NCBI GenBank assembly: GCA_015061805.1 | Contig: SUVV01000007.1 | Span: 1-64,000 of the forward strand | Reading direction: 5' to 3' | Source: Lentisphaerota bacterium | GTDB lineage: Bacteria; Verrucomicrobiota; Lentisphaeria; Victivallales; Victivallaceae | DNA: 64,000 bases | Part shown: positions 1-64,000 of the stretch, in pieces | Position numbering within the stretch: position 1 is the stretch's first letter | How the letters are laid out: the number at the start of each line of letters is the position of its first letter | Translations under genes and position numbers: made by a program | Notes under the pieces: generated by a model | Database searches by the model: none | Seen by the model: the letters and a program-made list of their open reading frames with translations, nothing else | Told to the model about the DNA's origin: nothing

Positions 1-211
1 CACTCTGATACTCGACCCAGGGGATGTAGAGCTGCTTAAGATTGTTCAGACATCCGGTACTCTGACCACGCCGGCGCGCCTGCTGAAGTGCGGGGAGCAG
101 CATTGCTGCCAGAATAGCGATGATGGCGATGACTACGAGGAGTTCAATCAGGGTAAAAGAATGTTCTTTTACCCGTCTGCAGACGGAATTTGCGGATTTC
201 AAAAACATCAT
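1..211 (-). CDS. prepilin-type N-terminal cleavage/methylation protein (3' part outside window)
   Basis: Only the first 70 codons lie in the window; the gene runs off the left edge. The start at 211 is an ATG-ATG pair behind an AGAAAGGA ribosome site. After a short basic leader ending KEHS comes the class III prepilin motif [19 protein letters not shown] with Glu at +5, then a hydrophobic helix and the [18 protein letters not shown] region typical of DUF1559/H-X9-DG pseudopilins. The family is processed by prepilin peptidase and inserted in the inner membrane. The C-terminal H-X9-DG motif cannot be checked here. A promoter lies at 261-288 and the repeat array begins 20 bp upstream of it. Confidence 0.9.
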
Positions 212-260
212 CAAATAATCCTTTCTAAAAAAAAACACAATCACACAACAACATGTTCTA

Positions 261-288
261 AATATAGCACCAATAATTTTTTTGTCAA
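261..288 (-). promoter_or_regulatory. sigma70-type promoter for the prepilin gene at 1-211
   Basis: On the minus strand TTGACA (288-283) and TATATT (266-261) are 16 bp apart, about 50 bp upstream of the ATG. The match is seen directly; activity is inferred. Confidence 0.65.
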
Positions 289-307
289 GCAACGGCAAAT
301 TTTTCTA

Positions 308-575
308 CTGGCGCAAAACAAGCCGCCGGGAATCAGGAGCGATATCGCGCATCTTCGCCTGCCGGGCGGTCAAGCCCGGCGACTGGCGCAAAACAAGTCG
401 CCCGGATTCAGGAGCAATATCGCGCATCTTCGCCTGCCGGGCGGTCAAGCCCGGCGACTGGCGCAAAACAAGCCGCCGGGAATCAGGAGCGATATTGCGC
501 ATCTTCGCCTGCCGGGCGGTCAAGCCCGGCGACTGGCGGCAAGTCGCCCGGATTCAGGAGCAATATTGCAAAGCA
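308..575. repeat. 75-bp tandem hairpin repeat (H module), three full copies and part of a fourth
   Basis: Copies begin at 308, 383, 458 and 533 with an exact 75-bp period. Each contains the hairpin GCCGGGC-ggtcaa-GCCCGGC and the string GCCGCCGGGAATCAGGAGC or a variant. The fourth copy runs into the B element at 557. Related hairpin modules occur near 10.7-11.5, 23.7-23.9 and 44.9 kb. Open frames across this stretch on both strands are products of the repeat and have no family resemblance. Confidence 0.9.
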
Positions 576-674
576 GGGCGGGTTTTGCAAGTGAGAAGCG
601 AGGGAAGTGTACTTGAGTACTCGACCCGAGCGGCGAACGCTGCAAGGCGCGCTCCGGCGAAGCAAGATTGCTCC
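557..674 (+). repeat. B element copy 1 (long form, 118 bp)
   Basis: It runs from GGAGCAATATTGC to GCAAGATTGCTCC, so the ends are imperfectly complementary. The centre holds the hairpin GTAC-ttga-GTAC. It begins, read toward lower coordinates, 6 bp after an A8/T8 run that follows a copy of the tRNA-Thr 3' end. Other copies in this window lie at 10544, 10727, 10922, 11120, 11316, 23935 and 44941. Confidence 0.85.
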
Positions 675-680
675 GTGAAA

Positions 681-890
681 GCAAAAAAAATGGAGCCAAT
701 TATCGGAATCGACGAGGAGGGCGAAGCCCGACGAAGAGCCGGAGCAAAGCGACGGCAACCGACAACCAAGTGAGAATTGCGTATTGGCGGAAGCCAATGA
801 GCAAAGCGGTGATACATGACAAAAACAGCGGCAAAATTCATTTTGCAAGATGTTTTTGGAGTGTATCAAAGCAATTCTCACGGAATCCGG
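681..890 (-). repeat. 210-bp tandem unit C1 carrying a tRNA-Thr 3'-end copy
   Basis: The unit starts with an A8 run and a 22-bp exact copy (691-712) of the 3' end of the tRNA-Thr gene at 1112-1133, including CCA. The body 770-881 is bounded by GTGAGAATTGC and GCAATTCTCAC and holds several nested inverted repeats. It is nearly identical to C2, with a few substitutions and one indel. Confidence 0.9.
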
Positions 891-1101
891 GCAAAAAAAA
901 TGGAGCCAATTATCGGAATCGACGAGGAGGGCGAAGCCCGACGAAGAGCCGGAGCAAAGCGACGGCAACCGACAACCAAGTGAGAATTGCGTATTGGCGG
1001 CAGCCAATGAGCAAAGCGATGATACATGACAAAAACAGCGGCAAAATTCATTTTGCAAGATGTTTTTTGGAGTGTATCAAAGCAATTCTCACGGAATCCG
1101 G
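891..1101 (-). repeat. 211-bp tandem unit C2 carrying a tRNA-Thr 3'-end copy
   Basis: This is the second copy of the C unit, directly abutting the real tRNA-Thr gene. Its 22-bp tRNA 3'-end copy is at 901-922 and its structured body at 980-1092. Differences from C1 include the hairpin loop (GGCA instead of GGAA) and one extra T in a T-run. Confidence 0.9.
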
Positions 1102-1111
1102 ACAAAAAAAA

Positions 1112-1187
1112 TGGAGCCAATTATCGGAATCGAACCGATGACCTGCTCATTACGAGTGAGCTGCTCTACCGACTGAGCTAAATTGGC
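1112..1187 (-). tRNA. tRNA-Thr (anticodon CGT)
   Basis: A full cloverleaf can be drawn. The acceptor stem is GCCAATT/AATTGGC, the anticodon stem GCTCA/TGAGC with loop CTCGTAA, and the T arm ATCGG-TTCGATT-CCGAT. Discriminator T is followed by an encoded CCA and at once by a T7 run. It reads ACG codons. Its last 22 bases recur at 901-922 and 691-712, making the 3' end a likely integration or duplication hot spot. Confidence 0.97.
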
Positions 1188-1207
1188 ATTCCCAAGCATA
1201 TTGTTAA

Positions 1208-1236
1208 AATATAACCCCGAAAACGCCGGTTGTCAA
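1208..1236 (-). promoter_or_regulatory. promoter of tRNA-Thr(CGT)
   Basis: On the minus strand TTGACA (1236-1231) and TATATT (1213-1208) are separated by exactly 17 bp and end about 20 bp before the tRNA. Confidence 0.8.
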
Positions 1237-1266
1237 ATAATACGCTATAAAATTCTGCAAAAAGAG

Positions 1267-1295
1267 TTGTATTTATTGTTGACGTGTGATATTTT
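1267..1295 (+). promoter_or_regulatory. possible promoter of the double thioredoxin gene
   Basis: TTGTAT, 17 bp, TATTTT, ending 42 bp before the ATG at 1338. A weaker match than others in the window. Confidence 0.4.
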
Positions 1296-1337
1296 AACCG
1301 TGTGACACTTTTAACTGTACGCGCGGGAGGGAACGAG

Positions 1338-2381
1338 ATGAAAAGATTTATTTTTATTGCAGTGCTGTCGGCAATGGCTGTGCGGTGCTGCGGTGCGGCT
1401 CCGGATGGTTGGTTAAGTGATGTTTCCAAGGCTAAATCTTTTTCCCGGAGCCGAAATCTGCCGATAATTGTTTTATTCAGCGGGGGGGATTGGAGTGAAA
1501 GTTCGACAGAGTTTCTGACCAAACTGAAAAATGCTTCAGAGACAGCAGTTTTCATCCGGGAAAACTGCGTACCGTTGTATGTGGAAGTTGCGCCGGCATC
1601 CCGCTGGACCCGCGATTACCGCGCCCGGCTGCAGGCAGAATTTCCTTTCATAAAAGTTTCGGCGGGTATTCCGTTGCCGTCGATCTACTTTGTTGACAGA
1701 GAATTCCGCAATTTGAATGTACCGGAACCCAATTTCAGTCTTGGCGGATTCAAACGTTCGATCCGTCAGGCGCGAGCTGCACTTGCGGCGATGCCTGCCG
1801 AACCGCGCCCGGAAGAACCGGCGACACCGTCCGGCACAAAAACCGTTGTTCCGGAAAAAGTTACTGCTCTTTCCCAAACCGTAAACAGAAGCAGTTTCAG
1901 AAAAGAAGTCAAAGCCGACCGCCCGGATAACAAAAGCAAGACCAGATATTCCACATCCGAACAGATAAAGGAAGCCCAGCGCCAACGCAAATTGCCGCGC
2001 GACTACAAGGGAGAGCCGCCGCAGGGCTGGTTTACTGATCCGGACAAAGCCAGAGAATTTGCCGCCGCCCGCCGGTTACCGATAGTGATACTGTTTTCGG
2101 GGACGGATTGGTGCGGCCCGTGTAAAGCGCTTCACTCCAAAGTGTTGAAAAAGCGCGATGTACAGAAGATGATAACTTCCGAATGTGTAGGATTGTACGT
2201 AAATGTCAATCCCCGCCAATGGGAAAGCGTCCGGAAAAAATATCCATTCTGGAAAAGCAGAGGTGTTCCGAGCATGGTCATAACCGATTCAAAGTTCACT
2301 CCGCTCAAAAATGTTTCCGGGCGCACATTGTGGTCGTACAAAACATTGCGGCAAGCCATCCGCGAAACACATTCCATGTAA
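1338..2381 (+). CDS. exported protein with two thioredoxin-like domains, first one lacking CXXC
   Basis: 347 aa. The start at 1338 is chosen for the GGGAGGGAACGAG ribosome site; an in-frame upstream start at 1302 has none. Residues 1-21 look like a signal peptide ending CGAA, so the protein should act in the envelope. Two homologous thioredoxin-fold halves follow: one around residues 25-155 where the active site reads GGDWSESS, and one around 230-340 with GTDWCGPCK, a canonical CXXC, and a VPS cis-Pro region. A linker rich in basic and proline residues joins them. The second domain should reduce or isomerise disulfides; the first cannot do this and may bind a partner. The substrate is unknown. 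Confidence 0.85.
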   Translation: MKRFIFIAVLSAMAVRCCGAAPDGWLSDVSKAKSFSRSRNLPIIVLFSGGDWSESSTEFLTKLKNASETAVFIRENCVPLYVEVAPASRWTRDYRARLQAEFPFIKVSAGIPLPSIYFVDREFRNLNVPEPNFSLGGFKRSIRQARAALAAMPAEPRPEEPATPSGTKTVVPEKVTALSQTVNRSSFRKEVKADRPDNKSKTRYSTSEQIKEAQRQRKLPRDYKGEPPQGWFTDPDKAREFAAARRLPIVILFSGTDWCGPCKALHSKVLKKRDVQKMITSECVGLYVNVNPRQWESVRKKYPFWKSRGVPSMVITDSKFTPLKNVSGRTLWSYKTLRQAIRETHSM

Positions 2382-2424
2382 AAACAGGTCATTTCACATC
2401 AACATAAAAAAGAAAGGTTGTAAA

Positions 2425-2856
2425 ATGAAAAAATTTTATCTTTCCGCAGCGGCGGCAGCGGCAATTATCTTCACCGGCTGCACCACGGTCGAATCCACCC
2501 AGAAATTCAACCGCATGGGTCTGGGCACCCCCAATGAAAAGGCGGTCTGCCACACCTACGTTGAAATTCCCGGTTACTATCTTTTCGGAATTCCGATTTT
2601 TGTCGGCAGCACCAAGGGTGACGGCGAAGGCACGATGTTCCGCAACAACCTTACGGCGGAAAATGCGATCTACCTGCTGACCAAAGAAGCCAAGGCACGC
2701 AAAGCCGCCCGCGTGGTGAATGTCACAGTCAGCACCTCGGAAAGTTTCATCTTTTTCGGTATTCACAAGCGCACGATCCAGGCTTCCGGAACGGGTGTCC
2801 GCACCCGCGGTTCAGCGCTTGACCATGCAGCCAGAGAATATGACAACCAGCCCTGA
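2425..2856 (+). CDS. small lipoprotein of unknown function
   Basis: 143 aa. The ATG at 2425 follows AGAAAGG. The N-terminus has a basic pair, an alanine-rich hydrophobic stretch and the lipobox FTGC, so the mature protein should be a lipid-anchored envelope protein starting at Cys. The body (IPGYYLFGIPIFVGS, then an alanine-rich helix and a RVVNVTVS strand) has no motif that I recognise. It lies 43 bp after the double thioredoxin gene on the same strand and is followed by a clear terminator at 2873. Confidence 0.8.
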   Translation: MKKFYLSAAAAAAIIFTGCTTVESTQKFNRMGLGTPNEKAVCHTYVEIPGYYLFGIPIFVGSTKGDGEGTMFRNNLTAENAIYLLTKEAKARKAARVVNVTVSTSESFIFFGIHKRTIQASGTGVRTRGSALDHAAREYDNQP

Positions 2857-2872
2857 TGAAAAAACTTACGCA

Positions 2873-2900
2873 GGCGGCGGATTCCCCGCCGCCTTTTGTT
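2873..2900 (+). terminator. rho-independent terminator after the lipoprotein gene
   Basis: The stem GGCGGCGG/CCGCCGCC with loop attcc is followed by TTTTGTTTATTT. It lies 16 bp after the stop codon. Confidence 0.85.
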
Positions 2901-2926
2901 TATTTACCGGAAACAAAACACCTATC

Positions 2927-3568
2927 ATGAATCAGGATACAATTACAACAGTATACTTTGTCCGGCACGGACAGACCGCCGCCAATGCAACCGGTACGAT
3001 CCAGGGACAGACCGATGTCCCGCTGGATGAAACCGGTTTGAAGCAGGCGGAATTGGTCGGAGCCAGATTGAAAAATTTTCCCTTTGATGTGATCTATTCC
3101 AGTGACTTGTGCCGGGCAGCGGTCACCGCCGGAAAAATAGCCAGCGGCAGAACGGTCATCCGGACTCCCCGGCTGCGGGAATGGGACTTGGGGCATTGGC
3201 AGGGAGTCGCGATCAGCGAAATCAAACTGCGTTTCCCGGAGGAATACAATTTATTTGCGGCAGACTCCCCGGATTTTCATCCGGAAAACGGAGAAAGTTC
3301 AAGGGAATTCCAACAGAGAGCCGGAGATTTCATGCACTATCTGGCAGCGAACCATCCCGGACAAAAGATTTTGTGCGTATCTCACGGCGGTTTTATGGTC
3401 AAAGTGCTGAATCATGTCCTGCAATGCGGCAATTTCCCCAAACGTCCGCGCATGGACAACACCTGCATTGCGGTATTCTCGACTGCCGACGGCGGAACAA
3501 ACTGGCAGTTGATAACCTGGAACGACACCGCTCATCTGGAATCAGAGGCACTGGATAATATCGGCTGA
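2927..3568 (+). CDS. histidine phosphatase family protein (phosphoglycerate mutase-like)
   Basis: 213 aa. The start at 2927 (MNQDTITTVYFVRHGQT) places the RHG phosphohistidine motif at residues 13-15, as usual in the family; the longer upstream frame crosses the terminator. The rest fits: IYSSDLCRAAVTA, then LREWDLGHWQG with the acidic proton donor, then CVSHGG with the second catalytic His. Members remove phosphate from small metabolites, for example in cobalamin assembly (CobC-like) or as generic phosphatases. Neighbours do not define the substrate. No strong ribosome site is visible. Confidence 0.85.
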   Translation: MNQDTITTVYFVRHGQTAANATGTIQGQTDVPLDETGLKQAELVGARLKNFPFDVIYSSDLCRAAVTAGKIASGRTVIRTPRLREWDLGHWQGVAISEIKLRFPEEYNLFAADSPDFHPENGESSREFQQRAGDFMHYLAANHPGQKILCVSHGGFMVKVLNHVLQCGNFPKRPRMDNTCIAVFSTADGGTNWQLITWNDTAHLESEALDNIG

Positions 3569-3593
3569 GTCCGGCGCGTTCCGCACTCTGCGG

Positions 3594-4670
3594 TCACCAC
3601 AGCCGCACCGGAATGTTGAGCAATTCAGAAATTTTGTTCCGTACCGGATGGTGCGGATGAGTCGCCAGCGGCCGGTTCTTGGTGAAACCGAAAGCGATAC
3701 CGCTGTCCCGGTCAAAGAAGCCCTCCGCTCCGGCGGCGCCGCCGTGACCGTATATCCTCGTCCGGTTATAGGATGGTCCGGCCAGCACCATTCCCAGACC
3801 GAAGTGGTGCCAGTTATTGACCGGAACCGTATCATCAATATCGCGCCATTCGGTTTCAGAGGCAAGTTTCAGCATCCGGGGCGAAAGCAGTTCGACTCCC
3901 GGCAGAGTTCCGCTTAAAGCCGCATAAAACCGGGCAAGCGCCCGCGCCGAAGCGCAGGCATTGAATGATGGAATACACGCCCGGCGCAAAGTTTCATTGT
4001 GCATTTTGATGGCATACCATGAAGGATTTTCCGGCATGGCGCTGTCATCGATCGGAACAAAACGGCGGTCAGAAACATCATCGGTGCCGAAGAAAAATTC
4101 GTTTTCGATACCGCAGGGGCGCAAAATGCGTTCCGTCAGGATATCTTTCAGGGGACGTTTTTCGGTGAGAACCAGCAGATTTCCAGCCAGCCAGGCAAAA
4201 GTCAGCGGATGATATACACATTTTTTCCCGGCAGGATTGCGGGGCGTCTGAGCGGAAATCAGCGAACACATCTTATCCCAGTCTGCCAGAGTATCATCAG
4301 AATCCAGACGCGGCAGGATATACAGCCCTGCCCGATGGGATAAAACGTGTTCAACGGTTATTTCAGATTTGCCGTCAACGGCGAATTCACGCCAGAATTC
4401 AGCAAGCGGAGTATCCAGATCGAAAATCCCCCGGTCGACCGACTGCAGTACCGCTGCCGCCAGCAATGCCTTGCCGCAGGAAAAAACCGGAAAGAGATGT
4501 TCCGGCGTTATAGCAATATTGCCGCCGGGTTCAACGGAACCGGCGGCAATATCGATCACCTGCTCACCATTGGCATACAGCGACAACTGACAGCCGCACT
4601 CTTCATTGGCGGCACAGGCGAGATCAAGTTGGGACTGCAGCAGTCTGGAAAGTGTTTTCCAGTTGTGCAT
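3594..4670 (-). CDS. serine hydrolase, beta-lactamase/EstB family
   Basis: 358 aa from the ATG at 4670; a GTG at 4682 would add four residues. The class C beta-lactamase fold is shown by the S-x-x-K motif SCGK (Ser64, Lys67), a YHPLTFAWLAG segment carrying the catalytic Tyr, and the GHGGAAGAEG box near the C-terminus. No signal peptide is visible, so it is probably cytoplasmic and an esterase or peptidase rather than a lactamase. It begins 8 bp after the stop of the NifU-like gene and is probably co-transcribed and translationally coupled with it. Confidence 0.85.
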   Translation of the reverse strand: MHNWKTLSRLLQSQLDLACAANEECGCQLSLYANGEQVIDIAAGSVEPGGNIAITPEHLFPVFSCGKALLAAAVLQSVDRGIFDLDTPLAEFWREFAVDGKSEITVEHVLSHRAGLYILPRLDSDDTLADWDKMCSLISAQTPRNPAGKKCVYHPLTFAWLAGNLLVLTEKRPLKDILTERILRPCGIENEFFFGTDDVSDRRFVPIDDSAMPENPSWYAIKMHNETLRRACIPSFNACASARALARFYAALSGTLPGVELLSPRMLKLASETEWRDIDDTVPVNNWHHFGLGMVLAGPSYNRTRIYGHGGAAGAEGFFDRDSGIAFGFTKNRPLATHPHHPVRNKISELLNIPVRLW

Positions 4671-4678
4671 AATAAGTG

Positions 4679-4909
4679 TCACATCACCCGTTCGATGGTG
4701 ATTTCCGGATCGATTTCATCACGGAGGATGCGTTCCAGACCGTTCTTGATGGTCATGGTGGCGTGCGGACAGCAGCCGCAGGCGCCGCGCAGTTTGAGTT
4801 TCACCAGTTTACCGTCGATGGAGATGATCTCAAGATCTCCTCCGTCAGCCTGCAGATGGCAGCGGAGTTCTTCCAGACGGGCGGTAATTTTTTCAGCGAG
4901 GTTTTCCAT
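4679..4909 (-). CDS. NifU C-terminal-domain protein (Fe-S scaffold)
   Basis: 76 aa, a single NifU_C domain. It has the scaffold motif with two cysteines, GACGCCPHATMTIKNGLE, preceded by LQADGGDLEIISIDG, as in stand-alone Nfu proteins. It should hold or transfer [4Fe-4S] clusters in the cytoplasm. The ATG follows AGGAGAA, and the promoter at 4951-4979 lies 42 bp upstream. Confidence 0.93.
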   Translation of the reverse strand: MENLAEKITARLEELRCHLQADGGDLEIISIDGKLVKLKLRGACGCCPHATMTIKNGLERILRDEIDPEITIERVM

Positions 4910-4950
4910 AATAATAATTCTCCTGTTGAGTGTTTGTTTTCACCTGACTT

Positions 4951-4979
4951 ACTATAAGGCTTGAAGCGTGAAAAGTCAA
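4951..4979 (-). promoter_or_regulatory. promoter of the NifU-like gene
   Basis: On the minus strand TTGACT (4979-4974), 17 bp, TATAGT (4956-4951). TTTTCAC directly follows the -35 box, as at several other promoters here. Confidence 0.75.
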
Positions 4980-5010
4980 GCGGAAAGCGGCGCTTTTTTG
5001 CAAAATATCC

Positions 5011-5035
5011 CGGTGTTAAAAACACCGTTTTTTTT
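5011..5035 (+). other. terminator-like hairpin in a divergent intergenic region
   Basis: CGGTGTT-aaa-AACACCG followed by T8 on the plus strand. It stands between the start of the NifU-like gene (minus) and the symporter start (5140, plus), so no visible gene ends here. It could be an attenuator in the symporter leader or mark the end of a short unannotated RNA. Confidence 0.5.
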
Positions 5036-5139
5036 CATTATCAACTTGAAAAATTAATTTCACGGTGTAACTTATCAAAAAATAATTACTTTTTGATTAT
5101 GTGATTCATCAATGCCGGCGACGGCAGGAAAGGGGTGTT

Positions 5140-7530
5140 ATGACAGAGTTTTTCCGATGGTTTATGAATGATAATTGGCTTTATGTCAGTCCGCTGGATT
5201 GGCTGATCATCATCCTGCCTACCGCTTTCGTGCTTTACATGGGTTGGTACGCCAAACGCTATACCGTGCAAGTTTCGGATTTTCTTTCAGCAGGCAGATT
5301 GTGCGGACGGTATGTCATCAGTATGGCATCGGTTGCCAACGGTCTGGCGATCCTGACCCTGGTATCCTACGTTGAAATCCATTACCGTACCGGTTTTGCG
5401 CTTACATTCTGGTCGAACCTGACCATGCCGCTGGGAATTATCATGAGTTTGACCGGCTTTGTGACCTACCGTTTCCGCGAAACCAAGGCAATGAGTTACG
5501 GACAGTACATCGAAATGCGTTACAGCCGGGGATTGCGGATATTTGCCAGCGCACTGCGTTCGGCATCTGAAGTTATGGCCAATATGATCATGCCCGCCAT
5601 TGCCGGACGTTTTTTCATCTACTTTTTCGGCATGCCGCAGCACTTCACCGTTTGCGGCATTGAAATACCGACATTCAATGTCATCATCGTCCTCTGCCTG
5701 ATCATGGCGATCGGGATCATCTGTATGGGCGGGACGTTGGCTCTGGTGATAACAGACAGTATTCAGGGTATGATGTGTTATCCGATCATGGCGGTCTTTG
5801 CCGGCTTCCTGCTCTACAAATTCTCCTGGAGCAACGAGATCATCCCGGTGCTGACCGACCATGTAGCCAAACAGAACTTCCTCGATCCCTATGACATATC
5901 TGAACTGCGCGACTTCAATTTGTTCAGCATCGGACTGGGATTGATCTTCACCGTTTACAACCACGCCAGCTGGATCGGTGCCGGAAACTCCTCCAGCGCA
6001 AAATCACCCCACGAACAGAAGATGTCCGGTCTGCTCGGAACCTATCGCGGCGCAATGAACAACGTTCTTTACCTCATGGTCGCGGTCGGACTTATCACCT
6101 ACTTCAACCACAAGAACTTCGCTCCGCAGGCGAAAGAGGTGCGCGACACCATCAGCACCCGCATCGCGGAAGGACTTTTCCACGAAACCCGCCACCAGGA
6201 ACTGCATGACAAAGTGGTTTCCGCCGCAGTCAATCAGCAGCCGATCATTCACGAAATCGGCAAGGATGAAAAACTTTCCGATGACAACAATCTTGACACC
6301 AAGTATCTTGCCGCAGTCAAACTGGCTATCGACAACAACCAACTCGATACTCCGGAAGCCAATGCTAATATGTATCAGCAGTTCCGGACGCTCTACTTCC
6401 AGACCATGACCGCCGTCGGCATCCGTCACATGCTGCCGCCGGGATTGAGCGGACTCTTCTGCGTGCTGATGATCATGGCGATGATCTCCACCGATGATAC
6501 GCGAATTTTCTCCGCGGCGCTGACCATAACTCAGGATGTGGTCATGCCCTTTATCAGAAAACCGCTGACTCCCGCCCAGCACATCTGGGTCATCCGGTTA
6601 GTGTCGATTCTGATCGGTGTGATTTTCTATTTCGGCTCAACGATGATGAGCCAGTTGGACTACATTACGCTGTTCATCTCCACGATGACGGCGATGTGGA
6701 CCGGTGCCGGAGCGATGAGTCTGCTGGGCTTGTACAGCCGTTTCGGGACGACTGCCGGAGCGTGGGCAAGTCTTGGTTCCGGCTGTGTTCTCGGCATGCT
6801 CTATATCGGCATGAAGCAGTATTGGACCAATTTTTATGCTTTCCTCAAAGAGATGAACTGGCTGGACGGTTTCACTGCAGTCGTCGAAAGCATCTCCCGG
6901 CCGTTTGAACCGATCATCGTCTGGCGGGTGAATCCTTACAAGTGCTTCATCAATGCCTACGAATTCAACCTCATCGCCTTTATCGTGGCGATGACACTCT
7001 ATATCACGGTCTCCAAACTCACCTGCAAAGAACCGTTCAACCTTGACCGGATGCTCCACCGCGGCAAATACAATCTGGACAATTTGAACCAGAGCAAAAC
7101 CGCCTGGACGTTGCGTACCATTTGCAACAAGTTGATCGGCATCACGCCGGAATACACTTTCTGGGATCGTTTCATTGCCCGTTCGATCTTCCTCTACTCG
7201 ATCGTATACCGCTTCATCGGTTCCTTTGTCGTGATCGTGATCTGGAATATCTTCTACCGCTGGCCGGTTGAGTGGTGGAGCCGCTACTTCTTCGTGATCA
7301 GCCTGCTGGTTCCGGCAATCATTGCGGTCATCGGCAGTTTCTGGTTCGGAATCGGTGCGGTGGTCGATATGCGGCAACTTTTCCACGATCTAAAAAACCG
7401 CAAATTGAACTTCCTTGACAACGGTCAGGTCGAAGGTAATATGTCCCTGGCAGACAAGGCGGAACTCGAAGCCATCGATGCCGGAAGCAAATCTTCTGAA
7501 AACACGGAAAATGTTAAAAAAAGTATCTGA
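5140..7530 (+). CDS. sodium:solute symporter family protein
   Basis: 796 aa from the ATG at 5140 behind GGAAAGGGG; an upstream GTG frame is less likely. Many hydrophobic helices occur from residue 25 on. The order matches SSF transporters: a DFLSAGR motif at the first loop, then MASVANGLAILTLVSYVEIHY, FGMPQ, and a central GAGNSSSAKS segment. It is longer than the usual 500-600 aa: a hydrophilic insertion of about 100 residues (roughly 320-425) interrupts the bundle, and a C-terminal extension adds membrane segments and a soluble tail. The family couples Na+ entry to uptake of sugars, amino acids or other solutes; the substrate cannot be read from the sequence. Confidence 0.85.
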   Translation: MTEFFRWFMNDNWLYVSPLDWLIIILPTAFVLYMGWYAKRYTVQVSDFLSAGRLCGRYVISMASVANGLAILTLVSYVEIHYRTGFALTFWSNLTMPLGIIMSLTGFVTYRFRETKAMSYGQYIEMRYSRGLRIFASALRSASEVMANMIMPAIAGRFFIYFFGMPQHFTVCGIEIPTFNVIIVLCLIMAIGIICMGGTLALVITDSIQGMMCYPIMAVFAGFLLYKFSWSNEIIPVLTDHVAKQNFLDPYDISELRDFNLFSIGLGLIFTVYNHASWIGAGNSSSAKSPHEQKMSGLLGTYRGAMNNVLYLMVAVGLITYFNHKNFAPQAKEVRDTISTRIAEGLFHETRHQELHDKVVSAAVNQQPIIHEIGKDEKLSDDNNLDTKYLAAVKLAIDNNQLDTPEANANMYQQFRTLYFQTMTAVGIRHMLPPGLSGLFCVLMIMAMISTDDTRIFSAALTITQDVVMPFIRKPLTPAQHIWVIRLVSILIGVIFYFGSTMMSQLDYITLFISTMTAMWTGAGAMSLLGLYSRFGTTAGAWASLGSGCVLGMLYIGMKQYWTNFYAFLKEMNWLDGFTAVVESISRPFEPIIVWRVNPYKCFINAYEFNLIAFIVAMTLYITVSKLTCKEPFNLDRMLHRGKYNLDNLNQSKTAWTLRTICNKLIGITPEYTFWDRFIARSIFLYSIVYRFIGSFVVIVIWNIFYRWPVEWWSRYFFVISLLVPAIIAVIGSFWFGIGAVVDMRQLFHDLKNRKLNFLDNGQVEGNMSLADKAELEAIDAGSKSSENTENVKKSI

Positions 7531-7536
7531 AAAAAT

Positions 7537-7565
7537 TTGACAATTGCTGTTTGTGGAGATAATGT
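7537..7565 (+). promoter_or_regulatory. promoter of the membrane protein gene at 7644
   Basis: TTGACA (7537-7542), 17 bp, TAATGT (7560-7565). A TATAAT overlaps at 7565-7570 but would need a 22-bp spacer. Confidence 0.6.
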
Positions 7566-7643
7566 ATAATCAAAGCAAGCGATTTTTGCAGTGTTTTGCA
7601 AAAGTTGTGTCTAAAATATAAAAATTGTTGAGGGAGGTAAATT

Positions 7644-8390
7644 TTGTATTACGTTGGTATTGCAATCATGGTCGTCGGTTTGCTCGGTTTGATTTTTTGT
7701 GCCAAAAAACAGCGGGTCAATCCGGCAATGCAGTCAATCGCTTATATCTTTGCGATCGTGATGTTCGTCGGTCTGGGAATCTCTCTTTATGAGCAAATGG
7801 GTGGAGATACGGTCGGCGATATCGAAAACGAGCGCCTCTTCCTCTATTCCCGCAGCGCTGTCGCCGGCAAATGTCTGAAAGTCGACAACGCCGGGAAGAA
7901 AGTCCTCTTTATCACCAACCCCGGCTGGAATAAAGATGAAGTCCGCAAAGAACAGGTCGAAAAACAGGTCGAAGCGTTCAAAGCCGCCTACGGTTCCGGA
8001 GATGTGACCATCGACAGCATTCCTGTTCCCCCCGACTTCGATGAAGAAAACGGCGCTTTGGAAGAACTCATGACTGATAAAGAACTCGCCGCTCTGCTCA
8101 AAAATCACAGCGATGTTCAGGTGATCGTTTCCGATATCGGTCTGCCCGAAAAATCCGAACGCCTTTTCAACAAGAAAGATGCTCCGGTGGTCTTCCTGCT
8201 CAGCCAGGGCAACATCAGCGGCAAAGCTTTGGTCCGGCTCTTCAAATCCGGTAAGGTTGCCGGTATGGTCGGTTACAAGAACAAAGCCGATTACGAAGTC
8301 AAAGCTGATGAAGATGATCTCATCAAGAGTTTCGAAGTCCGCTATATCCTGATCGACAAAAACAACTACACCAAACAGCAGTTGGATTGA
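7644..8390 (+). CDS. membrane-anchored protein of unknown function
   Basis: 248 aa. The start is a TTG at 7644; it is preferred because AGGGAGGTAA stands 6 bp upstream and no ATG fits. Residues 2-18 and 30-47 form two transmembrane helices; the remaining ~200 residues are hydrophilic with a predicted alpha/beta pattern (KKVLFITNPGWN, VQVIVSDIGLPE, APVVFLLSQGNISG) reminiscent of a Rossmann-like fold, but no family motif is clear. It has its own promoter and terminator, so it is a single-gene unit. Function unknown. Confidence 0.75.
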   Translation: MYYVGIAIMVVGLLGLIFCAKKQRVNPAMQSIAYIFAIVMFVGLGISLYEQMGGDTVGDIENERLFLYSRSAVAGKCLKVDNAGKKVLFITNPGWNKDEVRKEQVEKQVEAFKAAYGSGDVTIDSIPVPPDFDEENGALEELMTDKELAALLKNHSDVQVIVSDIGLPEKSERLFNKKDAPVVFLLSQGNISGKALVRLFKSGKVAGMVGYKNKADYEVKADEDDLIKSFEVRYILIDKNNYTKQQLD

Positions 8391-8411
8391 TCGGACTGAT
8401 TTCTGAAACAG

Positions 8412-8450
8412 AAAGGGACTGTTGCAAAACAGTCCCTTTTTTTTATTTTT
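8412..8450 (+). terminator. rho-independent terminator
   Basis: A 12-bp perfect stem AAAGGGACTGTT/AACAGTCCCTTT with loop gcaa, followed by a T-rich run. It ends the 7644-8390 unit. Confidence 0.92.
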
Positions 8451-8490
8451 TTAATGCGGTAAAACAGCGCAACTCAAGTGTCAATACGCA

Positions 8491-10284
8491 TCATCTCCAA
8501 AGTATTCCGGAAACATCCGACGGCATCCGCCATTCGCCGGGATTGAGAGAAACTTCATTGGCGTTGACTCCCTCCGGCGAAGCGCTGCGTTTGAACTGCT
8601 GACTGAAAAATCTCCGGCTGAAAATATCGTAACAGCGCCGGATTTCTGCGGCATCGTACTTTCCGGAAAAGGCGATTCCGGCAAGCGCCAGCACCTTTTC
8701 TTTACCGGCGCCGTTGTAACAGAAGTGCCAAATGAAGAAATCGTGTATCTCGTAGGCGCCGAGAATATCCTCGGTCTTGTGACCGGGGGCACCATCTTCA
8801 GCCGGAAGCAGTTCCGGGCTTACCGGAGTATCGATCACATCCTGCAGGACGTCTGCCATTGCCGGTTTTACGCCGGATTCAAACTTTAGCAGCTCCGGAA
8901 TGACCGTCTTCATGATGGTACTGTTGAGCGAATACATCGACATCTGATCGCCGTTATAGGTACACCAGCCCATTGAAATTTCAGAAAGGTCGCCGGTACC
9001 GATGACCAGACCGTTTTCCGCATTGGCGATATCCATCAGAATTTGGGTACGTTCCCGGGCTTGGGTATTTTCATAGACTGCATTGCGGATCTGCGGGTCG
9101 TGTCCGATATCTTTGAAGTGCTGACGGCAGGCTTCGGCGATGGAAATCTCCCGGATTTCAGCACCGATGATCCGGGCAAGTTCAAGGGCATTATTTTTGG
9201 TTCTTCCGGTGGTTCCGAATCCGGGCATGGTCACAGCAACGATATTTTTTTTGTCCCAGCCGAGCAATTCGCAAGTGCGGTTGAGTACAACCAGCGCCAA
9301 AGTTGAATCCAATCCGCCGGAGATACCGAGAACCATTTTTTTGGCATACGCCTTTTTCATCCGGTGCGCCAGAGCGAAACTCTGAATTTCCAGAGTTTCC
9401 CGGCAGAAACCCGCCAACTTTTCCGGAGTTTCCGGCAAATAGGGATAAGGAGAAATCCCAGCATACTGCAAATCAGGAGATTCCGGCAGAGGGGTTCCGT
9501 CGGGGGCGGCATTTCCATCCAGTAACGTTTTGCCGCTCCGGCGGCGGCGGTATTTCAAACTTTCCAGATCGACATCCGCGTAGATGATCGTTGATTCAGT
9601 TGACAACAATGGAGAAGAGGCGGCGATCTTGCCGTCAACCGCAATTACCGCTGCAGATGCGGCGATATTTCCGGCGGTGGATTCCCCGATATTTCCGGTA
9701 TTCACCACGAACACATTACCGGAAGTCCGGGAAGCCGACCGGGCAAACTCTTTCAACTCCTCCAATGTTCCCGGCAGCGCACTTTTGCTGAAAGAGACCA
9801 GATTTATCTCCCCGCCGCAGCGTGATGCCGCTGAACAGGAAACGGCGATGGTATGATCGAATCCGCATTGAATACCGCCTGCCGTTTTGAAATCATCGGC
9901 AAACGCCCGGTCATTACTGAAAAATCTCCGGTCAAATCCAAGATGCGGCGCCCAATTCACTTCACCGTTTCCGGCAATGGCAAACATATCCCACACCTCA
10001 TCCAGCCCCGGTGCGCTGTACGGAGAACCGAAAACAGCCACACAATTTTCCGGCAGAGATCCGGCAATTTCATCGACCGCAACTCTTGCGGCACGCAGTA
10101 ACTCTTCCTGAAAGAACAACTCTCCGCAGCTGCTTCCGGTGACTGCCAACTTCGGCAGAAACATTACCGCCGCCCCGTTTTGTACGGCTTCCTGACAAAG
10201 CCGGATTATTTCCGTGCAATTGTGTCTGACATCTCCCGGCACGATCGCCGGAGTTATCGCCGCAATCCGATAAAAGCCGTGCAT
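8491..10284 (-). CDS. nadE: NAD+ synthase with N-terminal nitrilase-like domain
   Basis: 597 aa. Residues 5-240 align in layout with the glutaminase (nitrilase) half of glutamine-dependent NAD synthetases and residues ~285-585 with the ATP-dependent amidation half. The latter has the ATP-binding SGGLDS at 322-327, GTGDLSEISMGWCTYNGD and a C-terminal KRSASPEG motif. It makes NAD from deamido-NAD in the cytoplasm. Oddly, the nitrilase half looks degenerate: the catalytic Glu of the PEL-TGY motif reads LPKLAVTG (Lys45) and the usual Lys loop is not recognisable, so it may need free ammonia. Start supported by GGAGA before the ATG. Confidence 0.93.
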   Translation of the reverse strand: MHGFYRIAAITPAIVPGDVRHNCTEIIRLCQEAVQNGAAVMFLPKLAVTGSSCGELFFQEELLRAARVAVDEIAGSLPENCVAVFGSPYSAPGLDEVWDMFAIAGNGEVNWAPHLGFDRRFFSNDRAFADDFKTAGGIQCGFDHTIAVSCSAASRCGGEINLVSFSKSALPGTLEELKEFARSASRTSGNVFVVNTGNIGESTAGNIAASAAVIAVDGKIAASSPLLSTESTIIYADVDLESLKYRRRRSGKTLLDGNAAPDGTPLPESPDLQYAGISPYPYLPETPEKLAGFCRETLEIQSFALAHRMKKAYAKKMVLGISGGLDSTLALVVLNRTCELLGWDKKNIVAVTMPGFGTTGRTKNNALELARIIGAEIREISIAEACRQHFKDIGHDPQIRNAVYENTQARERTQILMDIANAENGLVIGTGDLSEISMGWCTYNGDQMSMYSLNSTIMKTVIPELLKFESGVKPAMADVLQDVIDTPVSPELLPAEDGAPGHKTEDILGAYEIHDFFIWHFCYNGAGKEKVLALAGIAFSGKYDAAEIRRCYDIFSRRFFSQQFKRSASPEGVNANEVSLNPGEWRMPSDVSGILWR

Positions 10285-10328
10285 AATATCTCCATATCCT
10301 GTAAATAAAATATCTTTGTTTGGCGGTC

Positions 10329-10357
10329 AATATACCACAAAAGCACACTTTTATCAA
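10329..10357 (-). promoter_or_regulatory. promoter of nadE
   Basis: On the minus strand TTGATA (10357-10352), 17 bp, TATATT (10334-10329). Confidence 0.75.
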
Positions 10358-10398
10358 GAAAATTTCCGTCTCATGGTCAAATATTTTTCATTTTCCCC

Positions 10399-10426
10399 TT
10401 GCATTTTCAAAAAAACGGGGTATATT
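10399..10426 (+). promoter_or_regulatory. promoter of tRNA-Lys
   Basis: TTGCAT (10399-10404), 16 bp, TATATT (10421-10426), 27 bp before the tRNA. TTTTC follows the -35 box. Confidence 0.7.
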
Positions 10427-10453
10427 AAGCAAAGTCGCAAGACAAATATCAGT

Positions 10454-10529
10454 GCGTTCGTAGCTCAGTCGGTAGAGCAAGTGACTCTTAATCACTGGGT
10501 CCACGGTTCGAGCCCGTGCGAACGCACCA
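10454..10529 (+). tRNA. tRNA-Lys (anticodon CTT)
   Basis: 76 nt. The acceptor stem is GCGTTCG/CGAACGC with discriminator A and encoded CCA, the anticodon stem AGTGA/TCACT with loop CTCTTAA, and the T arm CACGG-TTCGAGC-CCGTG. It reads AAG codons. A T8 run follows the CCA directly, then the first B element at 10544. Confidence 0.97.
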
Positions 10530-10543
10530 TTTTTTTTGTTCAC

Positions 10544-10662
10544 GGAGCAATCTTGCTTCGCAGGAGCGCGCCTTGCAGTCGTCGCCGCTCTGGTCACGTA
10601 CTCAAGTACGCTCCCATCGCGGACTCCTCGGCAAAACCCGCCCGGCTGTGCGATATCGCTCC
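10544..10662 (-). repeat. B element copy 2 (long form, 119 bp)
   Basis: It starts 14 bp after the tRNA-Lys CCA, just past an oligo-T run, and runs from GGAGCAATCTTGC to GCGATATCGCTCC. The central hairpin is CGTAC-tcaa-GTACG. Confidence 0.85.
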
Positions 10663-10726
10663 TGATTTACGGCGGCTTGTTTTGCGCCTGTCGCCGGGCT
10701 TGTCAGCCCGGCAGGCGAAGTTTGAT
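10663..10726. repeat. hairpin (H) module between B elements
   Basis: It contains the nested hairpin CGCCTG...GCCGGGCT-tgtc-AGCCCGGC...AGGCG and the reverse of the CAGGCGCAAAACAAGCCGCC string of the 75-bp repeat at 308-575. Confidence 0.75.
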
Positions 10727-11480
10727 GGAGCGCGCCTTGCAGTCGTCGCCGCTCTGGTCACGTACTCAAGTACGCTCCCATCGCGGACTCCTCGGCAAAA
10801 CACGCCCTGCTTTGCAATATTGCTCCTGAATCCAGGGTGACTTGCCGCCTGCGTTGGGCTGATGCCCAACAGGCGTAAGGCAGTTTTTATTGATAGCGCC
10901 GCCTGACGGCGGTTGATTACCGGAGCGCGCCTTGCAGTCGTCGCCGCTCTGGTCACGTACTCAAGTACGCTCCCATCGCGGACTCCTCGGCAAAACCCGC
11001 CCGGCTGTGCGATATCGCTCCGCATAATGTTTCTTGGAGCGGCGCCTGTCGTTGGGCTGATGCCCAACAGGCGTAAGGCAGTTTTTATTGATAGCGCCGC
11101 CTGACGGCGGTTGATTACTGGAGCGCGCCTTGCTGCGTTCGATCCTCCAGTCACATACGCAAGTATGCTCCTGTCGGCTCTCTCTTGCAAAACACGCCCT
11201 GCTTTGCAATATTGCTCCTGAATCCAGGGTGACTTGCCGCCTGTCGTTGGGCGGTTCGCCCAACAGGCGGAAGGCAGTTTTTATTGATAGTGCCGCCTGA
11301 CGGCGGTTGATTACCGGAGCGCGCCTTGCAGTCGTCGCCGCTCTGGTCACGTACTCAAGTACGCTCCCATCGCGGACTCCTCGGCAAAACACGCCCTGCT
11401 TTGCAATATTGCTCCTGAATCCAAGGTGACTTGCCGCCTGTCGTTGGGCGGTTCGCCCAACAGGCGGAAAGTAGTGTTGT
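10727..11480 (-). repeat. tandem array of four B+H composite units, ~196-bp period
   Basis: Short B elements (99-100 bp) start at 10727, 10922, 11120 and 11316. Each is followed by a hairpin module with stem GTTGGGC/GCCCAAC (or extended GTTGGGCG/CGCCCAAC) and, in the first three units, a second hairpin CCGCC-tgac-GGCGG. The third B copy is the most divergent and has the hairpin CATAC-gcaa-GTATG where the others have CGTAC-tcaa-GTACG. The long open frames here are repeat artefacts. Confidence 0.88.
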
Positions 11481-11645
11481 ACGGATGAGTACGGTTGAGT
11501 GGCTGGTTTGCTGAGCCCTCGTTGTCAGCAAAAAAGCAAGCAACTCTACTCCCAAAAATTCCCAAGATCTCTCAATATCTCCCAAAGTTTCCCATGAGCA
11601 TCGTTTGATCGACTTGGGGCAATCGCATTTGCGCCAGCACTCACC
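11479..11645 (+). repeat. X repeat copy 1 (inverted relative to copy at 23475)
   Basis: A stretch of about 165 bp matches, by eye at close to 90%, the reverse complement of 23475-23640. Inside it five phased decamers of the type TCCCAAANNN run from about 11550 to 11599. It lies between the B/H array and the 3' end of clpB; the remaining bases to 11678 show nothing recognisable. Confidence 0.8.
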
Positions 11646-11678
11646 TCTACTCTTAAAGCTGCCCTCCGAAGTGCCAGT

Positions 11679-14273
11679 TCAGCAAGCCGCGTTATCCAGC
11701 ACCTTGAACAGCAGTTCCTCATGTTCCGCATCGATGAGCAATCGGCTGTTTTCGCTCAACTCTCCGGCAATCATCTTGCGTGACAACGGAGTTTCCACCA
11801 TACTGATGATTGCCCGTTTCAGCGGTCTTGCGCCGAAATCGGGGTCATATCCCACCTCAGCGATCAGATCCAGCGCCGCATCCGACATCTCCAGCTTGAT
11901 CTCTTTGTCAGCAAGACGGCCGGCGAGAATATCCATCTGCAGAGCCACGATCCGGCGGATATCTTCGCGCTTCAAACTGTGGAAGATCAAAGTTTCATCG
12001 ATACGGTTGAGGAATTCCGGGCGGAAGTGACGGCGCAGTTCCTGCATCATCATATCCTTGAGTTTGTTTTCATCCTCACCGTTTTCCAGAATCATTGAAC
12101 TTCCGACATTGCTGGTCATGATGATAATGGTATTTTTGAAACTCACCGTCCGTCCCTGCGAATCGGTCACGATACCATCTTCCAATATCTGCAGCAGAAT
12201 GTTGAACACATCCGGATGAGCCTTTTCGATCTCATCGAACAGCACCACCGAATAGGGGCGGCGGCGGACGGCTTCCGACAACTGTCCGCCCTCTTCATAG
12301 CCGACATATCCCGGAGGCGCGCCGATGAGCCGGGAAACACTGAATTTCTCCATATACTCCGACATATCGATCCGCACCATGGCGCGTTCATCATCAAAGA
12401 GTTCCTGAGCGAGCGCCCGGGCGAGTTCGGTTTTTCCCACCCCGGTCGGCCCGAGGAAAATGAAACTTGCAATCGGGCGCTTCGGGTCCTGAAGTCCGGC
12501 CCGGGCGCGCAGTACCGCATCCGAAACAGCGGTCACGGCTTCATCCTGACCGACCAGACGGCGGTGAAGCCTGGAATCCAGATTGAGCAGTTTTTCCTTT
12601 TCACTCTGAACCAGTTTCGTAACCGGGATGTGAGTCCAGCGGCTGATGATAGCGGCGATATCCTCTTCATCGACCTCCTCTTTGAGCAACCGGTCAGCGC
12701 TCTGATTTTTGATATCCTCTTCAGCGGCGGCGATTTTATCCTGCAAATCGGGGATGATGCCGTGGCGCAATTCGGCGGCTTTTTCCAGATTATACTCTCT
12801 TTCGGCGCGTTCCAATTGACCTTTGGCGAGGTCGAGCGCCTCGCGGTAGTTCCGCAGGTCGGTGATCGCTTTTTTCTCATTATCGTAACGGGACTGCAAC
12901 TCTTTCTGACGTTCTTTCAAATTGGCGGCCTCTTCTGAAAGCAGTTCCCGCCGCCGGATACTGGCAGAATCTTTTTCATTGCGCAAACTGGTAAGCTCGA
13001 TCTCAAGCTGCATGAGTTTGCGCTGAAGATCATCCAGTTCGACCGGGCTGCTGTCGATCTCCGTCCGCAGCGCGGCGGCGGCTTCATCGACCAGATCGAT
13101 CGCCTTGTCCGGCAGGAAGCGGTCAGCGACATATTTATCCGAAAGCACAGCCGCCGCGACCAGCGCGCTGTCCCGGAGTTTCACGCCGTGATGAAGTTCA
13201 TAACGTTCCTTGAGTCCGCGCAGAATACTGATGGTGTCCTCCACCGTCGGCGGATTGACCAGTACCGACTGAAAGCGGCGTTCCAAAGCGGCATCTTTTT
13301 CGATATATTTGCGGTATTCGTCGAGGGTAGTTGCGCCGATGCAGTGAAGTTCTCCGCGGGCGAGCATGGGCTTGAGCAGATTTCCGGCATCCATGGAACC
13401 TTCCGAAGCACCGGCGCCGACGACGGTGTGCAGTTCATCGATAAAGAGAATGATTTTCCCTTCAGCGGCAGTCACCTCTTTCAAGACCGCTTTGAGCCGT
13501 TCTTCAAATTCGCCGCGGTACTTGGCTCCGGCGATAAGCGCCCCCATATCCAGCGAAACCACCCGGCGGTTTTTGAGGTTTTCCGGAACATCTCCGCGCA
13601 CCACGCGGCGGGCGAGTCCTTCAACGATGGCGGTTTTACCGACACCGGGTTCACCGATCAGCACCGGATTATTTTTGGTACGCCGGGAAAGGATCTGGAT
13701 CATCCGGCGGATCTCATCATCTCTGCCGATGACCGGATCGAGTTTATCCTGCATCGCCATTTGAGTCAGGTCGCGGGAATATTTTTCCAAGGCTTCAAAG
13801 GTGGATTCCGGGTCAGCGCTGGTGACCCGTTGATTGCCCCGGATGCTCTGAAGCGCCTGAAGGACTTTGTCGGAGGTCACTCCGGATTTTTCCAGAAGCT
13901 CCTTTGCCTGATTGCGGGAATTGAACATTGCCAGAAGCAGATGCTCCACGCTGATATATTCATCTTTCATATTTTCGGCGTGTTTGGCGGCATCATTCAG
14001 AAGTTCGCTGAATTCGCGGGAGTTGTAGAGGTCGCCGCCGGAATTGCCGGAAACCCGGGGCAGTTCCGTCAACGCTTTCTGCAGGGCATTGGCGAAGAGT
14101 TCGCGACTGACTCCGCATTTTTCAAAGATGGACGGAATCAGTCCGTTATCATCTGCAAGCAGAGCCGCCAGTACGTGCAGTACGCGCAGTTCATTATTTT
14201 TGAGTTCGAGCGCGATCTGCCGGGAATTGAGCAGTGCTTCGCGGCTTTTGTTGGTAAGTTTGTCAAGATTCAT
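11679..14273 (-). CDS. clpB: ATP-dependent chaperone ClpB
   Basis: 864 aa, normal for ClpB. Residues 1-150 form the double Clp N domain. The first AAA+ module has Walker A GEPGVGKT at 207-214 and [13 protein letters not shown] coiled-coil M domain follows around 405-530 (charged [16 protein letters not shown] region), then the second AAA+ module with GPTGVGKT and the [14 protein letters not shown] pore loop. It disaggregates proteins with DnaK in the cytoplasm. ATG behind GGAGGTG. The promoter is sigma70-like (14315-14343), not a classical heat-shock type, and no CIRCE box is visible. The 3' end abuts the repeat field. Confidence 0.97.
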
Positions 14274-14314
14274 GATTCACCTCCGTATTTTTGAGTTTTC
14301 TTCACCTTTGCTAC

Positions 14315-14343
14315 AGCATAAACTGTGCCAAAGGATTTTTCAA
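14315..14343 (-). promoter_or_regulatory. clpB promoter
   Basis: On the minus strand TTGAAA (14343-14338), 17 bp, TATGCT (14320-14315). Its -35 box lies in the left arm of the inverted repeat 14336-14360. Confidence 0.75.
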
Positions 14344-14360
14344 GTGAAGCGCTTGAAAAA
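14336..14360. promoter_or_regulatory. 9-7-9 inverted repeat holding both divergent -35 boxes
   Basis: TTTTTCAAG-N7-CTTGAAAAA is a perfect 9-bp inverted repeat. Each arm contains a TTGAAA -35 element, one for clpB and one for the methyltransferase gene. It may be a shared operator, or only the result of two identical -35 regions back to back. Confidence 0.6.
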
Positions 14361-14381
14361 GTGTGCCACTTAATGTATATT
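14353..14381 (+). promoter_or_regulatory. promoter of the RNA methyltransferase operon
   Basis: TTGAAA (14353-14358), 17 bp, TATATT (14376-14381). The leader to the ATG at 14443 is about 55 nt. Confidence 0.75.
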
Positions 14382-14442
14382 TATGACACGCCGGGTGTGT
14401 AAAAAGTATACACCTCACGAATATTAAAAAGAGAGATTTTCC

Positions 14443-15261
14443 ATGCAATTCTTAGAGATAACCAGCGCACAAAATCCGTCACTCAAACATCTGGTCAAAT
14501 TGCGCGACCGCCGCCCCAGAGAAAAAGAACAACTCACGTTGCTCGAAGGATACCGGGAACTTACCCGCGCCATCGAATACGGCATGGAGTTGACCGAAGT
14601 ATACTTCTCTCCGGAACACTTCCTCGGCAGCAATGAGTTCCCGCTTCTGGAGTCCATCGCCGCCCGCGGCATCAAGGTCGTCCGGCTCGCTCCGCATCTG
14701 CTGGAAAAAGTCACCTACCGGGAACGCCCCGAAGGACTTCTCGCCGTGGCAAAAATGCGTAAACATGAACTCACCGACCTTCCCGAATACGAGAATATGC
14801 TCTATCTGGTCGCAGAAACCATTGAAAAACCGGGCAATCTCGGTTCCATGCTCCGCAGCGCCGATGCTTCCGGCACCGATGCGCTGATCGTCTGCGAACG
14901 GATGACCGATCTCTACAATCCCAATGTCATCCGCGCCAGCACCGGAGCGATCTTCTCGGTGCCGACAGCGGTCTGCGACAACCAATCCGCGATGGATTAT
15001 TTGCGTTCGCGCGGAGTGAAAATACTTGCCGCGACCCCGCATACGGATTTCAAATACACCGATGTTGACCTCACCCAGCCGGTGGCGGTGGTGGTGGGAG
15101 CTGAACAGACCGGACTGACCGATTTCTGGATGGATCAGGCCGACCTCAAGGTGAATATCCCGATGCTGGGCGAAATCGATTCTCTCAACGTTGCCAGTGC
15201 CGCGACCATTCTGCTCTATGAAGCCGCCCGCCAGCGCAACTTCAAAAAGCGGTTCAAATAA
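14443..15261 (+). CDS. SpoU/TrmH-family RNA 2'-O-ribose methyltransferase
   Basis: 272 aa. An N-terminal substrate-binding domain (residues 1-100, LLEGYRELTRAIEYG) precedes the SPOUT fold. All three SpoU motifs are present: EKPGNLGSMLRSADASG, AVVVGAEQTGLTDFW, and PMLGEIDSLNVASAATILLYE with the trefoil-knot SAM site. Members methylate 23S rRNA or tRNA ribose; RlmB-like rRNA modification is likely but the exact nucleotide cannot be read. The next gene starts 1 bp after its stop, so the two are an operon. Confidence 0.92.
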   Translation: MQFLEITSAQNPSLKHLVKLRDRRPREKEQLTLLEGYRELTRAIEYGMELTEVYFSPEHFLGSNEFPLLESIAARGIKVVRLAPHLLEKVTYRERPEGLLAVAKMRKHELTDLPEYENMLYLVAETIEKPGNLGSMLRSADASGTDALIVCERMTDLYNPNVIRASTGAIFSVPTAVCDNQSAMDYLRSRGVKILAATPHTDFKYTDVDLTQPVAVVVGAEQTGLTDFWMDQADLKVNIPMLGEIDSLNVASAATILLYEAARQRNFKKRFK

Positions 15262-15262
15262 G

Positions 15263-16243
15263 ATGAAAAAAATCCATTTGCTCGCCGTTGGCGGTACGAT
15301 TGCCAGCCTCAGTCCCGATCCGCTCTCCTGCACCAACTACCGGACTGTCCTCGACGGCGAAGCGGTGCTGGCAGTGCTGGGCAGAGATAAACTTGCCGGA
15401 ATCGCGGAAGTTACTGCCGAAGATATTCTCCGGATGGACAGCGCCTCGCTCACTCCGGCGCATTGGCTCACTCTTGCCAAACGGGTAAGCGAAGTTCTGG
15501 AAGAGTGCGACGGCGTGGTCATCACTCACGGCACCGACACCATGGAGGAGACGGCATATTTCCTCAATTTGTGTGTCAACAGCAGTAAACCGGTAATTCT
15601 GACCGGTTCCATGCGCCCGGCATCGGCGGTAAGTTCGGATGCGGCGCTGAATATTTACAATGCGATTTCCGGAGCCGCTTCCGGGAAACTGGATAACTGC
15701 GGAGTCCTGATCTCAATGAATGGGCTCTTCATCGCCGCCAGAGATGCCCGGAAAATCCACCCGACCCGCCCGGATGCCTTCACCCCGGTCGAAATGGGTT
15801 CGATCGCCCAGATCACCGACGGAACAATCGAACTTTACTACCGCCCGGTGCGGAAACATACTGCTGAAAGCGCTTTTGACTGCCGCATGATCGAAACGCT
15901 CCCGGAAGTTCGTATCCTTTATGCCTATGCCGGTGCCCCGGCAGACTGGTTCGATCACTGCGTCGAAAAAAAATGTGCCGGTATCGTTATCGCCGGGGTC
16001 GGCAACGGCAATTTGAGTTCCTCGTGGAAAGATCAGGTAAAAAAATACGCTCCGCAGCTTGCAATCGTCCGCTGTACCCGCGCCAATGGCAGTGTCAACC
16101 GCAACGGTTCGCAGGATGACGATGCGCTGGGAACGGTTTGCGGCGGCAATCTTTCTGCCCAGAAAGCCCGGATATTGCTGATGTTCGCTCTGGCGAAAGG
16201 ACTTTCTTCCGCAGAAATCCAGCAGGTATTTGAACAATATTGA
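15263..16243 (+). CDS. L-asparaginase
   Basis: 326 aa, standard length. The ATG at 15263 directly follows the stop of the methyltransferase gene, pointing to coupled translation. The catalytic motifs are GGTIASLS with the nucleophile Thr near residue 12 and THGTDTMEET with the second Thr and its Asp; RDARKIHPTRPDAF also fits the family. It hydrolyses asparagine to aspartate and ammonia. No signal peptide is present, which suggests a cytoplasmic (type I-like) enzyme. Free ammonia could matter for the NAD synthetase whose glutaminase half looks degraded, but this link is only a guess. Confidence 0.93.
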   Translation: MKKIHLLAVGGTIASLSPDPLSCTNYRTVLDGEAVLAVLGRDKLAGIAEVTAEDILRMDSASLTPAHWLTLAKRVSEVLEECDGVVITHGTDTMEETAYFLNLCVNSSKPVILTGSMRPASAVSSDAALNIYNAISGAASGKLDNCGVLISMNGLFIAARDARKIHPTRPDAFTPVEMGSIAQITDGTIELYYRPVRKHTAESAFDCRMIETLPEVRILYAYAGAPADWFDHCVEKKCAGIVIAGVGNGNLSSSWKDQVKKYAPQLAIVRCTRANGSVNRNGSQDDDALGTVCGGNLSAQKARILLMFALAKGLSSAEIQQVFEQY

Positions 16244-16253
16244 AAAAATCCGC

Positions 16254-16282
16254 TTGCCTCAGGCCGCAGAATACTGTATATT
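16254..16282 (+). promoter_or_regulatory. promoter of the cyclophilin gene
   Basis: TTGCCT (16254-16259), 17 bp, TATATT (16277-16282), about 30 bp before the ATG. Confidence 0.75.
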
Positions 16283-16311
16283 AAACAAAAACAAATTTGG
16301 AGAAAAATATC

Positions 16312-16803
16312 ATGATCACTATCAAAACCAGCAAAGGCGACATCAAACTCGAACTGTTTGAGGCCGAAGCCCCCATCACCGTCAAAAACTTCCTCTCCTA
16401 CGTCCGGAGCGGATTTTATAAAAACACCATTTTCCACCGGGTCATCCCCGGCTTCATGATCCAGGGCGGCGGCATGGATGAAAAATTCCTCCAGAAACCG
16501 ACCGACAAACCGATCAAAAATGAAGCCGCCAACCAGATTTCCAACAAACGCGGTACGATCGCCATGGCGCGTACCCAGGTGGTGGATTCTGCGACCAGCC
16601 AGTTCTTCATCAACGTTGCCGACAACGACTTCCTCGATTTCAAGGCTCCGACCTCGATGCACTACGGCTACTGCGTTTTCGGCAAGGTCGTTGAAGGCAT
16701 GGAGGTTGCCGATGCCATCGTTTCGGTGGAAACCACCTCCCACGGTATGCACCGGGACGTTCCCTGTGAAAACATCGTCATCCTCGACGTTGTCGAAGAT
16801 TGA
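16312..16803 (+). CDS. peptidyl-prolyl cis-trans isomerase, cyclophilin type
   Basis: 163 aa, a single cyclophilin domain with no signal peptide, so cytoplasmic. The start at 16312 is preferred over a TTG at 16297, because TTTGGAGAA then serves as the ribosome site. Motifs: [14 protein letters not shown] with the catalytic Arg, [15 protein letters not shown], and [17 protein letters not shown]. It accelerates proline isomerisation during protein folding. It lies 23 bp before the aminopeptidase gene on the same strand. Confidence 0.95.
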
Positions 16804-16826
16804 ATGATAAATATGGAGAAGTGAAA

Positions 16827-17897
16827 ATGTCTTTTTCTGAATCCAGTCTGAAATTCCTCGAAGCGCTGCACCGCACCGCCAGCCCCACCGGATATGAAGC
16901 CGAAGCTGCCAAAGTTTTCGGTACTTACCTTTCCGATGTCTGCAATGTCCGTTACGATGTACTGGGCAATACCATCGCATCACTCAATAAAAACGCTTCC
17001 ATGCGGGTCATGCTCTGCGGCCACTATGACGAAATCGGTTTCCAGATCGTCTACATCTCCGAAGAAGGTCTGCTCTACTTCCGTCCCAACGGCGGCATTG
17101 ACAAACTCAATGTTCCCTCCAGCGAAGTCGATATTCTCACTCCTGCCGGCAGAGTTCCCGGTGTCATCGGCAAGAAACCGATCCATCTGCTCAAACCCAA
17201 AGAACGCGATTGCGCTGTCGAATTGACCGATATGTGGATCGATATCGGCGCCGCCAACCGCGAAGAAGCCGCCAAACTGGTTTCCGTTGGCGACCCGGTG
17301 GTCATGCGGGAAAACTTCCGCATGCTCAATGCAAACCGTTACATCTCCAAAGGATGCGATGACAAGATCGGCGCTTTTATCGTTGCTGAAACTATGCGCC
17401 AACTGGCTGAACGCAAACTCAATGTCGCCGTATTCGGCGTTGGAACCGTTCAGGAAGAGGTCGGCTTGCGCGGCGCAACCGTCGGCGGTTTCGGCGTCGA
17501 TCCGCAGGTGGGATTTGCCATTGACGTCGGTTTTGCCACCGATCTGCCGGATATTCCCAAACGTCAGTATGGCGATGTTGCTCTGGGCCGGGGAATCATC
17601 CTCAGCAAGAGCTGCGACAACAACATCGTTCTCGGAGAAATGCTCCGCAAGACTGCGAAAGATAAAGCGATCGCCATTCAGGAAACCACCGCGCACCGCG
17701 CCACCGGCGGCACTGATACCGCCGCGCTTCAGATGACCCGTGCCGGTGTGGCAACGGCGCTGTTGAGCGTCCCCAACCGCTACATGCACTCCCAGGTCGA
17801 AATGTGCGACCTGCGCGATGCCTGGGCGGCGGTCGAACTGCTCACCGAAACGATCGCCTCGTTCAAGGGTGACGAATCCTTTATTCCGGTGCGCTGA
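16827..17897 (+). CDS. M42 family metallopeptidase (aminopeptidase)
   Basis: 356 aa. The ATG at 16827 follows GGAGAAGTG. Metal ligands and catalytic residues of the M42 family can be placed: CGHYDEIGF (first His and Asp), KGCDDKIGAF (bridging Asp), QEEVGLRGA (general base Glu and metal Glu), AIDVGFATD, and TAHRATGGTDTAALQ (last His region). Such enzymes are cytoplasmic dodecameric aminopeptidases with two metal ions, sometimes annotated as endoglucanases by mistake. The stop overlaps the ATG of a 58-residue gene. Confidence 0.93.
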   Translation: MSFSESSLKFLEALHRTASPTGYEAEAAKVFGTYLSDVCNVRYDVLGNTIASLNKNASMRVMLCGHYDEIGFQIVYISEEGLLYFRPNGGIDKLNVPSSEVDILTPAGRVPGVIGKKPIHLLKPKERDCAVELTDMWIDIGAANREEAAKLVSVGDPVVMRENFRMLNANRYISKGCDDKIGAFIVAETMRQLAERKLNVAVFGVGTVQEEVGLRGATVGGFGVDPQVGFAIDVGFATDLPDIPKRQYGDVALGRGIILSKSCDNNIVLGEMLRKTAKDKAIAIQETTAHRATGGTDTAALQMTRAGVATALLSVPNRYMHSQVEMCDLRDAWAAVELLTETIASFKGDESFIPVR

Positions 17898-18073
17898 TGT
17901 CAGCATTCCGGATCGGCAATTACGTCAACACGGGGGGGTATTCCCGGCTCGCGGGGCACCCCAGCGCTCCCGGCAGTTGGAAATCCAATCGTTATTTCCT
18001 CTGCTGGAAGGTGTTGTACTGCCTTTTTCTCGGCTTATTTTTGCTGATCGGAATATTTTTCATATTCTTTTGA
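17897..18073 (+). CDS. small predicted membrane protein (58 aa)
   Basis: The ATG at 17897 overlaps the preceding TGA (TGATG), a common form of translational coupling. The N-terminal half is polar (MSAFRIGNYVNTGGYSRLAG) and the C-terminal half is one strongly hydrophobic helix, LFLGLFLLIGIFFIFF, at the very end. It fills the gap between the aminopeptidase and the 18086 gene exactly. No homologue is recognised; the alternative is that this is a non-coding spacer. Confidence 0.5.
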   Translation: MSAFRIGNYVNTGGYSRLAGHPSAPGSWKSNRYFLCWKVLYCLFLGLFLLIGIFFIFF

Positions 18074-18085
18074 AAGGATCGATTC

Positions 18086-18607
18086 ATGGCTGAATTCAGT
18101 CGTTCGCTGGCGGCGCAATGTGCCGCCAAATGTATCGTTGACACTGCCGTCGAATGCGGAGTGGTCAACGGCCAGGTTGCCATTTCCCCGCACCTTGCCG
18201 AATCGGAAAAGGAACTTATCATCAAGATGCTGCGGAAAATCCGCGAAGAGTACGGTGAAAATTCCGGAGTTCTGCAGGCGGATGAAGTAAGTTCACTATT
18301 TACCTTCACTTTCGGCAAAGCCGCCGAGGCGGTGACCAACATGTACAATCACCAGCCGGATAATTTTGAATTGACCGGCATGCTGGGCGGTCAGATCCCG
18401 GTCTACGCCGAAGATGAAATAACTGAAAAATTCAAAAACTCCGGTTTCCCGGCGGCATGTGCCGAAAATTACCTCAACTGGAGCGAAAGCAACTCTGCTC
18501 TCATCGCTTCGACTGACCCGGTGCTTCTGCTGTTTGAAGCGCTGAAGTGGTGCTTCCGGTTGAGCTGCAACTACGCCATCGAAATCGTCGAAAAAAAATC
18601 AAAGTGA
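18086..18607 (+). CDS. conserved-looking protein of unknown function
   Basis: 173 aa. The ATG at 18086 follows AAAGGATCG, 12 bp after the small membrane gene. The protein is soluble, alpha-helical in appearance, and has several cysteines near the N-terminus (AAQCAAKCIVDTAVECG) but no spaced metal motif. I do not recognise the family. It is followed after 18 bp by an MFS transporter on the same strand, so it belongs to the M42/transporter operon. Confidence 0.75.
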   Translation: MAEFSRSLAAQCAAKCIVDTAVECGVVNGQVAISPHLAESEKELIIKMLRKIREEYGENSGVLQADEVSSLFTFTFGKAAEAVTNMYNHQPDNFELTGMLGGQIPVYAEDEITEKFKNSGFPAACAENYLNWSESNSALIASTDPVLLLFEALKWCFRLSCNYAIEIVEKKSK

Positions 18608-18625
18608 TACAACGGGGAAATAATT

Positions 18626-19924
18626 GTGGGAAACGCAGACCAATTCGCTTGTGCTGAACGGAGAAAATATCAGCGTTCAGCCATTTTCTCTGCATGGTTC
18701 GGCTGTGTCGCCGAACAGTTGCTGGACAGTAATTCGCTTATAATCATCTACCTGATCGCGCTCGGAGGAAACGAATCGTTTTCGATGTTTTCAACTTCAC
18801 TCAGCGCGCTGTGCGGTATATTTCTGGTGATCCCCTGCGCAGGACTGGCAAATAAAATCGGATTGCGCCTCTCCTACTCCATATCCTGTTATGTCTCGTG
18901 CGGAGCCTTTTTGCTGATGGCGGCGGCGCCGACTCTGGTTCCGGCGGGCTATGCCAAATATCTGGTCATCGCCAGTTGCATGGTCTACTGTCTGATGCGT
19001 TTCCCCTATTCAGTGGCGTGGTATCCGATGCTGGATATGATATTGACTCCGGAGGAACGCGGCGGATTTTTCGGCAGAATGCGTTTCAGTTACATCCTGA
19101 TAAATGCCGGATTCATCTATGCCATCGGCAAACTGCTCGGCAATAATCCCTCGATTATTGTCATGCAATTTATCATCGCCTTTGCCGGATTGATGGCGCT
19201 GGGCAGAAAAATATGCATGGATCGGATGCCGGACAATCCCGAAGTCAAACAGAATAAACTCGATATCAAAAAAGCACTCAATATCTCCATCCGCAATACG
19301 CCGTTGGTGGGTTTTTCATTTTATATCTGCTTTTTCGGGATTGCCACCGCTTCAATAATGCCGCTGGCAGTGATCTACATGAAAACCCGGCTGAACTTCA
19401 CCGCGGAAACCATTATGACCATCACTTCGCTGTACATGGTGGGACAGATCACCGGTTACGCGTTGACCGGAGTTGCTATGCGGAAACTGGGCATCCGTTA
19501 TTTTCAAATCACTATGCATACAATTTTTGTCATTGGCGCCGGTTGTATCATGATGATACGCCCGGAAACGGCTCACTCCAATGTTTATATGGCGATTCTG
19601 GCATGGATGCTCGGTATCGGGGGATCATTCTCGCTCTGCTTGAATTCAACAGAAATGCTGGCATGTGCCAAACCGGGCAACAAAATCATGGCATCGGCAT
19701 TCTGTCAAACGCTCACCAATCTGGGAACTGCGATCGGCAGAACCGGAACGACGCTGATTCTGGCGGCAGGAGTATTGATGCCGGACTGGAAATTTTTCGG
19801 GATACCGATGACCTGTTACAATTTCCTGTTTATGTTTTACTTCTTTATGACACTATTTTTCTACACGCTGCTGATCATCTCGCCGTCGGTCATCTCCAAA
19901 CACGACGACTATTACGAACCCTGA
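18626..19924 (+). CDS. MFS transporter
   Basis: 432 aa from a GTG start at 18626 behind ACGGGGAAA; no ATG is suitably placed. About twelve hydrophobic helices are visible with a central charged loop near residues 195-215 (GRKICMDRMPDNPEVKQNK), the 6+6 layout of the major facilitator superfamily. The N-terminal tail of about 20 residues is cytoplasmic. Substrate unknown. It ends 1 bp before the stop of the convergent methyltransferase gene, with no terminator in between. Confidence 0.85.
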   Translation: MGNADQFACAERRKYQRSAIFSAWFGCVAEQLLDSNSLIIIYLIALGGNESFSMFSTSLSALCGIFLVIPCAGLANKIGLRLSYSISCYVSCGAFLLMAAAPTLVPAGYAKYLVIASCMVYCLMRFPYSVAWYPMLDMILTPEERGGFFGRMRFSYILINAGFIYAIGKLLGNNPSIIVMQFIIAFAGLMALGRKICMDRMPDNPEVKQNKLDIKKALNISIRNTPLVGFSFYICFFGIATASIMPLAVIYMKTRLNFTAETIMTITSLYMVGQITGYALTGVAMRKLGIRYFQITMHTIFVIGAGCIMMIRPETAHSNVYMAILAWMLGIGGSFSLCLNSTEMLACAKPGNKIMASAFCQTLTNLGTAIGRTGTTLILAAGVLMPDWKFFGIPMTCYNFLFMFYFFMTLFFYTLLIISPSVISKHDDYYEP

Positions 19925-19925
19925 T

Positions 19926-20855
19926 TCAATGGGCCTTGCGCCGCACTTTGAAAACAATGATCTTGGTCGGGTGATTGAATGGCGCCGGATCAGCAATCAT
20001 CGCATTGTTGCCGCAGAAATCATCCGGGATATCGATAAAACTCTCCCGGAAAAGATATTTGCCGTCACAGAGCGCATCAGCGGCGGCGAGATAATCCCGC
20101 CCGGAAAGATAAAGAGCATTATTCACCATGATGATCGTCCCGCCGTCAGAAACCAGCGGACGGACTTTGTTGATCAGAGCAACCGGCTGATTCAATAAAT
20201 CGACCGAGCCTTTGCTGCTCCGGCTGAAAAACGGCGGGTCAAGGATGACGGTATCGAATAAGCATCCGGATTTTTTCAATCCGGAGATCACCGGAAAAAA
20301 GTTTCCTTCGACGATTTCCATTTTATTACAATCGATCGCGTTCAACTCCAGAGATTTTGCCGCAAGCGAAAGAAATTTGCCGGACAAATCGGTTTGAGTC
20401 ACCGCGGCGGCACCACCGGCAAGGGCGGCAACGCCCAGACTTCCGGTATAAGCGAAGGTGTTCAGTACCCGTTTCCCGGAGGAATTTTCCACAAGATATT
20501 TCCGCAGATTACGGGTATCGCCATAGAAACTGGTATCCTGATTCAACGTGAGATCGATAAAATATTTCACGCCGTGTTCAACGATCACGGAGTCAGGTTT
20601 CCCGGAGATGACAATGCCGTTGCGTTCACGGAAATTTTTACTGTTGCGCCATTTGTAAAGCAGAGAAGCGGGAAGTTTTCCTGCCAGAGCAGCAACGTTT
20701 TCCCGATAGGCACCGTCGGGAGTATGATCATCAAAGACCAACGTTTCGGCATAGAGTTCGATCACCAGTTTGGGAAACGGATGTTTCAAACGGGACATGG
20801 ACACATTTCCGGAAATATCCACACCGGAAAGCAGAGATAAAAGTTCATTCAGCAT
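19926..20855 (-). CDS. class I SAM-dependent methyltransferase, RlmI/RlmK-like
   Basis: 309 aa from the ATG at 20855, chosen because GGAGAG lies 6 bp upstream; it overlaps the end of tatC by 11 bp. The Rossmann core starts with the SAM loop VLNTFAYTGSLGVAALAGGA, then TQTDLSGKFLSLA, and motif IV reads VILDPPFF. That order and an N-terminal beta-domain match the rRNA cytosine-C5 methyltransferases of the RlmI type, although the Cys of the usual thiolate motif is not obvious. It probably modifies 23S rRNA; other small substrates cannot be excluded. Confidence 0.8.
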   Translation of the reverse strand: MLNELLSLLSGVDISGNVSMSRLKHPFPKLVIELYAETLVFDDHTPDGAYRENVAALAGKLPASLLYKWRNSKNFRERNGIVISGKPDSVIVEHGVKYFIDLTLNQDTSFYGDTRNLRKYLVENSSGKRVLNTFAYTGSLGVAALAGGAAAVTQTDLSGKFLSLAAKSLELNAIDCNKMEIVEGNFFPVISGLKKSGCLFDTVILDPPFFSRSSKGSVDLLNQPVALINKVRPLVSDGGTIIMVNNALYLSGRDYLAAADALCDGKYLFRESFIDIPDDFCGNNAMIADPAPFNHPTKIIVFKVRRKAH

Positions 20856-21552
20856 CAACATCTCTCCGGCGCATTGAATATATCCACAATGCCGCTTCAA
20901 AGAGCAGATAGCAGGGCAGAGCCATCAGGACTTGACTCGCCACATCCGGCGGCGTGAGGATGCCCGCCACGATCAGAATAATGATGATTATCCACTTTCT
21001 GCCCCGGCGCATGGCATCGATGGAAACCACGCCCAGAGTCAGCAGGGCATAAACGACCAGCGGAAATTGAAACACCAGCATTCCGGCAATGACCATACCC
21101 AGCACCAGAGAAACGAAATTACCGATACCGATGACCGGAGTGAACTCATTTCCGGCGAGGGCGACCGAAAATTCCATCACCGCAGGAACCATTCCGAAAA
21201 GCGCCACCGCACCGCCGAAAAAGGCAAGTATCACGATCAGCCACACCGGGATTGCGAGTTTCCCGACCTCATCACGCCGGAGCGCCGGACGGACGAATTC
21301 CCAGACAAACATCACCGTAAAGGGAAATGAAACCAGCGCGGCGGCAACCATCATCACCTCCAGCCGGACGAAAAACGGTTCCATCAGAGAAAAATAATGG
21401 AGTTTGAATCCTTCCGGAGCGGCGAATTTCAACAAGGCATCGACCATTTTGCCGGAATATATCCAGCCGGGAATGCACCAAACGGCAAAAACGGCGAATA
21501 TTTTGAAAAACATCCGCCGCAATGCTTCAAGGTGTTCAAGGACACCGCTCAT
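20845..21552 (-). CDS. tatC: twin-arginine translocase subunit TatC
   Basis: 235 aa. Six transmembrane helices fit TatC, and the N-terminus MSGVLEHLEALRRMFFKIF carries the conserved HLEALR-type motif with Glu used in signal recognition. It binds RR signal peptides in the inner membrane and works with TatA. Its ATG overlaps the stop of tatA (ATGA). A Tat substrate candidate in this window is the ferredoxin fusion at 61945. Confidence 0.95.
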   Translation of the reverse strand: MSGVLEHLEALRRMFFKIFAVFAVWCIPGWIYSGKMVDALLKFAAPEGFKLHYFSLMEPFFVRLEVMMVAAALVSFPFTVMFVWEFVRPALRRDEVGKLAIPVWLIVILAFFGGAVALFGMVPAVMEFSVALAGNEFTPVIGIGNFVSLVLGMVIAGMLVFQFPLVVYALLTLGVVSIDAMRRGRKWIIIIILIVAGILTPPDVASQVLMALPCYLLFEAALWIYSMRRRDVDAE

Positions 21553-21767
21553 GCGTTTTTATCGTCCTTTTCGTCGCTTTTTTCCGCGACTTTCTTTTCC
21601 GGTTCAGCGTCAGCATTCTTGAGTTCATCCGCGAACTCATCCCGGGCGCGTTTGAATTCTTTGGTGGCTTTGCCCAGACTGCGGGCGATCTCCGGGATCC
21701 GGTTCGCACCAAACAGCAGCAGCACCACGATCAGAATCAGAATAATTTCCGGCCATCCCAAACTCAT
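21549..21767 (-). CDS. tatA: Sec-independent translocase subunit TatA
   Basis: 72 aa. A short N-terminal helix (IILILIVVLLLFGANRIPEIARSLG) is followed by an amphipathic helix and an acidic, lysine-rich tail, as in TatA/TatE. Phe and Gly after the membrane helix are at the conserved hinge. It forms the protein-conducting assembly with TatC. It starts 12 bp after the prepilin gene stop and overlaps tatC by 4 bp. Confidence 0.95.
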   Translation of the reverse strand: MSLGWPEIILILIVVLLLFGANRIPEIARSLGKATKEFKRARDEFADELKNADAEPEKKVAEKSDEKDDKNA

Positions 21768-21779
21768 AATCTTATCTCC

Positions 21780-22355
21780 TTAAAAATTGGCTATATCGTC
21801 ACAAATCCATTCGTTACCGTCGCGGTAATCGCTGATATTCGCAGAGGGAGAATTGTCACTACCGCTGCCGAAACCGCCGTCGCTTCCGGCGGCGATCAGA
21901 TCAAACCCGCCGGTTTTAAGCGCGCCGGGGTAACGGAAACGAACCGGATTACCCCAGGCATCGATAATAATATTGTTTTCCATAAAGCGGTTCATGCTGT
22001 CCATCTGCAATGCGCTGAAGAACTGTTTGCAGAATTCGGCCTCCATCTTTTTGACGCGGTTCGATTTCGGTCCGCCGGTTTGCGGAACCAGATAATAGGT
22101 CTCACTGCCGATCGCCAAAGTGTTATTGCTCTGATTGATCGTAATCGTGGAAAAATTACTGGCAGGCGGGATAAATCCGCTCTTTTGCTGAGCGTATTCA
22201 AAAGCGGCACCGAGCCGGGTGATCAACCCTTGCGTTGCGGATTCTTTGGATTTATTGTTGGCGTAACTGTAACCGGCGAACCCCAGCGTGGCAAGAATAG
22301 CGATAACGACCAGCACGCCGAGGATTTCAATCAAAGTAAAAGTGTTGCGTTTCAT
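21780..22355 (-). CDS. prepilin-like protein, GspG type
   Basis: 191 aa. The N-terminus MKRNTFTLIEILGVLVVIAI has a short leader and the prepilin peptidase site before Phe, with Glu at +5. The C-terminal region has AWGNPVRFRYPG and AAGSDGGFGSGSDN, which resembles the calcium-binding end of major pseudopilins of type II secretion. It heads an operon with tatA, tatC and a methyltransferase. AAGGAG precedes the ATG. Confidence 0.88.
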   Translation of the reverse strand: MKRNTFTLIEILGVLVVIAILATLGFAGYSYANNKSKESATQGLITRLGAAFEYAQQKSGFIPPASNFSTITINQSNNTLAIGSETYYLVPQTGGPKSNRVKKMEAEFCKQFFSALQMDSMNRFMENNIIIDAWGNPVRFRYPGALKTGGFDLIAAGSDGGFGSGSDNSPSANISDYRDGNEWICDDIANF

Positions 22356-22365
22356 AAAAAACTCC

Positions 22366-22394
22366 TTGATTTAATGTCAATATGGGAATATAAT
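22366..22394 (+). promoter_or_regulatory. promoter of the SDR gene, overlapping an antiparallel promoter
   Basis: TTGATT (22366-22371), 17 bp, TATAAT (22389-22394). Its -10 box shares four bases with the -10 of the opposite promoter at 22387-22415. Confidence 0.7.
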
Positions 22395-22415
22395 ATATAA
22401 AGGAGAAAAATGCAA
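22387..22415 (-). promoter_or_regulatory. promoter of the prepilin-tatAC operon
   Basis: On the minus strand TTGCAT (22415-22410), 17 bp, TATATT (22392-22387). Confidence 0.7.
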
Positions 22416-22416
22416 G

Positions 22417-23139
22417 ATGAAAATTAAAGGAAAATGCGTTTTAATTACAGGTTCAGCCAAAAGATGCGGCGCAGAACTGGCAAAATCCTTTGCTTCCGAT
22501 GGAGCAGAGGTGATCATCCATTGCAACCGTTCAACCAGAGAGGCAGAGGAATTACTCGCAACTCTCCCCGGCAATGGGCATCGGATAATCGCCGCTGATT
22601 TCAGCAGCCCCGCCGGAGTTGCAGAGTTGATCTCCCAACTGGGGAGAGTTGATATTGTTATAAATAACGCTTCACTCTTTTTCCGCCCCGGCTCTCCGGA
22701 GGATTTGGCAGGAGCGGTACTCTATCATCAGGTGAATTTCCTCGCTCCGAAACAGATTCTTGAAGCATGGGCAAAACAGGATTTGCCGGAGGGGTGCGCC
22801 GTGAATATTCTCGATCAGGCAGTACTCAATCCCGGAACAGGCGGCTATTGGCAGTCACGCTATGATCTGATGCACTTGGGCAACTCCCTTGCCCGGACCC
22901 TTGGAGAACGCAATTTGCGGATAAATGCCGTCGCACCGGGTCCGTTATTGCCGCCTTACTGGAAGCCGGACTCCAAAATGGAAAAAACCCTGCCGACCCT
23001 GCCCTTGCACCGTCCGGTCGCAGTAGCAGACTTCGTCAATGCAGTAAAACTGCTTTGCACTTCAGATTCCATCACAGGCGCCATCCTGCCGGTCGACTGC
23101 GGCCAACACCTACTTTCTTTTCACGAGAAAAGAAAGTAG
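22417..23139 (+). CDS. SDR family oxidoreductase, pteridine-reductase-like
   Basis: 240 aa. The NAD(P) site TGSAKRCG (11-18) resembles PTR1/FolM proteins, followed by NNAS at 83-86. In place of the SDR Ser there is Asp133 (VNILDQA), also as in pteridine reductases, and the catalytic Tyr is probably Tyr149. The Lys expected four residues later is His153 (YDLMHLG). It may reduce dihydropteridines or have changed chemistry. The last residues, FHEKRK, and the stop codon are provided by the first unit of the repeat family that follows. Confidence 0.8.
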   Translation: MKIKGKCVLITGSAKRCGAELAKSFASDGAEVIIHCNRSTREAEELLATLPGNGHRIIAADFSSPAGVAELISQLGRVDIVINNASLFFRPGSPEDLAGAVLYHQVNFLAPKQILEAWAKQDLPEGCAVNILDQAVLNPGTGGYWQSRYDLMHLGNSLARTLGERNLRINAVAPGPLLPPYWKPDSKMEKTLPTLPLHRPVAVADFVNAVKLLCTSDSITGAILPVDCGQHLLSFHEKRK

Positions 23140-23140
23140 G
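23109..23140. repeat. 14-bp perfect inverted repeat over the SDR stop codon
   Basis: CCTACTTTCTTTTC-acga-GAAAAGAAAGTAGG. The right arm is the start of the first direct repeat at 23125 and contains the TAG stop. No T-run follows, so it is not a standard terminator. Confidence 0.85.
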
Positions 23141-23470
23141 CAAAGAAAAGCGGGTGTGTCGCGGCTCTCCGGTGTCGAGCCTTGATCGGAAATTCATATC
23201 CGCGAGAAAAGAAAGTAGGCAAAGAAAAGCGGGAGTGTCGCGGCTCTCCGGTGTCGAGCCTTGATCGGAATACACACCACATATCCGGGAAAAGAAAGTA
23301 GACAAAGAAAAGCGGGAGTGTCGCGGCTCTCCGGTGTCGAGCCTTGATCGGAATACGAGAAAAGAAAGTAGGCAAAGAAAAGCGGGTGTGTCGCGGCTCT
23401 CCGGTGTCGAGCCTTGATCGGAGTACGAGAAAAGATAGTAGGCTAAGATAAGCGATTATGTCGCGGGGTG
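23125..23470 (+). repeat. five-copy direct repeat, ~67-bp unit with variable spacers
   Basis: Copies start at 23125, 23204, 23288, 23357 and 23427. The unit begins GAGAAAAGAAAGTAGGCAAA and ends CGAGCCTTGATCGGA. Spacers of 2 to 18 bp differ between copies and the fifth copy is truncated and mutated. Not a CRISPR: unit too long and spacers too short and irregular. Not found elsewhere in the window. Confidence 0.88.
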
Positions 23471-23474
23471 CTGC

Positions 23475-23610
23475 CGCAAATGCGATTGCCCCAAATCGAG
23501 CAAACGATGCTCATGGGAAACTTTGGGAGATATTGAGAGGTCTTGGGAAACTTTGGGAGTAAAGTTGCTTGCTTTTTGCTAACAACGAGGACTCAGCAAA
23601 ACAGCCACTC
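23475..23610 (-). repeat. X repeat copy 2
   Basis: The reverse complement matches 11479-11645. It has the same phased decamers (TGGGAAACTT, TGGGAGATAT, TGAGAGGTCT and others) at 23514-23563. With copy 1 it forms a 12-kb-spaced inverted repeat. Confidence 0.8.
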
Positions 23611-23690
23611 ATCCGTACACATCCGTACACATCCGTACACATCCGTACCATTCCGTACTCATCCGTACTCATCCGTACTCATCCGTACAA
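23611..23690 (+). repeat. eight tandem 10-bp repeats (ATCCGTACNN)
   Basis: Eight decamers in exact 10-bp phase: ATCCGTACAC three times, then variants ending CA, TC and AA. Two reversed copies of the motif stand at the equivalent edge of the X repeat near 11480. Confidence 0.93.
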
Positions 23691-23934
23691 ACACTACCTC
23701 TCGCCTGCCGGGCGACAGCCCAACGATTGGCGACCCACAAGCCGCGCTGGAGGCGGATGGATCGTGCGGCAAGGTCGCCGGGAAGTCAAGGCAGCGGCGA
23801 AGGAGTGGACTTATGTCCTCGACTGAGCAGATGTCCGCCGACTTGCCAAGAGATTGCCCGCGAGCCGCCGCCTGGCGGAATCTCGCCTGTTGGGCGACAG
23901 CCCAACGATTGGCGCAACTCCAAGCCACGTCATG
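23691..23934. repeat. mosaic of degenerate H and B modules
   Basis: It contains two hairpin modules, one with mismatched arms GCCGGGC/GCCCAAC (near 23707) and one matched GTTGGGC/GCCCAAC (near 23888). A decayed B element around 23760-23850 keeps the central hairpin GGAC-ttat-GTCC. Confidence 0.6.
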
Positions 23935-24054
23935 GTGAGCGATATCGCACAGCCGGGCGAGTTTTGCAAGAGAGAGCCGACAGGAGCGTACTTGCGTACG
24001 TGACTGGAGGATCGAACGCCGCAAGGCTCGCTCCGGCAAAGCGAGATCGCTCAC
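23935..24054 (+). repeat. B element copy 7 (long form, 120 bp)
   Basis: It runs from GTGAGCGATATCGC to GCGAGATCGCTCAC; both ends differ from other copies but remain complementary. The central hairpin is GTAC-ttgc-GTAC. The stop codon of the 1107-aa pseudopilin-like gene lies inside its right end. Confidence 0.85.
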
Positions 24055-27000
24055 TCTAAATAGTCGATTCGGCGGACAGTCATACGCCCGGTGTTGATGT
24101 CGCGGTCAAGCGTGACGAACATCTTGACTTCACCGATGATCTCATCGTAGTAGATATTGTTGGTGCTGTCGTAGTCAAAAGTACCGAATTCGCATGTTCT
24201 GGAAACATTATTTCCAGCGGCATTCTTGCGGTGCTGAACACCACCGACATCGCGGATGGCTTGAGCAACGATGACCATTTGGATTTGCGAGGGAGTGGAT
24301 GGTTCAACATCGAGCAGATTGATGGTTTTGCCGATGACCTCTTCCTGAGCGGCATCATCGGCTCCATCGGAACCGGTAAAAGCATTACTCAAGTCATAAG
24401 CAGAACCATTGACATAATCAAGGAACTGCGCCCGGCTGGTCGCCTTGAAAGAGTTTCCGGATGGATGACGGGCTTGCACCATGCGATTGGCAATTTCTTC
24501 GGTTTGAGTCCATTCAATTATGCCGGGAGATACTGCTTCATCAGGATTAAATTGATCAGAGGCATTGCGTTTTGATCTGTCGTAAAACTCCTGCACTGAC
24601 TGACCGCGACGGATCCCGTTAAAAAGCACACGGGCAATTTCCGGATCATAAGTTGAGTCATATTCCGGGTGGTCATCGCGGAGTTTGTTGATATTGATTT
24701 TACCGTAAGTGGCACATTGTTCGGTCATTTTGATCTGGTCGAGGATTCCACCGTCACCACCAGCATAGGAGGTTCCGGCAAGTGTCCAGTTATTGTTATT
24801 GGGAGCATGGGCAGTCAACCGGACTGATTGACTGTTGTTGTCCGGATCGCAGGCATTTTTGATATTCAAGGTCTGCCAGCGGACGCCGCGATGGATAAGT
24901 CCGATCTCCCACGGGCTCATCATGGGAGCGTTGCGGATAAAAGCGGTGGAGAGGCGATATTGATTTCCGGTTTGAGTATTGCTCTCGCGCCAACCGGGTT
25001 CGGAAGCGACTTCGACATCCTGCTTGTCGCTCTCATGATTTGCCAGAAACTTATCGTTTTCGGCGGTATCACCGGCACCGGTATTGGCAATGCCGCCCCG
25101 GAATCCGGAGGTAACTTCAGTTCCCACGCACATGGCATTCTGCAAAGTATCATCGGCTGAAACATTCCGGATATCGGCAGATTTGGCAACCGTCACCACG
25201 GGAGACCAGTCTTCATCATAGAGATTCTGGCGGGGGTCATAGTTGCGGAGACTGAGATAAAAACCGGGCTTTTTTTCATCTTCGGGAGCATCCAACTTGA
25301 AAGCATCAGAACTTCCATCGGAAGTCCAAGTCCGGGGGGAAAGAGTACGGACATAATCCAAACCGGTAGAAGCACTGCCATTAATAGAGGCACTCAAATA
25401 TGCCCGTTTGACATTCAGGGTGACTTCGGTCATCTCTACAGCATCGATGGAGGTCAAGGTTACACTGTTGATCGTTGCGCCTTCCGGAAGTTCATTGCCG
25501 ATAGATTTAAGGATATCGGAAGTGATGTTAAAGGAAATTGCATCATTGGCAAAAGTCAATTGTTTGACCTCTTTATCGGGTTGAATGGAGTTTTCCGGAA
25601 CCAGAAGCGGATAGGGATTTTCTCCGTTGGTATTTCCCAACCGGGCAGACAAATCAGCATCGGCAATGGAGAGAGTCTGATCGGCGAAACTGTTATCCGC
25701 AACCGTTGCAGAAAGTTCATTAAAATTCATATCATAACCGGTTCCCTTGACCGCGACTTTAGAAGGAGTAATCGTAGTAATAACCGAATCTGTGGTAGTA
25801 TACTCAACTTTGAAACTCACCTTGCTCGGCTTGAATTTGACCGCGACTTCACCGAGAGTAACTCCGGCAGTAAAATTGGAAAATCCGGTGGGGTCAAAAT
25901 TGTAGACATTCGCCAGTTTGACAATCGGAGCAACTCCGATATAACTGGTTCCGACCCGGGTCGAATAGGTCGAACCGCTCGCCGTTGCCGCACCGTCAAC
26001 CACCGCAACGCCGCTCTTGGCAGCATCAGCTGCCGGATAGAATCCCATACGGAAACCGAGTTCATAAAGATAAGGAGTCTTTTCGTTACCGGTGAAATTA
26101 GGATGTTCATTTCCGGTCAAGGTCATCCAAGTCGTTGCCGGCTTGTCTGAGGTGGGAACACTGTCGGCATCGCAGTAGTCGTTGAAGTTGGCGGCGATCT
26201 GCCGACGCCACGCGCCGCGGTTCACAGTACCGCCGGAAGAATCCCGATAAGTGGGATTATCAGTAGAAACATTACCGATCCGGCGCAGGAAAGGCAGACT
26301 GGGACGATCGTCAGCGCTCAAATCAAAATCATATTCGTCACCGCTTTGGAATTCAGCACCGTCATTGGCCAATTTATTAAGGAAATTTGCGTTATTGATC
26401 GAATTGGCATTGCTGCTGTTGAGACCGAAACGGAGATACCACGGGTCAGAAGAGGTGTTTGCTCCGGAAGCATATTTGGTAATATCCGTTGGCTCAGATG
26501 AAACTTCCGAGATATTAAAACGCAAGACCTGAATCTTTTTACCATTGGCACTCTCCTGATAGTAATAGGTTTCCGGAATGATCGGAGTCGGATTCAGAAC
26601 ATCGCTGCCCTCTGCGATATCCGGGCACAACCATTTATCAATAAAGCGCTTTTTCGCAGCATCGGTGTCCTGAAACCCGAGAGTATTGTAAATGATTTCG
26701 TAATCTTGCAAGGTAGAAGTTGGCGTAACTGCAGTTACCGCCGGACTGAAAACACTTCCGCTTGTTGGCAGGTAAATTTCATCGATCTCCCTGCCCCACC
26801 GGTTTTTGCGGGGAGTCCAGGAATAAAAACCGTCAGTTTGCAAGTGTCCACTCAAAAATACCGGAGCCAGAATCTGCGGAGAGTTGGACAAAACCTGCCA
26901 TGCGGCACGACCGATGATCTGACGGTCGGAACTATTCATGGTATTGTCATAAAAATTGACCCATTGTCCCTGCCACCGGGAATTAAGAAAGAGATTATTG

Positions 27001-27374
27001 AACTCTTTGGCAAGCGTTTTAGCGACTACAGTATCATCCATGGGCAGATTCATCAATGACTTTGCTGAAGCGGTCGTCTGCAAACCATCATCCAGACCGC
27101 CGCTTCCGGCACAGGAGTAAATGTTGGCAAAACTTTCCGGGAAACTGGTATTTGCCTTGTAATACTGGTATTGATATACCATAACCGAAGCCATTGCCCG
27201 GCTCAAAGCACTCTGGGCAAACATCCGCGCCTGACTCCGGGCGCTGTTGTTGGCGGCGACCTTTTGGGCGGTAAGGGCATTGGCGACAAACGCCATACCG
27301 GTCACCAGCAGAATCGTGAGCATACCCAAAGCAAAGAGCAGCGCCACACCACGTTGTTCTCGTTTATTCATCAT
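24051..27374 (-). CDS. large GspK/PilX-like minor pseudopilin or secretion protein
   Basis: 1107 aa, much larger than typical GspK (~300 aa). The N-terminus REQRGVALLFALGMLTILLVTGMAF has the GspK-type hydrophobic helix (start ATG-ATG behind GGAGA, overlapping the stop of the previous gene). The C-terminal third contains ATYGKININKL, AVSPGIIEWTQ and a VNLLD-like region, in keeping with a GspK SAM-like domain. The middle is a large extracytoplasmic insertion. It is the last gene of the GspH/I/J/K-like operon and is expected at a pseudopilus tip. Its stop codon falls in a B element. Confidence 0.75.
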   Translation of the reverse strand: MMNKREQRGVALLFALGMLTILLVTGMAFVANALTAQKVAANNSARSQARMFAQSALSRAMASVMVYQYQYYKANTSFPESFANIYSCAGSGGLDDGLQTTASAKSLMNLPMDDTVVAKTLAKEFNNLFLNSRWQGQWVNFYDNTMNSSDRQIIGRAAWQVLSNSPQILAPVFLSGHLQTDGFYSWTPRKNRWGREIDEIYLPTSGSVFSPAVTAVTPTSTLQDYEIIYNTLGFQDTDAAKKRFIDKWLCPDIAEGSDVLNPTPIIPETYYYQESANGKKIQVLRFNISEVSSEPTDITKYASGANTSSDPWYLRFGLNSSNANSINNANFLNKLANDGAEFQSGDEYDFDLSADDRPSLPFLRRIGNVSTDNPTYRDSSGGTVNRGAWRRQIAANFNDYCDADSVPTSDKPATTWMTLTGNEHPNFTGNEKTPYLYELGFRMGFYPAADAAKSGVAVVDGAATASGSTYSTRVGTSYIGVAPIVKLANVYNFDPTGFSNFTAGVTLGEVAVKFKPSKVSFKVEYTTTDSVITTITPSKVAVKGTGYDMNFNELSATVADNSFADQTLSIADADLSARLGNTNGENPYPLLVPENSIQPDKEVKQLTFANDAISFNITSDILKSIGNELPEGATINSVTLTSIDAVEMTEVTLNVKRAYLSASINGSASTGLDYVRTLSPRTWTSDGSSDAFKLDAPEDEKKPGFYLSLRNYDPRQNLYDEDWSPVVTVAKSADIRNVSADDTLQNAMCVGTEVTSGFRGGIANTGAGDTAENDKFLANHESDKQDVEVASEPGWRESNTQTGNQYRLSTAFIRNAPMMSPWEIGLIHRGVRWQTLNIKNACDPDNNSQSVRLTAHAPNNNNWTLAGTSYAGGDGGILDQIKMTEQCATYGKININKLRDDHPEYDSTYDPEIARVLFNGIRRGQSVQEFYDRSKRNASDQFNPDEAVSPGIIEWTQTEEIANRMVQARHPSGNSFKATSRAQFLDYVNGSAYDLSNAFTGSDGADDAAQEEVIGKTINLLDVEPSTPSQIQMVIVAQAIRDVGGVQHRKNAAGNNVSRTCEFGTFDYDSTNNIYYDEIIGEVKMFVTLDRDINTGRMTVRRIDYLE

Positions 27375-28183
27375 TAAAGTCTCCTTCTGTCACCGAGCAG
27401 AAGCGCCCGATGGAAAGTATGTCCGAATTCATTAACTATCTCTTCCCGCTCACTGGAGTTCGCATTGAACCATTTCTGATACAGATCTTTGCTTTCGAGC
27501 ATACGCAGTTCTACGACGAGCAGATAAGGCGGAGAATTTAGTGCATTGGATCCGGAAATATTATTTCTCAGAATCAGCGGATCTCCCGGATTTTGCGGCA
27601 AGTCATAACAATAAAATCTGAAATCTACGACATTTTCCACGATTTCAACCGTGTTATGAGTTTCGGGACTGCTGGAAAAAACTTCATTACGCACACCGGC
27701 TCTGGCACTGTCAGCATTGCTGTAACTGTTACCGCCCCGGCGACGGCGATTGGCACTGTACGGCGGCATCACGTTGAGAAACGAACTGTTGCCTTCATCA
27801 GAATGAATATACATCTTAAGGATACCGGTTGCTTCATCCAAATCAAATCCGACAAAACGCATACTGTATTTATCCCGGTCATTGCCGTTTTCATCTTTGC
27901 GGTTCATCGGCATGACAGTCGGGAAAAATATCCGATAGTGCTGTGTGGAATCATTGGATATCTCAAACGGCATATCTTCGGTATAAGCATGAGACTGAAT
28001 ACGGGCGGAAATAAATTCAAGGGCAGTTCTGGCAGCAGCGAAGGTGTTGTTTTTCTGCTCGGAACGGGTCCACAACTTCCCGGCATTCCCGAAAATCTGC
28101 ATGGAAACCATCAGCAGTATGCAGAATACACCCATGGTAACCAGAAGTTCGACCAAAGTGAAATTATATATTTTTCTCTTCAT
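27374..28183 (-). CDS. prepilin-like protein, GspJ/PilW type
   Basis: 269 aa. The N-terminus MKRKIYNFTLVELLVTMGVF fits the prepilin site with Glu at +5. The body has FGNAGKLWTRSEQKNNTFAAARTALEFISARI, typical of GspJ-like minor pseudopilins. It overlaps the genes on both sides by a few bases, so the operon is translationally coupled. Confidence 0.85.
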   Translation of the reverse strand: MKRKIYNFTLVELLVTMGVFCILLMVSMQIFGNAGKLWTRSEQKNNTFAAARTALEFISARIQSHAYTEDMPFEISNDSTQHYRIFFPTVMPMNRKDENGNDRDKYSMRFVGFDLDEATGILKMYIHSDEGNSSFLNVMPPYSANRRRRGGNSYSNADSARAGVRNEVFSSSPETHNTVEIVENVVDFRFYCYDLPQNPGDPLILRNNISGSNALNSPPYLLVVELRMLESKDLYQKWFNANSSEREEIVNEFGHTFHRALLLGDRRRL

Positions 28184-28875
28184 AATGAGGTATCCTGAGT
28201 TATGTCGTAAAGAGTGTTGAAAACTTCAAACCGGAAATAACGTTTTTCCCGCTCTTCATAAGGCACGGTGGCGGGCCAACTCACCTCCATTACCAACGGG
28301 AGCAGGAATTTGAAAATATTTACGTTGCTTCTCATGGTGCTGTACCGTTGCGGAACAGTCCGGTCCCGAAAGAAGAATTCATTATCGAAAACGTTGGAAT
28401 TAAAAGTGTTACCATCCAGATAAACCCGTACGATCGCGGCAAAGTCCACGATAGGATCACTGGGATTACCGGACAACTGACGATAGAGAAAAACTCCGCG
28501 GCGAGTGGAGTGCTGACGCAACGTCCTGGGACCATCGGAGGACAATATCGAAGCACCCCAAGTGCTCTCATCATTCAAATCAGCCGGATTGACAGCAGCT
28601 GGAGGAACTGGATTCTGCGCCGGAAAATTGTTTGTAACAAACCCCTGACTGAATCCCTGCCGGTTATTACTGTTGCGCTGCAGCGAAAGCGCCCGGACAA
28701 CGGCATCGGTATATTGCGCAATGTCGGCGATATTATTTTCGGCGGTGGCATCTTTGTTGGCGTTGACACCGACCGGGAACAACACAAAAGTTCCGGCGAT
28801 TCCCAGCGCGATGACGATCACCGCCAACATGATTTCAACCATGTTGAAGTTGTGACGGACAAATCTCTTTTTCAT
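28180..28875 (-). CDS. prepilin-like protein, GspI/PilV type
   Basis: 231 aa. The N-terminus HNFNMVEIMLAVIVIALG has the pilin helix with Glu at +5 and Asn-Met instead of Thr-Leu after the cleavage site, as seen in PilV/GspI-like proteins. The ATG follows GGGGG. It is the second gene of the minor pseudopilin operon. Confidence 0.82.
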   Translation of the reverse strand: MKKRFVRHNFNMVEIMLAVIVIALGIAGTFVLFPVGVNANKDATAENNIADIAQYTDAVVRALSLQRNSNNRQGFSQGFVTNNFPAQNPVPPAAVNPADLNDESTWGASILSSDGPRTLRQHSTRRGVFLYRQLSGNPSDPIVDFAAIVRVYLDGNTFNSNVFDNEFFFRDRTVPQRYSTMRSNVNIFKFLLPLVMEVSWPATVPYEEREKRYFRFEVFNTLYDITQDTSL

Positions 28876-28893
28876 TTCACATCCCCCCTTTCA

Positions 28894-29601
28894 TCACTCG
28901 GCATAGGGGTCAAAGTAAGTTACCTGACCGGTAATGGGATTGAGTTTCAATACCAGAATGTTGTCGATATTATCAAAAGCATAACGCCCGCCGTCTATTT
29001 TCGCCTCCGTGAAGGTGAAGTAGATCGGCAGATCGTTGTTGACCACACCACCGAATGGGCTGAAGATCAACGCCGCATTTCCGATATTGCTCAATTCAGA
29101 GGGGAGATTAGTGCTGCCAAGCGTGGACAATGCCGAAAAATTACCGTTAAGCGCAAGGCTGGACGCACTGTTTTTTACCGCTACCGCCCAATCGCTCCGG
29201 GCTTCGGAGGTAGCACCAGCAGGTCCGGTGTTTCTGATATCGATGCACAAGGCTCCGGCATTGGGATTTTTCCAATCCTGATTATCGACCCAGCGCTCAA
29301 AGTTATAGGTGCTGCCGTCCCGGGTAACATAAGCCATCCGGTAACCGCCTTTGCAGTACTGCTTCAAATCATCGGTCGTGCTGTGATCGTAAGGAAGCAC
29401 CAGCGCCACATACTTGCGCGAAGCAAACGCCTTGCTCTGCGCCTGTTCCATGCCGAGTTTGAAGTTGGAAGCATACTGATCGACCCGGCTTCCGAACATA
29501 AGCCCCTGCACCGCAGGAGTGATAAGTGCTATCAATATACTGGCGATCGCGACGACCGCCAGCATTTCAATCAAGGTAAAACGGCTTTTTACTCGTTTCA
29601 T
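28894..29601 (-). CDS. prepilin-like protein, GspH type
   Basis: 235 aa. The N-terminus KSRFTLIEMLAVVAIASILIAL is a clear prepilin motif; the following VQGLMFGSRVDQYASNFKLGMEQAQSKAFASRKYV region resembles GspH. It is the first gene of the four-gene operon ending at 24051 and lies 108 bp downstream of tRNA-Thr(TGT) on the same strand, possibly sharing its transcript. Confidence 0.85.
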   Translation of the reverse strand: MKRVKSRFTLIEMLAVVAIASILIALITPAVQGLMFGSRVDQYASNFKLGMEQAQSKAFASRKYVALVLPYDHSTTDDLKQYCKGGYRMAYVTRDGSTYNFERWVDNQDWKNPNAGALCIDIRNTGPAGATSEARSDWAVAVKNSASSLALNGNFSALSTLGSTNLPSELSNIGNAALIFSPFGGVVNNDLPIYFTFTEAKIDGGRYAFDNIDNILVLKLNPITGQVTYFDPYAE

Positions 29602-29709
29602 TCAGTCGCCCCTGATAACATGGTTAATTTTCAGAACTCCCGCTCCGGAACGCCGGAACAGTTCCGCTTCTTTGGAATGACTCCCACTCCAAGCCACCTG
29701 CGGGGGTAA

Positions 29710-29785
<76 letters not shown>

Positions 29786-29808
29786 GTATCACGCTACCGC
29801 TACCGGAA

Positions 29809-29837
29809 AATATAGCGCAACACCGCTCTAATTGCAA
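29809..29837 (-). promoter_or_regulatory. promoter of tRNA-Thr(TGT)
   Basis: On the minus strand TTGCAA (29837-29832), 17 bp, TATATT (29814-29809). Confidence 0.75.
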
Positions 29838-29906
29838 GGTGGAAAACAGTTTTTTTGTCACTTTTTATTAAAAAAGCAGAAAAATCAATAATAAAGGGGA
29901 TTTTTT

Positions 29907-30206
29907 GCAAATAACGTGATTTGCTGACTGGAACTTTGCGATGGGAGATTTTGGGAGTTTTGAGATGTTTTGGGAGAGCGTTAAATTACGCGCCACGATC
30001 CCGTTGCGGGCTGTTGGAGCAAAGCGGTTTGAGAGATTGCAAATAACGTGATTTGCTGACTGGAACTTTGCGATGGGAGATTTTGGGAGTTTTGAGATGT
30101 TTTGGGAGAGCGTTAAATTACGCGCCACGATCCCGTTGCGGGCTGTTGGAGCAAAGCGGTTTGAGAGATTGCAAATAACGTGATTTGCTGACTGGAACTT
30201 TGGAGA
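29907..30206 (+). repeat. 132-bp tandem repeat, 2.3 copies
   Basis: Copies start at 29907, 30039 and 30171 with no visible difference between the two full units. Each contains phased TTTTGGGAG-type decamers like those in the X repeats. The short frame running through it is repeat-derived. Confidence 0.93.
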
Positions 30207-30210
30207 GTAC

Positions 30211-30250
30211 AAAAAACTGGCGGCACTATCCGGTTCGACAGTGCCGCCAG
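30211..30250 (-). terminator. terminator of the DUF4838 gene
   Basis: The stem CTGGCGGCACT/AGTGCCGCCAG is followed on the minus strand by T6, 17 bp after the stop. Confidence 0.92.
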
Positions 30251-30267
30251 GAGCAAATGCAGAGAAC

Positions 30268-32985
30268 TTACTTAATTTCCTGCGGTTTCCATCCGGAGTG
30301 TCTCCAGAAGCCGATGTTCTGGCTTCCGGCGATACGCGGCATGTTGACCGCGAACGGATGCTTCTTGTAGAGGGTCCACCAGTACTGGTGCTGCTCTTCA
30401 GAGAGTTTCCGCTTTTCGGCGCGGGTGGCTTTGGCGAATTTCTTCGCAAAATCGATACGGTTCTGAGTGTATTCAAGACCGGTGGCGATAAAGTCGACGC
30501 GGCGGCCCTCCGGGGTGTTGTCTCCGGTAAGTTTGCGGGCTTCAGCGATATAACCGTGGAGAGTTTTCATCTCTTTTTCATTGAAGATCTTGGAAATGCG
30601 GGAAATCATGGATTCACGTTTTTGAACGGTGATATCCTCGATCATTTCGATCGTGACCGAGTTGCCGGCAGCGTATTGATCAGTCAGTTTTTCGCAATGC
30701 AGGAAATACTTTTTCATCGCGTCCGCACCCTTGCCGAAGCCGAGGCGGCAGTATTCGTCGATGATATCGTCAACATCCTTGCTGGGATCCCAAAGCATTT
30801 CACCCAGCACGAAGTAGTTGAGACCGTTGGTCGCCCAGTGGTGGATCATGCTGTCGTAATCGCTGCCGACCATACCGGTTTCGGCGCAGTAACGCAAGTC
30901 CTTCGCCATTTCGTGCATGTGAAGCAGCGGGAAGCCGCCGCCGCCGAGCAGGTGGTTCGGGCGCAAAATGATTTCATCGCTGACCCGCGCCCAGAATTTC
31001 CAGTAAGCGCGGTCACGTTCCAGAGCCTTGCGGTTGTGGTACTGCAGACCGACGAAGGTAACGGCAATATTGTCCGGGAAATCGCGGTAGTATTTGGGAG
31101 GAGCCAGATATCCGGCATAGGCGAGATAACCGACTTTGACCTGCGGGTGGGATTTTTTCAATGCGCGGGCAACTTCGCAGGTAAAACGGAATACGCGGTC
31201 GGTTGAACCTACATAGTGGAACATCGGACGGTTGCGGCCCAGATAGACCCGGCGGGCGTGCTGGGGAGCATCACAGGGATCCCATGCCCGGCAGCCGGGA
31301 CACATGCAGAAAATATCGTAACTGCCGTCGCAGGGAGAAACATTGTAAACCGTGACATCTTTACGTTTATTCAAGACACTGCGGGCACCTTCGATGGTCT
31401 TTTTGATGACTTCCGGATTGGATTTGCAGATGCGGACGTGGGAAGTACGCTGAATACGGGTGCCGTTGAACTGCAAAGCGAAATATTCCGGATTGGACTT
31501 CATGAAGCGATTCTTCCAGGAGTAGAAAGTTCCGCCGCCGGCACTTTTGCGTTCCTGGGTACCGAAACGCATGGCAGCATACCAGTTGCGTCCCCGTTCC
31601 TGGCGCAAGTTGTGAAGTTCGACGGGGTCATAGCCGAGAATACCGGTCTTGGGAACCTTTTCATAGGGGAGCCGGTAGGTCTTGCCATCCGGTGCTTTCC
31701 ACGGATAGGTGCGGCGGATCAGACTGTTACGGATCTTGCGCTGAATAAAGAACGGAGCATCAGAAAGTTCAAAGGGGTCAAGTTTGATATCTTTGCTCTT
31801 GGTGTAGACTTCGCCGCAGTCTCCGGGCCACAGCACCCGGTAGCCCATGGCTTCGCGGAGCAGAGTCTGGACACCGATGGAAATCGACGGAGCCTTGATA
31901 TCAATGGTGTTTCCGGAAACGGTGATGGAAACCTTTTTGTCAATGCCGCAGACGATTTTGGTATCGTACACTTTGTTGCGATATTTCCATTTGCCGTTCT
32001 CCTCTTTGACTCCGGCAGCCGGAGCATAAGGGATTTCAGCGCCGGAGATGAGTTTGATGACCCGGGCAAAGCGGGCATATTCGTCTTTAAGACCTTTGCC
32101 GACCATAAAGAGCGCTTTGGCTTCGCCGTTGACGGCCACATTAACCGGTTCACCGTCAAGTTTCTTGTATTTGCGGTTGCTCTGAATGCTCTTTCGCGCG
32201 GGGCTGACATGCGAATCATTGACACATTTGGGACCGGTGGGGATGTAAGACCAGAGTTCACGATTGTCCTTGACAATGGAACACTTGGTATCCATCAAAA
32301 TAGCGTGGAATTTTTTAACAAAAGGATAAAGCTGATTGAGATCGGCATTGATCGCGCCGCTTCCGGGGCGGCGGTAGTTGACGGCGGAGTGGGTCAAACG
32401 GACGTTGACGAAATAGACTTTACCTTTGCCGAGGGAGTTTTCTGCGATCAGGGCACCGGAATCGTTACCGGCGATCATTTTGGCTGTGGTAAGATTTTTG
32501 AGTGCGGCATATTTGTTGCCGCCGAGCATCATCTTGAAAACCAGCGGGATCTTGCCGCAGGATTCCCATGCCGGATCAACGATCTTCGCTTTGCCGGAAA
32601 ATTCACCGAAATTTTTGGCACCGAGCAGAGTTGCCATCGCTCCGGTCGAAGATGATTTGGCGCCGATGCAGCCGTCGAAGATCATCAGGATAACGCCGCC
32701 GTTTTTAACATAGTTCTCTGCAGCCTTGATATTCTTTGACCAACTTTTGAAGTTGATCGGGTTATAAAAACCGTAGAGGAACACCACCGCAGAATAATCA
32801 TTGAAAGAGACATCCTTGCCGATGACCTTGAATTCCGGTTTCTGATCCGTCCACTGGGGATTGAACAGCGTCGCCTTGAGCAATTCGCCAACGCGCTGCC
32901 AGGAATTCCCCTGCCACAATCCGACCGGCTTCGCGGCTGACAAACTCAGAGCCGCGACAGCAACCAACATCCATAATTTTTTCAT
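30268..32985 (-). CDS. secreted DUF4838-type protein, glycosidase-like
   Basis: 905 aa. MKKLWMLVAVAALSLSAAK is a signal peptide. Residues ~30-240 resemble a gatekeeper-like fold (VKNGGVILMIFDG); ~290-400 look like a glycosidase N-terminal domain (VAVNGEAKALFMVG, GAEIPYAP). From about 420 on comes the DUF4838 region: GTFYSWKNRFMKSNPEYFAL, SPCDGSYDIFCMCPGCRAW and a TIM-barrel-like remainder. Such proteins in Lentisphaerota and Planctomycetota are thought to act on glycans outside the cytoplasm, but the reaction is not established. Single-gene unit with its own terminator. Confidence 0.8.
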   Translation of the reverse strand: MKKLWMLVAVAALSLSAAKPVGLWQGNSWQRVGELLKATLFNPQWTDQKPEFKVIGKDVSFNDYSAVVFLYGFYNPINFKSWSKNIKAAENYVKNGGVILMIFDGCIGAKSSSTGAMATLLGAKNFGEFSGKAKIVDPAWESCGKIPLVFKMMLGGNKYAALKNLTTAKMIAGNDSGALIAENSLGKGKVYFVNVRLTHSAVNYRRPGSGAINADLNQLYPFVKKFHAILMDTKCSIVKDNRELWSYIPTGPKCVNDSHVSPARKSIQSNRKYKKLDGEPVNVAVNGEAKALFMVGKGLKDEYARFARVIKLISGAEIPYAPAAGVKEENGKWKYRNKVYDTKIVCGIDKKVSITVSGNTIDIKAPSISIGVQTLLREAMGYRVLWPGDCGEVYTKSKDIKLDPFELSDAPFFIQRKIRNSLIRRTYPWKAPDGKTYRLPYEKVPKTGILGYDPVELHNLRQERGRNWYAAMRFGTQERKSAGGGTFYSWKNRFMKSNPEYFALQFNGTRIQRTSHVRICKSNPEVIKKTIEGARSVLNKRKDVTVYNVSPCDGSYDIFCMCPGCRAWDPCDAPQHARRVYLGRNRPMFHYVGSTDRVFRFTCEVARALKKSHPQVKVGYLAYAGYLAPPKYYRDFPDNIAVTFVGLQYHNRKALERDRAYWKFWARVSDEIILRPNHLLGGGGFPLLHMHEMAKDLRYCAETGMVGSDYDSMIHHWATNGLNYFVLGEMLWDPSKDVDDIIDEYCRLGFGKGADAMKKYFLHCEKLTDQYAAGNSVTIEMIEDITVQKRESMISRISKIFNEKEMKTLHGYIAEARKLTGDNTPEGRRVDFIATGLEYTQNRIDFAKKFAKATRAEKRKLSEEQHQYWWTLYKKHPFAVNMPRIAGSQNIGFWRHSGWKPQEIK

Positions 32986-33028
32986 TTCGACTCCACTTTT
33001 CTGTTTTTAATGTTCAACAATATTTGGC

Positions 33029-33070
33029 AAAAAAACGACTGCCCCGGGCGAACCGTTCAGTCCGGGGCAG
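33029..33070 (-). terminator. terminator after the H-X9-DG prepilin gene
   Basis: The stem CTGCCCCGG/CCGGGGCAG with a 14-nt loop is followed by T7 on the minus strand after a few bases. Confidence 0.85.
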
Positions 33071-33078
33071 AATTATCA

Positions 33079-33819
33079 TCAATAAACGTTTTTGGCGTAG
33101 TTCCAGTGAATAACGACCTGCTTGTGATACGTTTTACCGTAAGTATTGACCGGGTTGAAGTAGGGCAGGATCTCCGGATATGACTCACTGTGACCGTCAA
33201 AGTGGATAACATTCTGCTTTTTGTTATGCGGGAAAGCATTTTTGTATATCCAGTAATAACGGGTGCTTCCGATACCACCGCCCTGCGTGGCGACCTCGAC
33301 CATCATAAATTTTTTACTCGGATTGACAACCTTGCTGTTTTTCGGATTACCGGTATTTCCCCAGAAAGTGTTGAAATCGAGCCAGGTATAGAATATCCGT
33401 CCTTTAGTATCGTTTTCCAGATAATCATACCCGCGGATAGCGGCATCCGGGGCAATATAACGCGCCGGACAATAGAAAATCGTGTTGTAAGCCACACCGC
33501 CGGGAGTACCTTTGTTGGCGATCTTGTAACTGGGGAAAAGATACCTCAGCGCGCCCCAGCGGGTATAGCTGGTACCGACATTATAGGGGATATTTCCCTC
33601 ATAATCTTCCATATACTGCATTATTGCCTGCCCCATCTGCCGCTGGTTGCCCTGACAAGCGGCGGTACGTCCGCGGCTTCGTGCCGACTGAAGCGCCGGG
33701 AGCAGAATTGCAGCGAGGATGGCGATGATAGCGATAACGACCAGAAGTTCAATGAGGGTGAATTGCTTGTGAGCATGCTCACAAGCTCTGTACAGAGCAG
33801 ATTCCGATGTGCGCTTCAT
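33079..33819 (-). CDS. prepilin-like H-X9-DG protein (DUF1559-like)
   Basis: 246 aa from the ATG at 33819 behind AAGGAGAAAG; the longer frame has no ribosome site. A basic leader of about 20 residues ends at [20 protein letters not shown], the prepilin motif. The C-terminal signature [12 protein letters not shown] is present (H, nine residues, DG). These proteins are abundant in PVC bacteria and have unknown roles, possibly in surface fibres or glycan contact. Its neighbour downstream is the DUF4838 protein. Confidence 0.9.
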
Positions 33820-33868
33820 AACAAAACTTTCTCCTTTTTTGGAATACAGAAATTTAACGCCTTGACAT

Positions 33869-33897
33869 ATTATAACACCATTGTCAAAAAAATGCAA
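33869..33897 (-). promoter_or_regulatory. promoter of the H-X9-DG prepilin gene
   Basis: On the minus strand TTGCAT (33897-33892), 17 bp, TATAAT (33874-33869). Confidence 0.75.
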
Positions 33898-33980
33898 ATC
33901 GGCAGACGATATTTTTCAAACGAAACAACGATCATCCGCCGACAGCGTCCAAAATTCCTTGAAAGAGCAGTTTACAAAAC

Positions 33981-34009
33981 TTGACTTTCGCAAGAATTGG
34001 CGTTATATT
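33981..34009 (+). promoter_or_regulatory. promoter of the topoisomerase IV operon
   Basis: TTGACT (33981-33986), 17 bp, TATATT (34004-34009), 34 bp before the ATG. Confidence 0.8.
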
Positions 34010-34043
34010 CTTTAGATTACATTTATAGAAAGCGTTTTTCAAA

Positions 34044-35873
34044 ATGAGCGATACACCGGTAAACAACAATTATGGCGCAGATGCCATTATGACCTTGTCG
34101 CCGCTGGAGCATATCCGGCTGCGGCCCGGTATGTATATCGGCAGACTCGGCAACGGTTCGCATCAGGACGACGGCATCTATGTACTGCTCAAAGAGATCA
34201 TCGACAACTCCATCGACGAATTCATCATGGGGTGCGGCAAAAAGATCGAAATCACCGTCGATGTGGAATCCGGTAAAGTTTCCGTCCGCGACTACGGCCG
34301 GGGTATTCCGCTTGCAAAACTGATCGACTGTGTTTCCATGATCAATACCGGCGGCAAATATAACAGCGATGCCTTCCAGTATTCGATCGGCATGAACGGC
34401 GTCGGCACCAAAGCGACCAACGCGCTCTCAAGTTTTTTCAAGGCGCGCAGCGTGCGGGACGGCGAATTCAAAGAAGCGGTATTCTCCCGGGGCGAACTGG
34501 TTTCGGAGTGCTCCGGAAACTGCGAAGAGCGCAACGGCACTTACATCGAATTCATCCCCGACAACGAAAAATTCCCCGACTACAAATTCCGGATGGAATA
34601 TGTGGAAAAACGGATCTGGATGTACGCCTATCTGAATGTCGGACTCTCTCTCCATCTCAACGGCGAAAGATACTATTCAGCCAAGGGGCTTGCCGATCTG
34701 CTCGAAACTGAAACCGGAGAAGAAAGACTTTACGATATCATCTATTTCCGCAGTAAACAACTGGAATTCGCCCTGACCCACAATGACAATTACGAAACCA
34801 GTTACTCCTTTGTCAACGGTCAGTACACCAGCGACGGCGGAACTCATTTGTCCGCATTCAAAGAGGGTGTCCTCAAGGGTATAAACGAATATTCCGGCAA
34901 AAGTTTCAAAGCTGATGCCATCCGCGACGGCATGATCGGCGCCATAGCCGTAAAAGTCAAAGAGCCGGTCTTCGAATCCCAGACCAAAAACAAACTCGGC
35001 AACACCGATGTCCGCGGCCCGATCGTTGCCGCCGTCAGCGCAGCGGTCGCCGACTATTTGCACAAACACAAGGAGATTGCGGAGATCGTCATCGATAAGG
35101 TCGTCCGCAACGAGCAGTTCCACAAGCAGACTCAGGAATCCAAGAAAAAATTCCGCGAAACTGCCCAGAAGACCCGGCTGCGTATTCCAAAACTCAAAGA
35201 CTGCAAATTCCACGTCGGCGACAAGTGGCCGCGCAAGGTCGAACCCAAAGAAACGATGATCTTTCTCACCGAGGGTGATTCTGCGGCAGGTTCGCTGGAG
35301 AAAAAACGCGATGTGGACAATCAGGCGATTTTCGCTCTGCGGGGCAAACCCAAAAACGCTTTCGGCGAAACGATCGAAATGATCTATAAAAATGAGGAAC
35401 TCACCTTTCTCATGCAGGCGCTCGGAGTGGAGGATTCCACCGAAAATCTGCGCTATGACAAGATCATCCTCGCCACCGATGCTGACGTGGATGGTCTGCA
35501 CATCCGCAATCTGCTGTTGACCTTTTTCCTCTCCTTTTTCAACGAACTGGTACTTTCCGGACACCTCTACGTCCTCGAAACGCCGCTGTTCCGGGTCAAA
35601 AAGGGCAAGGATATCATCTACTGCTACAATGAAACCGAACGGGACAAGGCCGCCGCCGAACTCGGCAAATGCGAAATTACCCGCTTCAAAGGTCTCGGCG
35701 AAATTTCTCCGGATGACTTCGGCGAATTCATCGGCGAAAATATGCGCCTTTCACCGGTGACACTCGACAATATGCACGGGGTGCACGATGTGTTGAAATT
35801 CTACATGGGTGACAACACCCCGGAACGCAAAGAATACATCATGAACAATTTGGAGGTCGTGGATTATGAGTGA
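34044..35873 (+). CDS. parE: DNA topoisomerase IV/gyrase subunit B
   Basis: 609 aa. The GHKL ATPase has IIDNSIDEF and GRGIPL, with the G-loop [14 protein letters not shown]. The TOPRIM domain has [10 protein letters not shown] and the metal-binding [13 protein letters not shown]. At ~610 aa it lacks the insert of long GyrB proteins and fits ParE-like subunits. With the next gene it relaxes or decatenates DNA. It overlaps the A subunit gene by 8 bp. Confidence 0.9.
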
Positions 35874-38526
35874 CGGATTTGATCCCCAGATTGAGAATCC
35901 CGTTGAGATCCCGGATGAGGAAAACGATTCCGCCGTCCTCGCCAAGCAGAAGCAGGGTACCAACGATTACTTCCGCAAGATGATCGACCGGAACTTCCTC
36001 GACTATGCCAGTTACGTTATCGGTTCCCGCGCCATTCCCGATGTGGATGACGGACTCAAACCGGTTCAGCGCCGTATTCTCTGGGCGCTCTACAAGGTCT
36101 ACGACGGACGCACCCAGAAGGTCGCCAATATCGTAGGCAACACCATGCACTATCACCCCCACGGCGACGCTTCCATTGGAGATGCGCTGGTAGTCCTTGC
36201 CAACAAGGGCGGCATAATCGAAAACCGTTACCGCGACCGCAAGACCGGACAGGAAAAAACTGAATTCCTGAACATCCCCTACTTCATCATGAAGCAGGGA
36301 AACTTCGGCAATATCCTCACCGGCAGCCCCGCCGCCGCCGGACGTTACACCGAGTGCGGATTGACCAAACTCGCGTATGAAACGATGTTCAATAACGACA
36401 TCACCCCCTTCGTCCCCAACTATGACGGACGCGAAGAAGAACCGGTGGTGCTTCCGGCAAAAGTTCCCAGTTTGCTCATGCTCGGCAGTGACGGTATCGC
36501 CGTCGGTATGTCGACCTGCGTACTGCCGCACAACTTCAACGAACTTATCGATGCTGAAATCGCGGTCCTTGAGGGCAGACCGTTTGAACTTTTCCCCGAC
36601 TTCCAGCAGGGAGCGCTGATGGATGTCCGCGAATATGATGACGGAAACGGCAGGATCATCCTCCGCGCCAAAATCGATATCGAAGGACGCGACCTCATCA
36701 TCCGGGAAATCCCCGCCACTTGCACTTCCGAATCGCTGGTCGCCTCCATCGAACGCGCCGCCGAAAAGAATAAGATCCGTATCTCCAGCGTGGATGACTT
36801 CACCACCGACCATGTGGAGATCCGGGTCACCCCCACCCGCGGCTACACCCCCGAACAGACTATGCAGGGGTTGTACATGTATACTGATTGTTCGATTTCC
36901 ATATCTTCGCGCATCGTGGTCATCTGCGACCGTAAACCGGTGCAGATGAGCGTGAGTGAAGTGCTGAAACGCAACGTTGAAAAACTGGTCGGCTTCCTCA
37001 AACAGGAATTGGAGATCGATCTCAACAAACAGAATGAACTCCACCATGCCAAAACCCTCGCCCAGATCTTCTTTGAAAACCGTATCTACAAGAAGATCGA
37101 AGAGTGCCGCAGCCAGGAGGAGGAATATCAGGAAGTCCACGCCGGATTGAAACCTTTCCGGCATCTGCTGCTCCGCGACGTGACCAATGAAGATATCGAC
37201 AAACTCCTTGCTCTCCCGGTGCGCCGCATCGCCCGTTTCGACATTGAGAAAAACCAGCAGGAACTCCGGGAAATCGAAGACAGGATCAAAAAGATTTTGC
37301 ACAAGCTTTCGCATCTTATCGCTTATACGATCGATGTCCTCACTGACATAAAGAAAAAATACGGTGCCAACTTCCCCCGCCGCACCGAAATCGAAAATAT
37401 CGAACAGATCGACCGCAAATCTGCCGCACTCAACAATATCAAAGTCGGCTGGGATCGCAAAAACGGTTATGTCGGTACCGGCATCAAGAGCGATGATACC
37501 ATCATGTGCAACGAATATGACCGTCTGGTCTGCATCGAAAAGAGCGGTAAGTACAAGGTTATCCCGATGGTGCCGGACAAACTTTTCATCGGTAAATTAT
37601 ATGACTTCCGCAAATATGATTCGGAAACCCAGTTCGGGGTGATCTACAAGGAGACCAAGACCGGAAAATATTACGGCAAACGTTCCAGTATCGGCGGATT
37701 TATTTTGGATAAGGAGTACACCCTCTGTCCGGCAGGATGCAAACTCGAAATGCTCACGCCCCGCGCCGATGCGATCTATTCGTGGCACGAGGAGGATGCC
37801 AGAGGCAAAACCACCGTCCGGGAAATCAATCTTATGGAACTGCCGGTGCGCGCCCCCAAAGCGCGCGGCGTGCTGATCAGCAGTAAAAATCTGCTCAAGG
37901 TCGTCCATTCCCGTTACCTCACTCCCGAAGAGATAGCCGCACTGGTCGTCCCCGATGATCCGGAAGTTGAAGAAAACACCGACACCGCCGGAATCGAAGA
38001 GGTGAGTGAACCCATTCCCGCTCCGGAAGAGAACAAAACGGAAAAAATCCCGCTTCCCTCCGGCATCACCGCCATCGTTGCCGCCGCCAAAGAAGCGGCA
38101 AAGAGTGTCCGCGCCACCCGGCAGGAATCGCCCCTCCCAGCCCCGGTTGCAGAAGAATCCCCGGTTGTGGAAGAATCCCCGGTTGCAGAAGAATCCCCGG
38201 TTGCAGAAGAATCCCCGGTTGCGGAAGAATCCCCGGTTGTGGAAGAATCCCCGGTTGCAGAAGAATCCCCGGTTGTGGAAGAATCCCCGGTTGTGGAAGA
38301 ATCCCCGGTTGTGGAAGAATCCCCGGTTGTGGAAGAATCCCCGGTTGTGGAAGAATCCCCGGTCGTGGAAGCTGCTCCGGCGATGGAAGAAAAAGAGGCG
38401 CTGGAACTTTCCGGCGACCCGGAACCGGTCAAACCCCGCAAAAAATCATCCGTTCCCCCGGCAGCCAAACCGGCGCTCACTCCGGAAGAAGACCTCGGCA
38501 TCGTCCAACCTGAATTCGGATTCTGA
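35866..38526 (+). CDS. parC: DNA topoisomerase IV/gyrase subunit A with repetitive acidic tail
   Basis: 886 aa. The breakage-reunion domain begins near residue 40 ([23 protein letters not shown]) and the active-site Tyr is in [11 protein letters not shown] coiled arm ([18 protein letters not shown]) and a reduced C-terminal beta-propeller part ([16 protein letters not shown]) follow; no GyrA box is seen, which supports ParC. After ~700 comes a linker and then twelve repeats of [12 protein letters not shown] (residues ~763-834) and a KPRKKSS basic end. The tail is unusual and probably disordered. Confidence 0.9.
38152..38367 (+). repeat. twelve 18-bp coding repeats in parC
   Basis: The unit GAAGAATCCCCGGTTGTG (or GCG/GCA at the end) encodes EESPVV or EESPVA. 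Copies are nearly identical at the DNA level, so the array is recent and likely length-variable. Open frames on the other strand come from it. Confidence 0.95.
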
Positions 38527-38531
38527 CCCCG

Positions 38532-39758
38532 ATGAAATACTCTGCGCAACAACTTTCATGGCTGCTCTACGATCCCGCTAATGCCGCCTATGCGCTGATC
38601 GTACGCACCGTATTCGCCCCGTTGTTTCTCGGGTATTGTGCCAAGGGCATCTATACCGATTCGCAGATCACCTCAAGTTGGAGCGTCTGCGCCAGTATCG
38701 CCGGGATCGTCGCCGGAGTGATCTCCGTTCTCTGCGGCCCGTGGGCAGACCGCCGCCGCAAAAAACGGTTTATGGTGTTTCTGGCGACTGCTGCCGGAAT
38801 TCTTTCCACCGCAGGTTTCATCCTCATTCCCGGCAAAATACCGCAGATGGTTTTGACATTGAGTTTCATCGGATTGATGAGTTATATGATCGCCAACAGT
38901 TTTTACGATTCTCTGCTGCCGGACATCGCCGCTCCGCAGGAGCGCGACCATCTCTCCACGACCGGATACGCCTGGGGATATGCCGGCGGAGTGGGTTCAT
39001 TTCTGCTCTGTCTGGCGCCGGTGTTTATGCTCAAGGCGCCGTACTCTTTTTACTGCGCGTTTGCCATTGCCGCGGTATGGTGGACGCTCGGAACCATTCC
39101 GCTGTACCGGAACGTCCGGGAAAGTGATTCAGCGCAAACGGTCTACCGCCTCCGGGAAACTTTCACTTACATTTTCAAAGAGAAAAATATTCTGCTTTTT
39201 CTCATATCCTACTTTCTCTACATCGATGGTGTCGGAACCATTCTGCTTGCCGCAACGCCGCTGGCAGACGGTTTGAAAATCTCGGCAGCCAATCTGCTTA
39301 TCACCATTCTGGCACTGCAATTCATCGGACTTCCATGCACTTTGCTCTACGGGAAATTCGCCAAACGTTTTTCCGCGCGGGCAATGATCATCACTGCGAT
39401 CGCCGTCTACATCACCATCGCGCTGCTGGTAACAGCCATGTCGGTTTGTACCGATCTGCCGACCCGGCAGGTGATCTTCATCATCTGCGCCGCGCTTATC
39501 GGAACATCTCAAGGCGGTATTCAATCTTTGAGCCGTTCGCTTTTCAGCCGGATCATTCCTGCCGAACGCGCCGCAGAACTCTTTGCCGTTTACAATATTT
39601 TCGGTAAATTCACCACCATCGTCGGCCCGTTGTTCATCCTCATCGCCACCCGCTTCACCGGCAAAGCCGAACTCGGCATCACCATGCTGATCCTCCCGTT
39701 TACCGCCGGAGTGCTGATGCTCTCCCGGGTCAAAATCCCCGCCGGAGTTGAACGATGA
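38532..39758 (+). CDS. MFS transporter, UMF1/Atg22-like
   Basis: 408 aa with about twelve membrane helices. The N-terminus QLSWLLYDPANAAYALIVRTVFAPLF is characteristic of the UMF1 (Atg22-like) group, and GPWADRRRKKRFM is the MFS loop 2-3 motif. Substrate unknown, possibly amino acids or peptides. It starts 5 bp after parC and overlaps the next gene by 4 bp, so it belongs to the same transcript. Confidence 0.88.
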   Translation: MKYSAQQLSWLLYDPANAAYALIVRTVFAPLFLGYCAKGIYTDSQITSSWSVCASIAGIVAGVISVLCGPWADRRRKKRFMVFLATAAGILSTAGFILIPGKIPQMVLTLSFIGLMSYMIANSFYDSLLPDIAAPQERDHLSTTGYAWGYAGGVGSFLLCLAPVFMLKAPYSFYCAFAIAAVWWTLGTIPLYRNVRESDSAQTVYRLRETFTYIFKEKNILLFLISYFLYIDGVGTILLAATPLADGLKISAANLLITILALQFIGLPCTLLYGKFAKRFSARAMIITAIAVYITIALLVTAMSVCTDLPTRQVIFIICAALIGTSQGGIQSLSRSLFSRIIPAERAAELFAVYNIFGKFTTIVGPLFILIATRFTGKAELGITMLILPFTAGVLMLSRVKIPAGVER

Positions 39759-40768
39759 TATACTACCTCACGAAACGTCTGATTCTGGCAGCGGTTACTC
39801 TCTTTATCATTCTTTTCACCTCCTATGCCCTGCTCCGGCTGGCTCCGGGCGATCCATCCCGCAGCGATATGATGGGCGGCGAAGGCGCGGGAATGCTCGA
39901 TTCCCGCAACAGCGAACTCAATGTGAACACCTCCATGCGCGAACAACTCGATCTGGATAAACCGCTCCCGGTGGGATTTTTCCGCTGGCTGAGCAGAATC
40001 GTTAAAGAAGGGAACTTCGGCACCTCCGTCACCGTCGACCCCGGAAAACCGGTGGCATCCCTGATCCGAGAACGGCTCGGAGTGACCTTGTCCCTCAACT
40101 TCTGGGCTATACTCATCACCTATTTGCTGGCGATACCAGCCGGAGTTTTCACAGCGGGCAAAGAGGGGTCATTTTTTGACCGTTCAGTAGAAATCTCGCT
40201 GTTTGTACTCTATTCTCTGCCGGTGATGTGGGCAGGACTGCTGCTCCAGTCGCTCCTTTGTGAAGGCGGAACGTTCCCGATCTTCCCGCTCAAGGGCATC
40301 GCTCCGGAAAATCCGGATGAACTCTCTATATGGCAGCTGCAATTGGAAACATTGCGCGGTTATTTCCTGCCGGTACTCTGCCTTACCTATGGCGGATTTG
40401 CCGGACTTTCGCGCTACACCCGGAGCAGTATGCTCGAAGTCCTGCGCAGTGACTTCATCCGCACCGCCCGCGCCAAAGGCTTAAGTTACAATGACATCCT
40501 CTGGAAACACGGTTTCCGCAATGCCCTTATCACCATGATCACTCTCTTCGGCGGTATTCTCCCCTCGCTGGTCTCCGGAAGCGTCCTCATTGAATACATT
40601 TTCAACATCCCCGGCATGGGCTCACTTTCGCTGTTGTCACTCTCCAGCCGGGACTATCCGCTGCAAATGGCGCTCTTCGCCTTTTCCGGGGCATTGACAT
40701 TGGCAGGACTGCTCGTCAGCGACCTCCTCTACATGCTTGCCGACCCGCGCATCCGTCTGGATAAGTAA
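39755..40768 (+). CDS. ABC transporter permease, DppB/OppB family
   Basis: 337 aa. The N-terminus IYYLTKRLILAAVTLFIILFTSYALLRLAPGDP is the usual DppB/OppB start, and the EAA-type loop reads RTARAKGLSYNDILWKHGFRNA. It should form half of the membrane channel for a peptide or oligosaccharide importer. No DppC, ATPase or binding-protein gene lies next to it in the window, so it looks like an orphan or part of a scattered system. Confidence 0.9.
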   Translation: MIYYLTKRLILAAVTLFIILFTSYALLRLAPGDPSRSDMMGGEGAGMLDSRNSELNVNTSMREQLDLDKPLPVGFFRWLSRIVKEGNFGTSVTVDPGKPVASLIRERLGVTLSLNFWAILITYLLAIPAGVFTAGKEGSFFDRSVEISLFVLYSLPVMWAGLLLQSLLCEGGTFPIFPLKGIAPENPDELSIWQLQLETLRGYFLPVLCLTYGGFAGLSRYTRSSMLEVLRSDFIRTARAKGLSYNDILWKHGFRNALITMITLFGGILPSLVSGSVLIEYIFNIPGMGSLSLLSLSSRDYPLQMALFAFSGALTLAGLLVSDLLYMLADPRIRLDK

Positions 40769-40784
40769 GCGGCAATATGCAGAT

Positions 40785-40820
40785 AAAATTCGCGCCTGCC
40801 GGAAATTCCGGCAGGCGCGA
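40785..40820. terminator. shared hairpin between convergent genes
   Basis: A 15-bp perfect stem TCGCGCCTGCCGGAA/TTCCGGCAGGCGCGA. A short T-run follows on the minus strand only, so it best ends the antiporter gene. Confidence 0.65.
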
Positions 40821-40826
40821 TCGGCA

Positions 40827-42236
40827 TCACTGCTGCGGTTCAGCAGGTCCGTTTTTAAGTTTCTGATGCTTATATAGCCACAGCGGGATCATGATGAACA
40901 CCACCGTGCCGATCAACAGAAATCCGATGTAACCCAACACATAAAGCGTGCCTTTTTCCCGGACGCCCGGAGTGGGAATAAATCCGACGATAATCGCAAA
41001 CAGTGAGGTAAGGAAGGCAATTCCAGACACCAGCCACATTCCGATCCTGCCGCCGGGGACCTTGTATGCCCGGGCAATATCCGGTTTGCTGTAGCGCAGT
41101 TTGATCGCCGCCGCAAACATCAGCAGATACATCACCATGTAAAGCTGAGCCGTCAGCGCCGACATCACCCAGAATGCTCCGCTGATCGTCGGCATGAAAA
41201 GCACCACCAGCGCCAGCAGTGAAGAGATCACCGCCTGAATAATCAGGATCGTCGTCGGCATGCCGGCTGAATTCCGCTGCTGCCAGCACTTGGGCAGATA
41301 TCCCTCTTTTGCCACTTCCAGCACTCCTTTGGAGGGGCCGAGCACCCAGGTCACCACCATTGTCAGCGCTCCGTAGGAGAGCAGGAAACACATCACCGGG
41401 GTCATCCACGGGATACGGAAAATTTTGAACATTGCCGCAAATGCCTGATCGGCTCCGGCGGCAAGGCTGATTTCATCCGGCGGAATCACCAGCGCGATCG
41501 CCAATGCACCAAGCACACTCAGCAGAATCACCAGTATACATGCCGAAAAGATCGCTTTCGGAAAATCTTTGGACGGATTTTTCATCTCGGTAACGTGGAT
41601 CGCCGACATCTCCATGCCGGAAAGCGCCACCATCATTCCGGAAAGCAGCATCAACTGATTCCAATTGCTCAGATCCGGAATAAACGCTCCGGCATCCATC
41701 GTTATCTGCGGGGTCTTTCCGGCGATCAGGTAGCCCGCCGCCATCAGAATAATCACCGCACCGGGAATAAGCGTTCCCGCCAGCGCACCTGAACTGCTCA
41801 ACCACGCCGACAATTTCATCCCTTTGAAGTTGAGGAAAGTCGCCAGCCACAGCATCACCCAGATCGTAATCAGCACAAACCAGCGGTTGTTTGCCCATTC
41901 CGGATTGAAAACGTAGGCGATCGATGAAGCGACAAAGGTCAGCACCGCCGGAAACCACGGCAGGTTTTCCACCCACTGCATGAACACCGCCACAAAGCCC
42001 CATTTCGCTCCGAACGCCTCTTTGACCCAGAGATAAACACCGCCGTCTTTGGGCCAACTCGAAGCCAGTTCCGCCGACACCAGCGCCGACGGCACAAAGA
42101 AACAGACTGCCGCCATGGTGATATAGAATATCACACTGTAACCGTATTCGGCTTCCGAAGGCAGATTCCGCAGAGACAACACCGCCGCCACCGTCAGCAG
42201 AGTCATCGTCATTATGCTCATGTAACTTTTTTTCAT
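40827..42236 (-). CDS. APC-family amino acid antiporter, GadC-like
   Basis: 469 aa, about twelve helices. Many segments follow the E. coli glutamate/GABA antiporter GadC: ELASSWPKDGGVYLWVKEAFG, the AFIPDLSN stretch, SAIHVTEMKNPSKDFP and ALVIPPDEISLAAG. Behind an arginine-type decarboxylase it probably exchanges external amino acid for the amine product, consuming protons like AdiC or CadB. Specificity is inferred from the neighbour. It starts 19 bp after the decarboxylase stop. Confidence 0.88.
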   Translation of the reverse strand: MKKSYMSIMTMTLLTVAAVLSLRNLPSEAEYGYSVIFYITMAAVCFFVPSALVSAELASSWPKDGGVYLWVKEAFGAKWGFVAVFMQWVENLPWFPAVLTFVASSIAYVFNPEWANNRWFVLITIWVMLWLATFLNFKGMKLSAWLSSSGALAGTLIPGAVIILMAAGYLIAGKTPQITMDAGAFIPDLSNWNQLMLLSGMMVALSGMEMSAIHVTEMKNPSKDFPKAIFSACILVILLSVLGALAIALVIPPDEISLAAGADQAFAAMFKIFRIPWMTPVMCFLLSYGALTMVVTWVLGPSKGVLEVAKEGYLPKCWQQRNSAGMPTTILIIQAVISSLLALVVLFMPTISGAFWVMSALTAQLYMVMYLLMFAAAIKLRYSKPDIARAYKVPGGRIGMWLVSGIAFLTSLFAIIVGFIPTPGVREKGTLYVLGYIGFLLIGTVVFIMIPLWLYKHQKLKNGPAEPQQ

Positions 42237-42255
42237 AATTCAATCTCCTTAAAAA

Positions 42256-44598
42256 TCACTTTTTGATACACAATGTCCGGAAAACCGTCCGGTTTTCACG
42301 CTGTTCTCTGGTAATTCCGTGGATATCGCCTTCGTACCCCGGGAAGACATTTTCAAACTCTTCACGGGCAAGCAGATAATCCGCAATGGCACTGGCATCT
42401 CCGGAAACCTTTTCGCCGCCCATCATCACCGGGATCCCCGGCGGATAGGGAACCAGCATGACCGCCGCGATCCGGTTGTGCATTTCAGCGACATCGACCA
42501 GTTCCACATCGCCGCGCACCACCATCGCCGCCGCATCGACCGGAAGCATCGCCGGAGTCGGAATGACTTCAAACGCCCGGTGCATCAATTCCAGCATCCG
42601 GTGTTCCCGCAGATAACTGTGCATGGAATCGCAATGATAACGGAGGTTTTCGCCTTTGTAGCGTTCCGGATATTTATCCACCAATTCCGGGAAGACCGCT
42701 TCCAGCGGAGTTTCGGCATCGTAGAGTTTTTTGAATTCAAAGAGCGCCGCCAGAAGCGAACCCTGCTTGGCGCGGGTCGTACCCAGAGAATTCAACAGCA
42801 GAAATGAGTAGTAATCGGTCTTTTCGCAGACGATATTGTGACGGATCAGGAAGTTGCTGACGATCGCCGCCGGTATACCGCCGCGCGAAGTGAGTTTGCC
42901 CTCATTGTCGATTCCCGGAGTGAGAATGGTGAGTTTGATCGGGTCAAGCATCACATAATCATCTTCGATATCATCAAAGCCGTGCCAGTTGTCCTTGGAA
43001 TTCATCACCCACGGCGCCTGATTTTCCGCCAGATATTCGGTCGGACAATCGGCAAAATTCAGCAAGGTACCGTTGTACCTTACCGTATGCGGCTGCCACA
43101 TGCTGAAAAACCAATCGCCGTCACGGTGCATTTCCCGTTCCAGATCAGCCATTTTTCGCCGCAGTTGGACGGCTTCGCGGATGATGTCGCCGATGATCGT
43201 TTTACCGTTATCCTCCATCATCCGGGTAGCCACATCCAGCGAAGCGATCATGCTGTACTGCGGAGAGGTCGAACCGTGCATCATGTAGGATTCGTTGAAG
43301 AGCAGCGGGTCGATCTTCCGCCGCGCACCGTTGCGGATATGAAGCATCGATGCCTGTGAAAACGCCGTCAGCAGTTTGTGGGTGGAGTGGGAACAGAATA
43401 CCGGCTGGGGACAATCTGCCGCTGTCATACCGTAATGACCGGAATAGACCGGATGGAAATGAGCATAGGCATACCATGCTTCGTCAAAGTGGAGATTTTC
43501 GATCATTCCCGCTTCGGCGAACCATGCTTCATCCAGCCCGCTCCGGGCGGTGACACTTGCGCTCTGGGCGAAAATCGCACCGGTATTGTAGCAGACACCA
43601 TCATAGGTGGAGTTGGTGAGTGCGCTCATTTTGATATGTTTCCGGCGGTCTTTATCTTTTATCAGCGGATGCGCCGCGATCCGCTTCTTGATCGATGCCG
43701 CGGAAAATTCCGACAGCCTGACCGGGCCGATAATACCGCGGGCGTTGCGCCGGGGAATCATATACACCGGAACCGCACCGGTTATCACCATTGCATAATT
43801 GAGCGATTTGTGACAGTTGCGGTCAACCAGAGCCAAATCTCCGGGAAGCACCTGACTGCGCCAGATGATCTGATTGACGGTGCTGGTACCGTTGAGGACA
43901 TAGTAGGTCTGGTCGGCACCGAAGACTCTGGCGGAGTTGGCTTCGGCATCGCCTGCGGCGCCTTCGTGATCCAGCAGCGACCCCAGTTCGGGTACGGAGA
44001 TGGAAAGGTCACTGCGGAAGGTGTTTTCTCCGAAAAATTTGAACATCGCAACTCCCGCCGGAGCCCGGAGAAACCCCTGACCGCCGAGGTGTCCCGGCGT
44101 ATGCCAGGCATACTTGTACTGTTCAGAATAATCCACCAGTTTGCTGAAAAATTCCGGCAAAACATCTTCGGAATAACGTTTCACCCAGTTGGCGATGCGT
44201 CCGGCGATGAATTCAACCGTATCAGCGGTTTTCCAGAGACAATCGCTGATCTTGTCCAGAATACATCCGGAAAGATTTTCTGTTTCCAGATGGTCGGTCA
44301 GCAAAATCACCGGAACTTTATCCGAACGGAGCCGGATGCGTGCCAGCAGGATCTCCGGAGCCATGGCTTCACCTGCGGACTCGAATTCCAAGTCCCAATC
44401 AATCACCACACAGCCGATATCGGCGCGGCTGGTGAAGATCTCCAGAGCATCTTCATAGGTCAATGCGGTGATAACACTGCACCCGGCGGTGGTTTTCAAC
44501 TCCTCCAGCAGTTCGCGCAACCGGTGCCCTTCATTGTCCGATGCCGCGAACTCACCGGAAACGACAAGTACCGGCCAATCAGCAAGAGTCATTTTCAT
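42256..44598 (-). CDS. Orn/Lys/Arg decarboxylase, probable biodegradative arginine decarboxylase
   Basis: 780 aa from the ATG at 44598 behind GAGGAGG; a longer upstream frame has no ribosome site. Residues 10-140 form a receiver-like wing domain, followed by the fold-type I PLP domain. The PLP lysine is in HSTHK (Lys408), and DEAWYAYAHFHPVYSGHYGM fits the cofactor Asp region. Size and motifs match the AdiA/LdcI group. Together with the antiporter it forms a pH-homeostasis operon. The 5' leader of ~120 nt has two alternative hairpins. Confidence 0.9.
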   Translation of the reverse strand: MKMTLADWPVLVVSGEFAASDNEGHRLRELLEELKTTAGCSVITALTYEDALEIFTSRADIGCVVIDWDLEFESAGEAMAPEILLARIRLRSDKVPVILLTDHLETENLSGCILDKISDCLWKTADTVEFIAGRIANWVKRYSEDVLPEFFSKLVDYSEQYKYAWHTPGHLGGQGFLRAPAGVAMFKFFGENTFRSDLSISVPELGSLLDHEGAAGDAEANSARVFGADQTYYVLNGTSTVNQIIWRSQVLPGDLALVDRNCHKSLNYAMVITGAVPVYMIPRRNARGIIGPVRLSEFSAASIKKRIAAHPLIKDKDRRKHIKMSALTNSTYDGVCYNTGAIFAQSASVTARSGLDEAWFAEAGMIENLHFDEAWYAYAHFHPVYSGHYGMTAADCPQPVFCSHSTHKLLTAFSQASMLHIRNGARRKIDPLLFNESYMMHGSTSPQYSMIASLDVATRMMEDNGKTIIGDIIREAVQLRRKMADLEREMHRDGDWFFSMWQPHTVRYNGTLLNFADCPTEYLAENQAPWVMNSKDNWHGFDDIEDDYVMLDPIKLTILTPGIDNEGKLTSRGGIPAAIVSNFLIRHNIVCEKTDYYSFLLLNSLGTTRAKQGSLLAALFEFKKLYDAETPLEAVFPELVDKYPERYKGENLRYHCDSMHSYLREHRMLELMHRAFEVIPTPAMLPVDAAAMVVRGDVELVDVAEMHNRIAAVMLVPYPPGIPVMMGGEKVSGDASAIADYLLAREEFENVFPGYEGDIHGITREQRENRTVFRTLCIKK

Positions 44599-44640
44599 AA
44601 CTTGCTCCTCCTCAAAATCATGGATCTTCCACGCCGTTTT

Positions 44641-44690
44641 CTGCCGGGGCGGACCATTCTCCGCCCGACATGCGGCAGAAAAACTGCCGG
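44641..44690 (-). promoter_or_regulatory. structured 5' leader of the decarboxylase operon
   Basis: CGGCAG at 44673-44678 can pair with CTGCCG at 44684-44689 or with CTGCCG at 44641-44646; the latter encloses the hairpin GGGCGG-accattct-CCGCCC. The two foldings exclude each other, as in attenuators. Confidence 0.4.
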
Positions 44691-44727
44691 CACAGAAACA
44701 AAATCCATTCCTCCTCTTCACCACATC

Positions 44728-44755
44728 AATATAATGTAATCAGAGAAGATTCCAA
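44728..44755 (-). promoter_or_regulatory. promoter of the decarboxylase operon
   Basis: On the minus strand TTGGAA (44755-44750), 16 bp, TATATT (44733-44728). Confidence 0.65.
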
Positions 44756-44760
44756 GAGGG

Positions 44761-44940
44761 GGAGATGATTTGCAGTATCCCCACCACGAGCAATTGGAGC
44801 AGCGCGGGCTTGAGGTTTGCACACAGCGTGGGCTTGTGCGCAAGCCATAAGCCGCGGAGCGGCACTACCATCAAACACTACCTCTCGCCTGCCGGGCTAT
44901 TCAGCCCGGCGACAGGCGCAAAGCCAGCCGCCCGGAATCA
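44761..44940. repeat. H-type hairpin module with flanking sequence
   Basis: It contains GGCTTG-tgcg-CAAGCC, the string CAAACACTACCTCTCGCCTG (also next to the decamers at 23690) and the hairpin GCCGGGCT-attc-AGCCCGGC. The last bases lead into the B element at 44941. No gene seen. Confidence 0.7.
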
Positions 44941-45059
44941 GGAGCGATATCGCACAGCCGGGCGCGTTTTGCCGAGGAGCCCGCGAGGGGAGTGGACTTG
45001 TGTCCTCGACCCGAGCGGCGACGACCGCAAGGCGCGCTCCGGCAAAGCGAGATCGCTCC
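44941..45059 (+). repeat. B element copy 8 (long form, 119 bp)
   Basis: From GGAGCGATATCGC to GCGAGATCGCTCC, with central hairpin GGAC-ttgt-GTCC. On the minus strand it begins 6 bp after the T-run of the PFOR terminator. Confidence 0.85.
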
Positions 45060-45065
45060 GGGTAC

Positions 45066-45105
45066 AAAAAAAAGGCTGTTGCAAGCAATGCCTGCAACAG
45101 CCTTT
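45066..45105 (-). terminator. terminator of the PFOR gene
   Basis: A 13-bp stem AAAGGCTGTTGCA/TGCAACAGCCTTT with T8 on the minus strand, 24 bp after the stop. Confidence 0.94.
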
Positions 45106-45128
45106 GAGCAGATAAGATAAGGAATATC

Positions 45129-48100
45129 TTACATGATTTCGCCCATCTTCTTGAAGAATTCCATACGACGTTTGGCGTCGGCTTCGGCTTCGGCGAAGAT
45201 GCTTTCGGCTTCAGCGGGGGCTTTCTTCAGGAGCTGACGGTAGCGGTTTTCACCCTTGAGGAATTCCTGGAAGTCGCCGGTGGCGTCTTTGGTTTCCCAG
45301 GTGAAGGGTTTTTCCGCCATCGGGTTGTAGCGGTACAGCGGCCAGTAACCGGCTTCGACAGCGCGTTTGGCTTCTTCCTGGCTCTTGGTCATGTTGATAC
45401 CATGGAGCATACAGGGAGCGTAGGCGAAGATGATGGAGGGACCGTTGTAGGCTTCGGCTTCCTTGATGGCAGCCAGAGTCTGCTGACGGTTGGCGCCCAT
45501 GGCGATAGAAGCGACATAGACGTTGCCATAGCTCATGCACATGAAACCGATGTTCTTCTTGGTCAACCGCATACCGGAGGCGGCGAAGAGAGCGATAGCA
45601 CCGATCGGGGTGGACTTGGAAGCCTGACCGCCGGTGTTGGAGTAGATTTCGGTATCCAGCACGAGGATGTTGACATTGCGGTTCTGGGAAACGACATGGT
45701 CGAGACCGCCGTAACCGATATCGTAGGCCCAGCCGTCACCACCGAGGATCCAGACGGACTTATCGACGAAGTAGTCTTTAAGTTCGAGCATCTTGGCGTA
45801 GTTTTCTTTGGCTTCGCCGGAGGATTTTTCGACCGCGATGGCGAGGAGTTCGCCCAACTTGGTCTGGTTGTCGATAGCGGCATCATCGGTCTTGTCCCAG
45901 TTGGCGACCGCATAATCGAGAGCAGACTTCATCTGATCGCAGCAAATGCCGAGAGCATAGGCTTTGTCGATGCAGTTCTTGAGCATCTTGCGGTTGTTGT
46001 CAACGGCGACGCGCATACCGAAGCCGTATTCAGCGTTGTCTTCAAAGAGGCTGTTCGCCCAAGCCGGACCACGACCTTTTTTGTCCTGGCAGTAGGGAAG
46101 GCTCGGGAAGGAACCGCCGTAGATACTGCTGCAGCCGGTGGCGTTGGCAACGATCATACGGTTACCGAAGAGCTGGGAAACCAGACGGACGTAGGGGGCT
46201 TCACCGCAACCGGCGCAGGCACCGCTGAATTCGAAGTAGGGCTGCTTGAAGCCGACGCCCTTGACGTTGGCATCGGTGAGACCGCCCATTTCGTCATCGG
46301 GAAGCGCGGTGAAGAAGTCCAGATTGGTCTGCTGACCGGCGGCACGTTCGGCAGCGGCGCTGACCATGCTGATGGCTTTGTCTTTGACCGGGCAGGTTTC
46401 GACGCAAACGCCGCAACCGAGGCAGTCATCGACATAGACCTGCAGACGGAACTTGAGGCCGAGTTCTTTCTTGACCGGCGGTTTGGCATCGACGGTTTCA
46501 AAGGAAGCAGGAGCGGCGGTGAGTTCAGCCGGCTGGATCAGTTTGGCGCGGATGGCAGCGTGGGGGCAAGCCATGACGCACTGGTTACACTGGATACATT
46601 TGGCAGCATCCCAGCGGGGAACTTTGGGAGCGACACCGCGCTTTTCGAAGCGGGAGGTACCGATGGGCATGGAACCATCGTAGCTCATGGCGGAGACGGG
46701 GACATTGTCGCCCTTCTGCGCGAGAACCGGCTTCATAAGTTTGACAGCGAATTCACCCATATCGGCGGTGAAGGCTTCTTTCGGGGTGTAGCAGGCGCCG
46801 GGAGCGGCGGGGACGTCGACCTGAGTCAGACCGTCGAGAGCTTTGTCAACGCAGAGTTTGTTTTCGTCGACAACCGCCTGACCTTTTTTGGCGAACTTCT
46901 TCTCAATACCTTTTTTGATGTAGGCGATGGCGTCGGCTTCGGGGATGATTCCGGCGAGTTTGAAGAAGCAGGTCTGCATGATGGTGGAGATGTATTTCGG
47001 GCTGCCGACTTCGACGGCGACCTTGAGAGCATCCACGACGTAGAATTTGACCTTGCGATCAATGATGATCTTCTGCATATCGGCGGTCAGGGTTTCGAAA
47101 GCCTTGTCAGCCGGAGCAGAGGTGTTGAGCAGGAAGGTACCGTTTTCTTTGATACCGGAGATCATATCGTACATGCCGATATAAGCCGGGTTGTGGCAGG
47201 CGACGAAGTCGGGAGCGGTGATGAGATATTCACTGCGGATGGGGTTGTCACCGAAGCGCAGGTGGCTGATGGTGATACCGCCGGACTTCTTGGAGTCGTA
47301 ACTGAAGTAAGCCTGAACGTACTTGTCGGTATTGTCACCGATGATAGCAACGGAGTTCTTGTTGGAACCGACGGTACCGTCAGAACCCAGACCCCAGAAC
47401 ATGCAGCTGGTAGTGCCGGCAGGTTCGGTGACGATGGTTTCTTCGATCGGCAGAGACAAATTGGTGACGTCGTCGTTGATACCGACGGTGAAGTTGTGGA
47501 AGCATTTTCCGTCGAGGTGCTTGTAGATGGCATAGACCATGGACGGAGTGAATTCCTTACTGGCAAGACCATAGCGGCCGCCGACGATGGTGAGATCAGC
47601 GCGGTCAGCGAAAGCGGCTTTGACGTCGAGGTAAAGGGGTTCACCGAGACAGCCGGGTTCTTTGGTACGGTCGAGGACGGCGATCTTCTTGCAGGTGGCA
47701 GGGAGAGCGGCCTTGAGGTGTTCGACGGAGAAGGGACGGTACAGACGGACTTTGATAAGACCGACTTTTTCGCCCTTGGCGACGAGGTAATCGAGAGCTT
47801 CTTCGATGGTTTCGCAGCCGGAACCCATGGCGATGATGACTTTGTCAGCATCGGGGGCACCGACGTAGTCGAAGAGGTGCATCGGACGACCGGTGAGACC
47901 GGCGACCTGATCCATGTACTTCTGGACGATACCGGGCAGATCGAAGTAGATCTGGTTGGTGGTTTCGCGGCCCTGGAAGTAGACGTCCGGGTTCTGGGCA
48001 GCCATCTTGGCGTAGGGGGCTTCCGGACGGAGAGCGCGCTGACGGAAACGTTCGATATATTTCATATCGACGAGGGACTTCATATCAGCATAGTCGAGGA

Positions 48101-48653
48101 GTTCGACCTTCTGGAATTCGTGGGAGGTACGGAAACCGTCGAAGAAGCTGAGGAAGGGGACTTCGCTTTCGAGGGTCGCGAGGTGGGCGACGATGGCGAG
48201 GTCGTGGGTTTCCTGAATGCTGTTGGCGCTGGTCATGGCGAAACCGGTAGCACGGCAGGCCATAACGTCGGAGTGGTCACCGAAGATGGAGAGTGACTGC
48301 GCGGCAAGAGCACGGGCGGACACGTGGAAGACGGTCGGGAGCATTTCACCGGCGATCTTGTACATATTCGGGATCATCAGGAGCAAGCCCTGACTGGCGG
48401 TGTAGGTGGTGGTGAGGGCACCGGCGCTCAAGCTGCCGTGGACGGCACCGGCGGCACCGGCTTCGGACTGCATTTCGACGACCTGCATCGGTTCGCCGAA
48501 CATGTTCTTCATGTCGCGGCTGGCCCATTCGTCGGCGTATTCACCCATCGGTGAGGACGGGGTGATCGGGAAGATCGCCGCCACTTCGCTGAAGGCATAC
48601 GCAACGTAACTTGCTGCGTAGTTACCATCAATTGTTTGCATCTTTTTTCCCAT
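45129..48653 (-). CDS. nifJ: pyruvate:ferredoxin (flavodoxin) oxidoreductase
   Basis: 1174 aa, a single-chain PFOR of normal length. The start at 48653 (MGKKMQTIDGNYAAS) follows AAAGGAGACATC. The pyrimidine-binding domain has FPITPSSPMGEYADEW. Two [4Fe-4S] motifs follow around residues 680-760 (CIQCNQCVMACPHAA and CLGCGVCVETCPVKD), then the TPP domain with SGACAGCGEAPYVRL, NATGCSSIYGGS and GDGWAYDIGYGG. It converts pyruvate and CoA to acetyl-CoA and CO2 with reduced ferredoxin, so the host is probably anaerobic or fermentative. Confidence 0.97.
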   Translation of the reverse strand: MGKKMQTIDGNYAASYVAYAFSEVAAIFPITPSSPMGEYADEWASRDMKNMFGEPMQVVEMQSEAGAAGAVHGSLSAGALTTTYTASQGLLLMIPNMYKIAGEMLPTVFHVSARALAAQSLSIFGDHSDVMACRATGFAMTSANSIQETHDLAIVAHLATLESEVPFLSFFDGFRTSHEFQKVELLDYADMKSLVDMKYIERFRQRALRPEAPYAKMAAQNPDVYFQGRETTNQIYFDLPGIVQKYMDQVAGLTGRPMHLFDYVGAPDADKVIIAMGSGCETIEEALDYLVAKGEKVGLIKVRLYRPFSVEHLKAALPATCKKIAVLDRTKEPGCLGEPLYLDVKAAFADRADLTIVGGRYGLASKEFTPSMVYAIYKHLDGKCFHNFTVGINDDVTNLSLPIEETIVTEPAGTTSCMFWGLGSDGTVGSNKNSVAIIGDNTDKYVQAYFSYDSKKSGGITISHLRFGDNPIRSEYLITAPDFVACHNPAYIGMYDMISGIKENGTFLLNTSAPADKAFETLTADMQKIIIDRKVKFYVVDALKVAVEVGSPKYISTIMQTCFFKLAGIIPEADAIAYIKKGIEKKFAKKGQAVVDENKLCVDKALDGLTQVDVPAAPGACYTPKEAFTADMGEFAVKLMKPVLAQKGDNVPVSAMSYDGSMPIGTSRFEKRGVAPKVPRWDAAKCIQCNQCVMACPHAAIRAKLIQPAELTAAPASFETVDAKPPVKKELGLKFRLQVYVDDCLGCGVCVETCPVKDKAISMVSAAAERAAGQQTNLDFFTALPDDEMGGLTDANVKGVGFKQPYFEFSGACAGCGEAPYVRLVSQLFGNRMIVANATGCSSIYGGSFPSLPYCQDKKGRGPAWANSLFEDNAEYGFGMRVAVDNNRKMLKNCIDKAYALGICCDQMKSALDYAVANWDKTDDAAIDNQTKLGELLAIAVEKSSGEAKENYAKMLELKDYFVDKSVWILGGDGWAYDIGYGGLDHVVSQNRNVNILVLDTEIYSNTGGQASKSTPIGAIALFAASGMRLTKKNIGFMCMSYGNVYVASIAMGANRQQTLAAIKEAEAYNGPSIIFAYAPCMLHGINMTKSQEEAKRAVEAGYWPLYRYNPMAEKPFTWETKDATGDFQEFLKGENRYRQLLKKAPAEAESIFAEAEADAKRRMEFFKKMGEIM

Positions 48654-48716
48654 GATGTCTCCTTTCATTTCACAGGTTGATAAAAAGAATTTTACTTCTT
48701 ATAATAATAAACAAAT

Positions 48717-48741
48717 GCAGGGAAGAATCATTCTCCCCTGC
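48717..48741 (-). terminator. weak terminator-like hairpin after the prepilin gene
   Basis: GCAGGGGAGAA-tga-TTCTTCCCTGC with one mismatch, followed on the minus strand by an AT-rich stretch that is also the PFOR leader. Confidence 0.4.
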
Positions 48742-48756
48742 AAATTTTCATTTTTC

Positions 48757-49482
48757 TTATCTTGTGGCATCCTGCCAGGAAGCCGCGGCAAATTCCGCCG
48801 CCTCGGAGTTGGCAGGTGTTGCTCCCTGAACCGGATAATATTTATTGGTGGCAAAACTGTTCTGATCAACACTTTCGGCGTGTCCATCGTAGAAGAAAAT
48901 GTTGGTCATATTGTTGTGATGAACTCCGGTGGCTCTGCCGCCGGTATTTCCACCGAAGTTGATCATTGCACTGGCAGTACTGCCGTTGCTGGTGGCACAG
49001 CCGCCGATAGCGAGAGCGGATGGAGCGATTTGAACTCCGCCGTCTGCGGTAAAAAGACGGCTGCCGCGGAAGTCGAACTTACCATTGTTTTCACCGGCGA
49101 CGACAACGCCGTAGGCTTCAGCAACAGAACCGACGGTAAGTTCTTTTTCGCTGGTGGTGTAACTGTGGATATCCGGGCAGCGCAAGGCATCCATACTTTT
49201 GATATAGCCTTTTTCGGCGAGAAATACCGTCCAGCCGGCATTATTAGTGACAGTGCCATTGGTGCTGAGAGTACTGAAAGCTGAACCGGAATAAAGACGG
49301 TTGTTGGTATCAGCCATGGAATTCAGGATGGTTTTCATGGTCTGCCCCTGATTGCTGATACAGGTGGTGGTACGGGCCCGGCGGCGGGAAGAGTTGATCG
49401 CGGGGATGGCGATACCGGCAAGAATGGCAATAATAGCAATAACTGTGAGAAGTTCTGTAATGGTAAAATTATGTCGTTTCAT
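48757..49482 (-). CDS. prepilin-like H-X9-DG protein
   Basis: 241 aa from the ATG at 49482; GGAAGGA lies upstream. [21 protein letters not shown] is the prepilin motif with Ile-Thr in place of Leu-Ile before Glu. The C-terminal signature is H-NNMTNIFFY-DG. The short leader differs from the 20-residue leaders of other members. It diverges from the LacI-type gene and precedes PFOR on the minus strand. Confidence 0.88.
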   Translation of the reverse strand: MKRHNFTITELLTVIAIIAILAGIAIPAINSSRRRARTTTCISNQGQTMKTILNSMADTNNRLYSGSAFSTLSTNGTVTNNAGWTVFLAEKGYIKSMDALRCPDIHSYTTSEKELTVGSVAEAYGVVVAGENNGKFDFRGSRLFTADGGVQIAPSALAIGGCATSNGSTASAMINFGGNTGGRATGVHHNNMTNIFFYDGHAESVDQNSFATNKYYPVQGATPANSEAAEFAAASWQDATR

Positions 49483-49551
49483 ACTCAATCCTTCCTTTTT
49501 TCAATTCGCGCAGAATCCAAAAAACACACCGACTCACTTTGTCACTCAAAT

Positions 49552-49580
49552 ACTATACCATCAAAACACCGAAAAGTCAA
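49552..49580 (-). promoter_or_regulatory. promoter of the prepilin gene at 48757
   Basis: On the minus strand TTGACT (49580-49575), 17 bp, TATAGT (49557-49552). TTTTC follows the -35 box. Confidence 0.75.
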
Positions 49581-49654
49581 GCCGGAAGCCGCAGTAAGAT
49601 AAAAAATTATTTATCATGATCCCGAAAAAAATTCATTTTTTCACAAACTGCCGC

Positions 49655-49683
49655 TTGTATTTTGCGTAAACATGAGCTAAAGT
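49655..49683 (+). promoter_or_regulatory. promoter of the LacI-type regulator gene
   Basis: TTGTAT (49655-49660), 17 bp, TAAAGT (49678-49683). Confidence 0.7.
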
Positions 49684-49698
49684 ATTTTTGAAACAAAA

Positions 49699-49712
49699 TG
49701 ACAACGTTTACA
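49699..49712. promoter_or_regulatory. LacI-family operator-like palindrome
   Basis: TGACAACGTTTACA, an imperfect palindrome centred on CG, close to the TGTAAACGTTTACA type bound by many LacI-family proteins. It lies 16 bp after the -10 box, where binding would block transcription of the regulator. Confidence 0.5.
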
Positions 49713-49735
49713 TTTTCTACAGCAACGGGGTTAAA

Positions 49736-50746
49736 ATGAACTGTCAGAAACAACATTCGATGAAAGAATTGGCCGCGTATACCGGTTTTTCTATTGCCAG
49801 TATCTCACGCGCACTGGACCCAAAACGGGCATATATGGTAAAGGAATCCACACGAAAAAAAATCTCCGAAGCTGTAAAGGCGCTGAATTTTTCCGTTAAT
49901 CTGTCCGCCCGTCGCCTGAAAATACAACGTACCGAGGTCATCAGTGTCGCCATCCTGCGGACTCCTTTCCACAGAAACTACTACTCTTACGAATTTGCTC
50001 CGCAATCCGTCACTGCCGATGACATCCAGCGACTCGGTGAAGTATCCAGACAATACGGCTACGATTTAAAATTGGAATTTTTCAACGAATACGAACCATT
50101 ATCCGATCAGTTTTTTGATAATCGCCGCACGGACGGAATCATTTTCACAGCCTACTGCGGCAACGATTATGATAAAAAAATCGCCGAATCCGGACTTCCG
50201 GCGGTTTTCATGAGCCGCTATATCGATACTCTCCATGACCGGCGGAATTTTGTCGGATGGAACCGCGAACCGGGATTCCGGCAGGCGATCGACTCACTGC
50301 TGGATAATTCCATGAAAACAATCGGCTGGGTCGGTATCCCGCGAACCGCCTTTTCCATAAACAGCCGGATTCTTGAACATCTGCTCCGGCAAAACGGGCT
50401 ATTCAATGAGAAATACTTTTTTGACATCCGGGATTATTATCAGTTGCGGTCAATTATCAATGATCTGGCTCCGCTGGATGCGCTCTTTTGCGGTAATGAC
50501 ACCATCGCTGACTGGATCGCCCGGGAATTCCGCCACTGTAACTTAAAACCGCCGTTGCTTATCGGTTACGACAATGACCCCTGCTTCAGGGAACAGAATG
50601 ATTTCAATTCAATCGGTCATCCCGGAAATCCGATGCCTGAACTGGCCGTCAAAATGCTGGATTCGCTGATCAATAATCCAGCCAGGCAAGACAAACACAT
50701 TTTCCAAGTGGTAAATTGTGAATACATAAAACGGGTATCATCTTAA
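49736..50746 (+). CDS. LacI-family transcriptional regulator
   Basis: 336 aa from the ATG at 49736 behind AACGGGG. The helix-turn-helix is SMKELAAYTGFSIASISRALD, then the hinge helix region FSVNLSARRLKIQRTEVISVAI and a periplasmic-binding-like sensor domain (DGIIFTAY, VGWNREPGFRQAIDSLLD, DALFCGNDTIADWIARE). Members usually bind a sugar and repress nearby catabolic genes. The adjacent prepilin, giant glycosidase-esterase and dehydrogenase are the likely targets. Confidence 0.92.
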   Translation: MNCQKQHSMKELAAYTGFSIASISRALDPKRAYMVKESTRKKISEAVKALNFSVNLSARRLKIQRTEVISVAILRTPFHRNYYSYEFAPQSVTADDIQRLGEVSRQYGYDLKLEFFNEYEPLSDQFFDNRRTDGIIFTAYCGNDYDKKIAESGLPAVFMSRYIDTLHDRRNFVGWNREPGFRQAIDSLLDNSMKTIGWVGIPRTAFSINSRILEHLLRQNGLFNEKYFFDIRDYYQLRSIINDLAPLDALFCGNDTIADWIAREFRHCNLKPPLLIGYDNDPCFREQNDFNSIGHPGNPMPELAVKMLDSLINNPARQDKHIFQVVNCEYIKRVSS

Positions 50747-50764
50747 AAACAATGGAGGAATTCT

Positions 50765-51559
50765 ATGTTGTACATGCAAAGCAAGAGTGTCGCCAAGTTG
50801 AAATTCACCCTGATCGAACTGCTGGTCGTGATTGCCATTATTGCAATTCTCGCCGCAATGCTGCTGCCGGCACTGCAAAGCGCCCGGGAACGCGGCAAAT
50901 CCAACAGCTGCCTGAACAATCTCAAGCAAATCTCCATGTGCATTACCAATTACACCATGGACAGCAATGACATCATCATCCCGCTGACCTGGAAAAAACT
51001 GGACTTCACCCAAACCTGGCTGGCGACGCTGGGTGACCGCAAATATTTCAACAGCAACAAAATTCTTTTTTGTCCGGCGATTGCCAATTCGGTCAATTTC
51101 GGAACCTCCAACGGTAAATACGCGGACATTGACCACAATTTGAGTGTCGGCAGCAACTCGCAGGTGGGAGGTGCGGCATTCAACTACACCAGTTACGGCA
51201 TGAATCCTTTTGTCGGCGGTTACCAGACCTTCTATCCCTCTAATAATTCGGTGGCCACCATGAGCAGTTCGAGTTCTCCGACTCTGGTAAAAGCCGGTTC
51301 CATCAAGACCCCATCCCAGAAAATCATGATCGCTGACAACATTTTTGAAAAAAATGCCCAGCGCTATCCGGTGCATGGGCTCTCCTATTTGAACACCTTC
51401 GGTTCTGACTCAAACTGTGGCGGCGTACTTGATCCCCGCCACCGTAAATCCGGCAACATTACCTTTGCCGATGGTCACGTGGAAACCCGCCACGATACCA
51501 AACTCATGTTTGCCGATCAAACTCCGGTATATGCTCAATATTTTGCAATAAACATATAA
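50765..51559 (+). CDS. prepilin-like H-X9-DG protein (DUF1559-like)
   Basis: 264 aa from ATG at 50765 behind GGAGGAATT. The leader [13 protein letters not shown] is followed by [20 protein letters not shown]. The C-terminal signature is [12 protein letters not shown]. It sits between the LacI-type regulator and the large glycosidase, 18 bp from the one and 21 bp from the other, so it is probably made together with the enzyme. That placement suggests a role in contact with or handling of the glycan at the cell surface. Confidence 0.92.
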
Positions 51560-51580
51560 ATATAGAGGGAATCGCAGTCA

Positions 51581-54500
51581 ATGAAAAAAATAACACTTCT
51601 GCTATCCGGAATATTTGCCCTGCTTCTCTGTGCAGAGCAACTTCCCAACAGCCAATGGCGGGATACCGTCATTAAGCGCAAAACCGCTTTTGCCGGTGAC
51701 AAATTGATACTCTCGGTGCAAAATGGTGCACAAACCGGATATTTTCACAAAGCATTTCCCGGGGAAAAAGGTCAAAAATATCAGATGACAGTCAAAGTTT
51801 CCGGGAACGGCATGCTTGATGCCGGATTTTTCGGATACGACACCAACGGCAAATTCCTTGGACGTTTTCCCAAAACGCTTCCCCGGAAAATTGTCAATTC
51901 CGATCAGGAAGTCTCTCTGTATTATCAATTTGAAAATAACTCTGATGCCGCTGTCATCCGACCTCATCTGCTCATCCGCAAAGGGAAACTTCTGCTGACA
52001 GAAACCGATTTCGTCAAAGTTGACAAATTCACCGAACCTCCCAAGCCTCTGAAACTTCTCGCACCAGCGAAGTGGTTCGACACTGCAGTCAAACGGAAAA
52101 TCGACCGGGACGGCAGCACCTTGCTCCTGACCACCCATGACGGCAAACAAACCGGATATTTCCATAATGCCATCCCCGGAAAGAATGGTGAAAAATTCAT
52201 CATGACCGTCACGGTTTCCGGAAACGGGACACTGGATGCCGGATTTTTCGGATATTCCGCCAAAGGTAAATTTCTCGGACGTTTCCCCAAAAATCTGCCG
52301 CGCAAAGTGGTCAACAGCGAAAAAACGGTAACGCTGGAGTATTATCTGGAAAACACCACCGAAGCCGCTGCCATCCGGCCCCACTTGCTGCTCCGCAAGG
52401 GAAAATTAAAACTCCATTCCGCCGCATTCACCCCGGTTGACAAATTTCCGGAAGTGCCCGAAACGGTGAATCATCTTGATACTTCAAGGCGCATGGAGGG
52501 CGAATTGCTCCCCGTTTTCACCGAACCCAATCTGCTCAAAAACGCTTTTGGATCCTCCGCACTCAAATCATGGAAAATCACCGGAGGCGAAGCAAAAATC
52601 GAAAACAATGAACTCGTCCTCACCCAAAAAGCCCGCCACGGCAGAATTGTCGCCATCTCCCCTGCGGTCAAACCGGGCAGATCCGGCAACTATCTCCTGA
52701 CCGCGCTTTACAGCAGTCAAAATCTGAAATTCGGCGCATCAGCGGTGATCTCGATGATCAAAAGTTCCGAATTGTCCCGCTATCTTGCCAAATTTGATCA
52801 ACCGGCAGTATACTCATCTTTTTCCGGAATTGAAATCTACAACCGCCGCAAGGGAGATTGGCAGCGAGTCGGTTCTTCCCACAAGATCGCCGAACAGAAT
52901 AAAGATGATTTATTCCATCTGGTGATCGTATTTCAGGGACCGGCATCTACGATCCGCTGGGGCAGTATCTACTTCGGTCTGGGTCCCTGGAATCCGGACA
53001 GCCGCAAGGCGGCTTACAATTGGAATACCGTGGTCAACAATTATGATCCGTTACATTCCGAAGAAGAAACTTTGAAAATTCTTGCCAGCCGTCCGGATAC
53101 CAATGCCGAATTGCAGTTCCTCAAAGGTTATCCGCATGTCATGGTCAATGGCAAAGTACAAGTGCCACTATTTTACCTCGGTGATGCCAACCGTTCCGAA
53201 CGCAGCAAACTGCAGGATTTCAAAAAAGCCGGCATCGATATCCAGATGGTATTTGTTGACAAGCAATGTTGGAGCGGCAATAAGAAGTATGATTTCGCAA
53301 CGCTTGACCGTCTGATGATGGATGCCTGCCGACGCAATCCGCACGGGATCTTTATTCCGGTGCTGTCGCTCTCTCCTTATCCTTCATGGGGCGATGAATT
53401 CCCATCAGAAGTCGCGGTCGATAACAAAGGCAAAGCCACCACCAGCCGCCACGGCAGAAAATCGCCTCCCTGCTACTGGTCGGAGGTCTACCGCCGGCAG
53501 GCTCTGGATTATCTGCAAGCCGCGGTTGAACACATGAAGAATCGTCCCTACTACAAGGCGATCGCCGGAATCTTCATAACCGGCAATGAAGATGGTCAAT
53601 TCTACTACCAGATTTACTCCAACGGCCGTCTCGGAGATGCCGATTCCCCGGCGGCATTACCGGTATTCCGCAAATTTCTGCGCGAACGTTACCGCGACGA
53701 GAAAGCTCTGCAGAAAGCGTGGAAAAACAGTCAGGTCACTTTTGCAAACGCCCGCCCCTCAACTGCCAGTTTGTCAGTCAAAGGCAACTTTTTCAATCCG
53801 GCAACAGATATGCAACTGATCGACACCATCCGTTTCCTCAACGAAAGTAATGGCGATTTCGTCAATAAAATGTGCAGTACCGTCAAATCGACCGCCGGCA
53901 AAAAGATACTCTGTGTAATGTGGTTCGGCAGAGGGGCCTCACAACTGGTTTATCCGCAATTCTGCCAAACCAGGAAAATATTGCCGCAGAACAATCTCGA
54001 TTTGATGGGAGCACAGCCCGGCTACCGGGGTGAACGTCATGCCGGATGCAGCAGTTTCTTCTCGGAAGTGTTTGACTCCATCCGGATCCACAACAAAATG
54101 GCGGTATGTGAAGCCGATTACCGTACCTGGACCGGATTTCTGTTGAGTTTACAGCATGATATATTCAATGTCCGCTACTGGTCACGTCATGATCTCACCG
54201 GAGCGATCTGGAGAGAAGCCGGGAAACTGCTCTCCACCGGCGGAGGTCTCTGGTTCTACGACATGTGTGGCGGCTATTTCAAACATCCGCAAATCATGAG
54301 CGACATCGCAAAACTGCGCCGGGCTGCGGAAAAACTTCAAGAGAATCCTGCCCCCTTTGCCCCCTCGGAAATGATCCTGATCGCCGATGAAAACAACAAC
54401 TACCACACCTCGGAACAACTCAACATCCACAACGGCCCCAACTACCGGACGGTACGCAAGACCCAGCGGGCGTTGATGCGTGCCGGATTGCAGTTTGACT

Positions 54501-55957
54501 TCTACTACTTCAACGACCTGATGGCAAAGCGCACCGGAGATCATAAACTCTACGTTTTCATGAATTTGTTTTATCTGAACGATCAGCAGAGAAAATTCAT
54601 TGATTCGCTCAAGCGAGACGGTAAAACACTGGTGTTTCTCTATGCGCCTGGCTATCTGTCCGACCGGGGAACTTCGGTTAAAGATATGAGCAGACTGACC
54701 GGTATAAACATTGTTTCCTCCAATGTCCGGATGAAAAATTCGGTTTTCTGCGACTCTCCGCTGACCAAAGGAATTGCCGGACTGCCCGCCGGTATCGGCA
54801 ACAACATGGGTGGAGAAAGTTTCTGCATCAAAGACAGTAAAGCAATCCCGCTGATGCACTATTCGACCGGCAAGGAAATTTCCGGAGCATACCGGGATTT
54901 CGGGACTCATAAAGTGTTTTACTTTGCGGCACCATCGCCATTCACACCGGAATTTTTGCAGAAACTGGCAAAATTCGCCGGAGTTCATGTCTACAACCGC
55001 ACTCCCGGAGATATGTTCGTTCAGAGAAGAAACGATCTGGCAGTACTCCACGGAGTCGAAGGAAACACCAACTGTCTGGATTACCCGGCGGGAACGGAAC
55101 TTTCCGATTTGATCACCGGAGAAAAGATCCCGCAGAAAGAGGGCAAATTCATCATTCCGCTGCTCCCCGGAGAAACCCGGCTGATCAAGGTCAGCAGGAA
55201 AACCGCCCCGGTTCCGATGCCGGAAACGGTCACTCCGGAAATGCTCGATGCCGCCGCCCGGGAACTCCGCTTCACCAAGCCGCTGAAAATCCTGTGGCTC
55301 GGTGACAGTTTGAGCGACCTCAACCGCGAGAATAATTTTATTGCTATTGCTCAGAAAGCGATCAACAAACATCATCCCGGCATGCTCACCATCCGCAACC
55401 TCGCGGTGCGCGGAGATTACATCACCCGTGTCATCCGCCGGATCAATGGTCTGAAAGGAGCGCCTCCGGCATTCCGGCAGGAGATGTACAAAGACATTTT
55501 TGCAGAAAAGTACGATATGATGGTCACATTCCTCGGTCACAACGATACCCGGCTGGATATGCAGAAATCCCCGGACAAGGCGATTCTGGTGCCGCCTGCG
55601 GAACAGATCAAGGCATACCGCCGGTTGTCGGAGATCATGGAAAACTTTGATCCGTACATGGAACAGGTTTTCTTTTCCACCAGTTCCTCCGACAGCGACA
55701 CCTGCAAAAACAATGCGGAAATCGCCCGCAAAAAAGGACGGCCGGTGGTGCTTTTCGGTGATGAAAAGAGCATGATCGAATACAACCGGATTACCGCCCG
55801 AACCGCCGGAGAATTGAAACTTCCGTATATCGACATCGACACCCCCATGCGCAAATTGCCGAACCGCAAAGAATTGTTTGTTGACGGCGTTCATTTGAGC
55901 GCAAAAGGCAATCTGCTCATGGCGTGGAATCTCATCCAATTTTTGAAACAGCGCTGA
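51581..55957 (+). CDS. secreted glycoside hydrolase (GH42-like) fused to SGNH/GDSL hydrolase
   Basis: 1458 aa. A signal peptide (MKKITLLLSGIFALLLCAEQ) is followed by two similar ~130-residue modules (about 22-150 and 157-287; both contain QTGYFH and LDAGFFGY), probably carbohydrate-binding. A further beta domain leads to a clan GH-A-like barrel with acid/base candidate Glu670 (TGNEDG) and nucleophile candidate Glu844 (VCEADYRTW). Residues ~1235-1455 are an SGNH esterase with GDS at 1241-1243, GHND at 1319-1322 and Asp1435/His1438 in DGVHLS. One chain could cleave a chain and remove its acyl groups. Substrate unknown. Confidence 0.85.
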   Translation: MKKITLLLSGIFALLLCAEQLPNSQWRDTVIKRKTAFAGDKLILSVQNGAQTGYFHKAFPGEKGQKYQMTVKVSGNGMLDAGFFGYDTNGKFLGRFPKTLPRKIVNSDQEVSLYYQFENNSDAAVIRPHLLIRKGKLLLTETDFVKVDKFTEPPKPLKLLAPAKWFDTAVKRKIDRDGSTLLLTTHDGKQTGYFHNAIPGKNGEKFIMTVTVSGNGTLDAGFFGYSAKGKFLGRFPKNLPRKVVNSEKTVTLEYYLENTTEAAAIRPHLLLRKGKLKLHSAAFTPVDKFPEVPETVNHLDTSRRMEGELLPVFTEPNLLKNAFGSSALKSWKITGGEAKIENNELVLTQKARHGRIVAISPAVKPGRSGNYLLTALYSSQNLKFGASAVISMIKSSELSRYLAKFDQPAVYSSFSGIEIYNRRKGDWQRVGSSHKIAEQNKDDLFHLVIVFQGPASTIRWGSIYFGLGPWNPDSRKAAYNWNTVVNNYDPLHSEEETLKILASRPDTNAELQFLKGYPHVMVNGKVQVPLFYLGDANRSERSKLQDFKKAGIDIQMVFVDKQCWSGNKKYDFATLDRLMMDACRRNPHGIFIPVLSLSPYPSWGDEFPSEVAVDNKGKATTSRHGRKSPPCYWSEVYRRQALDYLQAAVEHMKNRPYYKAIAGIFITGNEDGQFYYQIYSNGRLGDADSPAALPVFRKFLRERYRDEKALQKAWKNSQVTFANARPSTASLSVKGNFFNPATDMQLIDTIRFLNESNGDFVNKMCSTVKSTAGKKILCVMWFGRGASQLVYPQFCQTRKILPQNNLDLMGAQPGYRGERHAGCSSFFSEVFDSIRIHNKMAVCEADYRTWTGFLLSLQHDIFNVRYWSRHDLTGAIWREAGKLLSTGGGLWFYDMCGGYFKHPQIMSDIAKLRRAAEKLQENPAPFAPSEMILIADENNNYHTSEQLNIHNGPNYRTVRKTQRALMRAGLQFDFYYFNDLMAKRTGDHKLYVFMNLFYLNDQQRKFIDSLKRDGKTLVFLYAPGYLSDRGTSVKDMSRLTGINIVSSNVRMKNSVFCDSPLTKGIAGLPAGIGNNMGGESFCIKDSKAIPLMHYSTGKEISGAYRDFGTHKVFYFAAPSPFTPEFLQKLAKFAGVHVYNRTPGDMFVQRRNDLAVLHGVEGNTNCLDYPAGTELSDLITGEKIPQKEGKFIIPLLPGETRLIKVSRKTAPVPMPETVTPEMLDAAARELRFTKPLKILWLGDSLSDLNRENNFIAIAQKAINKHHPGMLTIRNLAVRGDYITRVIRRINGLKGAPPAFRQEMYKDIFAEKYDMMVTFLGHNDTRLDMQKSPDKAILVPPAEQIKAYRRLSEIMENFDPYMEQVFFSTSSSDSDTCKNNAEIARKKGRPVVLFGDEKSMIEYNRITARTAGELKLPYIDIDTPMRKLPNRKELFVDGVHLSAKGNLLMAWNLIQFLKQR

Positions 55958-55978
55958 TACCCGGAGAATCTTTGATTT

Positions 55979-57121
55979 ATGTCCTGTAATAACCAAAACA
56001 TCAATATCGGAGTTATCGGTGCCGGAGCCAGAGCGTGCGTGGCAAATTCGGTACTGAAACTGTCATCACAATTGAAAATGACCCGGATTTTTGATCCGGA
56101 CACCAAAGCGTGCATGCGTTGGATAAACGAGAGCAATTCTCCGGAGTGCGTGATCTGCAGCAATGAAGAGGAGATATTTTCCGACCCGCAGATAGACTGG
56201 GTAATGATCTTTTCGCCCAATTACCTGCATTACGGTCACATCATGCGGGCATTCGCTGCCAGCAAGAATGTCTTTGCAGAAAAGCCGCTGGCGACCTCCA
56301 TTGAAGATTGCCGAAAAATCTGCGAAACCGCCAAAACCTGCGGCAAATCATTCTGCACCGGTTTTGTGCTGCGGTGCGCGCCGATCTACCGTCAGGTCAA
56401 AGAATTCCTGGATGCCGGAGAAATCGGCAAAATAATCTCCATCGAAGCCAATGAACACATCACCCCGTTTCACGGCGCACACATCATGTCCAACTGGCGG
56501 CGCTTCAAGGAGCAGTCCGGTTCACACATTCTGGAAAAGTGCTGTCATGACCTTGATCTGATCAATTGGTTCACAGGTTCTCTGCCGCAAAAGGTGGCAT
56601 CATTCGGCGGTTTGAACTTTTTTGTTCCGGAAAACGCTTCATTCCGGGAACGTTTCATTGATCCTGCGACCGGCAAAGGGCATTTTGAGTGCGATGAACG
56701 TCACGAACCCAACGCCTTTCTTACCGAAAAAACGGTCGTTGACAATCAGGTTGCCATCATGGAATTTGCCAATGGAGTCCGGGTGAGTTTCACGGCGAAC
56801 AGTTCCAATGTTATTCCGGAACGGCGCATGTTCATTTCCGGAACCGAAGGGAACCTGATCGTTGACATGATTTCGCAGGAGATCAAACTCCGCCGTCTGG
56901 GAGAATGCTGCACCCGCACTTGCGCTTTCCGGGAGATCAACCACGCCGGAGGCGATGCGGTACTGGCAAAAGAATTGCTGGATACCATGCTCAATAATGC
57001 TCCATTCATCTCCAGCGGTCTGGAGGGATTAAACAGTGCCGTTGCCGCGCTGGCAATAGAAGAATCCAGAGTTTCCGGCAGGATCATCGACCTGACCGAA
57101 GTCTGGCAGGCACTGAAGTAA
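55979..57121 (+). CDS. Gfo/Idh/MocA family oxidoreductase
   Basis: 380 aa. The Rossmann fold begins INIGVIGAGARACVANSV, and the family signature EKPLATSIEDCRKICETAKTCG is present. The C-terminal domain has the His-containing EKCCHDLDLINWFTG used in catalysis. Such enzymes use NAD(P) to oxidise sugars, inositols or uronates. It is cytoplasmic, starts 21 bp after the glycosidase fusion and is followed by a terminator, so it closes this operon. Confidence 0.93.
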   Translation: MSCNNQNINIGVIGAGARACVANSVLKLSSQLKMTRIFDPDTKACMRWINESNSPECVICSNEEEIFSDPQIDWVMIFSPNYLHYGHIMRAFAASKNVFAEKPLATSIEDCRKICETAKTCGKSFCTGFVLRCAPIYRQVKEFLDAGEIGKIISIEANEHITPFHGAHIMSNWRRFKEQSGSHILEKCCHDLDLINWFTGSLPQKVASFGGLNFFVPENASFRERFIDPATGKGHFECDERHEPNAFLTEKTVVDNQVAIMEFANGVRVSFTANSSNVIPERRMFISGTEGNLIVDMISQEIKLRRLGECCTRTCAFREINHAGGDAVLAKELLDTMLNNAPFISSGLEGLNSAVAALAIEESRVSGRIIDLTEVWQALK

Positions 57122-57136
57122 AATTTATAAAAACAT

Positions 57137-57165
57137 AATCCCGGCGACTCGCCGGGATTTTATAA
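57137..57165 (+). terminator. terminator of the regulator-glycosidase-dehydrogenase unit
   Basis: The stem AATCCCGGCGA/TCGCCGGGATT with a 1-nt centre is followed by TTATAAAATTT, 16 bp after the stop. Confidence 0.85.
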
Positions 57166-57182
57166 AATTTACCGCAATTCCC

Positions 57183-57211
57183 TTGATTTTTCACACTTTC
57201 GGGGTTAAAGT
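57183..57211 (+). promoter_or_regulatory. promoter of the GspG-like gene at 57256
   Basis: TTGATT (57183-57188), 17 bp, TAAAGT (57206-57211). TTTTCAC follows the -35 box. Confidence 0.7.
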
Positions 57212-57255
57212 ATAGCAGTGCAAATATTTTCGACACCATTTCAAGGAGAAATATC

Positions 57256-57993
57256 ATGAAAAAGACAATCAGACGTTTCACTCTGGTGGAAATGCTGACG
57301 GTGGTCGCCATTATCGGCATCCTCGCCGGATTGATCATCCCCACCGTCATCATCGCCCAGAACCGCGGACGGGAAACTCAGGCAAAGACCGACATTTCCA
57401 GTATCATGACCGCGCTGAAACAACTCAAGAGCGACTGCAACCGCTGTCTGGTCAGAGCTAACACAAGCGATTTTTACATTGGTGCAGTGCGGTGTCACAC
57501 TTCTTCTCCTAATGCCAACTCCACACCGGTTTCCCGTTTCAGTTGTCCATTACACGATTCACCTTCACCAACATACCACCATGTTGTCCGGATCGAGGGA
57601 AGTGCTTACAATGCCATGATCGCTGAGTTGTCGGCTCCGAAGAACGAGACTCTTCGCGATCTCTCTGCCGCAAACCAGGCGCGCTGTGTCAACCGCCGCC
57701 GCAAAGTTTACCTCGACCCCAAGAACGGTTTCAACTCCGGCGCACCGTACACCAGTCAGGAAGATGCTCTCTGGCGTGACCCGTGGGGCAATCCTTATGT
57801 GATCTACATCGGAGCAGACGCCGATCATCAGATGGTAATGCCGGGGTACTCCATTCCGATTGCCGCCGGACTTGCCGTCTACTCTTTCGGCCCCAACGGC
57901 ACCGATGATCACGGCTGCAACGCCAGTTTAGATCTCTGCAGATCCTCCGGCAACCACAAAAACCATGATGATATCGCTTCGTGGAATCTGTAA
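57256..57993 (+). CDS. prepilin-like protein, GspG type
   Basis: 245 aa from the ATG behind AAGGAGAAATATC. MKKTIRRFTLVEMLTVVAII is the prepilin motif. RDPWGNPYVIYI and YSFGPNGTDD match the end of major pseudopilins, where Asp residues bind calcium. Four cysteines in the middle may form disulfides. It has its own promoter and terminator and no H-X9-DG motif. Confidence 0.9.
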   Translation: MKKTIRRFTLVEMLTVVAIIGILAGLIIPTVIIAQNRGRETQAKTDISSIMTALKQLKSDCNRCLVRANTSDFYIGAVRCHTSSPNANSTPVSRFSCPLHDSPSPTYHHVVRIEGSAYNAMIAELSAPKNETLRDLSAANQARCVNRRRKVYLDPKNGFNSGAPYTSQEDALWRDPWGNPYVIYIGADADHQMVMPGYSIPIAAGLAVYSFGPNGTDDHGCNASLDLCRSSGNHKNHDDIASWNL

Positions 57994-58016
57994 ACTGAAA
58001 TATCACAGTTCTTTTC

Positions 58017-58056
58017 AAATCCCGGCAAGGTACTCCTTGCCGGGATTTGCTTTTTC
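58017..58056 (+). terminator. terminator of the GspG-like gene
   Basis: A 14-bp stem AAATCCCGGCAAGG/CCTTGCCGGGATTT with loop tact, then GCTTTTT. The next promoter's -35 overlaps its end. Confidence 0.93.
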
Positions 58057-58075
58057 ACCCAACGGGCAGTATATT
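58047..58075 (+). promoter_or_regulatory. promoter of the 58114 operon
   Basis: TTGCTT (58047-58052), 17 bp, TATATT (58070-58075). Confidence 0.7.
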
Positions 58076-58113
58076 AGAAGCAAAATCCTTAAATTTACTG
58101 GAGCCGTTCAAAT

Positions 58114-60084
58114 ATGAATACCGCAAAACCTGATTATTTTCTTTCCCCCGATCCCAACCGCCCCCGTCTGATAATCCGCCTCCGCGCCGGACATGAAGAG
58201 CCGGAGGTGTGGGAACGCCTCTTTGAACAACTCAAACAAAACCGGGAAATCTGCGATGAGGTCTGGTTCTCCACCGGAACCGCCTTCCCCACGCTGGATG
58301 AACACCGCAAAAAATCCGGACTCTTTGCCCGTTATGCCGATGAATTGCGTTCGATCGGCATCATCCCGTCGCTTCAATTGCAAGCCACCATCGGTCACAG
58401 CGACCGCACCTTTGCCGACAACACCCTCGAAGGAAAAAACTGGGGCAGTTACGTCGGCCGCAACGGCGAAGTCACCCGCAGCTGCAACTGTCCGAATCAG
58501 CCGGGATTCCTCGAATACATGGCAGAAATCTCCCGCATTTACGCCCAATGGCAGCCCGGTTCCATCTGGCTGGATGACGATTTGCGGTTAGACGGTCATC
58601 ACCCGGCAAATGCGCCTTACGGCTGCCATTGCGACGAATGTATCGCCGCATTCTCTGCAGAAGAAAAACGCAACTTTACCCGCGCCGAACTGGTACAGGC
58701 ATATGAAAATGACCCCGGACTCGAACGCCGCTGGCACGATTTCGCCACCCGGAGCATCACCCGCCTTACCGAAGTCATCATCAACAGTGCCCGGGAAGTT
58801 TCCCCTGCCAGCCGCTTCGGATTACAGCACGGCGGCAGCGACGACCGCATCAACATTCTCAACACCATCGCCCGCTGTACCGGAGAACGGGCGGGTTCCC
58901 GTCCCGGCGGCGGCGTGGACAGCGATATGGAACCGTTGTGGATAATCGACAAAGCCTTTCTCTGTTCCAGACAGACCTACGGTCAGCCGGGATATGAAAT
59001 GCTCGGTCAGGTCTGCCCGGAAATCGAATCCTATCCCCGCACCTACAGCTGCAAAAGCGCACAGGGTCTGCGCCTTGAAACCATGCTTTACCTCTCGCTC
59101 GGCGGCGGCGACAGCATGAGTTACTTTATCATGGACCCCATCTGCGAAACGACTGAATGGTACGGAAAAAATCTGCTTGCTCCGCTGGCGGCAGATGCTC
59201 CGTGCTTCCGCGACCTCATCCGCCGCAATGAAAACACGATCCCAGCCGGAATCGGCAGGGTGGAACGCGCCTGTTACACCTTCCGCACCCGGGATGCCGG
59301 ACTGCCGCTCATCGGTATTCCGCAGGCAGGCTACGCTCCCGGAGCCGGATGCATCCAGTTGACTGCCTTTGCCATTGATGAAATGGATGATGAGAAACTG
59401 GAATCGCTTCTCAAAAAAAATATCATTCTGGACGGCAAAGCCGCCGATGCGGTGATAAAGCGCGGCTTCGGAAACACTCTCGGCGGCATCTCGCTCGAAC
59501 CGTTTGAAAAATGTTTTTTTGATTACTGTACCGATGACCCGCTCAATTCCGGAATTGAAGGAGCGAAAAACTTCCCATTTTCCGAAGACCGCTTCGTTTT
59601 GAACATCCCGGAAACGCTTCCCGCCCGGGTGCTCACCCGCTATCTTGACGGCAAAAAACAGGATCTCGGCGCGGCAACCGTCATCTTTGAACGCCCCGAC
59701 CACAGCCGCTGTGCCATTATCGGTTATGCCGGATTTCACACCCAGTTCCTCGCCTCCAGCCGGGTCGTCATGCTCAATCGCATCGCTGATTGGGTTTCCG
59801 GTGAAACGCTCCCGGCAATGCCGCTGGAAGCCAACCGCTGCCTGATCATCCCCCGGATCACCAGAGAGAAAGCTTTGCGTACCGTCACCATTCTCAACAC
59901 CACTATCGGCACCCATGCCCCGTTGAAAATCCGTTTGCGCGGAGTCCCGGAGAAAGCAACAATCTCTTGGCACATGCCGCAAAAAGAACCAATCACGCTC
60001 GACCGGGAAACGACCGGTGATTCCGTCACCGTCACCATCCCGGAAATCGGAGCATGGGATGCCGGATATCTGGCAATCGATTGA
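58114..60084 (+). CDS. putative glycoside hydrolase-like protein, family not recognised
   Basis: 656 aa, no signal peptide. The N-terminal half reads like a TIM barrel: EVWFSTGTAFPTLDEH, YADELRSIGIIPSLQLQ, GSIWLDDDLRLDGHH with an acidic cluster, then CHCDECIAAF, a cysteine pattern also seen in DUF4838-type proteins (CMCPGC). The C-terminal third is beta-rich. The layout suggests a cytoplasmic glycosidase or related enzyme acting on imported oligosaccharide, but this is inference. It is followed after 32 bp by a secreted phosphoesterase gene. Confidence 0.7.
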   Translation: MNTAKPDYFLSPDPNRPRLIIRLRAGHEEPEVWERLFEQLKQNREICDEVWFSTGTAFPTLDEHRKKSGLFARYADELRSIGIIPSLQLQATIGHSDRTFADNTLEGKNWGSYVGRNGEVTRSCNCPNQPGFLEYMAEISRIYAQWQPGSIWLDDDLRLDGHHPANAPYGCHCDECIAAFSAEEKRNFTRAELVQAYENDPGLERRWHDFATRSITRLTEVIINSAREVSPASRFGLQHGGSDDRINILNTIARCTGERAGSRPGGGVDSDMEPLWIIDKAFLCSRQTYGQPGYEMLGQVCPEIESYPRTYSCKSAQGLRLETMLYLSLGGGDSMSYFIMDPICETTEWYGKNLLAPLAADAPCFRDLIRRNENTIPAGIGRVERACYTFRTRDAGLPLIGIPQAGYAPGAGCIQLTAFAIDEMDDEKLESLLKKNIILDGKAADAVIKRGFGNTLGGISLEPFEKCFFDYCTDDPLNSGIEGAKNFPFSEDRFVLNIPETLPARVLTRYLDGKKQDLGAATVIFERPDHSRCAIIGYAGFHTQFLASSRVVMLNRIADWVSGETLPAMPLEANRCLIIPRITREKALRTVTILNTTIGTHAPLKIRLRGVPEKATISWHMPQKEPITLDRETTGDSVTVTIPEIGAWDAGYLAID

Positions 60085-60116
60085 TTATTGCATTTTAACA
60101 ACAGGAATACCATTCT

Positions 60117-61862
60117 ATGAATAAACTGCCCTTTTTGATGCTGTTGATGTGCCCGATGCTGCTCGCCGCCCAGAGTTGGCAGATCAGTATCGCCGCGAAA
60201 CTGACCGCCGCCGATGCCGCCGGAATTTCCCGAAGCGGGATCGCTCTGCCGGGAAGCAGACAAGTCGATATCAAATCCGGGGCGGTCTATCCGCTCTCCA
60301 AACTTTCCGGCAAAATCAAGCGCGGAACCAAACTCCGGGCAATCGCCTTTACCGTGATCGAATCTGAAAAAGATGCCGTCCGTCATATCGGTATCGGAGC
60401 CGACTGGTTCTGCACAGCATACCTCAATGGCCAAAAAATCCTCTCTACCGAACCCGGCGGCAATAAATTCACCCGGATATCGCCATACAATCATATCGCA
60501 AAGGTGCAGCTGAAAGCCGGAAAAAATTTTCTTGCCCTATTCATCCGTCCCAACGTTTATCAATGGAAATTCGCCTGCAAGGTGATTCCGGAGATGAGCA
60601 TTATTCCTGCCCACCGGAACGACCGGGAACAACTGATGTCGGCGCTCTTCCCTCCGAAAAATCCGGGGCTTCTCCGCAAGGAACTGATCCATCAGCTTTC
60701 CTGCGACAGTGCGGCGGTGAGTTGTGAATTCGGCTCTCCGGTCATCTGCGGCATCCGTTACCGCAAAAGTTCCGACCCGGCAGAAAAAAGCAAACTGCTC
60801 TGGCACACCCGTTCCGGGAAACGGCTCGTCCGGAAAATCCACCGTTTCGAACTCTCCAAACTTGAAGCGGCAACCGATTACACCTATGATATCGTCAAGA
60901 TCGATACCGACACTGCGAAAATCATCACGGTATCTTCCGGAAAATTCAAAACTTTTCCGGCGCAGGGAGTTGAACACTCCTTCGTCGCCATCAGCGACAC
61001 CCAGGCGATGCCGGAAAACCGGAAAAAAGCAATGAGTCAATTCGCCCGGATGCCGCAAACCGGGGAAGCGGCATTCGTGGTTTCCCTCGGAGATGTTTCC
61101 GAACACTTTGACAACTTTGAACCGCACTATTTTGACTATTTTCTGGATATGCTGCCCAAAAACCGATGTTTCAAACCGGTAACACTGGTCAGAGGCAACC
61201 ATGAGTACCGGGGCGAAGACACCGAAGTCTACCCTGAACACTTCGGCAGAACCTATTATACTTTCCGGCATGGCGAAGTATTCTACATCGTATTGGACTC
61301 CGGCGAAGGTGCCGACACCATCTGGAAACCGGGAAATCATCTGCTTTGGACCGATACAGAACAACTTTTCAGAGAACAGATCGAATTTCTGGAAAAGGTC
61401 ATCGAAACTCCGGAGTGCAAAAATGCCAGATACCGGATCGTACTCGCGCATGCGTCCCCATTCAAATACCATGCCAAATTCTATGCCGCAAACATGCGGA
61501 AACTTACCGGAAAATTCTTTTTCGGCACCAATCCGCGCTGTAAAATCGATCTGTGGCTCTGCGCGCATGTCCACTACGCTTCCCGCTTCGATCCGGCGAC
61601 CAAAACGATGGTTGGCTTCCCCTTTGCCAAACGGAGCAAACTCAAAATCGATCCTGCCGACCTTGCCGATATAAACTTCCCGGTAGTGACTAATGACGGT
61701 CCCGGTCAGGGCGGCGAATGGCTTTCATTTACCACCGTCAAAGTGACTCCGGCGGGATTGCGGGTAACGATACGCAGTATTGACGGCAAAGTACTGGACG
61801 ATGTCATCATCGAAAAGAACAAACCGCATACCGTAAAAGCGAGTGTCCTGCAAAAACTCTGA
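60117..61862 (+). CDS. secreted metallophosphoesterase, purple-acid-phosphatase-like
   Basis: 581 aa. MNKLPFLMLLMCPMLLAAQ is a signal peptide. A beta-rich region (about 20-180) and a Fn3-like domain (about 195-285, KLEAATDYTYDIV) precede the calcineurin-like domain. Metal-site motifs are present with changes: SDTQ for D-x-H, SLGDVSEH for GDxxD/E, RGNHEY intact, LAHASP and CAHVHY for the last His sites. It likely removes phosphate outside the cytoplasm, perhaps from a decorated glycan as the operon context suggests. Confidence 0.82.
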   Translation: MNKLPFLMLLMCPMLLAAQSWQISIAAKLTAADAAGISRSGIALPGSRQVDIKSGAVYPLSKLSGKIKRGTKLRAIAFTVIESEKDAVRHIGIGADWFCTAYLNGQKILSTEPGGNKFTRISPYNHIAKVQLKAGKNFLALFIRPNVYQWKFACKVIPEMSIIPAHRNDREQLMSALFPPKNPGLLRKELIHQLSCDSAAVSCEFGSPVICGIRYRKSSDPAEKSKLLWHTRSGKRLVRKIHRFELSKLEAATDYTYDIVKIDTDTAKIITVSSGKFKTFPAQGVEHSFVAISDTQAMPENRKKAMSQFARMPQTGEAAFVVSLGDVSEHFDNFEPHYFDYFLDMLPKNRCFKPVTLVRGNHEYRGEDTEVYPEHFGRTYYTFRHGEVFYIVLDSGEGADTIWKPGNHLLWTDTEQLFREQIEFLEKVIETPECKNARYRIVLAHASPFKYHAKFYAANMRKLTGKFFFGTNPRCKIDLWLCAHVHYASRFDPATKTMVGFPFAKRSKLKIDPADLADINFPVVTNDGPGQGGEWLSFTTVKVTPAGLRVTIRSIDGKVLDDVIIEKNKPHTVKASVLQKL

Positions 61863-61944
61863 TTGCAAATTGCAAAAAAAATTTTCCCGGGAACTGGATT
61901 TTTCTGTCGCGGCGCATTATTTTATGTGGTAAAGGAGATCTGAT

Positions 61945-63477
61945 ATGAAATTACCGAAATACCGCATTTTGCGTCTGACAGCGGCTCTGGCGGTGCTGGT
62001 GATGTTCACGCTGACCGCGCTTGGGATTGCCGGAAAAACCGTTTTCACCGCCAAATGGCAATTCGTTCCCGCGCTGCTCCGCACCATTGCCGGAGTCGGC
62101 GCCGGAGCCGTAACGCTCGTTGTATTGCTGCTGATTGCGGCGGTTGCCGGACGGTGGTACTGCAGTTTATTCTGTCCGCTGGGAATTTTCATCGACCTCA
62201 TTGACCTGCTTCCGATACCGGGGAAAAAGGCACTGAAAAAAGATTTTTCATTCTGGCAGCGGGGTATCGCCCTCTTTTGCATCGTATTGGCATTGTGCGG
62301 AGTAAACGGCGGATTTCTATTGCTGGACCCCTACTCCAACTTTTTCCGGATGACCGGAGAATTTTCCCGGGGCAGTTTCGGTTTGGGAGCATTGCTCTTT
62401 CTGCTCTTCACCATTTTTCTCGCCATCCGGAAACGCCGTTTCTACTGTACGGCGATCTGTCCGGCAGGAGGATGTTTCAATCTATTCTCCCGTATTGCTC
62501 CGGTCAAACTTGCCATAAATGAGCGTTGCGTCAAATGCCGGAAGTGCGAAAATATCTGCCCGGCAGGCTGTATTGATGTCGCTTCCGGAAGTGTGGACAA
62601 CGCCCGCTGTATCCGCTGTTTGAACTGTCTGGATGCCTGTAAATTTTCAGCGCTCGGCTTTACGCTGTCACGCCCCGGCACTCCGAAAATCCCGGAAAAT
62701 CCGGAGCGCCGCGAATTCATCAAACGCAGTTCTGCTGCTGTCGGCGGCGCGGTCGCAGGCGGCCTGATGATCAAACTCGGCATGGAGAAATTCGCTCCGG
62801 CGCAGGCATTCTCTCAAATCCTGCCTCCCGGTGCCGGAAGCATGGGAGAGTTCGCCAAAAAATGCACCTCCTGTCTGATCTGCGTGCAGAATTGCCCGCA
62901 GGAGATCATCCGCCCGGCGAAAGGCGGTGACGGACCGGTATCGCTCGATTTGAACGGTCAATTCTGCCTGTGGGAATGCAATATGTGTTCAGCCATCTGC
63001 CCGATGGGGGCGATCGCCGAGTTGAATCTTCCGGAAAAACAGCACACTCAAATCGCCCATGCGAAGATCGATTCCAGATGTATCGGCTGTACCCAATGCG
63101 TTGCCGGATGTCCGGCACATGCCATGGTGATCAATGACAGGAATCTGGCAGAACCCGATCTTAAACGTTGTGTCGGCTGCGGCAAATGCGCCACCCTCTG
63201 CCCGGTCAAAGCGATCTCGATCGTGCCGGTGGCACAGCAGACCCGGCTTCAGGCGCTTCCGGAGCAGGGAAAGAAAACGCAAACTGACGATGCTCCCTTA
63301 AAGGCATTCATCAACGCCAAAGAGTGCTTCTCCTGCGGTTCCTGCGCGGAGGTCTGCCCGGTCAAGGCGATAACTCTGGACGAAAACGACACCCCGAAAC
63401 CGGTGGATGAAACCAAATGTATCGGCTGTGGTAAATGTGTCAAGGTCTGCCCGGCACGGGCGATCACCTTGAAGTGA
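61945..63477 (+). CDS. NapH-like membrane protein fused to Tat-signal polyferredoxin
   Basis: 510 aa behind AAAGGAGATCTG. Residues 1-190 have four helices and the NapH motifs CSLFCPLG and CTAICPAGG. A ferredoxin pair follows (CVKCRKCENICPAGC, CIRCLNCLDAC). At 255-290 lies a full Tat-like signal inside the chain: RREFIK, a hydrophobic stretch and AQA. Six more 4Fe-4S motifs follow up to the C-terminus. It resembles NapH and NapG/MauM joined head to tail, likely moving electrons across the inner membrane. The redox partner is unknown. Confidence 0.85.
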   Translation: MKLPKYRILRLTAALAVLVMFTLTALGIAGKTVFTAKWQFVPALLRTIAGVGAGAVTLVVLLLIAAVAGRWYCSLFCPLGIFIDLIDLLPIPGKKALKKDFSFWQRGIALFCIVLALCGVNGGFLLLDPYSNFFRMTGEFSRGSFGLGALLFLLFTIFLAIRKRRFYCTAICPAGGCFNLFSRIAPVKLAINERCVKCRKCENICPAGCIDVASGSVDNARCIRCLNCLDACKFSALGFTLSRPGTPKIPENPERREFIKRSSAAVGGAVAGGLMIKLGMEKFAPAQAFSQILPPGAGSMGEFAKKCTSCLICVQNCPQEIIRPAKGGDGPVSLDLNGQFCLWECNMCSAICPMGAIAELNLPEKQHTQIAHAKIDSRCIGCTQCVAGCPAHAMVINDRNLAEPDLKRCVGCGKCATLCPVKAISIVPVAQQTRLQALPEQGKKTQTDDAPLKAFINAKECFSCGSCAEVCPVKAITLDENDTPKPVDETKCIGCGKCVKVCPARAITLK

Positions 63478-63497
63478 CCGCCCCGACCGGAATATCA

Positions 63498-64000
63498 TCA
63501 CCAATGCTGCAATGAAGCAGTTATCGCCAGCATCTGCGGCAGCAGCTGTTTCTTGCGGCTCAAAACTCCGGGCAAGGCATAAAGATCGGCGCCGATGCGG
63601 TCATAGGGCAGACTGCTGATGATCTCATGACAGCCGCAGATGAGCAATTCGGAATTTTCCCGGACGGCATCGGTCACCAGCAGACCGAAGAAATCAAGTT
63701 GATCCGCTTTAAGTTTCTGCTGCATGAGTTCGATAAGTTCATCGTGGCGGTCGTGAAGCAGTTCAAGGTCGCTCTCTTCGACCTGCGCCAGAGCGAAACG
63801 GTATTTGCCGTCGACGTAATCTTTACGGTCATTGCCGATGACCTCTTCCGGAGATTTGGCAACGAGAGCTGAATCGATCTGCATAAGTTCCGCCATCAGG
63901 GTTTCGCCGGAAACACCGGAAATTTTCTCCAGCCATTCTGCCATGCGGCGGTCAAGCCGCGCGGTAGTGGGGGATTTCAACTGCAAGGTATCGGAGATGA
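63498..64000 (-). CDS. ppaC: manganese-dependent inorganic pyrophosphatase, C-terminal part
   Basis: Only the C-terminal ~166 residues are in the window; the start lies beyond the right edge. The visible part has ISDTLQLKSPTTARLD, the linker motif of family II pyrophosphatases, and the DHHA2 domain ending SRKKQLLPQM, whose Arg and Lys residues bind pyrophosphate. It hydrolyses PPi in the cytoplasm. Whether a CBS-DRTGG regulatory insert exists cannot be seen. Confidence 0.92.
   Translation of the reverse strand, partial: ISDTLQLKSPTTARLDRRMAEWLEKISGVSGETLMAELMQIDSALVAKSPEEVIGNDRKDYVDGKYRFALAQVEESDLELLHDRHDELIELMQQKLKADQLDFFGLLVTDAVRENSELLICGCHEIISSLPYDRIGADLYALPGVLSRKKQLLPQMLAITASLQHW

Follow-up and report, generated by a model that had tools for sequence, protein, structure and literature searches.

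An imperfect palindrome recurs within the 64,000-nucleotide stretch of DNA analysed here (the window: positions 1 to 64,000 of contig SUVV01000007.1 of a Lentisphaerota bacterium, whose genome, G000, comprises 2.29 Mb in 34 contigs), and its copies differ by changes that are paired across the stem. What is this element, which we call B, and why does it lie where it does? Our answer is that B is probably a small interspersed palindrome resembling ERIC and YPAL, which sits where transcription units end and is probably non-autonomous.

Copies, extent and build of element B

When complete, B is an imperfect palindrome of 118-121 bp that runs from CGGAGC to GCTCC. An earlier note on this DNA had described a repeated core of 100-120 bp in at least eight copies; the repeat is real and all eight copies are present in the window, while its extent has to be corrected to that just given. 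Each copy scores 80-90 bits with a covariance model (R1) that was built from Lentisphaerae copies only and partly from the window copies themselves. Across the source genome, one B unit has 47 BLAST matches (E<=10), 28 of which cover at least 96 of 110 nt. The features of the window are as follows, with the span of the R1 match given for each B copy.

307-538: three 75-bp H1-type hairpin units, beyond the B copy at 556..675
556..675, minus strand: complete B, preceded by repeated tRNA-Thr 3' ends and then a T8 run; R1 575-654(-)
10543..10662, plus strand: complete B, 13 nt past tRNA-Lys (10454-10529), preceded by TTTTTTTTGTTCA; R1 10564-10644(+)
10663..11478, plus strand: array copies 2-5, with hairpins H1 (GCGCCTGTCG..CAGGCG) and small H2 (CCGCCTGACGGCGG) between and after them
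10727..10826, plus strand: array copy 2, a B unit that lacks the left outer arm; R1 10728-10808(+)
10922..11021, plus strand: B unit, array copy 3; R1 10923-11003(+)
11120..11218, plus strand: B unit, array copy 4, ATAC/GTAT variant; R1 11121-11200(+)
11316..11415, plus strand: B unit, array copy 5; R1 11317-11397(+)
23778..23848, minus strand: second family, with GGCAAGTC arms and a B-type apex; R1 31.8 bits
23935..24054, minus strand: B with GTGAGC/GCTCAC outer arms, the arm containing the TGA stop of ORF 24051-27374(-); R1 23954-24033(-)
44941..45060, minus strand: B, GGAC/GTCC variant; a hairpin and a T8 run lie between it and the pyruvate:ferredoxin oxidoreductase (PFOR) gene 45129-48668(-); R1 44959-45039(-)

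Five B units, separated by the REP-like hairpin H1 and the small hairpin H2, make up the array at 10.5 kb; the left outer arm is present in the first unit and missing in copies 2-5. The right ends of B arrays are variable, and by eye we recognised no target-site duplication of B. H1 (GCGCCTGTCG..GGCAGGCG, often then AGGTAGTG, with a GTAG motif on one side) occurs at window 307-566 and 10663-11478 and behind most B copies examined, and looks like a separate REP-type family. At two other loci of the source genome (L030 and L037, contig C19) the B copies are internally rearranged, with a GCGTGATATCGCTCC end attached to the left outer arm.

The window also carries tandem repeats of other kinds. 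A 210-bp unit (2.2 copies, 681-1133) repeats the 3' end of the tRNA-Thr gene 1112-1187(-), and the B copy at 556-675 comes after its last copy. Two identical 132-bp units and a remnant lie at 29905-30202, near tRNA-Thr (29710-29785); a 70-83 bp repeat in about four copies at 23124-23466 is followed by eight copies of the decamer CATCCGTACA at 23610-23689; and an 18-bp repeat (12.8 copies, 38141-38371) falls within an 886-aa ORF, 35866-38526(+).

The copies have in common an apex, GTC(A/G)(C/A), four nucleotides, a loop, four nucleotides and (G/A)CTCC, paired as a stem. Read on the complementary strand, it comprises a stem, a GAG/UGA internal loop (with pairs G.A, A.G, then G.U or G.C), a further stem of 4-5 pairs and a short loop. 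The central hairpins listed earlier, GTAC/GTAC, GGAC/GTCC (at 44941) and ATAC/GTAT (at 11120), were all found again, as was the GTGAGC/GCTCAC arm at 23935. Within the genus, this one apex is carried by several arm families, among them B, a family inside a MITE of the genome G018, and the family at 23.8 kb, whose member in the window had been mistaken for a decayed copy of B.

The G018 MITE is about 300 bp long, with ends CACAGACATCTCATAAAA / TTTTATGGGACAGCTGTG and an ERIC-like palindrome inside (L106, L107, L109, L137, L142, L144, L146, L156). It has terminal inverted repeats and, by eye, 9-bp target duplications in L137, L142, L144, L146 and L156. A reading in which the G018 copies are ERIC-like insertions, each bounded by terminal inverted repeats of its own, was abandoned: the inverted repeats and the 9-bp duplication belong to the larger, palindrome-carrying MITE. 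For B itself, neither terminal inverted repeats nor a fixed target duplication of that kind was seen.

Position at the ends of genes

The position of B was assessed from 36 distinct left ends, collected by one motif in four genomes (21 in G000, 12 in G018, 2 in G003 and 1 in G008); the copy at 23935, with its GTGAGC arm, falls outside this set. In 31 of the 36, the left end abuts an in-frame stop codon or a terminator-like T-run. Specifically, an in-frame stop closing at least 100 open codons ends 0-6 nt before CGGAGC in 16, and a T-run preceded by a hairpin is found in 15, some of them behind tRNA genes. The five copies with neither lie, by eye, at two tRNA 3' ends and two T-rich stretches, with one nested in another element. 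The same rule holds for 5.9% of random positions, 7.2% of positions outside long open frames and 7 of 25 MITE left ends.

Measured from the apex and over all families fetched, a stop lies 40-59 nt off on the GTCAC side in 24 of 91 Lentisphaerae copies and on the other side in 4 of 91 (null 3.3%). In Bacteroidales, it lies 30-59 nt before GTCAC in 46 of 68 copies and on the other side in 6 of 68 (null 4.8%). The apex distance was adopted after a weaker result from fold-derived borders, which for Bacteroidales placed a stop at the left in 20 of 67 copies and at the right in 9 of 67 (null 8.7%), the borders taken from MFE folds being over-extended. Several Bacteroidales copies begin TAA-AAAA and end in a T-run, resembling by eye a two-way terminator. 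GTCAC is mostly on the coding strand in both groups. This orientation rule is not general, because enterobacterial ERIC adjoins stops in both orientations: 15 loci were fetched and the apex was recognised by script in 12, with a stop 51-59 nt away on the GTCAC side in 4, a stop 55-67 nt away on the GGAGC side in 5 (two of these being one gene on different plasmids) and none in range in 3.

Related genomes bear on gain and loss at such sites. Four B sites of G000 also carry B at the orthologous site in G018. At the tRNA-Lys site, the two species differ by a double change, GTAC/GTAC versus ATAC/GTAT. Behind the PFOR gene, G000 has B and G018 has no B motif within 513 nt. The gene that precedes B at L030 in G000 is followed in G002, soon after its stop codon, by a member of another apex family. 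Behind the gene that precedes B at L005, G119 carries a truncated arm resembling that of B, together with a copy of B type that lies on the other strand. From these few cases, the comparison suggests that gene ends are preferred sites.

Such positions lead to the strongest rival of a mobile element, namely a function at the 3' end, which may hold as well. On this account B does not move, or has ceased to, and serves the 3' end of the transcript upstream, as a terminator, an mRNA-end stabiliser or a ribosome-coupled decay signal that is selected at the stop and copied between loci by recombination. The abutment of left ends on stops or T-runs would follow from it, as would the four sites common to two species and the preferred distance and orientation of the Bacteroidales copies, often with flanking A- and T-runs. 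In Yersinia, ERIC is reported to alter mRNA stability in one orientation, destabilising the message (PMC2229807). However, in 15 of the 36 copies a terminator-like T-run precedes the element, in some of them after a tRNA gene, so that the upstream transcript would be expected to stop before reaching it; the best-folding strand is antisense to the gene; and enterobacterial copies adjoin stops in both orientations. The copies behind T-runs and tRNA genes do not fit a plain terminator, and we rejected that version. As a whole, we consider the 3'-end account somewhat unlikely as the primary explanation, and retain a small interspersed element as the preferred one.

Relatives in Enterobacteria and Bacteroidales

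The earlier note had recognised neither ERIC nor a known non-coding RNA in the repeat. The second half of that statement stands: a search of the window at Rfam gathering scores, which the note had called for, returned three tRNAs only and no RNA family for B. The first half needs qualifying, as the apex of B, GTCAC-nTAC-loop-GTAn-GCTCC, is presumably that of ERIC. R1 gives 28.3 bits (E 2.5e-4) to an E. coli locus (L224) and 27.5 bits to a Pantoea locus (L225), both of which we take to be ERIC, and 38.1 bits to a Bacteroidales locus (L147); in a 50-kb stretch of K-12 that lacks an apex match, R1 had no match up to E 5. Of 5426 E. coli genomes, 5375 match a 56-nt sequence taken as the ERIC centre and 5376 match the repeat of contig L105. 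Judged by the apex common to both, B appears not to be unrelated to ERIC.

Four Bacteroidales MAGs contain 17, 39, 26 and 21 R1 matches (E<=0.5). A pattern scan of public genome contigs returned 54 stretches, 47 from MAGs named Lentisphaerae or Lentisphaeria and 7 of Bacteroidales type (L108, L122, L129, L143, L145, L147, L149); the pattern was the apex plus GCCTTGC, so a common arm piece was built into the query. The same kind of scan in IMG/VR gave nine contigs, several of them ERIC-like in look. In a sample of the class, R1 has matches in 26 of 158 genomes (E<=0.01): 14 of the 24 sampled from the same genus (counting G000 itself), a further 7 from the family and, with weak scores, 5 from a second family. 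With up to 29 candidates scored per genome in this survey, copy numbers of 28-29 are lower bounds. Of 240 genomes of the phylum, 4 contain the exact apex pattern, every one a member of this genus, and none contains the reversed pattern. Among the matches listed by a literature search for ERIC-like repeats in Bacteroidetes and Lentisphaerae, all appear by title and abstract to be unrelated.

One potential explanation for this likeness is convergence of short palindromes at gene ends. The arms do differ among B, ERIC and the Bacteroidales repeats, leaving a common apex of only about 22 nt, and several relatives were retrieved by a pattern for that very apex; for these the apex match is not independent, whereas copy numbers, arms, strand bias and positions are. 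Against convergence stand the absence of the reversed pattern from the 240 genomes and the agreement of three phyla in model scores, in the asymmetry of the strands and in having a stop some 50 nt away. We regard convergence as improbable; the common structured centre instead hints at one old family of small interspersed elements.

Asymmetry of the two strands

Stem-loop families include ERIC and YPAL, and the structures of such families, ERIC among them, are described as predictable on both strands (PMC2267715). B too folds on both strands, with the GGAGC strand (GGAGC..GTGAC) folding better. Its stem mismatches on that strand are G.U (143) and G.A (189), with 7 A.C and 3 C.T in the reverse sense; on the coding strand the same positions read A.C (143) and C.T (189). 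These strand-biased mismatches are largely invariant (columns 8, 9 and 33-35), and in variable columns only, the bias is 89 to 3 for G.A/C.T and just 12 to 5 for G.U/A.C.

The GGAGC strand has the lower MFE in 190 of 195 copies overall (107/110 Lentisphaerae, 73/75 Bacteroidales, 7/7 enterobacterial and 3/3 from other viral contigs), with a mean advantage of 11-13 kcal/mol. The bias extends beyond the apex: when the latter was swapped for an identical neutral hairpin on both strands, the arms alone still favoured the GGAGC strand in 104 of 110 Lentisphaerae, 60 of 75 Bacteroidales (1 equal), 14 of 14 enterobacterial and 3 of 3 other copies.

Copies of B could also be independent non-coding RNAs transcribed from the GGAGC strand. 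The covariation described below would suit such RNAs, as would the near confinement of G.U and G.A pairs to that strand and the RNA MFE of the one copy tested, which 0 of 200 dinucleotide shuffles reached (z -6.3). Nevertheless, no Rfam family matches, transcription in this direction would enter the adjoining gene from its 3' end, tandem and mosaic arrangements are more usual for repeats, and in all three elements folded with DNA parameters the bias keeps its sign. We give this possibility little credence.

Compensatory change

The paired change claimed at the outset was confirmed on an alignment (A1) of 51 sequences and 1071 stem cells. Paired cells make up 86.2% versus 71.8% in shuffles, cells changed on both sides number 149 versus 51.8, and the covariation score is 0.314 versus 0.105 (at most 0.128 with slid partners); 0 of 500 shuffles reached the observed value of any of the three. 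Pairs with a double change are in slight excess (12 versus 10.3; 25 of 500 shuffles reach 12), and the number of pair types is not above shuffles (28 versus 28.7). Counted on a tree, there are 31 double changes from one Watson-Crick pair to another, where permuted partners give a mean of 2.0 and a maximum of 11; a tree built without the 3' sides yields 35 (control mean 2.0, maximum 12).

The picture is less clear pair by pair. The earlier note had held that covariation no greater than expected would tell against its claim, and in our own R-scape-like null over all column pairs only 36/50 passes E<0.05, with an exchange, C-G to A.A, that makes no base pair. Nine other stem pairs have E of 0.07-1.5; counting the 26 stem pairs alone would bring these nine below 0.05, by a scaling that is our own.

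Template switching that corrects palindromes could yield double changes without selection, and compensatory changes of purely mutational origin, with arms perfected in this way and spread by gene conversion, would agree with the single column pair that passes and with pair-keeping changes that are nearly all Watson-Crick to Watson-Crick, G.U steps on the gene strand being scarce; yet such correction would erase mismatches and would not preserve strand-biased ones, which are kept at CC/AA (columns 8-9/75-76) in 51/51, at 33/53 in 51/51 and at 34/52 in 49/51 sequences, and this origin seems to us quite improbable.

Search for a mobilising enzyme

We know of no enzyme that mobilises ERIC, and none of the four families searched (Y1, IS110, IS630 and reverse transcriptase) tracks the elements. 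Y1 (PF01797) was found in 11 of 34 genomes of the genus and not in G018, G003, G015 or G002; the sole Y1-like match of the source genome (G000:C29:20906-21220) has three internal stop codons. Y1/RAYT was rejected as the mobiliser on this absence from several B-rich genomes. IS110 (PF01548) was found in 5 of the 34, three of them rich in the element; it is present in G018, G003 and G119 and was not found in G000, G008, G015, G016 or G002. IS630 (PF13358) was found in 0 of the 34, and both families were set aside, as their distribution does not follow that of the elements. A retro-element, considered for the sharp left and variable right ends of B, was dropped: RVT_1 was found in 2 of 6 genomes and not in G000, G003, G008 or G010, the G018 match being just over the cut-off and the strong one lying in G006, which has no R1 match.

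A model for element B

The best explanation, which we hold tentatively and at slightly less than even confidence, is that B is an ERIC/YPAL-type non-coding element, non-autonomous, that spreads via its folded GGAGC single strand and is sited at the ends of transcription units. We rank a single-strand-folded element first on the ground that the strand asymmetry is a property of the element rather than of the gene, given that ERIC has the same bias while its orientation to genes varies; from this asymmetry we infer transposition. In this model, non-autonomous B would spread, or would once have spread, through a single-stranded GGAGC strand folded as a hairpin, either as ssDNA (as in integron attC and REP/TnpA systems) or as RNA. 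The common apex would be recognised by a putative factor, and B would attach to transcription units at their ends, or be retained there. In place, it could act as a 3'-end structure, a role drawn from the two-way-terminator-like A- and T-runs that flank Bacteroidales copies and from the reported effect of Yersinia ERIC on mRNA decay.

A wider version is conceivable and more doubtful: ERIC, B and the Bacteroidales repeats might belong to a single, ancient superfamily of mobile elements that fold as single strands and attach themselves exactly at the 3' ends of transcription units, via a possibly host-encoded machine that recognises the 22-nt apical hairpin.

Comparison with known systems

The integron attC site is an imperfect palindrome behind a stop codon, and its folded strand is the bottom (antisense) strand. 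B resembles attC in these respects, and differs in that no cassette arrays were noticed with B. REP/BIME and REPIN with RAYT (Y1) share with B the mosaic arrays and the gene-end positions, and REP termini can supply stop codons (PMC3733652). Unlike these, B is much longer, and no Y1 gene was found in several B-rich genomes.

The next comparison is with YPAL/RU-2 of Yersinia and Erwinia. By its published description, YPAL is palindromic and without TA termini, as B is, with variable duplications and with targets spanning or next to dyad symmetry (PMC2229807). An insertion beside dyad symmetry is matched by the 15 of 36 B left ends behind a terminator-like hairpin and T-run. In contrast, YPAL is 168 bp long and has reported target duplications of 3-26 bp, and none were recognised for B.

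The last comparison is with ERIC/IRU/RU-1 of enterobacteria and Vibrio. Like B, these are single long imperfect palindromes, of 120-127 bp; ERIC, at the loci that we take to be such, also has the same apex and GAG/TGA internal loop, folds better on the GGAGC strand and is sited at stop codons. ERIC measures 127 bp and has TA ends (PMC2229807), and a 2024 review presents it as a MITE of Enterobacteriaceae and Vibrionaceae (PMC10969869). In Erwinia, RU-1 is described as added to two genes at their 3' ends, and one of the two seems to have lost its normal stop codon (PMC2759123). B differs in having no TA ends or TA duplication (its ends are CGGAGC..GCTCC and its left flanks TTCA, GACA, AACA and others), in arms that on inspection are unlike those of ERIC (R1 scores of 27-28 bits for L224 and L225 versus 80-90 for the window copies), in its mostly single orientation to the gene, and in occurring in another phylum, in tandem mosaics with H1 and H2 hairpins. 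An apex, strand bias and gene-end position that recur in two more phyla would open ERIC to comparison: factors common to E. coli, these Lentisphaerae and these Bacteroidales would become candidates, with E. coli K-12 as a usable model.
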